A DNA stretch of 47,947 nucleotides from a virus, in the IMG/VR virus record IMGVR_UViG_3300020129_000191, positions 1 to 47,947 of that record; one strand, given 5' to 3'. Below, piece after piece: positions 1 through 47,947 of this stretch. The notes beneath the pieces were generated by a model that saw only the letters and a list, made by a program, of their open reading frames with translations, was not told the origin of the DNA and did no database searches. Position 1 is the stretch's first letter; every line of letters starts with the position of its first letter. Both the position numbers and the translations under genes were made by a program.

Positions 1-224
1 AACGCCTCGGTCAGTTCGGTCATCTTCTCGGGCGGCACCAGCAGCGGGTCGCCCTCGGCGTGAAAGCCGATGATCTGCGCGATCTGCTTGGCATACAGCC
101 GCAGCGCCGCGCCATAGGACATCTGCGCATTGTGCGCCCTGGCGAATTCCTGCTCGGCGCGGAATTCCTTGCGCCTGCGCGCGCGGGCCTCGGCGCGGGT
201 CTCCGCGTCGTCGAGGGTCGCCAC
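1..224 (-). CDS. Minor head / head-morphogenesis protein, 5' part only
   Basis: The gene reads leftward off the window edge; 74 codons are visible from a GTG at 224, two bases after the portal stop codon. The visible part is basic and helical (ETRAEARARRRKEF, then SYGAALRLYAKQIAQII). SPP1 gp7 / Mu gpF-like minor head proteins usually follow portals of this family, so that is the likely identity, but it rests mostly on position because no diagnostic motif is in view. A TTG at 245 in the same frame, overlapping the portal end, is an alternative start. Confidence 0.5.
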   Translation of the reverse strand, partial: MATLDDAETRAEARARRRKEFRAEQEFARAHNAQMSYGAALRLYAKQIAQIIGFHAEGDPLLVPPEKMTELTEA

Positions 225-226
225 GG

Positions 227-1897
227 TCAGGCTTCGCGCCGCCAATACGCCGCCGAGTGTGGTGGTGTGGAATCCTCGCTGCTGCTCTTGCCGAATGGCC
301 CCGCCGTGGCCTTGGGCTGCGGCACCGAGGCACCGCCACCGCCGCCCGGCGGCTTGGCGCCAGCCGCGCCGCCAAAGCCGGGCGGCTTCGCGCCGGGCAT
401 TCCTGGCGGCGCCCCTGGCAGGCCGGGATGCGGTGGCGCCCCTGGCATCCCTGGCATCATGCCGGGCATGCCGGGCATGCCGCCGGCCGCCGGGTCGGGC
501 GGCTCCCATGGCGGCGGCGCCTGCTTGCTGTCCTCGATATCTTCCTCGGTGATGTTGGTGAATCGCCCGGTGATGATCGAGCTTTGCTTGAGTTCCAGCA
601 GTGCGATCGTGGTCGAGATGATGCCGCCCTGATGCAGCATGTTGATGGTGTCGGCGTCGCGCTGCGCAAGCTCGGCCTTCTCCAGTTCATCTAGCTGGCG
701 CAGCGAGCGGAACGAGAAGCCCCATGTGTCGGGCGCCGGCTTGCCGAGCACCGATTGCCAGAACACGTCGAAGACGCGGGTGAGTGGCCGGCGCAGCCGG
801 GCTTCCTGCGTCGAGTTGATCATGTCGTAGTAGAGCCGGATGTCGCTCTCGCCGGTGGCGTTCATGCCGCTCGGCGACTGGCCAAACAGCCGCACCAGTG
901 GGATGCCGAGCGCGCCGGATATCTGCTGTCCGAGGATCATCAGGGTCTCCGGAATGCCGGAGAAGCTGTAGGCGTGGGTTTCGAATTCGTCCTTCGCGTC
1001 GATGACGGTCATGCCCTCGTTCGACTGCATGATCCGCATCAGTTCCATGGTGCGCGCGAAGCGCTCTTGCAGCGGCCCGCCGGCACCGATCAGATTGCGA
1101 TAGCCCTCGACCTTGTAGGTGCGCAGGTAGGCTTTGTAGAGCAGTTGCGCGGCGCCCATGGTGCCGCTGTCGAACGCGATCAGCCGGTCATACAGTCGCT
1201 CGATGACCGACATGCCCCAGCCGTTTTCCGATAGTTTCTGACGAAACGGCAGCGTGACGCCGTCCATCCTGACGCATCGCGTGTAGTGGATGCGCTGGCG
1301 CGGCATGAACGGCGCGGTGGCGATCACGTCGTAGAAGCGCGGCATGCCGTAATCGGGACCGTAGTCGAGCACCAGATCGCTGAAGGTCTGCTGCACCATC
1401 CAACGGTCGAGCACCATGAAGCCCTTGAGTTGGCCTTCGCTGACCGTCTCCGGGTCCAGTTCGGTGGCCATGTCCTGGCCATCGATCTGCATCACCATCA
1501 GCGCGCCGCCGTAGAGCCGCGACCATTTGACGGTCTCGTTCAGCGACTGCCACAGCAAGGTCTCGTGCATCGCTGTCTGCAATTGCTCGATGTCGTCCGG
1601 GTCGGTGTCGGAGTTCATCTGAATCCCGGCGCGGGTCATGTCGTCCGCCACGCAATCCACCGCCGCGCCGATGATCCACGAGCCGCGATACGCCCATTCC
1701 AGCATCTGCTGAATGCGCGAGATCGGCATGAAGTTGTAGCTGCTGGCCGCCAGTTGGTTGCCGGTGCCGATGCCGATGCGCGCCACGAAATTGGTAATCG
1801 CATCGGTGGTCAGATGGCCGAGCCGGTCGTTGCTCGACCCTGCCGGCACGCGGATGCGCTGGCGCTCGGGCTGTCCGGATGACGGCTGATCAGACAC
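227..1897 (-). CDS. Portal protein (DUF1073 / Phage_portal_3 type) with collagen-like tail
   Basis: The dodecameric portal forms the DNA entry vertex of the head. The body (residues about 25-450) reads as a DUF1073-type portal: ISRIQQMLEWAYRGSWIIG near the N-terminus, ARTMELMRIMQSNEG, GIPLVRLFGQSPSGMNATGE, then SFRSLRQLDELEKAELAQRDA. Residues about 472-522 are an unusual run of GMPG/GAPP triplets resembling collagen, followed by a short tail ending YWRREA. Translation begins at a GTG at 1897 with only a weak Shine-Dalgarno. It lies downstream of terL, separated by two opposite-strand genes, and is directly followed by the minor head gene. The core assignment is firm; the role of the tail is unknown. 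Confidence 0.93.
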   Translation of the reverse strand: MSDQPSSGQPERQRIRVPAGSSNDRLGHLTTDAITNFVARIGIGTGNQLAASSYNFMPISRIQQMLEWAYRGSWIIGAAVDCVADDMTRAGIQMNSDTDPDDIEQLQTAMHETLLWQSLNETVKWSRLYGGALMVMQIDGQDMATELDPETVSEGQLKGFMVLDRWMVQQTFSDLVLDYGPDYGMPRFYDVIATAPFMPRQRIHYTRCVRMDGVTLPFRQKLSENGWGMSVIERLYDRLIAFDSGTMGAAQLLYKAYLRTYKVEGYRNLIGAGGPLQERFARTMELMRIMQSNEGMTVIDAKDEFETHAYSFSGIPETLMILGQQISGALGIPLVRLFGQSPSGMNATGESDIRLYYDMINSTQEARLRRPLTRVFDVFWQSVLGKPAPDTWGFSFRSLRQLDELEKAELAQRDADTINMLHQGGIISTTIALLELKQSSIITGRFTNITEEDIEDSKQAPPPWEPPDPAAGGMPGMPGMMPGMPGAPPHPGLPGAPPGMPGAKPPGFGGAAGAKPPGGGGGASVPQPKATAGPFGKSSSEDSTPPHSAAYWRREA

Positions 1898-1914
1898 TGC
1901 GATAGGCTCGCGTC

Positions 1915-2373
1915 ATGGCAAATCCTCCGACAGCCCGTCCGCTGACCAACGGTAAGAAGCGGCGCGGTCGTCCGCCCGGCGTCGGGCGCAAGCCGCCACC
2001 GGCGACCCCGGCGAACGGCGCCGAGCCTTGGGAATCGCGTCTGGCGCTGCTGCATGCCGACGTCCGCCGGATGGAGGCGGCGTTCAATCGCGCGCGCGCC
2101 GGCGACGCGGCAGACAACTACGACTTCGCCCGCAATGCGGTCGAGGTGTTGCGTCGCGACTTCGCCACCTTCGCCTCGCGGTTCAACGTCACGGTGGAGG
2201 CCGCGCACCATAACGCCGAGCAGGACACCAAGCGGCTGACCGCGATCGAGACCGCGATCAATGCGCTGATGGCGGCGGTCGGGAATACTCAGGAACTTAT
2301 CGCCGAGAACCGCACGCTGCGCGACCATCTGATCACGATCATCACCGGCGTAGCGGCGCGACCAGCGGAATGA
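1915..2373 (+). CDS. Small basic/coiled-coil protein with AT-hook-like N-terminus, unknown
   Basis: 152 residues. The N-terminus carries KKRRGRPPGVGRKPPP, with the GRP core of an AT-hook (minor-groove DNA binding); residues about 40-145 are helical and likely coiled coil (ESRLALLHADVRRMEAAFNRA, AIETAINALMAAVGNTQELI). It runs opposite to the terminase-portal genes flanking it, starting 17 bases from the divergent portal GTG. Its stop overlaps the next ATG, so the two plus-strand genes form a pair. It looks like a late insertion ('moron') in the head operon. A DNA-binding role is only suggested by the AT-hook. Confidence 0.8.
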   Translation: MANPPTARPLTNGKKRRGRPPGVGRKPPPATPANGAEPWESRLALLHADVRRMEAAFNRARAGDAADNYDFARNAVEVLRRDFATFASRFNVTVEAAHHNAEQDTKRLTAIETAINALMAAVGNTQELIAENRTLRDHLITIITGVAARPAE

Positions 2374-2582
2374 GTGACGCATCCGAGAGAAGCGAGGCGC
2401 AGCGCATTGCGGCGCTAGGCAACAAACTGCTGGCTGCCGGCGACGGGCACAGCAATGGCGATATGCTGATGGCGGCGTCGATGATCATCAATCGCATCAT
2501 CACCGGGGAACCCGACCCCAAGGCGCAGCGCACGCTGATTGCCGCCGTGCACCGCATGATCGAGCCGGAGATGCCGCACTAG
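2370..2582 (+). CDS. Small helical protein, unknown
   Basis: 70 residues, ATGA-coupled to the preceding gene. It is predicted mostly helical (AQRIAALGNKLLAAG, LMAASMIINRIITGE) with a C-terminus IEPEMPH. Its TAG stop overlaps the TAG of the convergent terL on the other strand within one CTAG tetranucleotide, so the pair fills the terL-portal gap exactly. No family recognised. Confidence 0.78.
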   Translation: MSDASERSEAQRIAALGNKLLAAGDGHSNGDMLMAASMIINRIITGEPDPKAQRTLIAAVHRMIEPEMPH

Positions 2583-3952
2583 AGGCGCATCCACTCCGCC
2601 AGGGTGGAGGCCGCGACCAGATGGAAGGCGCGCGACGTGGCGTCCACCACGTCGTCGTGCGGCAGTTCGGGGAAGCCCTCCAATTGCTGTAACCACGCCT
2701 CGTTCCAGTCGCCGCGCAGCACCAGCACATTGCCCGCCTCGGCCTGCGCCGAGAACGGCGAGAAGCGGGTGATCTTGTCGCCGGTCTCCGGTGTGGATTC
2801 CAGTGGGAAGCCCGCCATGATGCGGGTGAACTGCGCGATCTGCGACTTGCCCGCCTGTCCAGGGTCCTGCGGCAGCCCGATGGTGACGTCGTAGCCGTCC
2901 TGCGTCGAGATGTTCATCACCGCGCGCTCGACCTCGGCGGGCGTGCCGCGAAACGCGGTGGCGTGCATGACCAGATAGGTGCCGTCGATCAGCCGGCCGA
3001 TCTTCACGCTGGCGGTGAAATCCGGATCGTTCTCGGCGGTCTCCGGCGTCGCCGCCAAATCCCATCCGCGCGCGGTCTGCACCACCACCGGCGAGATATC
3101 CACCACCTTGACCCAGGCGCGGTTGAAGTAGAGGCCGGCGCTCGGCCTGATCTTCCAGTTGCCGTTCAGCAGCCGTTCGCGCTCGACCTGCGGCAGTGCC
3201 ATCAGATTGCCGACATAGGCCGGGTCGTTGCGCATCAGCGCCGGGTTATCGGCGAGCTTCGCCGCGATGAAGGTCAGCGATTTGATCTGGTCGCGCGTGC
3301 GACCGGTCACCGCCATCGCCTCTTTCGCGGTGTCGAACCAGATCAGTGAATCATCGTGGCCGCGCACGAAGTAGCGCACCACGCCGGAGCGCTCAGGGAT
3401 CGGATAGCCGGTGACCGGGTCCCACCACCACTGGATCAGATCGGCGACCCATGAGCCGGCGTCGGCATTGCATGACGCGCGGATATACGGTCGCACGCCG
3501 GTCATGCCGCGATTGCGGCTGAGCAGGTAGAAGAACTGGTATTTCGTGAAGGTGGTCAATTCGTCGAAGCAGATCAGCGGCACCTGTGCGCCGTGCCAGT
3601 CCAGCACGGTCTGATCGTATTCCAGATGCGACAGCTTGATCGAACCCTTGCCCGGCCAGCGCCACGTCAGTTGGTGGTTGATCGGCACGCCGTGCGCGTG
3701 CGGATAGAGTTTCATCGACTCATCCCACAGCCCGCCGGGCTTGCGGATGTCGGTGGTGTTGCGGCGGAACATCACGCTGTCGAAGCCGGGAACGCTGCAC
3801 GCATAGCGCATGGCTTCCAGCATCAGGCCGAAGGATTTGCCCGAGCCGGCCGAGCCGCCGTAGATGCAGATGTCGGCCGTGCTCGACAGGAACGCGGTCT
3901 GCGGTCCCGGCTGCGGCATGATCTTCAGACGGTCGTCAACGGCAGCGCTCAT
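2579..3952 (-). CDS. terL: Terminase large subunit (packaging ATPase and nuclease)
   Basis: Motor that cuts concatemeric phage DNA and pumps it into the prohead. The ATPase domain shows Walker A GGSAGSGKS (residues 32-40) and Walker B VPLICFDE (124-131). The C-terminal RNase H-like nuclease shows GWDLAAT (D298), the D311 region of NDPDFT, and HDDVVDA near 432-438. Length of 457 residues is normal. Its ATG overlaps the stop of the small subunit gene upstream. All expected catalytic residues are present, so it should be active. Confidence 0.97.
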   Translation of the reverse strand: MSAAVDDRLKIMPQPGPQTAFLSSTADICIYGGSAGSGKSFGLMLEAMRYACSVPGFDSVMFRRNTTDIRKPGGLWDESMKLYPHAHGVPINHQLTWRWPGKGSIKLSHLEYDQTVLDWHGAQVPLICFDELTTFTKYQFFYLLSRNRGMTGVRPYIRASCNADAGSWVADLIQWWWDPVTGYPIPERSGVVRYFVRGHDDSLIWFDTAKEAMAVTGRTRDQIKSLTFIAAKLADNPALMRNDPAYVGNLMALPQVERERLLNGNWKIRPSAGLYFNRAWVKVVDISPVVVQTARGWDLAATPETAENDPDFTASVKIGRLIDGTYLVMHATAFRGTPAEVERAVMNISTQDGYDVTIGLPQDPGQAGKSQIAQFTRIMAGFPLESTPETGDKITRFSPFSAQAEAGNVLVLRGDWNEAWLQQLEGFPELPHDDVVDATSRAFHLVAASTLAEWMRL

Positions 3953-4506
3953 TGGTCATCGGTGCCGGTCTTCACCGCCGGCTCGCCCTCGATCAGCGGC
4001 GGGAACGTGACTTCTTCGTCAGGCTCCGGCAGGTCGCGACCATTCGGTGGCATATAGAAATGAACGACATCGGCATCGCCGCTGCCCGTCTTGCCGTGGG
4101 CGATGTCGCCGTAGGCGTTGAGCATGCCTGTCGGCAGTTGCCATTCCGGCCCGCCATGGGTGACCAGCCAATATCGCTGCGCCGCGACATTGCCCGCCAG
4201 CGCCTCGCGCACCACGGCGGCGCCGATGCGCGCCTTCACATGCAAGCGGCCCTCGGCGAGTTCCGCCTTGCAATATTTGCGCAGCGTCTTCTCGGAGATT
4301 TTGATCACCTTGGAGATGACGTCGTGGGCGTTGCCGTTGGCGGCGAGCACCATGACCATCTGGCGCTGTTCCTCGCTCGGCATGTCGATCGGTGGCAATC
4401 GACCGTGCTCGTCGCTGATGCCGCGCGGCTCGCCTATCCGCACGCGTTCTCCGGCATGTCCCGTTTCACTGCGAAACGCGATCAGCTTCTTGCCCTTTGG
4501 CATCAT
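3949..4506 (-). CDS. terS: Terminase small subunit-like DNA-binding protein
   Basis: Recognises the packaging site and delivers DNA to TerL. The protein has a helix-turn-helix of the small-subunit type (AANGNAHDVISKVIKI then SEKTLRKYCKAELAEG), a helical middle (ARIGAAVVREALAGN) and a low-complexity acidic C-terminus. The start at tandem ATGs (4506/4503) is preceded by GGAG and lies inside the 3' end of the methyltransferase gene (about 40 base overlap); the open frame extends further upstream, but that part is compositionally a shadow of the methyltransferase. The direct overlap with terL supports the call. Confidence 0.85.
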   Translation of the reverse strand: MMPKGKKLIAFRSETGHAGERVRIGEPRGISDEHGRLPPIDMPSEEQRQMVMVLAANGNAHDVISKVIKISEKTLRKYCKAELAEGRLHVKARIGAAVVREALAGNVAAQRYWLVTHGGPEWQLPTGMLNAYGDIAHGKTGSGDADVVHFYMPPNGRDLPEPDEEVTFPPLIEGEPAVKTGTDDQ

Positions 4507-5677
4507 CCTCGTCTGGCTCCCGTTCGCAGATGGCGGTCTGCCCGGTGAATTGTTCCCATCGCAACACGGCGATGTCGCAATAGGTCGGGCTGATCTCGGT
4601 GCCGATGCAGCGTCGCCCGGTGCGCTCGGCGGCAATCAGTGTGGTGCCCGAGCCGATGAACGGATCGAACACCGTGGCGTCCGGCGGCACCCATTGCTCG
4701 ATGATGTGGGTGACCTGATCGGCAGGGCGCGGGCAGGGATGCTGGCGCTGGATATTGCCGGGCTTGGCGGCTTCCGACGCGGTATCGGCCATGTGCCAGT
4801 CGCGATTGTTGGTGCGCGCGCACCACGGCTCCGGCCCCGGCATCTTCCACCACACCAGCACCGCGTCGTAGGCGTGATACATCGTGGCGCCGGGCGTCAT
4901 GTTGACGAAGTTCCGCGCGCCGCAGAATAGCTGCCAGTCGCGCGGGAACCAATCGACGAGGCGCCGGATGTTGCGCGGCGACTGCCAGACGAAGACCGGC
5001 GAGCCGGGATCGCAGCACGCCTCGGCGCGTTCGATGATGCGCCATATCCAGGCGCCGTATCCCTCGGCGCCGTAGTCGGTGTCGTCGTGCTGGTCATACT
5101 CAAAGCCGATGCCATAGGGCGGGTCGGTGACCACGCCGCCGAGCCTCGGCAGGCTGTCGAAGATGTCGTGGCAGTCGCCGCAGTAGAGGGTGTGGACGCC
5201 GAGCCGCCAGACGTCGCGGGGCTTCACGCGCGGCACGCGCGGCGCACCGGGAATCGCGTCGGGATCGACCAGCCCCTTGGTGCGCTTGATCAGCAGCCGG
5301 TCGATCTCCTTCTGCTCAAAGCCGGAGATCAGCAGGTCCCAGCCGCCCATCTGAAGCTCGCCCATCTCCAGCTTGAGCAGTTGGTCGTCCCAGATGGCTT
5401 CCTGGCCGAGCCGGTTATCGGCGAGCCGGTAGGCGCGGACCTTCTCGGGCGAGAGGTTGTCGGCGACGTGCACCGGCACCTCGGTCATGCCCAGCCGCTT
5501 GGCGGCGGCGTGGCGAACGTGGCCGCAGATGATGACCATGTTGGTATCGACCACGATCGGCTGCTGCCAGCCGAATTCCTTTAGGCTGACCATCACCTTC
5601 GGCACCGCCGTCTTGATGATCCTCGGGTTGTGCCGATACGGGAACACATCCCGTAACTTCATCATCCTGATATCCAT
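4466..5677 (-). CDS. ParB-domain / DNA methyltransferase fusion (DPPY class)
   Basis: An N-terminal ParB/sulfiredoxin-like domain (MKLRDVFPYRHNPRI; VIICGHVRHAAAKRLG) is followed by an amino-methyltransferase that adds a methyl group to an exocyclic amine (adenine-N6 or cytosine-N4) in DNA. Catalytic motif IV TDPPYGIGF lies near residue 185 and the AdoMet-binding DPFIGSGTT near 339, the order of the beta class. The fusion is common in phages. Start chosen at the ATG at 5677 (MDIRMMKL), preceded by GGGGTG; the upstream ATG at 5698 lies within the core of the divergent promoter. No cognate endonuclease gene is seen, so protection of phage DNA from host restriction is the likely role. Confidence 0.93.
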   Translation of the reverse strand: MDIRMMKLRDVFPYRHNPRIIKTAVPKVMVSLKEFGWQQPIVVDTNMVIICGHVRHAAAKRLGMTEVPVHVADNLSPEKVRAYRLADNRLGQEAIWDDQLLKLEMGELQMGGWDLLISGFEQKEIDRLLIKRTKGLVDPDAIPGAPRVPRVKPRDVWRLGVHTLYCGDCHDIFDSLPRLGGVVTDPPYGIGFEYDQHDDTDYGAEGYGAWIWRIIERAEACCDPGSPVFVWQSPRNIRRLVDWFPRDWQLFCGARNFVNMTPGATMYHAYDAVLVWWKMPGPEPWCARTNNRDWHMADTASEAAKPGNIQRQHPCPRPADQVTHIIEQWVPPDATVFDPFIGSGTTLIAAERTGRRCIGTEISPTYCDIAVLRWEQFTGQTAICEREPDEDDAKGQEADRVSQ

Positions 5678-5691
5678 CGGCACCCCGACTA

Positions 5692-5720
5692 TTGACATAG
5701 TGCGCCAGTCCTGCTATAGC
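5692..5720 (+). promoter_or_regulatory. Repeated phage promoter, copy 1
   Basis: TTGACA (5692-5697), a 17-base spacer beginning taGTGCGCCA, then TATAGC (5715-5720). The leader then has TGCACACA (5726-5733) close to the expected start of transcription and AGGAGG before the ATG at 5751. It shares TTGACAtaGTGCGCCA with five other sites in the window. Confidence 0.85.
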
Positions 5721-5750
5721 CAGGATGCACACATTTAGGAGGACCCCACC

Positions 5751-6143
5751 ATGTGGGTAATGTTGAATGACGCCTTCCTGTCGATCGTCGCGCATCCCTC
5801 GCGACCGAAGCTGCTGCTGGTGCGCGCCCGCCAGCGGGAGGATATCGAGGCGGTGTTCCCTGGCGCGAACATCCGCGCAACGCCCGACCGGGACTACCAG
5901 TTCCGCGCGCTGGTCAAGCGCCGCACCGTCGAGGCCGCGATGGCGGCGGAGGTGCGCCGCATCGACTACACCAACTTCAAGAACAGCGTCGTCGATCAGC
6001 GTCGCCATGACGCCTACCTAGACGTCTGGACCCGCATGGACCGTTGGGGCCGGAAGACCGACTGGCGACCGCTCGCCCGCCGCTTCGATGACTACGACGT
6101 CCGCAGTCGCGACGATGATGCCGTCACGGGAGACCTGTCATGA
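5751..6143 (+). CDS. Conserved hypothetical phage/proteobacterial protein
   Basis: 130 residues, first gene behind promoter copy 1, with a strong AGGAGG ribosome site. The N-terminus MWVMLNDAFLSIVAH and the middle VRARQREDIEAVFPG match a pattern I recall from uncharacterised proteins spread across proteobacterial genomes and phages, ending in a Y.NFK..V and DAYLDVW region. No catalytic motif is evident. It is ATGA-coupled to the next gene. Function unknown; position suggests early or middle expression. Confidence 0.85.
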   Translation: MWVMLNDAFLSIVAHPSRPKLLLVRARQREDIEAVFPGANIRATPDRDYQFRALVKRRTVEAAMAAEVRRIDYTNFKNSVVDQRRHDAYLDVWTRMDRWGRKTDWRPLARRFDDYDVRSRDDDAVTGDLS

Positions 6144-6331
6144 GCCTGACCACCGATCTCCGCCTGATCGCCTCCGCCGTCGAGGTGCAGCACGATATGC
6201 TGGAACGCCTCGACTTCTGCACCCGCGCCTATCTGAAGGCGAACCGTGGGCACGACGCGGCGGACAAACGCGCCAAGCTGCAACAGCTTGAGGCCGTGCT
6301 GAACATGGTCACCATGGTGCTGGCACGATGA
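6140..6331 (+). CDS. Small helical protein, unknown
   Basis: 63 residues, start-stop coupled at both ends. It is helical throughout (LIASAVEVQHDMLERLDF; KLQQLEAVLNMVTMVLAR) with a basic middle. No family recognised. The two flanking overlaps make translation likely. Confidence 0.75.
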   Translation: MSLTTDLRLIASAVEVQHDMLERLDFCTRAYLKANRGHDAADKRAKLQQLEAVLNMVTMVLAR

Positions 6332-7422
6332 CCGACAAGCGCACCCCCACCCTGGCCGATCGCTTCATCGCCTCGCGCGGCCAGAACGCTAAGTCGTATC
6401 TACAACAACCCTACGTCGATGACCTGATTCGCAAGACCCGCTCGGCGCATAAATTCGTGCTCGACGAAGACGCCGCCACGCAGGTCGCGCATGTCGTCCG
6501 CGACATTCCCGATCTACTGGTGCGCCAGCATGATTTCGCCCGCCCGCCGTTCGATCTGACGTGGATCGAATTTCCCCACTGGAAGTTCTGGCGCGAGGTG
6601 GGCAACGACCCGGCGGGTCAGGATGGCACCGCCGATCATACACTCGGCTATCTGATCGACGGCAACGTCGCGACGGTGATCGCCGGCGGCACCGTCGATC
6701 ATCCGCATCTGGAACCGATGCCCGGCGTGTTCCAGTATTTTCTGAACAGCGAGTGGCCGCACGGTGCCTACGAGGAATTCCTGAAGGCAGGCTCCATCGT
6801 CAGCGAAACTCTCGACGCCTATCTGTGGGGCACCACCTCCACCCGCCTGTCCCAAGACGATCTGACCAAGCTGCGCGCGCGCTACTGCGCCGGCTTGGCG
6901 CCTATCCTGTATACCGAGAAATCCGAGAAATACCGCCGGCTGCTCAATTACGCCTTCAGCGGCAGTTCCGGCGAACTGCGCAACATCGTCGCGCTGCTGC
7001 TGATGCTCAATCGCCCGACCGTCACGCGCTATTCCAACTCTCCGGCGGGACGCGGCTGGTATCGTGGCAAGGTGACGCCGTTCCTGGCGCACACCTCGGT
7101 GACGATCGATTTCAATGCGGTCGAGACGATGCGGGTGATGGGCACGCCGGCGGGCGACGCCGTGCCACGACGCCGCCACGAGGTGCGCGGGCATTACTGC
7201 CAGAACCGCACCGCGCGCAGCTATGCCCGCATGGGCGGCTGCATGCACGACTGGCAGCCCTGCGGCGATGACTGGACCCCGATCGACGCGGCGGTCGCTG
7301 ATGCCGACCGGTGGGTCTGCCGGGCCTGCGAAGGCAAGCGCTGGTGGCGTGCCGAGCACGAGCGCGGCGACGCCTCGATCGGCTTCCGTAACCACACCGA
7401 CTATCGGGTGGTCGCCTCATGA
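6328..7422 (+). CDS. Hypothetical phage protein with C-terminal Cys/His cluster
   Basis: 364 residues, the largest protein of the block. Residues 1-250 are a mixed alpha/beta region of no recognised family, with a conserved-looking segment LTWIEFPHWKFWREV. The C-terminal 110 residues contain RHEVRGHYC, CMHDW and VCRACEGKRWW, a set of Cys and His that could bind zinc. It is overlapped by ATGA junctions on both sides. A role in DNA or RNA binding is conceivable from the Cys/His pattern but not shown. Confidence 0.82.
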   Translation: MTDKRTPTLADRFIASRGQNAKSYLQQPYVDDLIRKTRSAHKFVLDEDAATQVAHVVRDIPDLLVRQHDFARPPFDLTWIEFPHWKFWREVGNDPAGQDGTADHTLGYLIDGNVATVIAGGTVDHPHLEPMPGVFQYFLNSEWPHGAYEEFLKAGSIVSETLDAYLWGTTSTRLSQDDLTKLRARYCAGLAPILYTEKSEKYRRLLNYAFSGSSGELRNIVALLLMLNRPTVTRYSNSPAGRGWYRGKVTPFLAHTSVTIDFNAVETMRVMGTPAGDAVPRRRHEVRGHYCQNRTARSYARMGGCMHDWQPCGDDWTPIDAAVADADRWVCRACEGKRWWRAEHERGDASIGFRNHTDYRVVAS

Positions 7423-7622
7423 GTATCCAGAAGCGGATGCGCGAGATCAGGGCGATGGGCTGGACAGTCAAGGTCGCTCGCGGTGGGCATCTGGTATGCC
7501 GCCACCCCGACGGCGCGGGACCGGTCTACCTCAGCGCCACGCCCTCGACCCGCTACTACGAGCAGATGGTCGCCCGCATGCTGCGCCGGGCGATCCGGCG
7601 CGCCGAACAACAACGTCGTTGA
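7419..7622 (+). CDS. HicA/YcfA-like small protein (possible mRNA-interferase fold), no HicB partner
   Basis: 67 residues with the layout of HicA: an N-terminal helix (MREIRAMGW), a strand, then the G-x-H loop (KVARGGHLVCRHPDGAG) that carries the catalytic His in HicA toxins, and a basic C-terminal helix. No HicB antitoxin gene follows; the next gene has its own promoter. It may therefore be a domesticated RNA-binding protein rather than a toxin. The promoter for the next operon is embedded in its stop codon. Confidence 0.65.
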   Translation: MSIQKRMREIRAMGWTVKVARGGHLVCRHPDGAGPVYLSATPSTRYYEQMVARMLRRAIRRAEQQRR

Positions 7623-7647
7623 CATAGTGCGCCATTGTGTGGCAGGC
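7619..7647 (+). promoter_or_regulatory. Repeated phage promoter, copy 2
   Basis: TTGACAtaGTGCGCCA starts at 7619 and contains the TGA stop of the upstream gene. After 17 bases the -10 position reads GCAGGC, a weak match, which hints that an activator or the conserved spacer is needed. TGCACACA and AGGAG follow before the ATG at 7677. Confidence 0.75.
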
Positions 7648-7676
7648 TGAAGCGGCTGCACACATAGGAGACTGAC

Positions 7677-7961
7677 ATGGGAAGCCTGAACAACCCGCGC
7701 CCGGCGCCGGCCCTCGACCTCGACCGGCGCGACCTGCTGAACCTCGCGATGGTCATGAACGAGGCCGCACGGGCGGCCTATCTCGACGAGCGGCTGAACG
7801 TCGCGGTGACCCATCACCGGCTTGCCGGCCGCCTTTGGGCGTCCGCTGGCTACGACGAGTCAGCGACCTTCCACCGCGTCGCGGCGGATGAAATCGAACA
7901 GGAGATCGCCAAGCTCGCCAGAACCGTCGATGTCGTCGCGAAGCGACAGAGCGTGGCATGA
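7677..7961 (+). CDS. Small helical protein, unknown
   Basis: 94 residues, first gene behind promoter copy 2, with AGGAG upstream. Helical throughout (LNLAMVMNEAARAAYLDERL; FHRVAADEIEQEIAKLART) with a disordered proline-rich N-terminus. ATGA-coupled to the next gene. No family recognised. Confidence 0.75.
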   Translation: MGSLNNPRPAPALDLDRRDLLNLAMVMNEAARAAYLDERLNVAVTHHRLAGRLWASAGYDESATFHRVAADEIEQEIAKLARTVDVVAKRQSVA

Positions 7962-8170
7962 GCCACGCGCTCGCGCATCTGAACCCCGACGCGATGGTGG
8001 TGGAAGACCTGCCGATCCTGGCGCGCCATCTGCGCCGCCTCGCGCATTACTGCGATGCCCGTGCTCGCGAAATGAACCATCGCGCGGCCGGAGAAATCCG
8101 TGACGCGCAGCGCGCCGAGACGGATTGTCGAATGCTCTACGAAAAGCTCCCAGCGGAATGGAAATGGTGA
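7958..8170 (+). CDS. Small helical protein, unknown
   Basis: 70 residues with DLPILARHLRRLAHYCDARAR and a second helix rich in Ala/Glu/Arg; probably a helical hairpin. Joined by ATGA to the gene before and TGATG to the gene after. Confidence 0.72.
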   Translation: MSHALAHLNPDAMVVEDLPILARHLRRLAHYCDARAREMNHRAAGEIRDAQRAETDCRMLYEKLPAEWKW

Positions 8171-8403
8171 TGCCCAGATTTAGCAAGCTCGACTTGGATG
8201 AGAACGGCCGGCCGGTGGAAACCGACGTGCGGGAAATTCCCCAGAGCGCGATAAAGCTCTGCCCGCATTTCATCCTGATGGCGGAGCACTACCGCGCCGA
8301 CGGGACCTGTCGGTGCAACGATGAATCCCACACCGAGATGCGTGAGTGGGGTTACGATTGGCGCGGCGGGTTATGGCAATCTCCGCCTGACGACGATCAG
8401 TGA
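8170..8403 (+). CDS. Small acidic protein with Cys/His pairs, unknown
   Basis: 77 residues starting at MPRFSKLDLDENGRPVE. Short motifs LCPHFILMAEHY and GTCRCNDESH place Cys and His so that a small metal site is possible; the C-terminus is acidic and Trp-rich (WGYDWRGGLWQSPPDD). Start chosen at 8170 because the ATG shares a base with the upstream TGA; in-frame ATGs at 8158 and 8164 lie inside the upstream gene. Confidence 0.7.
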   Translation: MPRFSKLDLDENGRPVETDVREIPQSAIKLCPHFILMAEHYRADGTCRCNDESHTEMREWGYDWRGGLWQSPPDDDQ

Positions 8404-8409
8404 GACGGC

Positions 8410-8859
8410 ATGACCCCCGACCGCTATCGCGAGTGCGTGGCCGCGCTTGGATACTCCTTGCGCGGCCTCGCCGGCGTGCTGACCTGCTCTGACCGGCTGA
8501 CCAGGGAGTGGGCGACCGGCGCCTCGCCAGTGCCCACCAGCATCGCGGTGTGGCTGGAAGCCTGCGCCGCGCTGCGCCGCTCGCCGAGCCGGCCCGAGCC
8601 GCCGCGTGACGATCGCGGGCGGCGCCGCAAGGCGGCAGCGCCACGCCTGCCGCCGCCGCCGAGGAACTGGCGCAGCAAGCCGGTGATCTGGATCACCCAT
8701 CGCGGCTACCAGATGTCACTGTCGCTCGCGTGCCGGGAAGCCGACATCTCCCGCCCGCTGGTCTACCATCGCGCCAAGCTCTGGAACGGCGACTTTCAGG
8801 CCGCCTTTGACGATCTCGTCGCGGAAAAGCGCCGCCGCCGTAAGCTGGAATCCGCTTGA
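8410..8859 (+). CDS. Two-helix-turn-helix DNA-binding protein, candidate regulator
   Basis: 149 residues. The N-terminal region (CVAALGYSLRGLAGVLTC, then DRLTREWATG) reads as a lambda-repressor-type helix-turn-helix; after a basic Pro/Arg linker (residues about 55-90) the C-terminus holds a second one (LACREADISRPLVYHRAKLW) like those in phage packaging or transposase-type recognition domains. It is the last gene before promoter copy 3, which overlaps its stop codon. A candidate for the factor acting on the repeated promoters, by inference only. Confidence 0.8.
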   Translation: MTPDRYRECVAALGYSLRGLAGVLTCSDRLTREWATGASPVPTSIAVWLEACAALRRSPSRPEPPRDDRGRRRKAAAPRLPPPPRNWRSKPVIWITHRGYQMSLSLACREADISRPLVYHRAKLWNGDFQAAFDDLVAEKRRRRKLESA

Positions 8860-8884
8860 CATAGTGCGCCACTTTATGGCATTT
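8856..8884 (+). promoter_or_regulatory. Repeated phage promoter, copy 3
   Basis: TTGACAtaGTGCGCCA at 8856-8871, again embedded in the stop codon of the upstream gene (TGA at 8857-8859). The -10 position (8879-8884) reads GCATTT. GCACACAC and a GGAGTCT element precede the ATG at 8916. Confidence 0.75.
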
Positions 8885-8915
8885 CGGGAAGGCACACACT
8901 CCTTGGAGTCTTCCC

Positions 8916-9113
8916 ATGACGAAGAAACACTACACCAGCGTCGCCAAAGCCTTCGCGGCCAGCGTCGCGCAATCCTCTGACCACTTCGACCGCGTCGCGC
9001 ATTTCACCGCGCTGCGCGAGATCGCCGATCGGCTCTGCGCCGTGTTCGCGCTGGACAATCCGCGCTTCGACCGCGAGCGCTTCCTGACCGCCTGCGGTCT
9101 GGCGGCGGAGTGA
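8916..9113 (+). CDS. Small helical protein, unknown
   Basis: 65 residues, first gene behind promoter copy 3 with GGAG upstream. A basic N-terminus MTKKHYTSVAKAFAAS is followed by helices (FTALREIADRLCAVFALDNP; FDRERFLTACGL). The C-terminal half resembles short phage/plasmid proteins ending in a ...FDRERFL..CG pattern. Function unknown. Confidence 0.78.
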   Translation: MTKKHYTSVAKAFAASVAQSSDHFDRVAHFTALREIADRLCAVFALDNPRFDRERFLTACGLAAE

Positions 9114-9118
9114 TCCCG

Positions 9119-9283
9119 ATGACCTTCCTGCAATTCTGGGGCGCGCTGAATGTCGCGCTCGCAGTGCGAGACGAGCCAGAGGCGTTGTTCGCCGAGGCTC
9201 GCGCTTGGTTTGGCTGGCGTCCCGTGGTCGCGGTCGATGCCCGGCTGATCAATCACGTCATCAACGACCGGAGGCCGGCATGA
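9119..9283 (+). CDS. Small protein, unknown (54 residues)
   Basis: Starts at the ATG at 9119, five bases after the preceding stop, and ends in an ATGA overlap with the next gene. Sequence begins MTFLQFWGALNVALAVRDEP and contains LFAEARAWFGW. Possibly an amphipathic or membrane-peripheral peptide. Supported by coupling on the 3' side; no family recognised. Confidence 0.65.
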   Translation: MTFLQFWGALNVALAVRDEPEALFAEARAWFGWRPVVAVDARLINHVINDRRPA

Positions 9284-9627
9284 CCGAACGCCCCGAAATG
9301 GAACTCTGGTTATCCGACGCGCGTGGGATTTACATCCCGCGCAACTTCGCTGCCAGCTTCGCCAATCGCGCCGCCACCGTTTCCGGCGTGACCGAGGAAG
9401 ATTGGGCCATCCTCGACGCCGGCCCGGACCACGAATTCTATTGGGACGCGTGGTCGGATGTCTGCGACAACGCGACAATCACCATGGAGGGTGTCGAATA
9501 CAGCATCCATCAGGATGGCGATTGCTGGCTGGTTCCCGACGGCATGGAATGGAGCGACCGCGAGGAAACTTTCGTCTGGCCGGAAGAAGCCGAGGCCGAG
9601 GATGGGGAGAACGACGATGCCGCATGA
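9280..9627 (+). CDS. Acidic conserved phage/plasmid protein, unknown
   Basis: 115 residues beginning MTERPEMELWLSDARGIYIP. The N-terminal SDARGIYIPRNFA and the later EFYWDAWSDVCDNATI and DGDCWLVPDGMEW give a pattern I associate with small proteins on plasmids and phages of proteobacteria. The C-terminus is very acidic (EEAEAEDGENDDAA), suggesting DNA mimicry or protein binding. Start taken at the ATGA overlap with the gene before. Confidence 0.78.
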   Translation: MTERPEMELWLSDARGIYIPRNFAASFANRAATVSGVTEEDWAILDAGPDHEFYWDAWSDVCDNATITMEGVEYSIHQDGDCWLVPDGMEWSDREETFVWPEEAEAEDGENDDAA

Positions 9628-10201
9628 TTGGCGCAAACAACTTGCCAGCGACGTGGATTTTGCCCGCTCGATCATTTTGTCGGTCGGCGAGGTGCAGCCG
9701 ATGTTCGTGCTGCACAGCCCCAAGCAATCCCATATGGTCGCCGCCCAATGGTCCAGCCGCGAGGAAAAGCGACTGACCCGCGCCCTGGTCCGGCTATTGG
9801 GCGTTGCCGAGGGTGTCGAGGCGATCAGCTTCATGTCTGAATGCTGGTCGGCTGAATATCGGCAACTGCCCGGCGAGTCTCAGGCCGCCACGCGGCGTCG
9901 CGCCGAGGCCGGCCCACCGGTCTCCGAACGCGAGGATCGCATCGAAATCCTCGTGGTGGTGAATGTCTACCGCGAGAACGACAAGCGCCACTGCCGGGGC
10001 GTGGTGATGGAGATCATCCGCGACGCGGACGGCAAGGTGAGCGATCTGGTCGAGCGCACCGATCCGGGCGGCGAGGAAGGTTTCGAAGGCCCCTTGGCCA
10101 ATCTCTTGGTCGATCCCGAGCCGACACCGGAACAACGCCAGCAGGCTCAGGCGATGTTGAGCAGCATGAACGTCCTGCACAAGCGGAGCACACTCCATTG
10201 A
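9617..10201 (+). CDS. Hypothetical protein, unknown
   Basis: 194 residues starting MPHDWRKQLASDVDFARSII, 11 bases inside the previous gene, with GGGGAGA upstream. The N-terminal half is alpha/beta (SVGEVQPMFVLHSPKQSHMV, RALVRLLGVAEGVEAISFMS); a later strand-rich segment reads DRIEILVVVNVYRENDKRHC. No recognised family. It ends in a TTGA junction with the next gene. Confidence 0.78.
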   Translation: MPHDWRKQLASDVDFARSIILSVGEVQPMFVLHSPKQSHMVAAQWSSREEKRLTRALVRLLGVAEGVEAISFMSECWSAEYRQLPGESQAATRRRAEAGPPVSEREDRIEILVVVNVYRENDKRHCRGVVMEIIRDADGKVSDLVERTDPGGEEGFEGPLANLLVDPEPTPEQRQQAQAMLSSMNVLHKRSTLH

Positions 10202-10476
10202 ACGACGGTATCGCGCGGCTCGCCGCGATCTATGCCCGCCTGCTGTGCGACGAGCGCAGCCTGCGGCAAGCCCGACCGACGGTCTATCGCCTGCCGACCG
10301 TCCCCGCCCTCTCGCCCGCCGCCCAGGCACTGCGGGCAGCCGCGATGCGGCTGTATGATCTCGCGCCGGAGGATGCCCTGCCGCACCTCGACGCGATCAA
10401 GCGCGTCATGGAGATCGACACCGGGGTCACCGACTCCAACGTGGTGCTGATGCGCGTCGCGGTGCTGCTGCCATGA
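10198..10476 (+). CDS. Small helical protein with TTG start, unknown
   Basis: 92 residues. The start codon is a TTG whose last two bases form the TGA of the preceding gene, so expression is probably coupled and weak. The sequence is helical with a Pro-rich break (LPTVPALSPAAQALRAAAMR). ATGA-coupled to the next gene. Confidence 0.7.
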   Translation: MNDGIARLAAIYARLLCDERSLRQARPTVYRLPTVPALSPAAQALRAAAMRLYDLAPEDALPHLDAIKRVMEIDTGVTDSNVVLMRVAVLLP

Positions 10477-10796
10477 GCGGCTTTCCCGAATTCGCCAACT
10501 CCAATCAGAACATCGAAGACTACATCGAACAACTCGACGACATCGTCGATCATCTGATCGACGCCTGCGACGATGATGTCGTCGCCAAGATGGCAGACCG
10601 GATCACCGACATCTTCGACGGCCAGACCTTCGCCGATATCGACATGGCGATGGCGTTCGCCATGACGGAAGCGCTCGATCGCCAAGCGGAATCGCTCACG
10701 GGCGGGCAGCCGAAGGATATGTTTGCCGTGATGCTGCGGATAATCTGGCGGATTCAGCAGCGACGCGCGGAGGATGGCGACAATGATCCAGCGTAA
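10473..10796 (+). CDS. Acidic helical protein, unknown
   Basis: 107 residues, strongly acidic in the first two thirds (NIEDYIEQLDDIVDHLIDAC, DDDVVAKMADRITDIFDG). A compact helical, negatively charged protein of this kind could mimic DNA, but nothing specific shows this. Overlaps the start of the following membrane protein. Confidence 0.75.
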   Translation: MSGFPEFANSNQNIEDYIEQLDDIVDHLIDACDDDVVAKMADRITDIFDGQTFADIDMAMAFAMTEALDRQAESLTGGQPKDMFAVMLRIIWRIQQRRAEDGDNDPA

Positions 10797-11232
10797 GCTG
10801 AAGCCGCCGCCGCGCGGCGCGTTCGATTGGATGCTCGGCAACATCCTCGACGAAGTGCCGCATGCGCCGGTGCCGCCACCGCCGCCACGCGACCCCGAGA
10901 TACGGCGCGTCGTGGTGAACATCGAGATCACGCCGCAGCGTCGCAAACCGAAGCCGAAGCCGCGCGCCGATCGCTGGCTGTTCGCCACGATGATCTGGCT
11001 GATCGTGCTGGCGATGTTCGCCTTCGCGCATGCCCAGCCGGTCGAGTGGCAGAACTACCGCCAGGGCTTCATGACCCACATGCACGGCAATGACGCCGAC
11101 GGCCGGGCGTGGACCGGGCAGAGCTATCGCCGGGGCTTCATGACCTACACCGACGTGCAGGGTCCTGGCGGGCAGTCGCAGCACTGCCGGTCCTGGCAGC
11201 AGGACTGGCGCAGCTTCACGCAATGCGACTGA
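10783..11232 (+). CDS. Single-span membrane protein with C-terminal YRxGFMT repeats
   Basis: 149 residues. A cytoplasmic Pro/Lys-rich N-terminus (PPPPPRDP, RRKPKPKPRA) leads to one transmembrane helix at about 65-84 (WLFATMIWLIVLAMFAFAHA). The outer part has a twice-repeated motif, YRQGFMTHMHGND and YRRGFMTYTDVQG, and ends with two Cys, a pattern also seen in short bacterial periplasmic proteins. Start set at 10783, ten bases after GGAGG; an ATG at 10774 is also possible. May alter the host envelope (for example superinfection exclusion), by inference only. Confidence 0.75.
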   Translation: MIQRKLKPPPRGAFDWMLGNILDEVPHAPVPPPPPRDPEIRRVVVNIEITPQRRKPKPKPRADRWLFATMIWLIVLAMFAFAHAQPVEWQNYRQGFMTHMHGNDADGRAWTGQSYRRGFMTYTDVQGPGGQSQHCRSWQQDWRSFTQCD

Positions 11233-11766
11233 TCAGCGCCGCCGGTCTGCCGACGACCCCGGACGCGGCGGGATGATGTAGAGCGGCACTGCCAGCGACG
11301 GCAGCGGTGGCAGCGTGTTCAGCCCAGCCGGCTTCGGCGCCTCGACCTTGGGCACCGGGACCGGCTTTCCCTTGCGGGGCTTCTCGGGCGCCTTGATGTG
11401 CAGTGCGCGCAGCCGCTTGGTCACGACATGCACGCAGCGCCCGAGCCGGATGCTGATCGCCTCGATCGGCATCCCCTGCACGCCGCGTAGCTCGCGCAGC
11501 ACTTCGTCCTGCACCTCGGTCCACACCGTCGCGGGCTGGCCGAAGCCGCCCTTGCCCTTCGCCTTGCTGGCCGGCGCTGGCGGCGGCTCTGGTGGCGCTG
11601 GCGGCGGCGCGGGCGGTGGCTCGGTCGGCGGCAGCCCTGGCAGGTCTGGCCCTTCCAGCGGGTCCGGCGGCGGCGTGGGCGCTGGTGGCTCCGGCGCCTC
11701 GATCGGCACCACACCGGGCGCCAGTGGCTCTGGCGCGGGCGCCTCGGGGTTCTCCGGCCGGTCCAT
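11233..11766 (-). CDS. GcrA-like helix-turn-helix protein with proline-rich N-terminus
   Basis: 177 residues on the minus strand, ending exactly where the convergent plus-strand gene ends. The N-terminal 70 residues are almost entirely Pro/Ala/Glu; residues about 78-125 (WTEVQDEVLRELRGVQ, GMPIEAISIRLGRCVHVV) resemble the homeodomain-like helix-turn-helix of GcrA-type regulators; the rest is a basic, Pro-rich tail. Probably binds DNA. Overlaps the stop of the gene upstream by one base. Confidence 0.75.
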   Translation of the reverse strand: MDRPENPEAPAPEPLAPGVVPIEAPEPPAPTPPPDPLEGPDLPGLPPTEPPPAPPPAPPEPPPAPASKAKGKGGFGQPATVWTEVQDEVLRELRGVQGMPIEAISIRLGRCVHVVTKRLRALHIKAPEKPRKGKPVPVPKVEAPKPAGLNTLPPLPSLAVPLYIIPPRPGSSADRRR

Positions 11767-12026
11767 CAGACTGCCGCCACCTTGGAATTCTCCGCCTCTC
11801 TCAGCTTGTCCGTCAGCGCTTCGTTCAACGCGACCATACTTTCGATCGGGTCGAGTCCGTCGGTGGCCAAGTATATTCCTGCCAGGGCGCGCTGGATACG
11901 CTTGGCCTTGGCTTGGGCGGCACGCCGCTCGCGCGCTGCCGTGATGTCATCGGCAGACCTTTCGTCCTGGCGTAGCTCGCGCGCCAACCGGCGCTCGCTG
12001 CTCGGCGAGAGAAACGACTCGGGCAT
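11766..12026 (-). CDS. Small coiled-coil protein, unknown
   Basis: 86 residues, basic and helical in the first half (SSERRLARELRQDERSADDI, AARERRAAQAKAKRIQRA). Head of a two-gene minus-strand unit divergent from the DUF932 gene; the 213-base gap between them holds promoter copy 4 for the other strand. On its own strand a TTGACG lies about 75 bases upstream with no clear -10. Confidence 0.72.
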   Translation of the reverse strand: MPESFLSPSSERRLARELRQDERSADDITAARERRAAQAKAKRIQRALAGIYLATDGLDPIESMVALNEALTDKLREAENSKVAAV

Positions 12027-12162
12027 GTCTGGGGTTCTCCGGACGCTTTTCGCGTGAGGATGACGGAATCCCTACGGCGGTTAGATTCATCGCGTCAAGT
12101 GGATCAAACAATTCCGGGCGAAAAATCGCTGGTTATTTCTGGCCGGATGGCCACGAATTCCA

Positions 12163-12191
12163 TTGACATGGTGCGCCAATCCGCCGATAAC
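12163..12191 (+). promoter_or_regulatory. Repeated phage promoter, copy 4
   Basis: TTGACAtgGTGCGCCA (12163-12178), 17-base spacer, GATAAC (12186-12191). A longer leader than the other copies ends in GCACATTCTCAGGAGTCT before the ATG at 12240. Confidence 0.82.
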
Positions 12192-12239
12192 CCGGAGGCG
12201 GCGTCATCCGACACCGCTGCACATTCTCAGGAGTCTACC

Positions 12240-13241
12240 ATGCCTTTTGACACCACCACGCTCGACGGCGATTTCGTCCCGATGAATCATCGGGAAGTTC
12301 AGCCGATCGCCGCCACCGTCCGCCGCGTCTTCGACGAAGACGGACGCGAGATCGCAGGCTTCCACCACATCATGAACGGCCAGACCGGCGCCACCATCCG
12401 CGTCGCGCCGGATACCTACACGATGGTGCAGAACGAAGTCGCCGTGGATACCATCGAGAGCGCACTGAAGCAGTCGCGGCTCGACCTGACCGACGCGCGC
12501 TTCGGCGTCGATTACTCCCATGATGGCGCGCGGATGTTCGCGCAGTGGATTCTGCCGGCGCACACCGCGCTGGTGAAGCCGGGCGTCGAGGCGACGCTGC
12601 GGCTGGTGCTGCTGAATTCCTACGACGGCACCTCGGCGCTGGTCGCCCGCACCGGCGCCTACAACTGGGTCTGCGCGAACACCTCGGTCTCCGGCAAGGA
12701 ATTCGCCAGCTTCCGCTTCACCCACTCGGGCGAGATCGACCTGTCGCCGGCGGTCGCCAAGCTGACGCGCGCGGCCGAGGAACACGTCGAGCAGGTCCGC
12801 CGTTGGGAGCAGTGGCCGCATATCCCGGTGACCGACCAGAGCATGCGCGCGGTGATGGCGTCGATCCCCAAGGCCAGCGAGTCGCAGATCGACGCGCTGA
12901 TCCACGCCTATCTGAAGGCGCGAGACGAGGATGAGTTCCAGGGCGGCGCCAATCTCTGGTGCCTGTTCAACGTGCTGACCGCTTGGGCGTCGGAGAAGGA
13001 CGCCTCGGCGCGCAGCGCCAACCGCGCTTACCGCAACTGGGGCCGCCAGAAGGACGTCGGCAGCGTGGTCGAAAGCAAGCTCTGGCAGGAACTGGCCGCG
13101 CAGCCGGTGCGGCGTCTGGTGCACGTCGCCGCGCCGCCGCTGGTGATGCCGGCCGCGCCGGTGGTCGAGGCTGAGATCGCCGCGCCGGCTCAGGCCGAGA
13201 TCGCCGCGCCGCTGCCAGCGGGCGTCACCATGATCGGCTAA
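12240..13241 (+). CDS. DUF932 family protein
   Basis: 333 residues. The sequence follows the DUF932 layout found on phages and plasmids: IAGFHHIMNGQTGATIRVAP, then MVQNEVAVDTIESALKQ, a central VLLNSYDGTSALVARTGAY with WVCANTSVSG, and a C-terminal SANRAYRNWGRQ. Residues after about 295 are an Ala/Pro/Glu-rich tail (VEAEIAAPAQAEIAAP). The molecular function of DUF932 proteins is not settled. Start chosen at 12240, directly after the AGGAGTCT leader; in-frame ATGs upstream precede the promoter. Monocistronic, followed by strong hairpins. Confidence 0.92.
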   Translation: MPFDTTTLDGDFVPMNHREVQPIAATVRRVFDEDGREIAGFHHIMNGQTGATIRVAPDTYTMVQNEVAVDTIESALKQSRLDLTDARFGVDYSHDGARMFAQWILPAHTALVKPGVEATLRLVLLNSYDGTSALVARTGAYNWVCANTSVSGKEFASFRFTHSGEIDLSPAVAKLTRAAEEHVEQVRRWEQWPHIPVTDQSMRAVMASIPKASESQIDALIHAYLKARDEDEFQGGANLWCLFNVLTAWASEKDASARSANRAYRNWGRQKDVGSVVESKLWQELAAQPVRRLVHVAAPPLVMPAAPVVEAEIAAPAQAEIAAPLPAGVTMIG

Positions 13242-13267
13242 AGGTTAACTGTGCTCGCTGAACGTCG

Positions 13268-13299
13268 GGTCCCGCAACGGTTGCAGCCGTTGCGGGACC
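13268..13299 (+). terminator. Perfect 13-bp hairpin after the DUF932 gene
   Basis: GGTCCCGCAACGG (13268-13280), six-base loop TTGCAG, and its exact complement (13287-13299). There is no T-run, so it may act as an RNA stabiliser or Rho-assisted terminator rather than a classical one. Confidence 0.6.
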
Positions 13300-13333
13300 G
13301 CTTGCTGAATTACCGGCACCGGTAGCTTCGGAG

Positions 13334-13360
13334 CGGGCGGCCCTCGGGTCGCCCGTTCTG
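13334..13360 (+). terminator. Second hairpin, probable terminator
   Basis: CGGGCG (13334-13339) pairs with CGCCCG (13350-13355), extended by GCC/GGT toward a CTCG tetraloop, and is followed by TTCTG. Probably ends the DUF932 transcript. Confidence 0.55.
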
Positions 13361-13422
13361 CGTTCGTGCTGCAAAACCTGACATCTTGTCCGTCATTCTG
13401 TCCGCCGATTCGATCGATTCGA

Positions 13423-13440
13423 CCTGTCAATTTTGACAGG
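13423..13440. promoter_or_regulatory. Palindrome CCTGTCAATTTTGACAGG
   Basis: 8-bp arms CCTGTCAA/TTGACAGG around TT, in the gap between two convergent transcription units. It could be a protein-binding site; the TTGACA inside it also looks like a -35 box but has no matching -10. Confidence 0.45.
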
Positions 13441-13445
13441 CACGT

Positions 13446-13706
13446 TCAGTGAACGGACCCTGCTTTCGGCGGCACTTCGATCGCCCGGTCGTTCTCGGCG
13501 TCGATCGCCATGCAGCGACCGACGGCAGCATCGAGCTTCGCTTTGGCGCGCTGGTGGATCAGCATGCCGTGGTCACGGTCGAACATGATGTCGGCGTCGT
13601 CGATGCCGATCGCCCTGGCGGTAAGATACTGCTGATGCAGCACCGCGATCTCGTGGTTGATAAAACCCTCGCCCCTGAGCTTCCTTCGCAGTTCCTTGTA
13701 GTTCAT
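13446..13706 (-). CDS. Small basic protein, unknown
   Basis: 86 residues starting MNYKELRRKLRGEGFINHEI. The start at 13706 overlaps the stop of the upstream gene (TGATG-type junction); the open frame extends further upstream but only as an antisense-like shadow. Helical, no recognised family. Last gene of a minus-strand unit. Confidence 0.72.
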   Translation of the reverse strand: MNYKELRRKLRGEGFINHEIAVLHQQYLTARAIGIDDADIMFDRDHGMLIHQRAKAKLDAAVGRCMAIDAENDRAIEVPPKAGSVH

Positions 13707-14248
13707 GGCGGCAGCCTTTTTCCCCTGGCGATCTCGTCGCGTATCTCGCTGGCGAAATGCTGCGCCAGAACGTCGAGGATCGCCAGCAGCTTGCCCTTCT
13801 CGACGGGCTGCGATGCCGGCTGGCCCGGCAGCGATCGGGTCCACGCGCGCAGCGTCATGTTGCCCAACACGATGGCTTCGATCATGCGCAACTGCTGGCG
13901 CGAGAACAGCGCGATGACCCGCCGCACCGCGCGCGCTGCCCGCACCTGAGAAACCGCCGCCGCGCCGCCGCCATGTCGCGGCTGCGGTTGTTGCTCGACG
14001 TAGATCAGCGGTCGCGCGGCGGAATATCCCATGGTCGCCAGATCGACCTGTTCGCGCAGCTTGTCGGCTGCCGCGATGTGCGCGTGGGTCACCCCGGAGG
14101 TGGCGAACGCCAGCATCCGGCGCAGCGGGTCATAGCTGCGCCAGCCGTGGATTTCGCGCGGCGTGCGCCGGGCGCCCGGCGTGATGTCGTCAGGGTCTCG
14201 CCATGTCGCACGCATCGCATGCGGTGGTGGCGCCTCGGTGCCCGCCAC
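13703..14248 (-). CDS. Hypothetical phage protein with C-terminal helical domain
   Basis: 181 residues. GTG start at 14248; an ATG at 14215 (MRATWRDPDDITPG) is an alternative. The N-terminal third is a flexible region with HGWRSYDPLRRMLAF; the C-terminal part (VIALFSRQQLRMIEAIVLGN, then KGKLLAILDVLAQHFASEI) looks like a helix-turn-helix-like helical bundle distantly reminiscent of DUF6456-type domains, which I cannot confirm. A DNA-binding role is plausible. Confidence 0.68.
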   Translation of the reverse strand: MAGTEAPPPHAMRATWRDPDDITPGARRTPREIHGWRSYDPLRRMLAFATSGVTHAHIAAADKLREQVDLATMGYSAARPLIYVEQQPQPRHGGGAAAVSQVRAARAVRRVIALFSRQQLRMIEAIVLGNMTLRAWTRSLPGQPASQPVEKGKLLAILDVLAQHFASEIRDEIARGKRLPP

Positions 14249-14286
14249 AGCGCCCGCCAGACGCTGCCGGGCGAGGCGTGGCGCCC

Positions 14287-14364
14287 TCAGTCGCCCCTCC
14301 GGTCCAGGCGCGGTGTGGTGCGTCCTGGCGGCTGCGGTGGGTCATCTCGATCGGGATCGGTCAT
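14287..14364 (-). CDS. Possible 25-residue peptide
   Basis: MTDPDRDDPPQPPGRTTPRL begins it; Asp/Pro/Arg-rich. It lies just upstream of the GTG-started gene and could be a leader peptide, or simply a chance frame. No clear Shine-Dalgarno. Confidence 0.25.
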   Translation of the reverse strand: MTDPDRDDPPQPPGRTTPRLDRRGD

Positions 14365-14382
14365 CGCCGCCCCAACATGGTT

Positions 14383-14406
14383 GCGGGCGGGTGTAACCCC
14401 GCCCGC
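14383..14406. other. Perfect 9-bp GC hairpin
   Basis: GCGGGCGGG (14383-14391), loop TGTAAC, CCCGCCCGC (14398-14406). It sits immediately before an orphan copy of the TGCACACACTCAGG leader (14406-14419). Downstream on the plus strand is a further inverted repeat, GCGCCTGA/TCAGGCGC (about 14441-14474), but no gene. The stretch 14365-14509 otherwise shows nothing I recognise. Confidence 0.5.
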
Positions 14407-14509
14407 TGCACACACTCAGGGAATCTGTCCGTTAAAGGAAAGCGCCTGACTGTGCCTTCAGCATATCAGGCGCCGAGCCATGCGCGCAACGCCTGATTGC
14501 TGACGCGGA

Positions 14510-15874
14510 TCAAGCCGCTGCGCCGTAGCCGAAGCGCTCGCGCTGCTCGCGCATGAAGTAGAACGCCCAGCCCTTCTTGTAGCCCTTCACCTTGGCGAAG
14601 GCTCGCGCCTGCGCCTCGGTGCGCGGACGCTGTTTGAACTGCGTCATTGACACCTTGCCCCAGCGCGCTTGCGCCTGCTTGGCGGACTCCGCCTCGATCA
14701 GATCACCGGCGACCTGCTCGACCACGCGCTTGCGGCCGAGGTTGATGCCGTCCACGTTGATCTCCGCCGGCGCACGCTTGACCTTCTCGACGCCATCGAG
14801 CGTCCAGACGCGGTCTTCTTCGGGCAGGCCGTGGCGCAGCGTGTTGCCCGCATGATCGAGCACGATCAGCGGCGCCCCGTCGGCCTTCGGCCGCATGCCC
14901 CTGCCAATCTGTTGCAGCGCCAGGATCAGCGAGCCGGTCGGCCGCAGCAGAATCACCGCACCGACCGACGGCACGTCCAGCCCCTCGCTGATCAGGTCGC
15001 ACGACGTCAGCACGTCGAGACCGTTATGCGCATAACAGTTTCCCAACGCCCCGATCAGCCGGTCGCGCTCGTCCTTGGACGTGCCGCCATGCACGCAGGC
15101 GGCGCGCAGCCCGGCGTCGCGGAACGCTTGGGCGACCTGCTCGGCGTGCTCGACGGTGACGCAGAAGGCGATGGCCGTTTTGCCAGCCGCGTGCCGGCGG
15201 TAGTGCGCAATCGCATCGCCGGTGACGATCTGCGCGCGCTTGGCCATTTCATCGCCGGCTGCCCAATCGCCGCCGACCTTGCGCAACCCGGTGGTGTCGA
15301 TTTGCTGCGGCGGGATGAAGACCTTGCTGCGTGCGAGATGTCCCGCATCGACAAGTTCCTGCATCGTGGGGCCGCAAATGATGGCGTCGAACAGGCCGCC
15401 GCATTGCGTGCCGAGACCAGCGCCATCGGTGCGCGACGGCGTCGCGGTAACGCCGAGCAGCTTCGCCTTGGTCTGCGACTTCAGCAGTGTGAACCACGTC
15501 TCCGCCACCGCGTGATGCGCTTCATCAATGACGATGAAATCGAACTGCGGAAGCTCGCGGTTCACCGCGCTCTGGATCGACAGAACCTGCACCGTCGCAT
15601 CGTGGTCGCGGTCGAGGCCGGCCGCGATGATGCCATGCGGCACGCCGCACCAGTCGAGCTTCGCCGAGGCTTGGCGGATAAGCTCGCGGCGATGCACGAA
15701 GACGCCGACCTTGCGGCCCTTGGCCGCCGCCGAGGCGACGATGTGTGAGAAGACGACGGTCTTACCGCCGCCGGTGGCAAGCTGATAGAGCGGCGCCTTG
15801 GCGCCCGCGACGTAGGCGGCGCGCAGCCGGTCGATGTCGGTGATCTGGTAGTCGCGCAGGATCAGGTCGTTCAT
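14510..15874 (-). CDS. SF2 DEAH-box helicase
   Basis: 454 residues with both RecA-like domains: Walker A ATGGGKT (33-39), DEAH (117-120), TATP (143-146), and in domain 2 SEGLDVP (296-302) and QQIGRGMR (321-328). This is the UvsW/RecG-like, type-III-res-like class of phage helicases that remodel forks or R-loops using ATP. The C-terminus is a basic helical tail. Its own promoter (copy 5) lies just upstream, with a leader ending CCGGAGCCACCC before the ATG at 15874. Likely part of the replication/recombination set with the primase-helicase. Confidence 0.94.
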   Translation of the reverse strand: MNDLILRDYQITDIDRLRAAYVAGAKAPLYQLATGGGKTVVFSHIVASAAAKGRKVGVFVHRRELIRQASAKLDWCGVPHGIIAAGLDRDHDATVQVLSIQSAVNRELPQFDFIVIDEAHHAVAETWFTLLKSQTKAKLLGVTATPSRTDGAGLGTQCGGLFDAIICGPTMQELVDAGHLARSKVFIPPQQIDTTGLRKVGGDWAAGDEMAKRAQIVTGDAIAHYRRHAAGKTAIAFCVTVEHAEQVAQAFRDAGLRAACVHGGTSKDERDRLIGALGNCYAHNGLDVLTSCDLISEGLDVPSVGAVILLRPTGSLILALQQIGRGMRPKADGAPLIVLDHAGNTLRHGLPEEDRVWTLDGVEKVKRAPAEINVDGINLGRKRVVEQVAGDLIEAESAKQAQARWGKVSMTQFKQRPRTEAQARAFAKVKGYKKGWAFYFMREQRERFGYGAAA

Positions 15875-15880
15875 GGGTGG

Positions 15881-15904
15881 CTCCGGACAGAATGTGTGCA
15901 GTCC
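15881..15904 (-). promoter_or_regulatory. Leader hairpin of the helicase mRNA
   Basis: CCGGAC and GTCCGG flank TGCACACATTCT in the leader. The 3' arm overlaps the ribosome site (CCGGAG), so folding would hide it. Confidence 0.45.
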
Positions 15905-15906
15905 GG

Positions 15907-15935
15907 CTCATAGCCTAAATGGCGCACTATGTCAA
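15907..15935 (-). promoter_or_regulatory. Repeated phage promoter, copy 5
   Basis: On the minus strand TTGACAtaGTGCGCCA starts at 15935; after a 17-base spacer TATGAG occupies 15912-15907. TGCACACA follows, as in the other copies. Confidence 0.85.
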
Positions 15936-15960
15936 CTACGGTCGCGGTCAGACTCACGTA

Positions 15961-16167
15961 TTAAAAATTCGACGGGACTGGCCTCTGCAAGCTCTCGACC
16001 AGCTTCGCCTGTCGCTCCTTGGCTGCCGTCAGCGCCGTCCTGGCGCGCTGGATCGCCCCGTCGCGGTCCTTCACACGGATCGGCAGCAGCACCATCGCAT
16101 CAGCCGCCGACTGCGCCGAGGCGACCGCCAGTTCATTTCGGCGAAGCGCAATTTGGTCGCGGGTCAC
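15961..16167 (-). CDS. Small helical protein, unknown
   Basis: 68 residues (MTRDQIALRRNELAVASAQS at the N-terminus, TALTAAKERQAKLVESLQRP near the C-terminus), an even coiled-coil-like helix. It lies between the primase-helicase and helicase genes on the same strand, and GGAGGTTGC precedes the ATG. No family recognised. Confidence 0.62.
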   Translation of the reverse strand: MTRDQIALRRNELAVASAQSAADAMVLLPIRVKDRDGAIQRARTALTAAKERQAKLVESLQRPVPSNF

Positions 16168-16184
16168 TGCAACCTCCGGTTGGC

Positions 16185-16309
16185 AGGGGGATCAGGGGGA
16201 TCAGGGGGATGTTTACACGCTAATACCCAACATGCAAACGATGCGATTGTTTAACGAGCATTTCCGATTCAAGGAGGTAAACATCCCCCTTATCCCCCTT
16301 ATCCCCCTT
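16185..16309. repeat. G-rich inverted repeat with 9-base iterations, candidate replication origin
   Basis: Left arm 16185-16216 has three GGGGGAT units at 9-base spacing then GTTTAC; right arm 16277-16309 is GTAAAC followed by three ATCCCCC units. The 60-base interior is A+T-rich for this genome. It lies directly downstream of the primase-helicase gene, where phage origins are often found. It could equally be a large RNA hairpin or a mobile repeat. Confidence 0.7.
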
Positions 16310-16329
16310 CAATCTCAAAAACCTAGGAA

Positions 16330-18930
16330 TCACACAACAACCTCGACATACCAACGCGCTGTGCCATCTGTTACACCTTTATCGCGAACAAACCGTTTGC
16401 CGTTCACGACGCGCCCGGCATACTTTCGCAGCCAATATCCAATCTTCGGCGTGTCGATACTGGCGCCGCCACGGACTCCAAACTGCTCGCGGAGCACCTG
16501 ATAGAAGCCATCCGACGCCGATTTCGCGACGACGTCGGCGACGGTGGTCGGTATGTCGCGGAATTCGTGGTGCCAGCCTTCAACCATAGCGCGCAGTCGC
16601 ATGGTGGCTGGATCATCCGATGCGGCGACCTCCATCGTGTCGCAGGGATCGGCACAGCCGAGCCAGATCAGCGGCTCGCGGACGAAATGCGACCACTTTC
16701 CGAAGCCGGCGAGCGGGAACGGGGCAACCTGCTCGCCGCTCATGTGATAGGCGCGGGCGATGGTCAGCACATCGGCGATGTAGCGCCCTCGATCGGCCAG
16801 CGCGGCCTGAATCGGGTCGGCATTGAAGTGCCGGCGCTCAGGGCGCGCCACGCCGGCATCCATATCGCACCGCATCGAGCGGCGACCCTGTTCATCCACG
16901 ATGGCCAGATTATTGCCCGTCATATAAATCACTACGTAGTTCTCTACCTCGACGCTCTCCAATTTTCCGAAGATGCGAATGGAAAGATGCGTCTCGCTGG
17001 TAGCGCGGTTCAGCAGAGGTATGTCCACGTCGCTGGAAACATTGTCGATGGTAAATCCCGGCACGCCGGACAGCAGCATCGTGTTGATTTCCTTCTCGGT
17101 CTCCTTTTCGTCGCGCCCCGCGCCCATGGCCGGACACGGTCGGCCGATCGCCAATGCGCTGGCCAAGTTCACGAGATGCGATTTGCCGGTGCTGTGCGCT
17201 TTCGCCGAGACCGCCAGCAACGGCGAATTGGGCATGGCGCAGCGCAAGACCTGCGTCATGAGCATGGTCAGCGCCACCGAGCGTGACGCGGCGCTGACGA
17301 AAGGATAGCTGTCCAGCAGTCGGCTCAGCCGGTCGAGGGAGTCCTTCGCCTCGGCCTTGCTCGGCGTTGTGGGAATTTCCGGCACCGTCAGATCGGTGGG
17401 GAACATCAGATAATATCGCGAGATCGGATCGTATCCCGCCTCGGTCAGCAGGCTGCCATCGGAGCGCAGCGTCGGGCAGGTCAGCACGCCGCGCACCACA
17501 GGGAACGGCCAGCCGGCGCGATTGAACAGAACGATCTGGACCAGCTTTTCGGGCGGGTCGCATTTGACGAAGCCCGGTGGGTGCAGCCGACGGTCCCACT
17601 TCATGAAGCGCGCCGAGCGGTCCATCAGCAGCGCGAGCGCTGGCGCGGTGAGGCTGGCCAGCCCTGCGCTATGCGTCACGTTGCCATCCGCGTCGAGGTA
17701 TTCCCGCTCGTGGGGCTGCACCAGCGAGCCGCGCTCGTAGATCGGCAGGCCGGAGTTCAGCAGCGCTGCCTCGGTCTCCCTCACCATGCGGCTGAGTTCG
17801 CCGGCCTCGCAGATGATGACCGGCAGGCCATCGGGCGCCGGGCGGCCGGCCTGACGCGGTCCCTCGGGTGGTGGAGGCTCCGGCCCGATCGGGCCGATCC
17901 CCGCCTCGGTCTCAGTCTCGCCGCCGCCCTCGTCGATCTCCGCCTCGGCCTCGGCGAAGGCGATATCGCCATCAGGCTCCGGCTCGCCGACGTCGCCATC
18001 GACGTCCTCGCCATTGCCAGCACCAGCGCCACCAGACGGCGCCACACCGGGGCTGTAGGTGCCGGGCGGCACATACAGCGGGGCTTCCAGCGCCAGCCAC
18101 TCTAGCTCGCTACGGTCGCCGCCATCGGCCAGCCAGTCGGTCACGTCGCCCTTCTCGGGCAGCCCTGGCAGGGCGAGCACCTTGACCGATGACGCGACGC
18201 CGAACAGCGCCCGCGCGACGATGGCGGCATGCGCGCGCCCTGGCGGGTCGTTGTCGGGCAGGATCACCACCGGCTTGCCGGCGAAGTAGCCGTTATAGGC
18301 GGCGCGCCAGCCGCCGCCGGTGCCGCCGATCGCGGTGGTCGCGATCAGCCCGAGTGCCGCGAGATTGTCGGCGTCCTTCTCACCCTCGCAAATCCACGTC
18401 GTCTCGCTGCCGGACGCCAATAGCTCGGGCAGCCGGTAGAGCGGGCGGGCGTCGCGCGGGATGTCCTTGAGCGACCATTTCCAGCCGCTGCGATTGGTCG
18501 GATCAGGCCGGCGTTGCAGGAAGCGCGGGCTGCCGGTCAGCGTGCGGACCACCTCCAGCACGAGGTGCCCGGCGGCATCGAGGTAGCCGTAGCGCTTGCC
18601 GATGTTCTGCCAGGGCGGCACCTTGCCGGCATGCCCGTTGGCAGCCTTGCCCGGCGCGGTGTGACCGTTCGCCTTGGCAGCGCCGCCACCCAGCGTCCTG
18701 GCCTCGGGCAGCCCGCCGAGCGCCAGCTTGTGCATCGCCAGATAGCCGCCGCCGGTGCCCGCCTCGTGGTCGCGCCAGACCAGTTCCTTGAGCAAAACGC
18801 TCTTGGATTCCTTGGCGCCGAAGCGCGCCTCATTGCGGTCATGCGACCAGCCGGTCGGTTGACCCCACAGCATGATGGCGAGTTCAAGGATCGACGGCAG
18901 CGACGGATCGGGCACGAACCCGGCGGCCAT
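16330..18930 (-). CDS. TOPRIM primase-helicase, replication protein
   Basis: 866 residues. Residues 1-290 form a TOPRIM-containing primase-like part: CEGEKDADNL (181-190, catalytic Glu) and ILPDNDPPGR (223-232, the DxD). An acidic Pro/Glu linker (about 300-365) leads to an ATPase part with Walker A-like SAKAHSTGKSHL (575-586) and FTIDNV near 626, as in phage DUF927/DUF3987-like helicases. Such proteins prime and unwind DNA at the phage fork. No N-terminal zinc finger is evident. Start at 18930 has AGGAGGG nine bases upstream. Confidence 0.9.
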   Translation of the reverse strand: MAAGFVPDPSLPSILELAIMLWGQPTGWSHDRNEARFGAKESKSVLLKELVWRDHEAGTGGGYLAMHKLALGGLPEARTLGGGAAKANGHTAPGKAANGHAGKVPPWQNIGKRYGYLDAAGHLVLEVVRTLTGSPRFLQRRPDPTNRSGWKWSLKDIPRDARPLYRLPELLASGSETTWICEGEKDADNLAALGLIATTAIGGTGGGWRAAYNGYFAGKPVVILPDNDPPGRAHAAIVARALFGVASSVKVLALPGLPEKGDVTDWLADGGDRSELEWLALEAPLYVPPGTYSPGVAPSGGAGAGNGEDVDGDVGEPEPDGDIAFAEAEAEIDEGGGETETEAGIGPIGPEPPPPEGPRQAGRPAPDGLPVIICEAGELSRMVRETEAALLNSGLPIYERGSLVQPHEREYLDADGNVTHSAGLASLTAPALALLMDRSARFMKWDRRLHPPGFVKCDPPEKLVQIVLFNRAGWPFPVVRGVLTCPTLRSDGSLLTEAGYDPISRYYLMFPTDLTVPEIPTTPSKAEAKDSLDRLSRLLDSYPFVSAASRSVALTMLMTQVLRCAMPNSPLLAVSAKAHSTGKSHLVNLASALAIGRPCPAMGAGRDEKETEKEINTMLLSGVPGFTIDNVSSDVDIPLLNRATSETHLSIRIFGKLESVEVENYVVIYMTGNNLAIVDEQGRRSMRCDMDAGVARPERRHFNADPIQAALADRGRYIADVLTIARAYHMSGEQVAPFPLAGFGKWSHFVREPLIWLGCADPCDTMEVAASDDPATMRLRAMVEGWHHEFRDIPTTVADVVAKSASDGFYQVLREQFGVRGGASIDTPKIGYWLRKYAGRVVNGKRFVRDKGVTDGTARWYVEVVV

Positions 18931-19274
18931 CTAGCTGCCCTCCTGACGCCCTCCGGGTCTCGGTCGTTCATCGGCCGAGGCAATGGAATCAAACAAACAG
19001 ATAGTTGATGACGATAAAAACGACATTACGGCCACGCCTCTCTTGCAGTCAGACCGATGGCGTGGCAGAACGGGCATGCATAAGTTGCCTTTGTTCTGCT
19101 TTCCAGCGGGCTAAAGGTTCAGACGCCTCCGACTCCCAAGGTCGGGGGCGTCTCTCGTTTAAGCGGTCAGTCTAGCGTGCCGGACCCGCCGATGACCAGC
19201 GTGTTGCACCCACGTTACGCATCGGCATTTTCCACTGATTCACCCACCTCCGCAGGGCGCTAAGCTGTCGGCCC
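18931..19274. other. 344-base intergenic region without a gene
   Basis: It holds the upstream region of the primase-helicase, relatively A+T-rich around 18990-19030, an 8-bp inverted repeat GCCACGCC/GGCGTGGC with a 20-base gap starting near 19033, and the hairpin at 19122-19152. No coding frame with a ribosome site is evident. It may contain a promoter for the minus-strand primase gene and/or a small RNA. Confidence 0.5.
19122..19160 (+). terminator. Hairpin followed by T-rich tract
   Basis: GACGCCTCCGAC (19122-19133) pairs with GTCGGGGGCGTC (19141-19152) with one G-T pair, then TCTCGTTT. On the plus strand it looks like an intrinsic terminator although no plus-strand gene precedes it, which suggests a small RNA. 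Confidence 0.55.
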
Positions 19275-19985
19275 TCAGTGCAGCGACGCCTTCGGCGGCG
19301 CGTCGGTCTTGATCGTGCCGTCTGCTTTGGCCTTGTCGGCGATCTTCAGCAGCAGGTCGATATTCACTTCGCGCAGCCGGTTGATGATGGCATAGGCCCG
19401 GTCACCGAATTCCTCGACCAGCCAGAGCCAATAGTTGTTGGTCATCTCGGCCTGATGATCGATCAGCGGCATCACGCGCGGCGCCGGCGCTGCGGCCGCC
19501 TGTTCCTGCACCGTCATCGCTTGGAACCGCTTGCGCTCGGCCTTCTCCACCACCTTGCGGGCGGCCGATTGCAGCGCCTGCATCTGTAGCTTGGCACTGT
19601 CATGTGCCAGGACATACTTCAGCGCATGGTGATTGCTGGCGAGACCGAGGCGGATCGCCTCCTGCTTGCAGCGCTCGCTGAGTCTGGCGAATAGCTTGGC
19701 GCGACCGATGGTCTGGCGACTTGTTCCAAGCTCACGCGCGGCGGCACGATCGCCACCCTTCTGACCGCGTCCGGCCCGCCCCGTATAAAGTGGCCCATTT
19801 TGGGCCACTTTTTCCGTCGTTCCGGCCTTCCAACGTTCAGCCTTGAGGCGTTTGCATTCCGTGCAATCGCCGGTCGAGACGTAGCGCTTGCCGTCGTGGC
19901 CATTCACGCATGTGTCGGTCGGATAGTAGAACTTCTCGCCCGCCGCCCTGGCATCGTCGCGGGTGGCGAGCTTCCGGTCTGGCAT
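19275..19985 (-). CDS. ParB-like DNA-binding half with N-terminal zinc-finger module
   Basis: 236 residues. Residues about 18-48 have a Cys/His module (YYPTDTCVNGHDGKRYVSTG, then DCTECKR) of the type in phage HNH-associated zinc ribbons. Residues about 75-135 (KGGDRAAARELGTSRQTIGR, then RLGLASNHHALKYVL) match the helix-turn-helix and following helices of ParB/KorB-like proteins. The C-terminal part is helical. The ParB catalytic N-domain is missing here but is encoded by the gene just upstream, so the two probably act together. Confidence 0.78.
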   Translation of the reverse strand: MPDRKLATRDDARAAGEKFYYPTDTCVNGHDGKRYVSTGDCTECKRLKAERWKAGTTEKVAQNGPLYTGRAGRGQKGGDRAAARELGTSRQTIGRAKLFARLSERCKQEAIRLGLASNHHALKYVLAHDSAKLQMQALQSAARKVVEKAERKRFQAMTVQEQAAAAPAPRVMPLIDHQAEMTNNYWLWLVEEFGDRAYAIINRLREVNIDLLLKIADKAKADGTIKTDAPPKASLH

Positions 19986-20015
19986 CGGCGGGGCCTCCCT
20001 TGCCGCTTGTGTGCG

Positions 20016-20366
20016 TTAGGCGATCAATACAGCGCGCGCAGCCAAGTGATCTATACGCTCCTGCTTACCGAGATCGGCGCGGGCAAGGTTCTCGTCGATC
20101 TCCCAAATCCTGGCGTCGTGTTCATTGTCGAACACCACTGCGTCGATGTGCGTCATCTTGTTCTTGAGCGCGGCTCTGACGCGATGTTCGCCGGTCACTA
20201 GGTGCGGCGTGCCCTTAACCATGCGCACGGTGATCGGTGTGCGCAGACCGATCCTTTGGATGCTCTCGGCGATATCATCGATGACGGACGACTGAAGCGC
20301 CCTGCGGCGCTCCGTTGTCATGACGATGTCGGCGATCTTGATGCGCTGGACCTTTGGCGCCTCCAT
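20016..20366 (-). CDS. ParB/Srx N-terminal domain as a stand-alone protein
   Basis: 116 residues starting MEAPKVQRIKIADIVMTTER. Contains the ParB N-domain elements IADSIQRIG-like (IAESIQRIGLRTPITVRMV), the nucleotide-binding box VTGEHRVRAAL and the ENLARADLGKQERIDHLAAR segment which in full-length ParB proteins leads into the DNA-binding domain. The protein stops there. The downstream gene, 30 bases further, supplies the helix-turn-helix. ParB family members bind CTP or act as nucleases; which applies here is unknown. The start shares an A with the upstream stop (TGATG). Confidence 0.85.
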   Translation of the reverse strand: MEAPKVQRIKIADIVMTTERRRALQSSVIDDIAESIQRIGLRTPITVRMVKGTPHLVTGEHRVRAALKNKMTHIDAVVFDNEHDARIWEIDENLARADLGKQERIDHLAARAVLIA

Positions 20367-21313
20367 CACGCCACCTGCGGCAGCGATATGGTCGAGTCCC
20401 ACTTGAAGCTGCGCGGGCGCCGCCGCTCCATATGCGCATTCCACGCCATCACGATCGATCCAGCGCGTCTGACCGCCCGATCGCGTCCGTTGCTGCCGCG
20501 CTCGCTAGCTAGCTGATTGCGCACCCGCAGCACTGGACTGTGCTCCGCCAGCAACGCGCCCTTTGATAGTTGCTCGACGAAATCATCGAGCTTATCGCGA
20601 TGCGCCGTGTGAGTGGCGATCTGCCATAGCGCCAACGCCGCCGTAGATGGCGGGACCAATGCGCGCAGTCGGTAACCGAACTTCAGGATCGCCGCAAACT
20701 CCGGCTCCGCGAATAGCTCATCGAGCCGATCGGTCTGCTCGACGCGGTCAGGCGATGCAGTGCTCCCAAGCTCGACACGCAGGATCAGCGCAACTAAGGA
20801 CTGCGCAAGCACCACATTGTTGTGGCCGTGCTCGCGCGCGATGTCGGCGACGCTGCGCGGGACGCCTTGGTCGTAGAAGTCCCGTTCATCGGGGTGGCAG
20901 CCGAAGCACACGGTGAACACGATCGTGCAGTCAGATTCAACAACAGCCCCCAATCGATGCTGGCCATCGCGCAGCACGCCGTTGAAGTCAAAGCAGATCG
21001 GATGCGGCTGCCTGTCCCGGTAACGCTTCTCCTGCATGGCGCGAGCCATGATCTTGACCCTGGTCTTGCGGATGGGGCGATTTTCAGAATTGCGAACAAG
21101 CGCAGCCGCCGCCCACTCGGGTCCGACGGCTATTTCCTGAAATACGTGGCCGAAGGTCGTGTGCTGCGCCAACAAAGCGGCAAGCTGATCGGCACCGCCC
21201 AATACTTGCGGCCCGTCAGGCGCCTGCTGTCGCGCCAGCAACTTCGCTGCCTCGCGCGCCGACAGCACCGGTGCCGCCGACCGTCGGGGCTTCGATTCCA
21301 TTGGGTGAGCCAT
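20366..21313 (-). CDS. ParB-fold phage protein (DGQHRL family), unknown role
   Basis: 315 residues. A central segment NRPIRKTRVKIMARAMQEKR, then FDFNGVLRDGQHRLGAVVES, is the ParB-like box of a family common in actinobacterial and proteobacterial phages, normally with unknown function. The C-terminal half is helical. It is the first gene of the cluster behind promoter copy 6, with AAGGAG before the ATG at 21313, and is TGATG-coupled to the stand-alone ParB domain. Possibly a DNA- or nucleotide-dependent partner of the next two proteins. Confidence 0.85.
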   Translation of the reverse strand: MAHPMESKPRRSAAPVLSAREAAKLLARQQAPDGPQVLGGADQLAALLAQHTTFGHVFQEIAVGPEWAAAALVRNSENRPIRKTRVKIMARAMQEKRYRDRQPHPICFDFNGVLRDGQHRLGAVVESDCTIVFTVCFGCHPDERDFYDQGVPRSVADIAREHGHNNVVLAQSLVALILRVELGSTASPDRVEQTDRLDELFAEPEFAAILKFGYRLRALVPPSTAALALWQIATHTAHRDKLDDFVEQLSKGALLAEHSPVLRVRNQLASERGSNGRDRAVRRAGSIVMAWNAHMERRRPRSFKWDSTISLPQVA

Positions 21314-21342
21314 GTCTACGATCTCCTTTTTACATGGGGTTG

Positions 21343-21371
21343 GTTTGCTTCGACGTGGCGCACCGTGTCAA
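21343..21371 (-). promoter_or_regulatory. Repeated phage promoter, copy 6 (degenerate)
   Basis: On the minus strand TTGACAcgGTGCGCCA starts at 21371. The -10 position reads GCAAAC, poor, so the shared upstream element may be the main determinant. This copy lacks the TGCACACA leader. Confidence 0.65.
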
Positions 21372-21380
21372 GGCCCCTCG

Positions 21381-22367
21381 TTACCGGTTCGAATCCGGTG
21401 TCTCAGCCTCGGCGCCCCAGCTATCCCAGCCGGCACGGGGCGCGCGCGCGAACATTTCCAGCTTCGCGACATTCGGGAACAGGCTCTCGATCATCGCGGC
21501 GAACGCCTCGGGCTTCTCTGAGTGCTTGCCGACCGACGCCTCGATCACCGAAGGGAATTGCGTGCCCGGTGCCGGTGCGGGCACGTCGCCCTTCACGCCG
21601 ACCAGCAGCAATTCATGGGCGTTGCGGAACCAATAGCCGGTGCCGACGCGGTCCTTCACCCATGCACAGTGCGAGCGATAGGTGAAACCATAATGCGCCA
21701 TCCATGCCAGCGCCTGTTCCAGCATCGGCACCGTCGCCCAGCAGAACAGCACGCAGTTTTCCGCCGGCGCGACGCGCATCACCTCCATGTCGAGCAGATC
21801 GACCATCGGCATGGTCGGGTAATGATTGTCGGCGGCGCGATCCATGACCTCGACCGAGTAGGGCGCAAACCGCCACGCCGGATCGGCATACAGCACGCCA
21901 TACAATTGGTATCCGACATTGGCTGACGCCTGCTCGATCGCCCCAGCCAGCGCCGCTTCGCGCTCGGTGCGCCGCAGTTGCTTGATGCGGGTTCGCAGTT
22001 CTGTCGTTGGATGTGGTGGGTTGGTCTCAGCACACCAACGCAGCAAAGGAATCGCTTTGTCGTCGTTAAGCGGCGCTACCAGAGCGTGGTGTTCAAACGT
22101 CAATTGTGTTATGCGCATAACACCAGGAAATCGCTCAGCGACTGATCCGCATTTTCGGCAATTGCCATGCTTTGGTCCCCTCCATTCCCCGGCAGTGACG
22201 GTCTGCGCTCGCTCGCCATAAGGCTCGCCGCGATTCCACCAGTCGCCGATGTCCCACAGCAGCGAGCGGCCGGAGCGCTCGCGTTCGCCAAGCTCCTTGC
22301 CCTCGGTTACCCATTGTTCGAACGACGTCGGCACGACGAATGGCACGATGTTGGCGGCCTCGCTCAT
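21381..22367 (-). CDS. MT-A70-family adenine-N6 DNA methyltransferase
   Basis: 328 residues. Residues about 12-120 are an extra N-terminal helical domain (TSFEQWVTEGKELGERERSG; LTFEHHALVAPL) often found on phage proteins. The catalytic part has YADPAWRF (DPAW at 162-165 in place of DPPW), TMPMVDLLDM, HELLLVGVKGDVPAP, KHSEKPEAF and a C-terminal LEMFARAPRAGWDSWGAE. It transfers methyl groups to adenine in DNA. The last six residues TPDSNR lie beyond the domain and are encoded by a tRNA T-arm-like sequence. No restriction enzyme is nearby. Confidence 0.93.
   Translation of the reverse strand: MSEAANIVPFVVPTSFEQWVTEGKELGERERSGRSLLWDIGDWWNRGEPYGERAQTVTAGEWRGPKHGNCRKCGSVAERFPGVMRITQLTFEHHALVAPLNDDKAIPLLRWCAETNPPHPTTELRTRIKQLRRTEREAALAGAIEQASANVGYQLYGVLYADPAWRFAPYSVEVMDRAADNHYPTMPMVDLLDMEVMRVAPAENCVLFCWATVPMLEQALAWMAHYGFTYRSHCAWVKDRVGTGYWFRNAHELLLVGVKGDVPAPAPGTQFPSVIEASVGKHSEKPEAFAAMIESLFPNVAKLEMFARAPRAGWDSWGAEAETPDSNR
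21383..21399 (+). other. tRNA T-arm-like sequence, possible attachment-site fragment
   Basis: ACCGG-TTCGAAT-CCGGT is a perfect 5-bp T stem with a consensus T loop. The rest of a tRNA is absent: there is no matching acceptor stem upstream. tRNA 3' ends are common phage attachment cores, so this may be attP or a scar of tRNA capture. Confidence 0.4.
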
Positions 22368-22380
22368 TGGATGCTCTCCC

Positions 22381-22713
22381 TTATTGCCGGCGACCCTTGC
22401 GGCTGGCGGTCATGACCGCCGCCGATTGCAGCCGGTCCTGTATTTCGTTCAGTCGCGCCTCGGCGCTGGCAATACCCATGCGGGCGATCTCCAGCGCCTT
22501 GCGCACCTCGGCCATGATGAATCCCCACGGCACCATCTGCTCAGGTGTGGGCAGCCGGTTCTTCGGCGCCGGCGCCACATTCGGATGCCGATCGCCCTTG
22601 GCGATCTCGGCGATGCGCCCGCCATTCTCGCCGAAATAGGCGGCGATGTCGTGTTGCTTCTCGCCGCGCATCAGCAAGCCTTTGACCACCGCCGCCTGTT
22701 CCGCCGTGATCAT
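22381..22713 (-). CDS. Helix-turn-helix protein, unknown
   Basis: 110 residues. The N-terminal motif MRGEKQHDIAAYFGENGGRI is a recurrent phage helix-turn-helix pattern (GEKQHDIAAYFGxNGGRIAEI), followed by a Pro-rich turn and a long C-terminal helix. Likely a small DNA-binding protein. Ends 13 bases before the methyltransferase start, so they probably share a transcript. Confidence 0.8.
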   Translation of the reverse strand: MITAEQAAVVKGLLMRGEKQHDIAAYFGENGGRIAEIAKGDRHPNVAPAPKNRLPTPEQMVPWGFIMAEVRKALEIARMGIASAEARLNEIQDRLQSAAVMTASRKGRRQ

Positions 22714-22716
22714 CGG

Positions 22717-23187
22717 CTACACGCCGACATAGCGCGGGCGGGGGCGATCATAGATGCCCATCGCGCGGCGCTTGGCGTTGCGCTCGTTGCGAAGCTCGTT
22801 GATCCGCGCCTTGCGCTCCGGCGACGACGGCTGATTGATCGGCACCGTCTTGAACAGTTCGAAGGTGAAGGTGCGCGGCTTGGTCTTGGCGCGCGCGGCG
22901 TCCTCGCCCTCGCGTTCGCCGATCTCGTCGAAGCGCTGCACATAGCGCAGGGCGGGACGCGGCGTCACATGGACAAAGCGCGTGTCGCCGACGGTGACGC
23001 CTGCCTGATTGGCATCGACCCGGATATAGCCGGTGCCATGCAGCCGGAAGGTCCGGTCGATGGCGCGGGCGATGACGCATTGCGCGCGATTGGCGCACTT
23101 TGCCTCGTCGATGTCGGCCTGAGTGACGGTCACCGTGATGCGCGGATTGCCTATCCTGTTTCTGTTCGGCCTGTTGATGTTCGGCAT
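22717..23187 (-). CDS. Conserved hypothetical phage protein
   Basis: 156 residues. Begins with an Asn/Arg-rich stretch then ITVTVTQADIDEAKCANRAQ, CVIARAIDRTFRLHGTGYIR, a pattern seen in uncharacterised phage proteins that start with a strand-helix unit containing paired Cys. The C-terminal segment is basic and helical. Function unknown. Confidence 0.75.
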   Translation of the reverse strand: MPNINRPNRNRIGNPRITVTVTQADIDEAKCANRAQCVIARAIDRTFRLHGTGYIRVDANQAGVTVGDTRFVHVTPRPALRYVQRFDEIGEREGEDAARAKTKPRTFTFELFKTVPINQPSSPERKARINELRNERNAKRRAMGIYDRPRPRYVGV

Positions 23188-23216
23188 CGTGTAGCTCCCC
23201 TGTGCCGCGTTGATTG

Positions 23217-23558
23217 TTAACGTCGTCCTGGCCGTGGCTTGATCGTCAGTCCGGTGAATCGCGGATGCGTGCCGGCGAAGATGTCGAAAGCGTGCTTCTG
23301 CCAGCCGCCGATGTTGCGCTGCTCGATGGCGCGGGCAATGAACGTCATGTCGTCGAGCCGGCGCGGCCCGCCGCTGGTGTGCGACAGCAGGATCGAGCGA
23401 TGGGTATCATCCATCCGGTCGCGCCATGCGCGCAGCCGGTCCTGCCAGCCGCCGCTGGTGGTCTCGTTGGTCGAGCGCATCGCCAGTTCCTTGATCCGCC
23501 GCCATTGTCGGTGCGGCAGGTAGACCACGGTGAAATCCTCGGAGTATCCCGCGCTCAT
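23217..23558 (-). CDS. Hypothetical protein
   Basis: 113 residues with many Arg, Trp and His (LPHRQWRRIKELAMRS; GGWQDRLRAWRDRM). Overlaps the stop of the upstream gene by four bases. No recognised family. Confidence 0.7.
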   Translation of the reverse strand: MSAGYSEDFTVVYLPHRQWRRIKELAMRSTNETTSGGWQDRLRAWRDRMDDTHRSILLSHTSGGPRRLDDMTFIARAIEQRNIGGWQKHAFDIFAGTHPRFTGLTIKPRPGRR

Positions 23559-24028
23559 CGGACTGCCATGACGATTGTCGCCACGCGCTGATCGCCGTCG
23601 TTCGATTCAGCGTCCTGGCGCGGTCGCGTCTTGCGGGTCTCGTGCCAGACCTCGACCAGCGTCCTGTCGGTGACCACGCGCGGCCGGTAGGGCGCCAATC
23701 CGCCCGGCAGCAAGGCGCGCAATTCGTCAAGCGTATCGGCGGCCAGCACGACGTTCAGCATCGCCGATTTGTGGCGCTGCATCGGATCGGCGTTGATCAG
23801 CCACGGTCGCGCGATGACCTTACCAGGGAAGTCCGGCGAATTGCGGTGCACGCTCCATTCGACGGGGTTGTCACCGAAGCGCGGATCGGACCCTGGTGCG
23901 TGGCGCTGGATTGTCTCCGCCTCGGCGGCGCCGATCACCTTGGCGGCTCTGCCGGAGCGGGCATGCGCCTCGTGCGGTGCCAGCCTTTCATCGGAGAAGT
24001 CGGCGATGGGGTTGAGGATGCCGGTCAT
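23555..24028 (-). CDS. Hypothetical protein
   Basis: 157 residues, mixed alpha/beta. Contains the segment VIARPWLINADPMQRHKSAM and a C-terminal strand DQRVATIVMAVR. ATGA-type overlaps at both ends place it in one operon with the VRR-NUC gene. Function unknown. Confidence 0.72.
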   Translation of the reverse strand: MTGILNPIADFSDERLAPHEAHARSGRAAKVIGAAEAETIQRHAPGSDPRFGDNPVEWSVHRNSPDFPGKVIARPWLINADPMQRHKSAMLNVVLAADTLDELRALLPGGLAPYRPRVVTDRTLVEVWHETRKTRPRQDAESNDGDQRVATIVMAVR

Positions 24029-24471
24029 AGCGGCGATGCCCTTGTCGTTTGGAAGTGGAGGATGTGCCGGCGGGGGATTTGCCAGACGTCGAGGTTCGCC
24101 AGACAGGATTCGGCGTCCTCGCAGATCGCCACCTCAGCGCCGCACATCCGCGCCTCGACCAAGAACGCCTGCTGCGCTTCGCTCAGCACGCCGAGGCGTG
24201 GGCGCTTGATCTCTTGAAAGTAGACCCTGGCGCGCCACAGGAAGGTCAGGTCGGGAATGCCGTCGATGATCCCCAGCGCGATGCGGATGCCGGGATTCTT
24301 GTAGGCACTATTGGAATGATCGACGGCATACCACAGGACGCCGTTCCGTCGCCGCCCCGGTGCGCCGATCTCCTTGCGCAGACAGTCGCCGATCTGTTTG
24401 TGCAGGTCGTATTCCTCCGGCTCCGGCATGGTCAGCCTTAGCTGCGCCGGGGCCTTCACGATCCGCGCCAT
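24025..24471 (-). CDS. VRR-NUC domain nuclease (Holliday junction resolvase-like)
   Basis: 148 residues. Nuclease core: LGIIDGIPDLTF (Asp 74), VYFQEIKRP (E87-x-K89), then LSEAQQAFLVEARMCGAEVA (Gln 100), the order expected of the PD-(D/E)XK-type VRR-NUC fold. Stand-alone VRR-NUC proteins of phages cleave branched DNA such as Holliday junctions, which would resolve replicated phage DNA before packaging. The catalytic residues appear intact. Confidence 0.9.
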   Translation of the reverse strand: MARIVKAPAQLRLTMPEPEEYDLHKQIGDCLRKEIGAPGRRRNGVLWYAVDHSNSAYKNPGIRIALGIIDGIPDLTFLWRARVYFQEIKRPRLGVLSEAQQAFLVEARMCGAEVAICEDAESCLANLDVWQIPRRHILHFQTTRASPL

Positions 24472-24680
24472 TAGGCGGCGGCGACGGCGGTCTTGAGGTA
24501 GCCGATGACAGCGAATTCGACGATCTGCGAGCGCGCCCGCTGCTCGCGATCAGCCTCCCTGTCGATCGCCTCCACGAGATCGGGCGGCAGCGACACGGTC
24601 AACTGGGTCCGCGTCCGTTTGGGCGGCGGATAGCGCCCGCGACCGGTGGCAGCAAGCAGCGGCGCGTTGGTGCGTGGCAT
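24471..24680 (-). CDS. Ribbon-helix-helix DNA-binding protein
   Basis: 69 residues starting MPRTNAPLLAATGRGRYPPP. The C-terminal 45 residues give the strand RTQLTVSLPPDLVEAIDREA and second helix REQRARSQIVEFAVIGYL of CopG/Arc-type repressors, which bind operators as dimers. AGGAC precedes the ATG at 24680. First gene of the minus-strand unit and divergent from the Gp157-like gene; the shared gap holds an inverted repeat likely to be its operator. Confidence 0.85.
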   Translation of the reverse strand: MPRTNAPLLAATGRGRYPPPKRTRTQLTVSLPPDLVEAIDREADREQRARSQIVEFAVIGYLKTAVAAA

Positions 24681-24711
24681 CGATTTGTCCTTACAACTAA
24701 GTGGTGAACCC

Positions 24712-24740
24712 TTGCACAATCCGTCAGTCCGTGCAATACC
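24712..24740. promoter_or_regulatory. Symmetric overlapping divergent promoters / candidate RHH operator
   Basis: TTGCAC (24712-24717) and GTGCAA (24731-24736) form an inverted repeat. Read rightward, TTGCAC is 17 bases from AATACC; read leftward, TTGCAC is 17 bases from AAGGGT. Each -35 box overlaps the opposite -10 region, so one bound protein could control both. Confidence 0.55.
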
Positions 24741-24746
24741 CTTCGT

Positions 24747-25316
24747 ATGGCACACAAACCCGTAACTGCTTGGCAGTTGGAAAAGTCGGTCGGCGTCTGG
24801 CAGCGGCTGCAAGAGCAGTTCTCCGTTGACACGACGTCGCTCAGCAACGACGAGAATGTCGTCGGCACCGCCGTCGATCTGCCGGACAGCCTGTCGCTGC
24901 CGGACGGCGGCCATGTGCCCAATCCGCACATCCTCCTGGCACGGCTGATCGATGACGCGGTGTGGGCTGATCGGCGGGTCGAGGAAGCCGACAATCTCCG
25001 CAAGCGCTACACGTCGCGGCGGGACCGCTACGTCGAGCGCGGCAACGCGATTCGCGCCCACATCTCCGCGCTTGCGGAAATCCTCGACGTCAGTTCAGCC
25101 GAAGGCGAGCTTGGCGCTTTCGATTTCACCAAAGGCCGGTCCAGCGTGGTCGCCGACGTCGATCGGCTGCCCGAGCAATACATCCGCGAGAAGATCATCA
25201 GCGAGGCGGACAAGATCGAACTGGCGAAAGCGCTGAAAGCGCTGAAGCCCGGCGAGACGATCGAAGGCGCGGAACTGTCCAATCCCGGCTGGGTGCTGCG
25301 CATCACGCCGTTCTAG
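24747..25316 (+). CDS. Siphovirus Gp157-like protein
   Basis: 189 residues. The central coiled coil (RVEEADNLRKRYTSRRDRYV, RGNAIRAHISALAEILDVSS) and the C-terminal pattern RSSVVADVDRLPEQYIRE, KALKPGETIEGAELSN are those of the Gp157 family, usually found beside phage recombination genes; it precedes the ERF gene here. Family function was linked to phage resistance in Streptococcus, mechanism unclear. No Shine-Dalgarno is seen and the predicted transcript start nearly coincides with the ATG, so it may be leaderless. Confidence 0.85.
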   Translation: MAHKPVTAWQLEKSVGVWQRLQEQFSVDTTSLSNDENVVGTAVDLPDSLSLPDGGHVPNPHILLARLIDDAVWADRRVEEADNLRKRYTSRRDRYVERGNAIRAHISALAEILDVSSAEGELGAFDFTKGRSSVVADVDRLPEQYIREKIISEADKIELAKALKALKPGETIEGAELSNPGWVLRITPF

Positions 25317-25321
25317 CCGAC

Positions 25322-25344
25322 CGCACACACTCAGGAGTCTTCCA
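25322..25344 (+). promoter_or_regulatory. Conserved leader element before the ERF gene
   Basis: GCACACACTCAGGAGTCT is nearly identical to the leaders behind promoter copies 3 and 4, but the TTGACAtaGTGCGCCA promoter is missing here. AGGAG is the ribosome site. Confidence 0.7.
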
Positions 25345-26421
25345 ATGAACGACATAGTGCCAGCCGGCAATGGCGGCAATGAATTGACGGCGCTGCTGAT
25401 GCGCGCCGCCACCGATCCCAACTTCTCGCCGCAGAATTTCGAGGTAGCTATGAAGTTCATCGCCGATCGCGAAGACAAGATCGCGCACCGCGCCTTCAAC
25501 CGCGCGATGGCGCTGACGCAGGCGGAATTGGAATCGGTGGAGCGCACCGGCAAAAACGATCATCTGCGGGCGCGCTATGCCACGCTCGACGGCATGCTCT
25601 CGGAGATTTTGCCGAAGGCGTCGCAGCACGGGCTGAGCATCCGCTTCGGCTCGCAGCCACCGGTCGAGCCGGGCATGAAATGCGTGACCTGCACGGTGGC
25701 GCACGACGACGGACATCACGAGACGACGGCGCTGGAAGGTCCGGTGGTCACCACCGGCTCGCAGGGTGGCCGCATGCAGATGACCGCGATTCAGGCGGTC
25801 GGCAGCACGGTGACCTACCTCAAGCGATATTTGCTTGGCATGGTGTTCTCGCTGGTGCTGTCGGACGAGCAGGATGATGACGGTAGCGGCGGTGCGGGCA
25901 GCGGCGGGACGACCCGTCAGCAGGGCACGTCGCCGCCCTCGCGGCCACCCTATCAGGCGGGCGACGCGCGTGGCTCACGCTCCGACGCAGGCCAGGGCCA
26001 GACCCAAGGGGCGCCGACCAACGGCGCGAGCAACGGCGCACCCAAGCCGCGCGACGATGCAGCGTGGCTGAAGCGGCTCGGCGAGCGGCTGGACCGCCTG
26101 ACCACGGTGGATGATATCAATGCGCTGATGAAAATTCCCGAGATCGCCGGATGGCGCGCCGCAGCGTCGGAGGCGGTGCGGGCGGACATCGACGCGCTGG
26201 TCGAGGCGCGCGTGCGCAATCTGACTCCCGACGCCACGCTGAGCGAAGGCGCGCGTGCGCTGATCGCCAATATCCGCGAGGCCGCCGATCTGACGGCGCT
26301 CGATCTGCTCGCCACCTTGCCGGAATTCCGTCATAGCCTGCTGGCGCTGGATTTCGCCGAACAGGACGTGGTCGATGCCGCCTTCAAGGCGCGCGCCGCC
26401 GAGCTTGGTGGCGCCGTATGA
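25345..26421 (+). CDS. ERF-family single-strand annealing protein
   Basis: 358 residues. Residues 1-175 show the ERF core: FNRAMALTQAELESVERTGK, HLRARYATLDGMLSEILPKA, then GLSIRFGS and AIQAVGSTVTYLKRYLLGMV. ERF proteins anneal complementary single strands during phage recombination and genome circularisation. A disordered Gly/Ser/Pro/Gln linker (about 175-235) leads to a helical C-terminal domain, which in relatives mediates partner contacts. ATGA-coupled to the next gene. Partners nearby are the Gp157-like and VRR-NUC proteins. Confidence 0.93.
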   Translation: MNDIVPAGNGGNELTALLMRAATDPNFSPQNFEVAMKFIADREDKIAHRAFNRAMALTQAELESVERTGKNDHLRARYATLDGMLSEILPKASQHGLSIRFGSQPPVEPGMKCVTCTVAHDDGHHETTALEGPVVTTGSQGGRMQMTAIQAVGSTVTYLKRYLLGMVFSLVLSDEQDDDGSGGAGSGGTTRQQGTSPPSRPPYQAGDARGSRSDAGQGQTQGAPTNGASNGAPKPRDDAAWLKRLGERLDRLTTVDDINALMKIPEIAGWRAAASEAVRADIDALVEARVRNLTPDATLSEGARALIANIREAADLTALDLLATLPEFRHSLLALDFAEQDVVDAAFKARAAELGGAV

Positions 26422-26639
26422 CGGGCATCACGCTCGATGACATGATCGCCGAGATACGCCGGGAGTTGCGCACGCGCGAACTAACCTACGCCTCCGCCAT
26501 CAAGCGCGGCGCGCTCAGCGAGACCGCAGCCCAGCGGCAGAATGCCCGGCTGAGCGCCGCGCTCAGCGTGCTGACCGGGCTGCGGGAGATCATCGAGATC
26601 ACCGCCGGGCGCGGCCCCGAGCCGCCACTGGCCGCATGA
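26418..26639 (+). CDS. Small helical protein, unknown
   Basis: 73 residues, acidic/basic alternating helices (LDDMIAEIRRELRTRELTYA; ARLSAALSVLTGLREIIEIT). The layout with a QRQNARL segment is common in phage accessory proteins. Overlaps both neighbours by ATGA. Confidence 0.75.
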   Translation: MTGITLDDMIAEIRRELRTRELTYASAIKRGALSETAAQRQNARLSAALSVLTGLREIIEITAGRGPEPPLAA

Positions 26640-26746
26640 GCGTCTGGTGGTGCGATGACTGCAAGATTGCCTACGCGCCGGGGCCTGTGTGCCCGCGCTG
26701 CGGCAAGGGCGGCGTCTGGCAGCCTTGGCGCCTGCATCGCCGATGA
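26636..26746 (+). CDS. 36-residue zinc-ribbon protein
   Basis: Begins MSVWWCDDCKIAYAPGPVCP; two CxxC knuckles (CDDC, CPRC) 13 residues apart form a minimal zinc ribbon, followed by GGVWQPWRLHRR. Start and stop both overlap neighbours by ATGA, which argues strongly for translation of this very short gene. Confidence 0.75.
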   Translation: MSVWWCDDCKIAYAPGPVCPRCGKGGVWQPWRLHRR

Positions 26747-26940
26747 CCTTCTGGCAGGCTTACCGCGCGCTGGCGTGGGGCATCCTACGCGGCGCCGTCT
26801 ACGCGGCGTTCTGCTTCGGCTCCGGTCTGCTGATGGGATATCTGCTCGGCGACCACCCGTGGCTCGCCGCGCTGGTCGGGGTCGCCACGGTGGCCGGCGC
26901 GCTGGCGGTCGGCGCCCGGAGTATGTCGCATGGGCGTTAA
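26743..26940 (+). CDS. Small two-span membrane protein
   Basis: 65 residues from MTFWQAYRALAWGILRGAVY. Hydrophobic spans at about 13-32 (GAVYAAFCFGSGLLMGYLL) and 38-57 (WLAALVGVATVAGALAVGA) with a short turn. Could be an envelope-modifying or holin-like protein; nothing decides between these. Overlaps the next gene by 11 bases. Confidence 0.72.
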   Translation: MTFWQAYRALAWGILRGAVYAAFCFGSGLLMGYLLGDHPWLAALVGVATVAGALAVGARSMSHGR

Positions 26941-27136
26941 GGAGTGGCCGCGCGCGCCTGATTGGTGGGGAACCGTCGCGGACGAGGTGTGCACCGGCAT
27001 GGATGTGCCGATCGACCCTTGGGGCGCCGAGGAAGTCGCCTACTGGACCGGCACGCCGCGATACCAGCCATGGAAGGATGTGGCAGCGTTTTTCCGCGAG
27101 TCACCTATCTCGATTGCAGGAGTGGCCGATGGCTGA
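26930..27136 (+). CDS. Small Trp-rich protein, unknown
   Basis: 68 residues (MGVKEWPRAPDWWGTVADEV, then WGAEEVAYWTGTPRYQPWKD). No family recognised. Its start lies just before a GGAGTGGCCG element (26941) that recurs at later gene starts. Stop overlaps the next start by eight bases. Confidence 0.68.
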   Translation: MGVKEWPRAPDWWGTVADEVCTGMDVPIDPWGAEEVAYWTGTPRYQPWKDVAAFFRESPISIAGVADG

Positions 27137-27359
27137 TCACACCCAAGAGCGCCGCATGAGCGACGCCCAACAGCGCGCCCTGCGTATTCTTGCAGACGCC
27201 CCGCTAGACGAGTTTGCGGTGACGATCCACCGCATCCGCCGCGACATCCTGCGGCGCCTTTGCGATGCGGGCTTGGCTCGATGGCGCCCATATAGCCGGC
27301 CAGTTCCGTCGTGGCAGATCACTCCCGCCGGGAGGAACGCGCTATGGAGTGGCCGATGA
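27129..27359 (+). CDS. Small winged-helix-like protein
   Basis: 76 residues starting MADHTQERRMSDAQQRALRI. The order helix-helix-wing with DILRRLCDAGLARWRPYSRP and a final WQITPAGRNALW is typical of single winged-helix phage proteins. Preceded by GGAGTGGCCG as ribosome site. Probably binds DNA. Confidence 0.7.
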   Translation: MADHTQERRMSDAQQRALRILADAPLDEFAVTIHRIRRDILRRLCDAGLARWRPYSRPVPSWQITPAGRNALWSGR

Positions 27360-27380
27360 CCAAACGTCAGGCGCGGCAAG
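27344..27380 (+). repeat. Direct repeat A, copy 1 (encodes MTKRQ start)
   Basis: ATGGAGTGGCCG, then ATGACCAAACGTCAG, is repeated at 28335-28371 with two substitutions. The ATG at 27356 opens a 33-codon frame ending at 27457 that overlaps the regulator gene in another frame. Confidence 0.75.
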
Positions 27381-27416
27381 TGTCAGGGCGATGGTGCCCA
27401 CCGAAAGGGAAAGACG

Positions 27417-27815
27417 ATGAACGGTTACACCGAGCGAGCGATCTCTGTGCTGCGTGATATGCACGCTATTCGCGGCGGCACGCGGGCCTTTATCAAAGGC
27501 GGTCCCGTTGCCAACGAAATCCTGAAATGCGCGGTCGCCTACCTTGAGGCGCAGGACTTTGCAGACGGCGCCTACGACGCGCCAGCCAACCTAGCGCTGC
27601 ACGCGGCATCCCGGTTTGAGCCAGCGTCCGAGCGCTTCCGTTTTCGCATCGGCGCGCTTGGCTACACCCAACGCAGCTTTGCAGCGCGCGTCGGCGCCAA
27701 TGAGCGCACCGTGCGTCGTTGGGCAGAAGGAACACAGGACATTCCGCAATGGGTCAGCGTGATGCTCGACCTGATGGAGCGGCTGGCCGCCGCAGGCCGC
27801 CGATTTGCAGATTGA
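27417..27815 (+). CDS. Helix-turn-helix regulator-like protein
   Basis: 132 residues. Residues about 75-130 read GYTQRSFAARVGANERTVRR then WAEGTQDIPQWVSVMLDLME, an XRE-type helix-turn-helix followed by the WxxGxxxxPxWV extension common in alphaproteobacterial regulators. The N-terminal part (ERAISVLRDMHAIRGGTRAF) is of unknown type. Candidate transcription factor for the accessory region or the repeated promoters. Confidence 0.8.
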   Translation: MNGYTERAISVLRDMHAIRGGTRAFIKGGPVANEILKCAVAYLEAQDFADGAYDAPANLALHAASRFEPASERFRFRIGALGYTQRSFAARVGANERTVRRWAEGTQDIPQWVSVMLDLMERLAAAGRRFAD

Positions 27816-27830
27816 TAAGAGGACCACCAA

Positions 27831-27852
27831 TCCCTCGATTGTGGAGTATCCC
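27831..27852 (+). repeat. Spacer repeat B, copy 1
   Basis: TCCCTCGATTGTGGAGTAT, then CCC, in the gap before the DUF1653 gene. GGAGT serves as ribosome site. Further copies lie at 28077-28100 and 28323-28344. Confidence 0.7.
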
Positions 27853-27855
27853 GGC

Positions 27856-28062
27856 ATGACATTCTACCCGCAGGACGGTGCGGTTTATCGCCACTACAAG
27901 GGCGGTCTGTATCAGGTGCTCATGGTGGTGCGGCGCGAAGGCTCGAAGGAGCAGATGGTCGTCTACCAGCCGCAGGACGGCACGATACCGTGGGTGCGCC
28001 CTCTGGCCGAGTTCGCAGAAAAGTTCTCCTACGTGTCGAATACCGGATGGGAACCGGCCTGA
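27856..28062 (+). CDS. DUF1653 family protein
   Basis: 68 residues from MTFYPQDGAVYRHYKGGLYQ. The Y-R-H-Y-K-G opening, VLMVVRREGSKEQMVVYQPQ and a closing WVRPLAEFAEKF match the short DUF1653 family found throughout bacteria and phages; function unknown. Start at 27856, eight bases after GGAGT of spacer repeat B. Confidence 0.88.
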   Translation: MTFYPQDGAVYRHYKGGLYQVLMVVRREGSKEQMVVYQPQDGTIPWVRPLAEFAEKFSYVSNTGWEPA

Positions 28063-28076
28063 TTTCCAGCCAGTGA

Positions 28077-28100
28077 ATCCCTCGTTTGTGGAGTATCCCG
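28077..28100 (+). repeat. Spacer repeat B, copy 2
   Basis: ATCCCTCGTTTGTGGAGTAT, then CCCG, following the DUF1653 stop; together with the preceding TGATTTCCAG (from the stop codon) it is shared with the next gap at 28306-28344. Confidence 0.72.
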
Positions 28101-28101
28101 C

Positions 28102-28308
28102 GTGGCAACGCATCCTGACATTGTGCTTGGCGCGGCGTTCGCGGGGGCAACCTTTGTCACTGCCGTAATCGGTTGTGCTCTGTTTCTGCCGATCAATCGG
28201 GCTGACTTCTGGCGTGGCTTTGTGGTGGCTTGGATGATGATAGTCGGTGTGACCATCGTCGGCGGCGGTGTCGTCTTTGCCGCCACGCGCCTGCGATTGA
28301 TGCCGTGA
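28102..28308 (+). CDS. Small two-span membrane protein, GTG start
   Basis: 68 residues beginning MATHPDIVLGAAFAGATFVT. Two hydrophobic spans at about 8-29 and 41-60 (VVAWMMIVGVTIVGGGVVFA) flank a short charged loop. The GTG follows GGAGT of spacer repeat B by seven bases. No family recognised. Confidence 0.68.
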   Translation: MATHPDIVLGAAFAGATFVTAVIGCALFLPINRADFWRGFVVAWMMIVGVTIVGGGVVFAATRLRLMP

Positions 28309-28322
28309 TTTCCAGACTGATA

Positions 28323-28371
28323 ATTCCTCGTTTGATGGAGTGGCCGATGACCAAACGTCAGACGTGGCAAG
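28323..28371 (+). repeat. Spacer repeat B, copy 3, fused to direct repeat A, copy 2
   Basis: ATTCCTCGTTTGATGGAGT joins directly to the GGAGTGGCCGATGACC repeat. It encodes a 13-residue peptide MTKRQTWQEGREP (28347-28388) whose TGA overlaps the GTG of the next gene. Confidence 0.72.
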
Positions 28372-28384
28372 AAGGGCGCGAGCC

Positions 28385-28558
28385 GTGACACAACTCGCTG
28401 AAACCTATGCCACCCGATATGCAGAAGGTGACAAATCTTGGGACAGCCTTGTGCGGCTGTTCGACGCCGCTATGCGCGAGGCCACCAACCGCGAACGCGA
28501 GCTTGGCCGCGTCGTCGCGGATATCCTCGACAATCGACGTTGCCGAAGCAAGGAGTAG
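28385..28558 (+). CDS. Small helical protein, unknown
   Basis: 57 residues from the GTG at 28385 (MTQLAETYATRYAEGDKSWD), GTGA-coupled to the short MTKRQ peptide and preceded by AAGGG. An upstream in-frame GTG at 28340 is less likely because it lies inside the repeat. Helical, ending RRCRSKE. After its stop, AAGGAGTAGCC could serve a TTG-started 16-residue peptide (28561-28611). Confidence 0.62.
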   Translation: MTQLAETYATRYAEGDKSWDSLVRLFDAAMREATNRERELGRVVADILDNRRCRSKE

Positions 28559-28615
28559 CCTTGAGCGAAGACCAGTGGGGTCGTGGAGTTGAGCCGAACG
28601 CCGTAGACTGATGCC

Positions 28616-29749
28616 ATGAGCATCCTCACCGTCGGCCTGCACGCCCAGTTCACCACCATCGCCGCTGCGGTCGCTGCCGCAGCATCCGGCGATACGATCG
28701 ATGTCGCCGCCGATCATGTCTATACAAACGACTTCTTCGCCATCGAGAAATCCCTGACGCTGCAAGCGGTTGGCGGCGAGGTGAAGATGGTCGCCACCGT
28801 AGCGCCATCGAACGGCAAGGCGGCGATCGTCGAAGGCGCGATCGGCCTGAACATCGCGATCAATGGCTTCGACATCTCGGGCGTCGCTGTCGCCGACAAG
28901 AACGGCGCGGCGATTCGCTACGAAGGTGGCAATCTCACGCTGACCAACGACTATTTCCACAACAATCAGGAAGGGCTGCTCGGCAACGGCGCGGACATCC
29001 ACGGCACCATCACGGTGCGGCATTCGGAATTCGCGTTCAACGGCGACGGCTCCGGGCTGACCCATAATTTCTACGCCGGCCACATCGCCTCGGTGCTGAT
29101 CGATGACAGCTATTTCCACGACGCGGTCGTCGGTCACGAGATCAAGTCGCGGGCGATCTCGACCACCATCACGAACAGCCGCATCTTCGACAACAACAGC
29201 ACCGCCAGCTATTCGATCGACGCGCCGAACGCGGGCGCGCTGACGGTCGCGAACAACGTGATCGAGCAGGGCGCGAACAGCGAGAATTTCTACGTCTTCG
29301 CCTACGGCGAGGAAGGTGCCACGAATGCCGGCGCGGCGTCGATCCGCAACAACACCATCGTCAACGACCGCGCCACCGCGCGCGGCGTGCTGGCGTCCTC
29401 GCCGGTGCCGTTCACCGGCAACCGCGTCTACAACCTCGCCGATCTCGGCAATGTCGCGGCCTCGGGCAATACCGTGCTGGTTACCCGCCCGACGCTCAAT
29501 CTGGCGCCGATGTCCTTCGTCAATCCGTCGGCCGGCGGCACCACCACGACACCGCCGCAGCCTCCGCCACCACCGCCGCCGCTGACCCTGACGCAGTATC
29601 ACACGCTGGAGGCGACCGAGTTCGCCACCTACGCCGCCGCGCACCCGGCGGTCTGGTCCAGCCCGACCGCGCTGGCCGCGATCGAGGGGGAAGTGACATC
29701 GACCACGGTGCTCGCGCATCCGCTACCGGGCGACCTCTGGTCGGCCTGA
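28616..29749 (+). CDS. Right-handed parallel beta-helix protein
   Basis: 377 residues. From about residue 20 to 300 the sequence shows regular beta-helix coils with Asn ladders: LNIAINGFDISGVAVADKNG, GNLTLTNDYFHNNQEGLLGN, TTITNSRIFDNNSTASYSID, LTVANNVIEQGANSENFYVF. This fold is used by tailspikes and polysaccharide lyases. A Pro-rich linker (PPQPPPPPPP) near 315 leads to a short helical C-terminus. There is no signal peptide. It is outside the tail operon and on the other strand, so it may be a cargo enzyme or a surface-binding protein rather than a virion spike. Confidence 0.82.
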   Translation: MSILTVGLHAQFTTIAAAVAAAASGDTIDVAADHVYTNDFFAIEKSLTLQAVGGEVKMVATVAPSNGKAAIVEGAIGLNIAINGFDISGVAVADKNGAAIRYEGGNLTLTNDYFHNNQEGLLGNGADIHGTITVRHSEFAFNGDGSGLTHNFYAGHIASVLIDDSYFHDAVVGHEIKSRAISTTITNSRIFDNNSTASYSIDAPNAGALTVANNVIEQGANSENFYVFAYGEEGATNAGAASIRNNTIVNDRATARGVLASSPVPFTGNRVYNLADLGNVAASGNTVLVTRPTLNLAPMSFVNPSAGGTTTTPPQPPPPPPPLTLTQYHTLEATEFATYAAAHPAVWSSPTALAAIEGEVTSTTVLAHPLPGDLWSA

Positions 29750-29843
29750 GCCGCGCAACAAAACGCCAATGTTGTCGGAACTCTTTACACGACGCGGATA
29801 AAGTATCGGCGTAGCCTGCGGCTCTATCCGGAGGATTTCCGCC

Positions 29844-30497
29844 ATGCGCAATCTCTTGCTCGCCGCCACCGCCGTCGGTCTCGCCGCCGCCACGCTGCCG
29901 GCGCAGGCTGCACAGATCATCAGCTTCGGTCAGGTCTCGCCGCTCAACACGGTGACCGCCACCGCCAATGGCGCCGGCACCGCCACGACGATCTCGATCG
30001 GCGACGCGGCGGTGTTGATCGACCAGCTTTTCGGCGCGGTGACTCCACCAGCCATCGCGGCGTTCATGGACCTGTCGGCGACTTCGATCGACGCCGCCGT
30101 CCCGGTCGGCCCGGCGCTGCTTCAGCACTATTCCGGGTCGTTCTGCATCTCGTCGGCGGTAGGCTGCGGCGGCACGGTGGACCTGCAAGGCACCTTCAGC
30201 GACGCGGCGTTCGGGCTGACCGGCGGCTCGCAGCTTTCGGTGAACGTCTCCAATCCGCCTGACACGCTGAGCCTGTCGTCCGGCGTGATCCCGGCCGGCG
30301 CGCTGCAAGCTCCGTCGAGCTTCACCCTGTCGATGTCGAATATCGGCGGCCTGTCGCTCGACAACGCCACCATCGGTTCCTTCACTTCGTCGTTCTCCGG
30401 CGTGGCCAATGCGGCGGCGGTGCCCGAGCCGATGTCGATGGCGCTGCTTGGTGTTGGCGTGCTCGGCCTCGGGCTGGTCCGGCGTCGGCGCGCCTGA
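29844..30497 (+). CDS. Secreted PEP-CTERM protein (exosortase substrate)
   Basis: 217 residues. Signal peptide 1-22 (MRNLLLAATAVGLAAATLPA, cleavage after AQA), a low-complexity Ser/Ala/Thr/Gly-rich mature part with one possible disulfide (FCISSAVGCGG), then the sorting tail: VPEP at 193-196, a hydrophobic span MALLGVGVLGLGLV and RRRRA. Host exosortase/EpsH systems recognise such tails and deliver the protein to the cell surface. No exosortase gene is in the window, so host machinery would be used. GGAGGA precedes the ATG. It is followed by the shared terminator. Confidence 0.92.
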   Translation: MRNLLLAATAVGLAAATLPAQAAQIISFGQVSPLNTVTATANGAGTATTISIGDAAVLIDQLFGAVTPPAIAAFMDLSATSIDAAVPVGPALLQHYSGSFCISSAVGCGGTVDLQGTFSDAAFGLTGGSQLSVNVSNPPDTLSLSSGVIPAGALQAPSSFTLSMSNIGGLSLDNATIGSFTSSFSGVANAAAVPEPMSMALLGVGVLGLGLVRRRRA

Positions 30498-30501
30498 CAA
30501 G

Positions 30502-30539
30502 AAAAAACCCCCGGCATGGGGCCGGGGGCTAGTGTTTTC
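30502..30539. terminator. Bidirectional intrinsic terminator
   Basis: CCCCCGGC (30508-30515), loop ATGGG, GCCGGGGG (30521-30528), with six A on the left and TTTT on the right. Read leftward it is followed by TTTTTTC, so it ends the tail operon, and rightward it ends the PEP-CTERM transcript. Confidence 0.92.
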
Positions 30540-30585
30540 GTGTTCGGTAACAAGGGGCCGCTATAGCACGCGCGGTCAGACCCTG

Positions 30586-30795
30586 TCACGCATCGACGGC
30601 GCCGTTGGCGCGCGGGCGGGGCGGCTCACCCATCGGCGGGATCGCGCCCCCTCCCTGCATCTGTGAGGCCGCCTGCTGACGCAGGTCGTTGATCAGGTCC
30701 GCCACTTCGACGAACGGGCGCTGACCAATGATCGACAGGATCATGTTCGCCTTGTCGATCGGCACGACCCAAGTGATCTCTGGCTCTCGCGGCAT
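30586..30795 (-). CDS. Small phage protein, last gene of the tail operon
   Basis: 69 residues (MPREPEITWVVPIDKANMIL, SIIGQRPFVEVADLINDLRQ), with AGGAG 5 bases upstream of the ATG. The predicted strand-helix order with a Gly/Pro-rich tail recurs in short proteins encoded at fibre loci; no family named. It overlaps another open frame (see next entry). Confidence 0.78.
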   Translation of the reverse strand: MPREPEITWVVPIDKANMILSIIGQRPFVEVADLINDLRQQAASQMQGGGAIPPMGEPPRPRANGAVDA

Positions 30796-30958
30796 GGTGT
30801 CTCCTGTGCTGTTCCATGGCTATCTGCTCGGCCGTCTCGATCTTCGGCGGCGGCTCGACGGGCTTCTGCCAGGGATGGTTGATGATCACCAGTGGCGGTG
30901 CCGGCTTCGGCATCGCCTTGGTGTCGGTGGGCGGGGTCGCCACACGGCTATCCGACAT
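30626..30958 (-). CDS. Overlapping open frame after the fibre gene; only the N-terminal part looks coding
   Basis: Starts at the ATG at 30958 inside the fibre stop region. The first 50 residues (MSDSRVATPPTDTKAMPKPA, HPWQKPVEPPPKIETAEQIA) have natural composition; the remainder, which overlaps the 30795 gene by 170 bases, is Arg/Asp/Gly/His-rich as expected of an out-of-frame reading. Either a frameshift joins it to the downstream gene or it is a worn remnant. Confidence 0.4.
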   Translation of the reverse strand: MSDSRVATPPTDTKAMPKPAPPLVIINHPWQKPVEPPPKIETAEQIAMEQHRRHHAARARDHLGRADRQGEHDPVDHWSAPVRRSGGPDQRPASAGGLTDAGRGRDPADG

Positions 30959-32819
30959 GCTTCTGCTCCAACTGTTTGACGCGGCGGAACAGGGCACCGA
31001 TCAGCGCCAGCGGATCGACGAATAGTTCTTCGCCCAGTTCGCCGCCAAAACGCTGCCGCGCATCGGGGATCGCGTCGAGTTCTTCATCGGTGAGACCGGC
31101 ATTCCGCGCCTGATAGTTGGGCGCCCAAATCCGCACGCTGCTGGCCCACCCATCCTCGGCGACGCGGCCGAGCACCTGGGTCGGCTGGCCGGCGCCATCC
31201 ATCGATCCCCACATCATCGCGTTGCTGACCCAGTGGCCAAACGCGCGCCCGTTGGCCTGCGACCAGATCGTGATGCCGGAATTGCCGGGGCTGGTCACGA
31301 TCAGCGAGCCATTGTTGATCCGCGCTATGCCGCCGACGTTCAGGTCGAGGCCGCACGCCATATTGCCCGAGACGCTAAGCCCGCCGAGCCACAGCGTGCC
31401 GCTGATCGCGGCATTGCCGTTGGCGGTCAAATCCGCGTCGGTGTGAATCGCGCCGGTGGCGTAGATGCCGCCACCGCTGCCCAGCGTCAGGCCGCCCCAC
31501 AGCCCCATCGCGCCGTTGTTGTCGATCATCATGTGCGCGGCGATCGGATTGCCGAGGCCGTCGCAGTTGCCGATGTAGAGGCCGTTTGGATTGGCCCAGA
31601 AGCCCACGCAGACGCCGCCGTCGGTGGAGTATGCCGAGACGGAAGGCGCGCCTACGGACGACGACAGCAACCGTCCGCCAGCCGCGTGCATGCTGCCCGA
31701 CGTGGTGAGGTTGGCGCCGGCATCGAGTTGCATCGTCGTGCCGCCGTAGCACGACCACAGCCGCAGCCCGCTTTGGCCGTCCCAAGCGTCATACCAGCTT
31801 CCGGCCCATTGCCTGAACCTGTAGCGCCCATCAGTGAAATTCGCGAAGTCGCCGAGATTGGCGAAGTAGACGCTGGAGCGGCAGAAGATCGTCGAGTCCA
31901 CCACGAGGGTAGACGCGATGGAGAGCGGCCCGGTCAGCGCGCCGCCGGTCAGCGGCAGATAGCCGGCGAACTCGCCCTCGACGCCTTGCAGGTTTGCCCT
32001 GACCCAATCGACCATGGCGATCTGGCCGACGGCGTTGCCGTCCACCGCCGCGCTCAGCCATGTGCCGTCCCAGCCGAGCGCGTAGTGATGCGCCGCCCAG
32101 ATGCCGCCGAGGCCACTGAAGGCGACGCCGGTGCCACCCACGCCGAGCGTGCCGGTCATCACGCCGCCGGCGACCGGCACATAGGGCATCAGCCCACCGC
32201 CCACCGTCGGCGGCGAGGCGAAATCGACCACACCGGAGGCGCGGTTGATCGACAGCGCGGTGCCGAGGAACTGACCGGCGTCGTTGAACCGATTAATGGT
32301 GAGGTTGCTGCCGGCGTTGGCGCCGGTCTCCGGCGTGTTGGTCGGCAGCAGCAGCATCCACCGCGCCGAGCCGTTGGTCTGGCCCATGATCACGCCGTTC
32401 CTGCCGGCTTGGCGGTTCAGCGTGACCCAGCCATCACCCGCGCCGGAGTTCAGCGACAGATGCGTCGCGTCGATGTTGAGCGTGCCGGTCAGCGTGCCGC
32501 CGGTCAGCGGCAGATAGCCGGTGCCGACCGAGCCGATGGCGACGTTGTGGACAGCGAGGCGGAAGTTGGTCTGCAACGTCGCCAGCCCAGCCGGCGTGCC
32601 ATCGTCGAGCGCGTCGAATGTGGTCTCGGTGTTGATGAAGCTGCCGAGCATCGACGCCACGATCGACGCCTGCCGCCAGACTTTGTTCAGTTGCAGCGAC
32701 GCGGCTGTGCCGGTCTGGAAGCCGAGCAATCGTGCGGCGAACGCGGCATCGGCGTATTCCGCCTGCGTCATCACGTTCGCCGCCGGGTCGGCCGCGAAGG
32801 GAAGGAAGTCGTTTGCCAT
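30948..32819 (-). CDS. Tail fibre protein
   Basis: 623 residues. After an N-terminal baseplate-binding helical region (MANDFLPFAADPAANVMTQA) there are phage fibre collar repeats of the type YLPLTGGTLTG near residues 100 and 288 and PVAGGVMTGTL near 215, alternating with Gly/Ser/Asn-rich strands of a trimeric beta fibre, and a C-terminal DPLALIGALFRRVKQLEQKH helix like those ending S74-chaperone-type fibres. It binds the host surface. TAAGGA precedes the ATG; it follows DUF2612 as expected. Confidence 0.9.
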   Translation of the reverse strand: MANDFLPFAADPAANVMTQAEYADAAFAARLLGFQTGTAASLQLNKVWRQASIVASMLGSFINTETTFDALDDGTPAGLATLQTNFRLAVHNVAIGSVGTGYLPLTGGTLTGTLNIDATHLSLNSGAGDGWVTLNRQAGRNGVIMGQTNGSARWMLLLPTNTPETGANAGSNLTINRFNDAGQFLGTALSINRASGVVDFASPPTVGGGLMPYVPVAGGVMTGTLGVGGTGVAFSGLGGIWAAHHYALGWDGTWLSAAVDGNAVGQIAMVDWVRANLQGVEGEFAGYLPLTGGALTGPLSIASTLVVDSTIFCRSSVYFANLGDFANFTDGRYRFRQWAGSWYDAWDGQSGLRLWSCYGGTTMQLDAGANLTTSGSMHAAGGRLLSSSVGAPSVSAYSTDGGVCVGFWANPNGLYIGNCDGLGNPIAAHMMIDNNGAMGLWGGLTLGSGGGIYATGAIHTDADLTANGNAAISGTLWLGGLSVSGNMACGLDLNVGGIARINNGSLIVTSPGNSGITIWSQANGRAFGHWVSNAMMWGSMDGAGQPTQVLGRVAEDGWASSVRIWAPNYQARNAGLTDEELDAIPDARQRFGGELGEELFVDPLALIGALFRRVKQLEQKHVG

Positions 32820-32831
32820 CCGGCGGGTTCC

Positions 32832-33515
32832 TTATACGGTCAGAATGACGACTCCCCACGCGGCTTCATCGAAGCCGCCCATGGGTCCGCCGGGTGAGAG
32901 CGCCACGTCGAACGCGAAGATCGGCTCGCTTGGCACGGTGGTTTCGATGAAATCGACGCGCACGCCGGATGGCTTCAGCGGGAAATCCTGCTCAAGCACG
33001 CCGAGCATCAGGCTGGACAGCCAGACCGCCGGGCAGATGACCTCCATCGCCATCAGACCGGTCGGCACGTCGCCACGGTCGTTGATCGCCACGCCAGGAA
33101 ACACCGCGTCGAACGCATCGGCGATCGATGGCAGCGTGCCGTCCCAACTATTGGCGATTGCCTGTAGCTTCAGAACGGCGCGGTAGGTCTCATCGTCGAG
33201 CGCGCTGATGCCGTCGGCGCTGTCGTATAGACCCTGCCAGAACCCCTGATCGAAGCCGACGCGCTGATCGGGCAGATCGAAGCTGAAGTAGACCCCGGTG
33301 ATCGGCTGCTTGATGTAGCGCGTGCGGCCGATCCACTGGCCCACCATGTCAAGCTGCACGCCGACCGCCGTGTCGAGATCGAAGTCGGCAGTGAGCTTGG
33401 CCAGCATCTGCTGGCTATCGACCAGCGGCTGAATCAGCGCCGCGACCGTGTTGACGAAACGCGGCTTGTCGGAGTGCCAGCTTGTGATCAGGCTGAGATA
33501 TTCGGAAAGGGTCAT
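32832..33515 (-). CDS. DUF2612 baseplate/tail protein
   Basis: 227 residues. Contains LDTAVGVQLDMVGQWIGRTR then DDETYRAVLKLQAIANSWDG and SIADAFDAVFPGVAINDRGD, the signature of DUF2612, the tail-protein-I-like component that links baseplate wedge to fibre in myophages with simple baseplates. AAGGAC upstream of its ATG lies within the first codons of the divergent small gene at 33520. Confidence 0.92.
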   Translation of the reverse strand: MTLSEYLSLITSWHSDKPRFVNTVAALIQPLVDSQQMLAKLTADFDLDTAVGVQLDMVGQWIGRTRYIKQPITGVYFSFDLPDQRVGFDQGFWQGLYDSADGISALDDETYRAVLKLQAIANSWDGTLPSIADAFDAVFPGVAINDRGDVPTGLMAMEVICPAVWLSSLMLGVLEQDFPLKPSGVRVDFIETTVPSEPIFAFDVALSPGGPMGGFDEAAWGVVILTV

Positions 33516-33519
33516 CGAA

Positions 33520-33735
33520 ATGTCCTTGGGCGATCTACCTCACAGCGTTTGGTCTGGCACCTTCCGGGTCTACGGCACGACGCTGCGCTGCCACGTTCTC
33601 TCCGACGGTCAGCGGGTGATCGATGCTGATGATGTCGAGCGGCTGTTCGCCGGGATGGGCGATGGCGCAGGCGGCGCGCCGGAAGAACTCGCGGAGTTGA
33701 CGGAATTCATCCGCTGGCAGCGCGGCGGCCGGTGA
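33520..33735 (+). CDS. Small plus-strand gene inside the tail operon, unknown
   Basis: 71 residues: MSLGDLPHSVWSGTFRVYGT, then LRCHVLSDGQRVIDADDVER. The strands and a conserved-looking HVLSDGQRVIDAD are typical of a small phage protein family of unknown role. It starts 5 bases from the divergent DUF2612 start and converges on the J gene, so it is transcribed against the late operon, presumably at another time. Confidence 0.75.
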   Translation: MSLGDLPHSVWSGTFRVYGTTLRCHVLSDGQRVIDADDVERLFAGMGDGAGGAPEELAELTEFIRWQRGGR

Positions 33736-33749
33736 TTGCCGGCGGGCTT

Positions 33750-34967
33750 TTAGGCGACCGTGATCACAACATCCACCGAACTGCATTGCGCGACTTGGCC
33801 GATGCTGATCGGGATGTTCGCGGCAGCGTAGGCCGCGCCGGCGGCGTCGGGCGGCGTGCCGACTATCATTGCGGTTATATCGTAAGTGTTGCCGGCGCCC
33901 GGCATCGGCGCGCCGGTCGCGTCGCACAGATTGGCGGGCAGCCAGAGCTTCGAATAGATGACATCCTCGCCTGAGCCGAGCGCGTTGATGTAGGTGGCGA
34001 CGGTGTCCTGAATGGCGGTCGCCACCAAGCTGGAATAACCCGGCTTCGCGGTCAGCGTGATGGCGACGCCGATCTGCACCACCGCCGGGATGAAGAAGCC
34101 GATGTCGTGCGGCAGCCCGTAGATGTCCTCGACGGTCTCGCGCGTCGTGCCGTAGGTGAAGCATCCCGGCGTCTTCTTCCGCAGGATCGTCTCGCAGATC
34201 GTCACCGCGTCGCCGCCCTGCACCACCATGGCAATCGAGTGCGGCGGCAAGGTCGTCACCGGATCGACCGCGTCGGTGTCGTTCTCGTAGGGCACGCAGT
34301 TCTGCACGCCGGGCACCGCCATGACCGCGCCGACGATGCCCTCAAGCACGGTCTGCGCCGGGATCGCAGTCGATCGGCTCTGCCGGATACGCAATTCGGC
34401 ATCGCTCTCGACCGGCGCGCCGGGTTCCGCCGCCTCGATATTGGTGGCGGTCTGCCAGCCGCGCGTGACGGTGAGGATGCGCGCGATGTCGCCCGGTGAG
34501 GCGGTGACGGCGCCCAGCGTCTGGCAGGTCGCGGTGACGATGATCTGGCCCTCGGGCGGGATCGTCACGCTCACCGGCAGCGCCCAATTGTTGCCCGGCG
34601 TGTCCTGCACCACGCCACGGCTGATCACCGTGCCGGCGGTGCCGATGATCATCATGGGCGCGGTGGAATTGGTCGGCAGTTGCCGCGCCAGCCCGTTGAT
34701 CTTGACCATCGACGACAGGCCGATGCCCTGCGCGGTCGAGGGGCTGAAGGAATTGTAGACCGCGACGGCGGCGCTGTTCGCGTCGGAGATGGCGAGCGCG
34801 AAAATGCCGATCAGTTGCCCGTCCTGGCTGTCGTTCGACACCACGATGTCGGCGCCGTAGATCGCTTGGAACTGCCCGGTCAGGAACGCCAGGATATCGG
34901 CGTAGCTCGGCGCGTGGATGCCGGTCGCATCGACATAGGCTGCCGTGGGAGAGACCGTGCCTGACAT
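33750..34967 (-). CDS. Baseplate J-like wedge protein
   Basis: 405 residues. DILAFLTGQFQAIYGADIVV near the N-terminus, SNDSQDGQLIGIFALAISDA and VYNSFSPSTAQGIGLSSMVK, then VTRGWQTATNIEAAEPGAPV and ESDAELRIR in the middle are hallmarks of Mu gp47/P2 J baseplate proteins. It forms the wedge around the tail hub. Length is normal. Confidence 0.95.
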   Translation of the reverse strand: MSGTVSPTAAYVDATGIHAPSYADILAFLTGQFQAIYGADIVVSNDSQDGQLIGIFALAISDANSAAVAVYNSFSPSTAQGIGLSSMVKINGLARQLPTNSTAPMMIIGTAGTVISRGVVQDTPGNNWALPVSVTIPPEGQIIVTATCQTLGAVTASPGDIARILTVTRGWQTATNIEAAEPGAPVESDAELRIRQSRSTAIPAQTVLEGIVGAVMAVPGVQNCVPYENDTDAVDPVTTLPPHSIAMVVQGGDAVTICETILRKKTPGCFTYGTTRETVEDIYGLPHDIGFFIPAVVQIGVAITLTAKPGYSSLVATAIQDTVATYINALGSGEDVIYSKLWLPANLCDATGAPMPGAGNTYDITAMIVGTPPDAAGAAYAAANIPISIGQVAQCSSVDVVITVA

Positions 34968-35435
34968 TCACCACACCCCGGAATCGATGGACACGCGGAA
35001 ATTCTGGATATCGGTGATCGGCCCGACGGTCAGGTCGGCGGGCGAGGCGGACACCACGGTGCCGGGACCGCCCTGGATTCCGACATAGATCGCCCGCATC
35101 GCCGGTGGCCCGGCGGCAGCCGCAGGAAGCGCCAGGGAGGCCGGCAGCCGGCCGGGCGGGACAAAGGCCAGCGGCAGCACGAAGCGCTCTGGTGGGCGCG
35201 CTGGTGGCGTTGGCGCTGGCAGCCGCAGGCTTGGCGCTGACGGCAGCGGAGCGGCCGGCCTCGGCATCTCACGCCGGGGCGTCGCCGGGCGCGCCAGGAC
35301 GCGCAGGGCGGGCGGGATCAGCCGATGGCGAGGCGCCACACGCAGCGAGGGAGGAAACACCTTTGCTACGGCCGGCTGTGGCGCCCCCATTCGCCGCCGG
35401 CGGGGAGGCGTCGGGCGGGCGATGGTCACCGCCAT
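34968..35435 (-). CDS. Pro/Arg-rich baseplate-associated protein
   Basis: 155 residues. The first 115 are Pro/Arg/Ala-rich and probably unstructured (ARPTPPRRRRMGAPQPAVAK); the last 35 (TVVSASPADLTVGPITDIQN) resemble the end of the protein encoded just upstream (SMTRADLTEGPQSDVTDFVI), as if that terminal element had been duplicated. TGATG overlap with the upstream gene; nearly abuts the J gene. Role unknown, likely minor structural. Confidence 0.7.
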   Translation of the reverse strand: MAVTIARPTPPRRRRMGAPQPAVAKVFPPSLRVAPRHRLIPPALRVLARPATPRREMPRPAAPLPSAPSLRLPAPTPPARPPERFVLPLAFVPPGRLPASLALPAAAAGPPAMRAIYVGIQGGPGTVVSASPADLTVGPITDIQNFRVSIDSGVW

Positions 35436-35959
35436 CAGAACCGCCCTGGATCGAGACGTTGGATCACGAAGTCGGTGACGTCGCTCTGCGGCCCTTCCGT
35501 CAGGTCGGCCCGCGTCATGCTGACCGGCGCGTCCCTGGCGCCGGTGACCCCTAGCAGGCGCGCGCCGGCCCCTGGCGCCGGTGGCAGCGGCGGCACCTCG
35601 GCGGGCAGCTTGCCGGCGGCCAGCGCCGCCTGCCCGAAGATTGTGTCGAGCACCATCGCCGCCGACCATGAGCGGGTCAGCGGATCGACCAGCGAGCCAT
35701 AGCGGGTGATCTGCTGCACGCCGACGGTGTTGCGCACGCGGTCGCGCACCACGATGTCGCGGGTCGCCTGCGTCCGCTCGCCGAGCACTTCGGTGACCCA
35801 TGGCGTGCCGTCAGAGGCGTCGTAGAACCACTCGCCCAAGCTCAGGCGCAGCCGGGTCAGCGCCGACTGCGCGACGCCCTCCGGCTGATTGATCCAGAAG
35901 TTCGCCAGACCATGGCCGAACGTCATGTCGCCATTCTCGTCGAGCCGGCGCACCCTCAT
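35435..35959 (-). CDS. Baseplate wedge protein (Mu gp46 / gp25-like)
   Basis: 174 residues. MRVRRLDENGDMTFGHGLAN, then LTRLRLSLGEWFYDASDGTP and RDIVVRDRVRNTVGVQQITR follow the gp46/W-like pattern of proteins that start sheath assembly at the baseplate. A Pro/Ala-rich linker and an ADLTEGPQSD element extend the C-terminus beyond the usual length. ATGA overlap with the 27-residue gene upstream. Confidence 0.88.
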   Translation of the reverse strand: MRVRRLDENGDMTFGHGLANFWINQPEGVAQSALTRLRLSLGEWFYDASDGTPWVTEVLGERTQATRDIVVRDRVRNTVGVQQITRYGSLVDPLTRSWSAAMVLDTIFGQAALAAGKLPAEVPPLPPAPGAGARLLGVTGARDAPVSMTRADLTEGPQSDVTDFVIQRLDPGRF

Positions 35960-36039
35960 CGGCGCGGCATCCGGAACGCGGCGGAGAGCGCGGCGCGCAC
36001 CGCCTTGCAGCCCTTGCAGCCGCGATACACCGGTCTCAC
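35956..36039 (-). CDS. 27-residue CxxC protein
   Basis: MRPVYRGCKGCKAVRAALSA begins it. GTG start overlapping the spike stop (GTGA) and stop overlapping the next start (ATGA), so it fits exactly between two baseplate genes. One CxxC pair in a very basic peptide. The perfect coupling is the main evidence that it is translated. Confidence 0.65.
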   Translation of the reverse strand: MRPVYRGCKGCKAVRAALSAAFRMPRR

Positions 36040-36728
36040 GCCGTGCCCGGTGTCGGCGGCGCGTTGTTGCCGGAGTGATGGTGCCGCGACAGCGTGACGT
36101 GGCTCGCGCCCATCCTTGCCGTGATCTCGCCCGAACATTCGATGTTCCCGGTCACTGTTACCGTCGGGCAGTCGAGCACGACCGCCGACGTGGTCTTCAG
36201 GGTCAGCCTGCCGGTGCCGCTGTCCAGATCGACAAACGACGTGCCGTCATCGCTGCGAAGCTGCACCGTGTTCGGGCTGACATTGCTCAGCTTGTTGGCC
36301 TGCGAGCGCACACCGACCAGCGCGAAGCAGTCATTGATGTCGTGCATGCGGTAGTCCATCGGTTGCTGCACGCCGCCATGCTGATGCCATGCGTCGATGT
36401 TGCGCTCGGAGAAGATCACCAGACATTCGTCGCCGACCTTGACCGGGAAGGTCAGCGTGTGACCGCCGCCGCCGGGGAAGTGCACCGGCACGTCGGTGAC
36501 CGGATGGATGGCCATCGGCTCAAGCGTGCCATCGACGTTGCGATTGACCGCCTGCAAGCCCAACTGCACGGACGCGGTCATGGTCTCCGGATCATAGCTG
36601 ACGATGTGTCCGGGCTGCGCGGTGTGGATTTGCGCCTGCCGGCCGTCGAGATGCGTCTGAATCGTCTCGATGTTGTCGGCGTGGCGTTGCCGCCATTCCA
36701 GCGGCCCGGCGGTCGGCGTGTCGCTCAT
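36036..36728 (-). CDS. Baseplate spike protein (Gp138 N-terminal / gpV-like)
   Basis: 230 residues. The OB-fold part QPGHIVSYDPETMTASVQLG, DVPVHFPGGGGHTLTFPVKV, GDECLVIFSERNIDAW is that of Gp138/gpV spikes; the remainder is a short beta-helix (TVTVTGNIECSGEITARMGA) ending in the HxH-type tip region VTLSRHHHSGNNAPPTPGTA, where His residues may hold a metal. It forms the needle that pierces the outer membrane. Shine-Dalgarno AAGGATG lies only a few bases from the inserted HNH gene. Confidence 0.93.
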   Translation of the reverse strand: MSDTPTAGPLEWRQRHADNIETIQTHLDGRQAQIHTAQPGHIVSYDPETMTASVQLGLQAVNRNVDGTLEPMAIHPVTDVPVHFPGGGGHTLTFPVKVGDECLVIFSERNIDAWHQHGGVQQPMDYRMHDINDCFALVGVRSQANKLSNVSPNTVQLRSDDGTSFVDLDSGTGRLTLKTTSAVVLDCPTVTVTGNIECSGEITARMGASHVTLSRHHHSGNNAPPTPGTA

Positions 36729-36761
36729 GGCGCCATCCTTACGTGTATGCTACGGTCCAGC

Positions 36762-37187
36762 ATGGCAACCACCCACGGAATGAAAGGCACCAGAACCTAC
36801 CAGTCATGGTGGAGTATGTTCGCTCGATGTCGTCACAACCCGTGGTATGTGGAGCGAGGCATCACCGTCTGCAAACGGTGGTCATCCTTCGAGAATTTCT
36901 TCGCCGACATGGGCGAGCGTCCTGATGGCCTCACGCTTGAACGTAAGAACAACAGAGGAAACTACACACCGAAGAATTGCCGTTGGGCCACGATGGGTGA
37001 GCAGTGCCGCAACAGGCGTAGCAACATCTGGATCATCTACAAAGGCCAGCGCCTGTGTTGCCTAGATGCGTGCGCCGCCGCAGGGATCAGTTACAACACC
37101 GTGAAAAGTCGCTTCTACAGAGGACGATCTACCACACAGCAAGAGGCGTTTAACTTCACTTTGTTACGGAAACACAACCCAGTATAA
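36762..37187 (+). CDS. HNH homing endonuclease
   Basis: 141 residues. N-terminal HNH-type motifs: HGMKGTRTYQSWWSMFARCR, YVERGITVCKRWSSFENFFA, DMGERPDGLTLERKNNRGNY, TPKNCRWATMGEQCRNRR. The C-terminal KGQRLCCLDACAAAGISYNT is a NUMOD-like DNA-binding helix-turn-helix. Such free-standing enzymes cut genomes lacking them and spread by repair. It lies on the opposite strand between the plug and spike genes, overlaps the end of the plug gene by 24 bases and has visibly lower G+C than its surroundings, all signs of insertion. An ATG at 36747 is an alternative start. Confidence 0.92.
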   Translation: MATTHGMKGTRTYQSWWSMFARCRHNPWYVERGITVCKRWSSFENFFADMGERPDGLTLERKNNRGNYTPKNCRWATMGEQCRNRRSNIWIIYKGQRLCCLDACAAAGISYNTVKSRFYRGRSTTQQEAFNFTLLRKHNPV

Positions 37188-37520
37188 ATGCGACCCCGAG
37201 CCGAGGTTGGCGAAGCTCGGCACGGCATCCGGTATGCCCTCCGAGACCACCACCAGATGGCCGCCGAGATTGAGATAGGCGAATTGCCCGAGCAGGTCTG
37301 CGCCGGTGACCAGCGGGATGCCGCAGACCAGCGGATTGCCGGATTGATCGGCGATGTCGAGCGTCCAGCCGCAGCCGCCAGCCGTCGCGGGATCGGCCGC
37401 GCGATACTGAAACGTCATGGTGTAGCGCGCCGCAGGACCCGGCACGCCAGCCTCCGTCGGCACGGTGATCGCGAAGCGCTGCGGCGAGCCGGACAGCGGG
37501 ATTTCGTAGAAGCTCGGCAT
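37164..37520 (-). CDS. Baseplate plug-like protein (Pam3 gp18 / DUF6983 type)
   Basis: 118 residues. MPSFYEIPLSGSPQRFAITV, GCGWTLDIADQSGNPLVCGI, PLVTGADLLGQFAYLNLGGH and PSFANLGSGSHLYWVV match the small beta-sandwich plug protein of simple myophage baseplates. It lies between the Dit-like and spike genes as in Pam3-type phages. Its last codons overlap the end of the HNH gene, showing that the insertion replaced or rebuilt the 3' end without losing function. Confidence 0.85.
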   Translation of the reverse strand: MPSFYEIPLSGSPQRFAITVPTEAGVPGPAARYTMTFQYRAADPATAGGCGWTLDIADQSGNPLVCGIPLVTGADLLGQFAYLNLGGHLVVVSEGIPDAVPSFANLGSGSHLYWVVFP

Positions 37521-38266
37521 TACTTCCGCACCCCAAGCAGGCCGCCCAACATGGTGGACTGCGGCCCGGTCGGCGCCGTCGGCTGCGCCGTCTTGTCCGG
37601 CTGATCGGTCGGTGACGCGGTCTGCTCCTTCTTCACTTGATCGGATTGCGCCGGCTGCGTCGTCTGCGACGTGGTGACGAAGACCACTTCCTGCATGTGG
37701 CATTCGACCATCAGCGACCATTCGGTGGTGTGGTCGGTTCGCACCGAAAGCTCGGTGATCACCACCGTCTTGTAAGTGCGCTTGCCGGTGATCAGCGTGA
37801 ACGGCTGAAGCGCGACCTCGCCCTTTTGCCACGCGGTCTCGTCGAACTGCAATTTCAGCAACTGGCGATAGATGTCGCTGACCCGTTCCTCGGTGAAGGA
37901 CGACAGCAAGCCCTTGCCGGCGCCGGTAAGCCCGCCCGACAGGTCGCTGAACCCGCCGCCCTGCATGAAGCCCTGCACGCCAGCGCTGATCACGCTGGAA
38001 TTGGAGAAGCCGACGCGCATGGTGATGGTCGCGGGCATCTTATAGGCGTGATCGGCGATCTGCGAGCCGCTTGCCACCGGATGCTGCGTCACGGTCAGGC
38101 GGTCGGAGTGGGATTCCTCGATGGTGACGTCGGGGATGATGGTGCCGATCTTGCGCGGCGCTTTGAACATCGCCGGCATCAGGCCGGTGGCGCTCAGCAG
38201 TTCGGTGCCGATGCCGGCGACGCTGGTGACCGCGCGCAGGCCGGTGTTCAGCAGTGCGCCGCTCAT
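37520..38266 (-). CDS. Dit-like baseplate protein
   Basis: 248 residues. The N-terminal IGTIIPDVTIEESHSDRLTV, TQHPVASGSQIADHAYKMPA is the Dit-like N-domain found in myophage baseplates; a central helical segment (VSDIYRQLLKLQFDETAWQK) and KTVVITELSVRTDHTTEWSL follow. The C-terminal 50 residues are Gln/Thr/Pro-rich. It joins the tail tube to the hub. Confidence 0.87.
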   Translation of the reverse strand: MSGALLNTGLRAVTSVAGIGTELLSATGLMPAMFKAPRKIGTIIPDVTIEESHSDRLTVTQHPVASGSQIADHAYKMPATITMRVGFSNSSVISAGVQGFMQGGGFSDLSGGLTGAGKGLLSSFTEERVSDIYRQLLKLQFDETAWQKGEVALQPFTLITGKRTYKTVVITELSVRTDHTTEWSLMVECHMQEVVFVTTSQTTQPAQSDQVKKEQTASPTDQPDKTAQPTAPTGPQSTMLGGLLGVRK

Positions 38267-40755
38267 GCCAGAAGCGTTCCCTTGGCGAAGCGGACATGGT
38301 GTTCAAACACGCGGTTCTGCGCCTCGATGGTCTGTGCTGCGGCCGAGGCGGGGTTCGGCGCGGTGATGTAAAGCGAGACCTGACTGTGCACGCCACCCAG
38401 GTTGCCGCCATTGCTCGACTGGCGATGGCGCTCGCGCAGCACCGCGCCGGCATCGACGCCGCCGCCGATCGGCTGATGCGACAGGTGTGGGGCGCTGGCA
38501 GCCCATGGCCGCTCGCCCTGCGCATCCATGAGCGCCAGGGCGGCCCGGTGTTGCAGTTCGAACGGCGCGCTGATGGCGCGTGGGTAGCGCCTTGTGTCGA
38601 TGCCGGCGCGCTGCGCCGCCCACAGCCAAGTGCTGTCGATCATCTGCCAGTAACCTGACGCGGTGCTGGCCGGCGTCCCTCCGGGTCCCATCCGGTTCAG
38701 GATGTTCTGGCCGCCCGACTCGCGGTGCATGATCTGCTTCAGCCGCGCCTCTTGTTCCTCCGGTGAGGCGTGCGGCCCGAGCATTGGCCCAAAGGTCGAG
38801 TCACCACCGCCATCACCACCTCCGCCGGCAGCGCCGCTGGCGTCACGATTGCCGTGGCCGGCGCCCATCGCTTCCGCCATATCGGTCAGCGTGTCGAAGA
38901 TGTTGCCCAGCTTCTCGTTCGCGACGTCGAAGCCCAGCCGCAGCATGTCGAAGAAGCGGTCGCTCTCGTTGGCGCTGGCGGTCGCCCCACCAAAGCCCGC
39001 CGGCACATTCCAGTCATCGCCGATCGAGGCGGTCTTATAGCTGCCGTCGGGGTTCAGGCTGCTGTGCTGCTCGCCCTTTGGCATGGCGATCGGCGCGTTG
39101 GGGAACGCCTCATGCCACTTGCGGCGGACCCACTCGCCAAAGCTCGCGCCGGCTTGGCCGCGCTGGCTGGCGGGGCCGCCACCGCCGCGCACATTGCCCT
39201 GATGCGTCGGCGTCTCGCGCGGATTCATGCCCTCGCGATTGGCGCCGCCACCGCGCCCGGAAAGATTGGCGTCGCTGTCGCCGGGATGCGGTCCATCGGC
39301 GCGCTGCGGCGTCGAGACTTTGCCGAACAGATAGTCGAACCCGTGCGCCAGCATCTCATACCAGCCGATCGCTATGGCGACCGGCCAGAACCGCGTCAGG
39401 ATGGTGCGGCCCAGCGCCCAGAGGAAGGATTCACCCCAAGCGGCACCCGCCGCTCCGCCGCCACCGATACCGAGCAGGCCACCGAGCAGTCGGCCGACCA
39501 CGGAAAAGCCCTTGGTCACCGCCATCTTCACAAGGATCAGCCCAAGCGTCGCGGCGATCGTGGTGAACAGCCCGTTGATGCCGGTCAGACAGCAGAACCA
39601 ATAATCCAGTTCCTTGCGTATCTTGTTCAGCGGCTCCAGCGCCTCGCCGATGCCCTTGAACATCTTGTCGGCGCCGCCCCAATCGAAGTTGGACGTTTTG
39701 GTCTTGCCGGTCTTGTCTTCCTGATCCCTCTGCCAGCCCTGATAATCGTCGAGCAGCAGCAGCAACGCCGTGAGGCCGCCGAGAATCCAGAACATCGGCG
39801 ATCTCAGCAACTCAAACGCCTTCGGCAACAGCAGGAAGGCTTCCGCCGCGCGCTGTAGCGCGACGGGCAGCTTGTCGAATGTCTCGATCGCCACGCTGCC
39901 CAGCTTGACGAGCACATCGAAGCCCTTGATCGCACCTTCAAGGAAATGCAGCAGAGCAGGCGCGTGGTCGATCAGATGCGCCAGGAATTCCTTGATGTCC
40001 GGCATCATCCGGATCAGCAGCCGGTTGATGTCCTCCAAATCCGGCATGATCTTGGTGAACAGCCCAAGACCAAACCACTGCGCTAGGTTCTGGAAGATCA
40101 GCCCCATCTCGCGGAACTGATTCATCACCTTCTGCGACTGCTCGGCGAACTTGTCTGGCCCCTTCTGCCAGTCCTTGCCCCACACCAGACGCTGCACCAG
40201 CCCAGCCTGCTGAATGCCCTGCTCCATCTTGCCGCTGCTCAGGGCAAGCATGGTGTTTTCGTCGATGCCCATAAGCTGAGCGCGACGTATCGCCAGGGCG
40301 TATTCCAGCGTGCCCATCTTGTCGGCGGTGCCACCCTGCGAGCGGAAATACTCGCCAAGCTGGCGCATGCGTCCGACCGTGTCGGTCGCGGTGACGCCGA
40401 GCGTGCGCAGGTAGCTGGTCGCCGCCGGACCCATATTGCTGGTCCACGAACTGAACCGCTCGATCCCGCTCATGGCCGCGTCGGCGGACATGCCGAGGTT
40501 CGACATGGCAAACGCCATGTTTTGCACCTCGGTGACGGAATTGCCGATACGCTGCGACGACCAGTATAGTTTCTCGCCAGCCGCCGCCATCTTCTCCGAC
40601 AGCGTCAGCAGCGCGACACCCAGCCCGGTGATCTCGCCGGCGAGGCCGGCGACCGATGAAGCGACACGCTTCAGCGCATCGAAGAACGTCTGCTGGCTAG
40701 GCGAGTCGATCGCGTATTTTACATTGACAAGGAATTCCTCAAGGACCTGTGCCAT
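38263..40755 (-). CDS. Tape measure protein with C-terminal lytic transglycosylase
   Basis: 830 residues. Sets the tail length and is injected with the DNA. Long helices fill residues 1-450 with hydrophobic spans at about 325-345 and 395-430. Residues about 672-760 form an SLT-like peptidoglycan-cleaving domain: MHRESGGQN with Glu 679 as the expected acid, then SGYWQMIDSTW and FELQHRAALAL. It could thin the cell wall at the entry point. This is the only wall-degrading domain seen in the window. Overlaps the Dit-like gene by four bases. Confidence 0.92.
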   Translation of the reverse strand: MAQVLEEFLVNVKYAIDSPSQQTFFDALKRVASSVAGLAGEITGLGVALLTLSEKMAAAGEKLYWSSQRIGNSVTEVQNMAFAMSNLGMSADAAMSGIERFSSWTSNMGPAATSYLRTLGVTATDTVGRMRQLGEYFRSQGGTADKMGTLEYALAIRRAQLMGIDENTMLALSSGKMEQGIQQAGLVQRLVWGKDWQKGPDKFAEQSQKVMNQFREMGLIFQNLAQWFGLGLFTKIMPDLEDINRLLIRMMPDIKEFLAHLIDHAPALLHFLEGAIKGFDVLVKLGSVAIETFDKLPVALQRAAEAFLLLPKAFELLRSPMFWILGGLTALLLLLDDYQGWQRDQEDKTGKTKTSNFDWGGADKMFKGIGEALEPLNKIRKELDYWFCCLTGINGLFTTIAATLGLILVKMAVTKGFSVVGRLLGGLLGIGGGGAAGAAWGESFLWALGRTILTRFWPVAIAIGWYEMLAHGFDYLFGKVSTPQRADGPHPGDSDANLSGRGGGANREGMNPRETPTHQGNVRGGGGPASQRGQAGASFGEWVRRKWHEAFPNAPIAMPKGEQHSSLNPDGSYKTASIGDDWNVPAGFGGATASANESDRFFDMLRLGFDVANEKLGNIFDTLTDMAEAMGAGHGNRDASGAAGGGGDGGGDSTFGPMLGPHASPEEQEARLKQIMHRESGGQNILNRMGPGGTPASTASGYWQMIDSTWLWAAQRAGIDTRRYPRAISAPFELQHRAALALMDAQGERPWAASAPHLSHQPIGGGVDAGAVLRERHRQSSNGGNLGGVHSQVSLYITAPNPASAAAQTIEAQNRVFEHHVRFAKGTLLA

Positions 40756-41907
40756 CTAGGCGATGCTCGTCCTGAGACCCATGCCTTGCAGCGCCTTTTG
40801 CGTGACGATGTGGGAATACCAGGGATTGCCCCGGTTCTGTCCCTGATGGCGCACGCTGCCCACCGGATAATATCCATCGTCGTGCTTGATCGACTGAGCG
40901 AAGGCGAATTTTTGCGCGTCGTCGATCATCGCGTCATTGTTGACCTCGGTGTAACCGAAGACGTCAGCGTTGTTCAGGCGGATTTGCATGCCCGGCGTGA
41001 TCGCCGGATTGAGCAGGCACACCACCTCGACCGCGCCCTCCATGGTGCGCGTCGGCACGTCGATCAGCCCGGTATGCGCGTTCAGGATGGGCACGATCTG
41101 TGACCCCATGTTCAGCACGTCGCCGTCGCGCAGAAGGTGCAGCTTGCCGTCAAGGTCGATGAAGAAGTGCGCTTCCTCGGTGCGCTCGATGTCGCGCAGG
41201 ATGTCGCGCGCCATGCCGAACAGCGTGCGCCCGCGCGGCGACTTGGCGGCGTCGAGATCGTCGGGAACTTGGCCGAGCACGACGCCGTAGGGTGACATCG
41301 CCGTCACTGCCGCCTTGATGGAATCGATCGCTTGGTGCCCGGCGGGCAGCCATGTGTTGACCACCGCTGCGTTGGTCGCCATGTCGAAGGTGCTGGCATA
41401 TAGCTCGACGAAATGGTCGGTGCCGCTCTGCCGGCCCTGCTTGAAGTAGTTGATCTGTCCGGTAAACAGCCGACCATATTGGCGCGATGGCGACTGGTAT
41501 CCGGCTTCCAGCAGGACGTGCGTAAGCTCCTTCGCGGCCAGCTTCTGGATCATGCTCTGGCCGGGATTCCACACCTTGATGTGGGCATACCACGGCGGCG
41601 TGTTCTGCTCTTGCTGCACGTCGAACTCGAAATCCAGCAACGACAGATCGATCGCCTTGTTGGTCTCGCCCGACGCTGGTCCGACGGTCAGGTGCCACTT
41701 GCGCATCCAAAGCTGCGCGCCGCTCTGCGGTATGCCGTCGGTCGGCCGGCTGACCGATGTGACGTTGGCCGGCGCGGTCGATGGCGTTGCGGGCGGCTTG
41801 GCACCGATCAGCGGCGGCGCGCTCGGTGGCTCGATGGTCGGTGGTGGCAGACCGATGGGCGGCCCTGGATCGGGCGGCGGCTCGATGATCGGCCCGCGTC
41901 CGCTCAC
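40756..41907 (-). CDS. Baseplate hub-like protein
   Basis: 383 residues. The first 60 are Pro-rich and probably extended. The rest has the hub pattern of Mu gp44/Pam3-type proteins: AIDLSLLDFEFDVQQEQNTP, AHIKVWNPGQSMIQKLAAKE, LLEAGYQSPSRQYGRLFTGQ, GTDHFVELYASTFDMATNAA, and a late LLNPAITPGMQIRLNNADVF. Normally this gene follows the tape measure and Dit-like genes; here it precedes them. ATGA overlap with the chaperone frame. Confidence 0.78.
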   Translation of the reverse strand: MSGRGPIIEPPPDPGPPIGLPPPTIEPPSAPPLIGAKPPATPSTAPANVTSVSRPTDGIPQSGAQLWMRKWHLTVGPASGETNKAIDLSLLDFEFDVQQEQNTPPWYAHIKVWNPGQSMIQKLAAKELTHVLLEAGYQSPSRQYGRLFTGQINYFKQGRQSGTDHFVELYASTFDMATNAAVVNTWLPAGHQAIDSIKAAVTAMSPYGVVLGQVPDDLDAAKSPRGRTLFGMARDILRDIERTEEAHFFIDLDGKLHLLRDGDVLNMGSQIVPILNAHTGLIDVPTRTMEGAVEVVCLLNPAITPGMQIRLNNADVFGYTEVNNDAMIDDAQKFAFAQSIKHDDGYYPVGSVRHQGQNRGNPWYSHIVTQKALQGMGLRTSIA

Positions 41908-42131
41908 GGTATCGCCCTCGGACGCGGCGACATGGGAATGCCACCGCCGCCGCGCTGGCGGTCTTCCATCGCGCGCATCTGGCGCGCCTTGTTTTCCTCG
42001 CGCACCGCCAGCGCATCATTCGCCCATGCGATGTGCTCAAGATCGAGCGTGCCGTCGAGCAGGCTTTCCATGCGGCACATGCCGTTCAGCACCGGCCCCA
42101 TCAGAAATCCCTCGTCGTCTTCCATGTTCAT
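41904..42131 (-). CDS. Second frame of the tail assembly chaperone (GT-like part)
   Basis: 75 residues if started at its own ATG (MNMEDDEGFLMGPVLNGMCR; IAWANDALAVREENKARQMR). The frame stays open upstream and in register with a -1 slip at 42203-42215, so the main product is probably a fusion of the first 129 residues of the upstream chaperone and about 100 residues from this frame. The ATGA overlap could also give separate translation. Confidence 0.8.
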   Translation of the reverse strand: MNMEDDEGFLMGPVLNGMCRMESLLDGTLDLEHIAWANDALAVREENKARQMRAMEDRQRGGGGIPMSPRPRAIP

Positions 42132-42592
42132 GAGTTCGACGTCGGCATCGCGAAGGGCGGAGAGGGCGGGATAATCCCTGGTGCCGGTGCGGCTCCGGTA
42201 GCGAAAAAACCCCCCAGGTTCTCTTGAACTACCTCCCAGCAGATCGTCATCAGATCGCCGAGGCTCAGGTCTTCGTATTGGTCGCGCTGACCAGTGAACA
42301 TCGGTGGCCCATACTGGCTTGTGCCATTGCCACCCGACACGCGACGACGCACCACGGCGAGGCAGCGATTGACCAGGGTATCGACGTCGCGCTGCTCCAT
42401 CCTTGAGAACGCCTCAAAGAACGGAATCATCATGTCCAGCCGCCGCGTCGCTTCGTCGCCGCTCACTTCCAGCATCGCCGCGCGTGCCATCGGCGCGAAT
42501 AGCGGGCCGAGGCCGCGCAGTAGATGCAACTGGTCGCGCGCGGACATCTTTTCCGTGCGGTAATACTGACCGCCGGTCTCGAATTCAGCCAT
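42128..42592 (-). CDS. Tail assembly chaperone (G-like part)
   Basis: 154 residues, MAEFETGGQYYRTEKMSARD then QLHLLRGLGPLFAPMARAAM and EQRDVDTLVNRCLAVVRRRV. Helical, located between tube and tape measure where tailed phages encode the two-frame chaperone that coats the tape measure. The C-terminal 25 residues are Pro/Ala-rich and follow the slippery run. AGTAT, weak, precedes the ATG. Confidence 0.85.
   Translation of the reverse strand: MAEFETGGQYYRTEKMSARDQLHLLRGLGPLFAPMARAAMLEVSGDEATRRLDMMIPFFEAFSRMEQRDVDTLVNRCLAVVRRRVSGGNGTSQYGPPMFTGQRDQYEDLSLGDLMTICWEVVQENLGGFFATGAAPAPGIIPPSPPFAMPTSNS
42203..42215 (-). promoter_or_regulatory. -1 ribosomal frameshift site GGGGGGTTTTTTC
   Basis: In the chaperone frame the codons read CTG GGG GGT TTT TTC, giving two overlapping slippery heptamers, G-GGT-TTT (42212-42206) and T-TTT-TTC (42209-42203). 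A -1 slip leads without a stop codon into the 41904-42131 frame. Confidence 0.85.
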
Positions 42593-42597
42593 GGGCT

Positions 42598-43050
42598 TTA
42601 TACTCCGGTAGCGCCGTCGCCGAGGATTCCGTTGACCTGACCGGCGTCGAACACCCACTCCTGTGTGCCGCCGTCCTTGCCGTAGGAAACATTCGGCCAG
42701 CGCTGGAAAGCGACATTGGTGCATGTGATCTGATCGCCGCGCGCGACGTCCGAGATGACGATCGTATTGTTTCCCCAGAGCGCGCTGGAAACCCGTTGCA
42801 GGTCGAGCATTTCCGACAGCATCTTGTTGGTGCCCGACGTCTTCAGGAAGCGGATGGTGACGGTGCCGCCGTTGCCGGCATGCAGCGAGTGCATCACGCA
42901 GCCATCCGCGCCGACCGACATGGTGTTCTTGTTCTCGGTCATGGCGATCGTGATGCCTTCCTCGGCATTGCACGAGCCGTAGCCTAGTGAGAACGCGCCG
43001 CCCGGCCCGACGATGGTCGCGGTCACGTCCATGAAGCTGTAGGTTGCCAC
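42598..43050 (-). CDS. Tail tube protein (DUF3277)
   Basis: 150 residues. MATYSFMDVTATIVGPGGAF, LGYGSCNAEEGITIAMTENK, NTMSVGADGCVMHSLHAGNG and a final YGKDGGTQEWVFDAGQVNGI match DUF3277 closely. It forms the inner tube of the contractile tail. GTG start at 43050, with AAGGAGA upstream; the open frame extends to 43095 but that part overlaps the divergent small gene and lacks a ribosome site. Confidence 0.95.
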   Translation of the reverse strand: MATYSFMDVTATIVGPGGAFSLGYGSCNAEEGITIAMTENKNTMSVGADGCVMHSLHAGNGGTVTIRFLKTSGTNKMLSEMLDLQRVSSALWGNNTIVISDVARGDQITCTNVAFQRWPNVSYGKDGGTQEWVFDAGQVNGILGDGATGV

Positions 43051-43078
43051 CTCAGTGTCTCCTTGTGCTGGATAGGTG

Positions 43079-43426
43079 ATGGCTCTCAGGCGCACGCCAT
43101 GGAACGACGTGCGGGTGAAGCAATTGCGTCAGTTGCTCACCGCCGGGCTGCACGATCGGGCAATCGCCGATCGCATGGGCTTTGAATATTCGGCAGTGAT
43201 GAAGAAGCGTCAGCGGCTCGGGTGGGCGGGGAATCCCTCGCCATCAGTGCCGGGCCGGCGCAGTCTCACGGCCGCGCGGGCGGAGAACGCCCAGCCATGG
43301 GACCCGCCGCCAGGGATGACCAAAGTGCGCTGCACGCGCTGCCGGTTCTGGTTTGCCGCGCCGAGCGACCGGCGCGTTAAGCACTGTCCCGATTGTCAGG
43401 CGGCGTCCCCTCGTCCGGAGGGGTAG
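43079..43426 (+). CDS. GcrA-like helix-turn-helix/zinc ribbon protein on the plus strand
   Basis: 115 residues. MALRRTPWNDVRVKQLRQLL, then LHDRAIADRMGFEYSAVMKK, is a homeodomain-like helix-turn-helix as in GcrA regulators; the C-terminus has CTRCRFWF...HCPDC, a zinc ribbon. A GTG at 43076 directly precedes the ATG. It diverges from the tube gene and overlaps the 3' end of the convergent membrane protein. Candidate regulator inserted in the late operon. Confidence 0.72.
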   Translation: MALRRTPWNDVRVKQLRQLLTAGLHDRAIADRMGFEYSAVMKKRQRLGWAGNPSPSVPGRRSLTAARAENAQPWDPPPGMTKVRCTRCRFWFAAPSDRRVKHCPDCQAASPRPEG

Positions 43427-43655
43427 GCGGCCTGCTCGCCGCCAGCAGCAGCGCCAGCACGACTGCCAGGGCTTCCGCCCATATCTCGCGCGCCTGCGAG
43501 GTGAACCCTGAACAGGCGCCGATCTCGGCGCGACCACTCAGGAAGAAATAGAAACAAAAGAAGCCGCCGACGGCGGTGATGACGATCTGCGTGCCGAGAA
43601 TGAAGGCAAGCAGAATGAAACACGCCCGCAGCACATCGAATTGCTGCGGGCGCAT
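43377..43655 (-). CDS. Two-span membrane protein, unknown
   Basis: 92 residues. Spans at about 11-38 (FILLAFILGTQIVITAVGGF, continuing to FYFFLSG) and 58-75 (EALAVVLALLLAA), then a Pro/Asp-rich C-terminus. Small two-span proteins near tail genes are sometimes holins, but no lysis gene neighbours it; it may equally belong to the tail or envelope. Convergent overlap of 50 bases with the plus-strand gene. Confidence 0.7.
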   Translation of the reverse strand: MRPQQFDVLRACFILLAFILGTQIVITAVGGFFCFYFFLSGRAEIGACSGFTSQAREIWAEALAVVLALLLAASRPPTPPDEGTPPDNRDSA

Positions 43656-43667
43656 TTTCTGTGGGCG

Positions 43668-44420
43668 TTATCGCCCGCGCGGCTCTGGCGTCGGAGCGAC
43701 GGGGTTGCTCACAGTCGGCGGCGCGCCGGCTGGTGGCACCGGCTGCCCGCTGACATGCCCCGGCGGGTTCGGGATCGGCTGCCCGCTGACGTGCCCTGGC
43801 GGGCCTTCTGGCAGCGGCATACCAGCCTCAAGGCTCGGGTCCACCGCCACGTAGCGCCAGCCGACACCGGGAATCCCGGCGACGATGTAATAAACCCCTG
43901 ACGGCGGCTTGGTGCTGCCCTGCGGCGGCACGGGTCCGCCACCCGGATGCCCCGGCTGGACAGGCAGACCGGCGTCGGGATGCCCCGGCTGCGGCGGCAG
44001 ACCAGCGTCAGGCCGGCCCGGTGAAGGCGGCAGCCCAGCGTCAGGCCGGCCCGGAGGCGTGGCGGGACCACCGCCGACCTGCGGCGGGCGGCCAACGGGA
44101 TCGGCAGGACCACCGCCGACCTGCGGCGGCCGGCCCGGAGGCGTCGGCAGCGCATTGCCAGGGCGGTCAGGGCGGCCGATCGGCGGCCAGATGCTGCCGG
44201 GCGGCGTGCCGGGCGGCGCCGGCTGGATAGGTGCCCAGCCGGTCAGCGGCGGCCACACGCCCGGCGGCGGCTCAGGCAGGGTCGAGCCGATGGGCGGAAA
44301 GCCCGGCGGCAAGCTGTTGTCGGGGCGACCGGCGCCAATGCCGCCGCCATAGCCGGGGTCCACCGGGCCACCCATGCCCTCGACCTCCAATACGCCACCG
44401 GTGATCTGAACTCTTGCCAT
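43668..44420 (-). CDS. Pro/Gly-rich repeat protein
   Basis: 250 residues with AAAGGAG before the ATG. Apart from MARVQITGGVLEVEGMGGPV and a small ordered patch GVYYIVAGIPGVGWRYVAVD it consists of Pro/Gly repeats: GRPPQVGGGPAD/GRPPQVGGGPAT, GRPDAGLPPSP/GRPDAGLPPQP/GHPDAGLPVQP and GPPGHVSGQP/NPPGHVSGQP. Proteins of this style sit between sheath and tube in related phages; function unknown. Confidence 0.8.
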   Translation of the reverse strand: MARVQITGGVLEVEGMGGPVDPGYGGGIGAGRPDNSLPPGFPPIGSTLPEPPPGVWPPLTGWAPIQPAPPGTPPGSIWPPIGRPDRPGNALPTPPGRPPQVGGGPADPVGRPPQVGGGPATPPGRPDAGLPPSPGRPDAGLPPQPGHPDAGLPVQPGHPGGGPVPPQGSTKPPSGVYYIVAGIPGVGWRYVAVDPSLEAGMPLPEGPPGHVSGQPIPNPPGHVSGQPVPPAGAPPTVSNPVAPTPEPRGR

Positions 44421-44492
44421 GAAGTCTCCTTTGCTCTCTTGAACGAATGCGATGGCCTATACGCCCATCGCTGCGCTGCGTCGCGTGACCGT

Positions 44493-46364
44493 TCACTGAT
44501 TGACGTTGACGATCACGTCCGCCTTGTGGATAGCGCCGGCCAGCTTGACCGCACACTGTATGGTCGGCGCGATACGCTGCTCGCGGATCGACTGCGGCTG
44601 CGTCTCGATCCTCGGCGCCCAGACGTAGTATCCGGTCGGCAGCATCTGGCCGTAGGACAATTGCCCGAAGCCCGGCGCGTTCCACTGCCCCGCCGCGATC
44701 AGCCCGTTGGTCACGCCCTGATCGAGCGCATTGGTCGTGACCGTGGTCAGGATGTGCATCCCCGCATTGGTCTGCGGGATTTTCGCCGGCGCGGTGTAAA
44801 GCGCGTTGAAGATGTCGGTCTGAATGCGATTCGCCAGCCAGTCCGTGCCATGCGTCACATCAAACCACATGCTCGACGCCATCACGCCTTCCTGCAAGAT
44901 CGCCACGTCGTTGGAGTAGAAGACGAACACATTGCAGTTCTTCGCTTGCAGCGCGCGCGCTTGGTTTTCGCTCAGCGTCTCGCCGACCACCAGAGGCTCT
45001 TGCTTGAAATTCAGCGTGATCACCGTATCCGACGCCTCGAAATCCACGGTGAACGCGCGACCGAACGCCGACGCCGATGCGTAGGGCGAGTATGAGGAAT
45101 ACTGCCCGAAGGTGCGACGCAGGTTAAGCGACTTCATCTCCGACGCGATGTCGGTCGTCACCGTCGGGTCGAGCACTTCGCTGTTCTGCGTCGTGTAACC
45201 GAAAATGCTGATCGGATCGCACGCCTCGATGAAGCTCGCCACCGCGACGTAGTCATCCTGCGTGATGTCCGACTGCAAGGCGAACTGAAGACCATACCAT
45301 TCGGGATGCGCGCGCAGCGCCACCGCCGCCGCCAGCGGCGTCTCCGCCGCCATGCCATCGACCGGCGCCGCCGCACCGGTCGCCTGCGTCAGCCGCATGA
45401 TGCCGGAGATATCCACCCCGGTGCCGGCCGCGTGCGCGTAGCCGACCGTCGAGGCCGGCCCCTGCGAGAGCGACGCGATGTGGAATCGCGCGCCGTCGAA
45501 CCAGCAGGCGCCGCCGACCAGCGCGTTGTTCAGGATCGTCGCCGCGCCATTGAGATTGGTGACCCCGGTAAAGTCCATGCCGGTCTTGCCGTCCATCGGT
45601 GCCAATGCGCCGGTCGCTGCGGTCAGGCGAAGCTCGCCGCTCAGATCGGTGCCGGCGGCTGGCGGCACGGCATAGGTGATGGTCGAGGCGGTGCCGGTGG
45701 TCGCCGAGCGGATTTGGAACGTCCCGCTGGTCTCGACATAGGCGCATGTGCCAGTGGCCACGATGGCGCTGGCGATCACCGCCGCCGCATCCTGCATGGC
45801 CTGCGCGTCATCGGCGGCGTCGATCCCGCTGAAGTCGAGCGCGCTGACCGGGACCACCGCGCCGTCGATGGTGATGTCGAAGCCGCCGTCGAGCGTGGCG
45901 CGCAGCAGCGTGGCCAGCGTCGTCTGATCCGTCGCGGTGAACGCGCCGCCGATCAGCACGGCTGGCGAGGCCGAGACGACGCGGTCGGTGCCGTCGATGG
46001 TGATGCCCATCGTGCCGTTGATAACCGACTTCAGTTGCGCGAGCGCGGTGGCGCGCTGCAAGCCCGACATGATGCCACCATGCAGCACGCCATGCGTCGG
46101 GTTCTGCGCGAAGCGACCGACATAGAGCAGCGACGGCTTGGGGTTCTGCGCGAAGAACAGGTCGGCGGCGAGGTATTCCGGCGCGGCGCTGCCGAAGTCC
46201 GCCGCCACCCCGTCGAGCGTGGTGTAGGCGCGGATGCGCTCCTGCGGGTCGATGACCGGCGACGATCCGGCCAGACATAGCGCGCCGAAGTTGCGCAGCG
46301 GCGTCGCGGTGGGAGACAGATTGACTTCGACCGACACGACATCGGACACGGACAAGCCGGGCAT
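44493..46364 (-). CDS. Contractile tail sheath protein (DUF3383)
   Basis: 623 residues. Contains MPGLSVSDVVSVEVNLSPTA, FGALCLAGSSPVIDPQERIR, PEYLAADLFFAQNPKPSLLY and a C-terminal MHILTTVTTNALDQGVTNGL, the DUF3383 sheath layout. Residues about 176-253 and 263-331 are an internal duplication (LDFSGI...LRLTAATGA and MDFTGV...MRLTQATGA), likely surface domains inserted in the sheath core. GGAG precedes the ATG. Confirms a myovirus. Confidence 0.95.
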   Translation of the reverse strand: MPGLSVSDVVSVEVNLSPTATPLRNFGALCLAGSSPVIDPQERIRAYTTLDGVAADFGSAAPEYLAADLFFAQNPKPSLLYVGRFAQNPTHGVLHGGIMSGLQRATALAQLKSVINGTMGITIDGTDRVVSASPAVLIGGAFTATDQTTLATLLRATLDGGFDITIDGAVVPVSALDFSGIDAADDAQAMQDAAAVIASAIVATGTCAYVETSGTFQIRSATTGTASTITYAVPPAAGTDLSGELRLTAATGALAPMDGKTGMDFTGVTNLNGAATILNNALVGGACWFDGARFHIASLSQGPASTVGYAHAAGTGVDISGIMRLTQATGAAAPVDGMAAETPLAAAVALRAHPEWYGLQFALQSDITQDDYVAVASFIEACDPISIFGYTTQNSEVLDPTVTTDIASEMKSLNLRRTFGQYSSYSPYASASAFGRAFTVDFEASDTVITLNFKQEPLVVGETLSENQARALQAKNCNVFVFYSNDVAILQEGVMASSMWFDVTHGTDWLANRIQTDIFNALYTAPAKIPQTNAGMHILTTVTTNALDQGVTNGLIAAGQWNAPGFGQLSYGQMLPTGYYVWAPRIETQPQSIREQRIAPTIQCAVKLAGAIHKADVIVNVNQ

Positions 46365-46394
46365 GATTGTGGACTCCTGTGGTGAGGGTCGAAC

Positions 46395-47024
46395 CTAAAG
46401 GGGATTGATCACCGGGATCGGGCGCACGGTGATCGTGGTGTCGGGATCGGGCGGCCGATGCAGGATCACGTCGGCGCCGTCGAGGTTGTAGATCGGATAC
46501 ACCCGATCGGTCTGCTGGCGCAGCATGACCTGAACATCGAACCGGTCGATCCATTGCTGCGCGACGAACTCCGGCGCGCGCGCCAGATCGCGCACTTCGC
46601 GCAGCTTCAGTCCGAACGGCGCCAGCGGCTCCCAGTTCTGCGGCATGTAGAGGCCGTCGCGGAAGCTCGCCGCCAGGGTCTCCGCCGTGGGGCCGTAAAA
46701 GGTTACCAGCGCGGTCAGGGTGGAGTGCCGCACCATGCGGTCGATCCCCGGCGCGGTGGCGCCAGGGAAGGTCCCTGCGCCGTCATGGACAATGGATGGG
46801 TAATCGTCGGTCTCGACCTGCGTGACGCCCACCGAGGCCCATGTGACGTCCGCCTGCGGCTGCGATGGCGGCATGGGCTGCCAGCGCGGTCGCACCAGCG
46901 TGCCCGGCAGCCCGGTGAGCGCCATCACGGTCTTCTGCAAGGCGCGGGTGACCTGCTCGCCGGTGATCGGCAGTGGCGGCCGATCGACAATGAAGCCGCC
47001 GGTCGCCGAGGTGTTGCCGCTCAC
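46395..47024 (-). CDS. Phage neck/tail terminator protein (gp12-like)
   Basis: 209 residues, GTG start overlapping the stop of the small membrane protein (GTGA). VTRALQKTVMALTGLPGTLV, RPRWQPMPPSQPQADVTWAS and LVTFYGPTAETLAASFRDGL, then EFVAQQWIDRFDVQVMLRQQ match the neck terminator family next to DUF3383 sheaths. It caps the tail end and joins it to the head. Confidence 0.9.
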   Translation of the reverse strand: MSGNTSATGGFIVDRPPLPITGEQVTRALQKTVMALTGLPGTLVRPRWQPMPPSQPQADVTWASVGVTQVETDDYPSIVHDGAGTFPGATAPGIDRMVRHSTLTALVTFYGPTAETLAASFRDGLYMPQNWEPLAPFGLKLREVRDLARAPEFVAQQWIDRFDVQVMLRQQTDRVYPIYNLDGADVILHRPPDPDTTITVRPIPVINPL

Positions 47025-47191
47025 CAGATGCGCCCGCCGCCGAACAGCAGGATCAGCACCAAGACGATTACGATCAGGCCGAGACCGCCAAAGCCGCCGG
47101 TGCCGTAGTAGCCGCCCCGGTAGCCATAGTATCCACCGCCCAGGCCGCCGAACAGCAGCACGATGACGATGACGATCAGAAGCAGGCTCAT
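47021..47191 (-). CDS. Small Gly/Tyr-rich two-span membrane protein
   Basis: 56 residues: MSLLLIVIVIVLLFGGLGGG, a Tyr/Gly loop YYGYRGGYYGTGGFGG, and a second span LGLIVIVLVLILLFGGG. DUF3309-like small membrane protein common in alphaproteobacteria and their phages. GTGA overlap with the next gene. Role unknown. Confidence 0.75.
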   Translation of the reverse strand: MSLLLIVIVIVLLFGGLGGGYYGYRGGYYGTGGFGGLGLIVIVLVLILLFGGGRIW

Positions 47192-47192
47192 G

Positions 47193-47414
47193 TTACCCTC
47201 GATTCGATCCAGACCTTATCCAGAAGATCATCTCGTCCATCTTCGGCAGCGCCATCATGCGCGCGTGGCTCGTCAGATTGGCGCCCTCGATGAAGCGCTT
47301 GCAGTGCTCACGCAACTGCGTGACCGGGTCATCGAGATCGACCACCGCGCGCACGCGGCCGGCCACGCTGGCCTGCGTATCGACGCTGATCTCGGTCGGC
47401 AGGTTGTCGCTCAT
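47193..47414 (-). CDS. Small connector-region protein, unknown
   Basis: 73 residues from MSDNLPTEISVDTQASVAGR. The helix ALPKMDEMIFWIRSGSNRG ends it. Start at 47414 overlaps the upstream stop by four bases. Probably a minor structural protein; no family recognised. Confidence 0.75.
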   Translation of the reverse strand: MSDNLPTEISVDTQASVAGRVRAVVDLDDPVTQLREHCKRFIEGANLTSHARMMALPKMDEMIFWIRSGSNRG

Positions 47415-47830
47415 AGATGTTCCTCCGTCGCGGGGTCCGAAAAGCTCGGGACGCTGGTGTGTGGCACCGTCGGCTTCAACGTCATAGTCCCCTCGTAATG
47501 ACCTGACGTGCCGGCCCAATTGCCGAAGCGGCCAATGGTGGTGACGGTGAATCGGTGGCCGTCCCACAGCACTTCATCGGCCGCCGTGCTGTCCGTCGCG
47601 GTCAGCAGCGGGAACACGGTGATAATCTCGTAGGTTGCCTCGGTGCGCGCCAGATCGCCGGTCACCGTCAGGTTGTCCGATATCGACTGGATCGACGCGA
47701 AGATGTTGAACGACGTCTCATAGATCACCGCGACGCCATCATCGTCCACCGACTGGACCTGTCGCTTCACCACCACGGGGTCGAGGAAGTCCGGATCGGT
47801 GACCACCTCGCGGACACTGATCAGCGCCAT
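47411..47830 (-). CDS. Head-tail connector / neck protein, probable
   Basis: 139 residues. MALISVREVVTDPDFLDPVV, VKRQVQSVDDDGVAVIYETS and RTEATYEIITVFPLLTATDS are strand-rich as in head-completion or stopper proteins between head and tail genes. ADEVLWDGHRFTVTTIGRFG resembles the loop region of such adaptors. AGGAGGG precedes the ATG. Confidence 0.68.
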   Translation of the reverse strand: MALISVREVVTDPDFLDPVVVKRQVQSVDDDGVAVIYETSFNIFASIQSISDNLTVTGDLARTEATYEIITVFPLLTATDSTAADEVLWDGHRFTVTTIGRFGNWAGTSGHYEGTMTLKPTVPHTSVPSFSDPATEEHL

Positions 47831-47839
47831 GCGGCCCTC

Positions 47840-47929
47840 CTACAGATCGTCGATGTCGAAGTAGGCGCGCGTCGTGCTGACCAAGCCGATCACCACCAAG
47901 AACGCCACAATGACCAGCACGGCGATCAT
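47840..47929 (-). CDS. 29-residue single-span membrane peptide
   Basis: MIAVLVIVAFLVVIGLVSTT begins it, one hydrophobic span followed by RAYFDIDDL. It lies between two structural genes with an ATGA overlap or direct abutment to the gene entering from the right edge. Too short for a family call. Confidence 0.6.
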   Translation of the reverse strand: MIAVLVIVAFLVVIGLVSTTRAYFDIDDL

Positions 47930-47947
47930 TCAGCTTTTCCGCACGAC
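47926..47947 (-). CDS. 3' end of a gene entering from the right edge
   Basis: Only the last six or so codons are visible. Two frames end here, one at TGA 47932-47930 and one in an ATGA overlap at 47928-47926; given the many ATGA junctions in this operon the second is more likely. Identity cannot be told. Confidence 0.35.

Follow-up and report, generated by a model that had tools for sequence, protein, structure and literature searches.

The window (the whole stretch of 47,947 nt analysed here, IMG/VR record IMGVR_UViG_3300020129_000191, itself a fragment) harbors a family of putative promoters built around a 16-base word, TTGACAtaGTGCGCCA, which stands ahead of six genes as four exact copies and two variants. 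In five of the six sites the word is followed, shortly 5' of the Shine-Dalgarno sequence, by a second shared element (GCACACA, or GCACAT at the 12240 site), which had been overlooked in the sequence-only reading of this DNA. The sites, their leader elements and two candidate readers with helix-turn-helix (HTH) domains are:

5692..5707, plus strand: site 1, putative operator/-35 word TTGACATAGTGCGCCA; -10 TATAGC at 5715-5720; before ORF 5751
5727..5733, plus strand: leader GCACACA of site 1
7619..7634, plus strand: site 2, putative operator/-35 word, exact; 17-nt hexamer GCAGGC at 7642-7647; heads operon 7677-8859, which includes HTH gene 8410-8859
7658..7664, plus strand: leader GCACACA of site 2
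8410..8859, plus strand: candidate regulator, 149 aa (AlphaFold2 model, pLDDT 88.3)
8856..8871, plus strand: site 3, putative operator/-35 word, exact, overlapping the stop of HTH gene 8410-8859; 17-nt hexamer GCATTT at 8879-8884; before ORF 8916
8892..8898, plus strand: leader GCACACA of site 3
12163..12178, plus strand: site 4, putative operator/-35 variant TTGACATGGTGCGCCA, one mismatch; GATAAC at 12186-12191; before 12240 (DUF932)
12219..12224, plus strand: leader variant GCACAT of site 4
15893..15899, minus strand: leader GCACACA of site 5
15920..15935, minus strand: site 5, putative operator/-35 word, exact; TATGAG at 15907-15912; before helicase gene 14510-15874 (PHROG 16, E 6e-89)
21356..21371, minus strand: site 6, weaker variant TTGACACGGTGCGCCA, two mismatches; GCAAAC at 21343-21348; before ORF 21313
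27417..27815, plus strand: further protein bearing a paralogous HTH, another candidate reader (PHROG 4779, E 7.9e-5)

At no more than 3 mismatches the window contains 7 matches to TTGACAtaGTGCGCCA, against an expectation of 0.30 and a maximum of 2 in 100 shuffles. The first base of the word lies 59, 58, 60, 77, 61 and 58 nt from the named start codons (sites 1 to 6), 14 of the 16 positions are invariant across the six sites (positions 7-8 being TA four times, TG and CG), and all of them, as well as both sites of a distant relative (L008, see below), are oriented with their gene. The sequence-only reading had placed the same 16-base word before six genes: the family is confirmed, but only four copies are exact, the others carrying one and two mismatches. 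The -35 is a perfect TTGACA at every site, and the six -10 hexamers quoted in that reading proved correct at a spacing of 17 nt. The weakest member of the family is site 6 (21356), which has no GCACACA leader and is missing from the sister phage G001, whose sequence differs in that region. The seventh match (GTGGGCCA, 33337-33352, minus strand, 2 mismatches) is the only further one in the window at this threshold and, as it lies within a predicted coding region (32832-33515, minus strand) and has no leader, was taken as chance. No significant dyad was evident in the window word, 526 of 1000 shuffles being equally good, and an inverted repeat joining word and leader (GTGCGC...GCACAC) was rejected on account of its spacing of 19 to 40 nt.

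Absence of the motif from sister phages had been singled out beforehand as the outcome that would speak against the family; we found it present, with five copies of the word kept in G001 (71.9 kb with near-identical ends, probably close to a complete genome) and two copies of the 16-mer in L008 (a fragment of 6 kb that lacks the HTH region, also labelled G002), where the flanks and the -10 differ from those of the window. Ahead of the L008 gene orthologous to 5751, the 16-mer and GCACACA are retained and the -10 has changed from TATAGC to CACGTT. Named phage collections contained no close DNA match and no match to the HTH of the window or of L145; the HTH of L136 matched a single entry, and weakly, in Bradyrhizobium phage ppBeUSDA76-2 (36% over 61 residues, E 8e-3), and profile A3 found no match in two Rhizobium phages whose terminases are related, in a search run without a positive control. 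Across bacterial and archaeal genomes totalling 257 Gb the exact word occurred as 62 single copies, which is not above chance (about 120 under uniform base composition). Given this lack of enrichment, and the use of other words ahead of orthologous genes in related phages, we consider it very improbable that the word is read by a host regulator, an explanation for which nothing speaks directly; the GcrA-like gene at 43076-43423 (PF07750, E 6.8e-7) points to an alphaproteobacterial host.

In this position the related phages G003, G004, G005, G007, G012, G016, G022 and G023 carry multi-copy words of their own, joined to the -35 of putative early promoters, and two of these families take an inverted-repeat form: TGAC-N7-GTCA in the clade G005/G007/G014/G022/G023 (nine copies in G022; over 15 sites of the clade, 5 of 1000 column shuffles equally good) and the near-palindrome CGTYACGTRACG in G012 (3 sites; 0 of 1000). 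The dyad of G016 is imperfect (193 of 1000 shuffles equally good) and those of G003 (0.39) and G004 (0.79) are not significant. Of the 11 records that have the HTH, 6 yielded families of at least three sites in a TTG-anchored search, against 0 of the 10 that lack it (G010, with a weak HTH match at E 4.1e-6, and G002, with its two sites, being counted among the latter); reversed controls gave none and within-gene controls one (G015). This search missed the families of G012 and G023, which were added by eye; with an unanchored search for any shared upstream 16-mer, upstream regions scored about as high as the within-gene control in most records (44 vs 44 pairs in the window).

We argue that inverted repeats and near-palindromes over the -35 of relatives fit the operators of a regulator, and not a sigma factor or a modified polymerase. 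A phage sigma factor or modified RNA polymerase reading a long -35 element would account for the conserved spacer, the perfect -35 and the indifferent -10; against it stand, besides these repeats, the lack of any Sigma70_r4 match in 7 records (the controls of this search worked) and the DUF6456-like protein at 13703, rejected as a reader because it also occurs in records without a motif family and lies in a motif-headed operon in 0 of 7 cases, which renders the explanation distinctly improbable. Of the two causes originally proposed for the conserved spacer, a dedicated regulator and a modified polymerase, the former is retained (the conservation exceeds what sigma-70 needs) and the latter loses ground.

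Among the four factors listed in the sequence-only reading (8410, 27417, 11233 and 43079), the first is backed by comparative evidence. An orthologue of this HTH gene lies within an operon headed by the local lineage motif in 9 of 9 lineages, a count that relies on regular expressions picked after inspecting the promoters and that does not amount to nine independent events, since G005, G007, G022 and G023 form one clade. Of the comparison genes, primase scored 0 of 5 and the DUF6456-like gene as given above; the neighbours of the HTH gene did equally well (g7677 6/6, g5751 4/4, g9617 5/5). The agreement between operator and HTH in the TGAC-N7-GTCA clade is explained by shared descent, since its members also form a clade by terminase (85-90%), and a co-variation of operator with HTH identity was not borne out (the HTH of G016 is 53-55% identical to those of G007/G022, yet it goes with another operator). 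As for the remaining factors, the G001 counterpart of 27417 matches profile A3 (E 1.5e-8), the one PHROG match of 11233 is weak (phrog_323, E 0.0036), and 43079 is the GcrA-like gene, rejected as the reader since it does not track the motif families: GcrA matches occur in 6 of 21 records independently of them, being absent from most motif-bearing records and present in G009 and G011, which have no such family.

The AlphaFold2 model of the 8410 protein comprises an N-terminal five-helix HTH (residues about 3-57) of the lambda-repressor-like fold and a predicted beta-beta-alpha-alpha-alpha C-terminal domain, in which structure searches recognised no fold; a likeness of the latter to NUMOD-type DNA-binding domains was supported by neither Pfam nor structure searches. 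The best VIA-align rows were led by Aca2 (7ezy_A; Z 9.2, rmsd 1.1, 56 residues), close to which stood Aca10, Aca1 and HigA2, and Foldseek E-values were weak (best 0.053). Scores almost as high were obtained for HigA2, MqsA and controller proteins, so that the HTH fold alone is not Aca-specific. Profile A3 gave 4 matches up to E 10 among PDB sequences (the best, at 0.079, unrelated; 7xi5, Aca10, at E 0.58), and the modelled protein resembles Aca repressors in fold, with no sequence similarity to the PDB Aca sequences. Judged from the sequence comparisons, it appears to be the best candidate reader of the word. Both two-domain proteins (window and G004) go with asymmetric words, the word of the one-domain G003 is also not significantly symmetric, and we speculate that the second domain goes with an asymmetric operator.

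We infer that the 8410 protein binds the word, that this binding means repression and that the genes concerned are early, and we lean, on balance, towards the hypothesis that the word is an operator fused to a host-type -35 and that the 8410 protein, as its reader, is a self-limiting repressor of early operons. Host RNA polymerase would use the word-bearing promoters early after entry, and the 8410 protein would be made from the operon starting at the 7619 promoter; on accumulating it would bind the word, which spans the -35 plus one half of the spacer, shut out RNA polymerase and turn down its own operon and the other early operons at once. Some observations run counter to this hypothesis, namely that the window word lacks a significant dyad, that the kind of operator does not go with HTH identity, and that the -10 hexamers are poor at half of the window-type sites, which could mean activation by the protein. 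In that case the 8410 protein, or else its paralogue at 27417 or another phage factor, would act as an activator, binding the spacer and recruiting polymerase to such promoters, in keeping with the 4 of 8 window-type sites at which no more than 2 of 6 consensus bases are found at 17-nt spacing (7619, 8856, 21356 and L008 5592) and with the retention of the 16-mer where the -10 is not kept. However, TTGACA is perfect at all sites, whereas MotA-kind activators replace the -35; good -10s at an unchanged spacing are found in the clade whose inverted repeat is clearest; and an operator over the -35 and spacer occupies the usual place of a repressor. Activation therefore seems rather unlikely to us.

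Repression could also be of the lysogeny type, with sites genome-wide (as in P1 and the cluster A mycobacteriophages) that silence the early genes while the phage is in a carrier or plasmid state. Such a repressor would suit the putative operators over the -35 at several loci, the asymmetric word of the window, the predicted second domain of the 8410 protein and the ParB-like proteins at 4466 and 20016, but Phage_integrase (PF00589) was detected in 0 of 9 records and the S24 repressor (PF00717) in 0 of 7, and the HTH gene sits inside an operon that would need silencing; we regard it as improbable. Going beyond the self-limiting repressor favoured above, a bolder and rather doubtful scenario would have each lineage change the specificity of the protein and, along with it, the operator of every early promoter, so that a clade-wide self-limiting HTH regulator would provide each phage with a private code; the two-domain proteins (window and G004) would read an asymmetric operator as one chain and elsewhere a dimer would read the dyad, and the genes under the word would make up an early, possibly counter-defence, catalogue.

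If the self-limiting repressor is correct, the word would single out the early regulon in a group of uncultured phages. Candidate genes for takeover and counter-defence could then be picked by promoter alone, for which there is precedent in archaeal viruses (PMC11065993), and this would be of use because the early proteins are mostly without known relatives (PHROG matches were found for none of 5751, 6328 and 8410). Furthermore, the relatives would form a natural series in which one regulator family is paired with several operator types, giving in vitro access to how phages shift regulatory specificity at many promoters together.

In the open-access literature we recognised no description of the same arrangement in bacterial phages. 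The C1 operators of phage P1 are likewise one asymmetric word found at many loci and overlapping the -35; P1 is temperate and its C1 is a larger protein, a gene for which was not found here. The repressor and stoperators of cluster A mycobacteriophages (L5, TipsytheTRex), as set out in PMC9283540, share with the window asymmetric multi-copy sites oriented with transcription, but number more than twenty, many of them off promoters and in temperate phages, whereas the six described here all lie before genes; the L5-type repressor has two DNA-binding domains in one chain, and in the 8410 chain a second domain is predicted, with no recognised fold. In bacterial Aca systems, according to PMC9410906, the core promoter invariably contains one inverted repeat, a trait that we observed in the G005/G007/G022/G023 clade and in G012 and that is not significant in the window, G003 and G004. 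Common to both are a small phage HTH protein encoded in an operon under its putative control and a putative operator inside the core promoter, the 8410 model being closest to Aca2/Aca10/Aca1; unlike them, the window has its word, which is not palindromic, at several promoters of the genome and not at a single operon, and shows no similarity to PDB Aca sequences and no known acr gene. The closest published parallel (PMC11065993) comes from archaeal viruses, SIRV2 and others, whose early sequences are specific to each virus and go with Aca8; there many early genes of one virus stand under one regulatory sequence, which also precedes the gene for the putative HTH repressor (Aca8). The archaeal system combines TATA/BRE promoters with a wHTH protein and early genes of tested or predicted anti-defence function, whereas here sigma-70-like promoters are combined with an XRE-like HTH and genes of which none is assigned to anti-defence; what the two have in common is a shared early word that differs from phage to phage and also stands ahead of the HTH gene.

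The motif TTGACATAGTGCGCCA was matched seven times in the window (at most 3 mismatches; 0.30 expected), and six of these matches lie 58 to 77 nt upstream of start codons, oriented with the gene, the seventh falling within a coding region.

Word sites 1-6 (motif search), with the hexamer found 17 nt from TTGACA
5692, plus strand, TATAGC
7619, plus strand, GCAGGC
8856, plus strand, GCATTT
12163, plus strand, GATAAC
15935, minus strand, TATGAG
21371, minus strand, GCAAAC

Four of the six promoter sites are exact, and the remaining two deviate at positions 7-8 only. The -10 hexamers quoted in the sequence-only reading were thus confirmed at this spacing, and its observation of a promoter word family stands. 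That reading had proposed presence of the word in related phages as a test, and we recovered it in both the sister phage G001 (five sites at corresponding places, the sixth window site falling where gene content differs) and a distant relative, L008 (a 6-kb fragment, 68 to 77% identical in matched stretches of DNA), in which two exact sites are each followed by GCACACA. Before the L008 orthologue of ORF 5751, the 16-mer and GCACACA are unchanged within different surroundings, while the -10 passes from TATAGC (window) to CACGTT. A search of the whole of IMG/VR recovered the exact word from 8 stretches, with multiple copies only in G001 and L008 and with all five single-copy matches devoid of the leader (GCACACA or GCACAT); in genome_contigs its 62 single copies in 257 Gb are no more than chance.

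The leader is found in five of the six sites (absent at 21371), near the expected transcription start and directly before the Shine-Dalgarno sequence. Furthermore, the stretch 12-55 nt ahead of starts is enriched in GCACAC(A) in the window (7 of 22 occurrences; 0.72 expected) and in the relatives G004 (L087; 9 of 30 vs 1.05) and G003 (L086; 5 of 21 vs 0.84), an enrichment not seen by the same count in G005, G007 or G022.

GCACAC(A) before starts in the window
5727, 7658, 8892, 12219, 25323
15899 and 20014, minus strand

As this element also occurs within operons, immediately past a stop codon, it may have a role in translation or mRNA rather than in transcription initiation. A divergent region (24680-24777; GCACACA at 24750, no copy of the word), flanked by a ribbon-helix-helix protein (24471-24680, PF01402) and a Gp157/ERF recombination operon, may be a separate switch.

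Of the roughly twenty contigs in which protein searches recovered an orthologue of 6328 or DUF932, many repeat a word of their own at this promoter place.

Words of relatives
G003: TAGTGGGTCA-N3-TGGCATAAC, five sites
G004: ATGGCA..GCGCRTATAAACG, three to five sites
G016: GTTACCCAAAWTGGATACA, four sites with TTG upstream of genes
G005, G014, G007, G022, G023: TTGACAT-N4-SGTCARG, after which a good -10 comes at 17-18 nt; each contig has one to nine sites
G012: CGTYACGTRACG, three sites, between -35 and -10

One G012 site is reversed relative to the other two, which, the word being nearly palindromic, touches just one base pair per arm. Column shuffling equalled the dyad of the G005/G022 group (TC.TGAC-N7-GTCA.GA, 15 sites) in 5 of 1000 trials and that of G012 (3 sites) in none of 1000; the G016 dyad is imperfect only (193/1000), and the same test gave no dyad for the G003 and G004 words. 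The window family has no significant dyad (526/1000 shuffles as good), and its best, non-significant centre (TGAC-N7-GCCA) is that of the G005/G022 dyad. Dyads in the interval from -35 to -10 are the mark of a dimeric regulator and not of a directional polymerase element; hence, of the two explanations previously offered for the conserved spacer, a modified polymerase is not favoured, and a dedicated regulator is, by the regulator-type dyads in relatives and a linked helix-turn-helix (HTH) gene. Two relatives without this HTH also have repeats: CGGGGATTTCGTGTGC before three neighbouring genes (G011, 33255-34326, L158) and CTACAAAGCTGGGGTC-type words before several genes (G019, 41454-46599, L172).

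The candidate binder is the 149-aa HTH protein encoded at 8410-8859 (plus strand). A profile (A3) built from nine HTH proteins of this kind matched 12 of the 24 records searched whole (G010 weakly), and the motif-bearing lineages are included in the 12; the L008 fragment ends before the HTH region. A TTG-anchored search returned families of at least three upstream sites in six of the 11 HTH-bearing records and in none of the 10 lacking it. Moreover, tracing co-directional neighbours back from the HTH gene led to a motif-bearing promoter in all nine lineages (fraction of all genes so placed, 0.12 to 0.62; DUF6456-like gene 0/7, primase 0/5). Because its immediate neighbours score as high, and the lineage motifs were hand-chosen by the analyst, this association shows linkage and falls short of proof. 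The AlphaFold2 model (pLDDT 88.3) has a five-helix N-terminal HTH with Aca2, Aca10, HigA2 and Aca1 as best structural matches, no Foldseek E-value being under 0.001; sequence profiles of this HTH type gave nothing significant, and the C-terminal domain (residues 85-149) no recognisable match.

Other window genes considered
43076-43423, plus strand, GcrA-like protein (PF07750, E 6.8e-7, above cut-off)
13703-14248, minus strand, DUF6456-like protein (E 0.0086, below cut-off)
4466-5698, minus strand, ParB-N (below cut-off) plus N6/N4 DNA methylase protein
20016-20366, minus strand, separate ParB-N protein (domain search)
21381-22367, minus strand, MT-A70 methylase (domain search)

The DUF6456-like protein, kept at 37-60% in 13 of the related loci compared (some without a motif family), is possibly a regulator of another kind. 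Given the ParB-N and methylase genes at these three places, DNA methylation by the phage is probable. A tRNA T-arm-like stretch (GGATTCGAACCGGT, 21372-21405, minus strand) spans the MT-A70 gene end and adjoins site 6; ARAGORN found no tRNA in the window. The window, a virus record of 47,947 bases, further encodes a terminase and, on the minus strand, late genes of a contractile-tail-like kind; its early or replication region codes for DUF932, helicase and primase-like proteins. It has no close DNA match in the named phage collection. The terminase (nearest to Rhizobium phages, 56.9% identity) and the GcrA-like gene point to alphaproteobacterial hosts. The latter, which automatic gene calling had passed over, has matches also in G001, G003, G009, G010 and G011. 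G001 (71,871 bases; 98-99% identical to the window over most of the shared part) begins and ends with one short sequence, repeated with a single mismatch, and is possibly close to complete.

Taken together, the evidence is most simply accounted for by an early regulon under the phage HTH protein, in which the -35 and spacer of host-type promoters would double as its operator and the regulator would itself be made from one of the word-bearing promoters. No integrase (0/9 records), S24 repressor (0/7) or sigma-70 region 4 (0/7) was detected. From the operator position we infer that the HTH protein represses; with half of the window-type sites having a poor -10, the word-bound protein may instead activate. 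Phage feedback regulators as such are already known, and what is unusual in this proposed regulon is that related phages seem to have exchanged the word across many promoters at once. Published Aca systems have an inverted repeat within the core promoter in every case, and Aca shuts off its own operon (PMC9410906); in archaeal viruses, a virus-specific regulatory sequence common to many early genes also precedes aca8 (PMC11065993). The present phages appear to be a bacterial equivalent, with several promoters.
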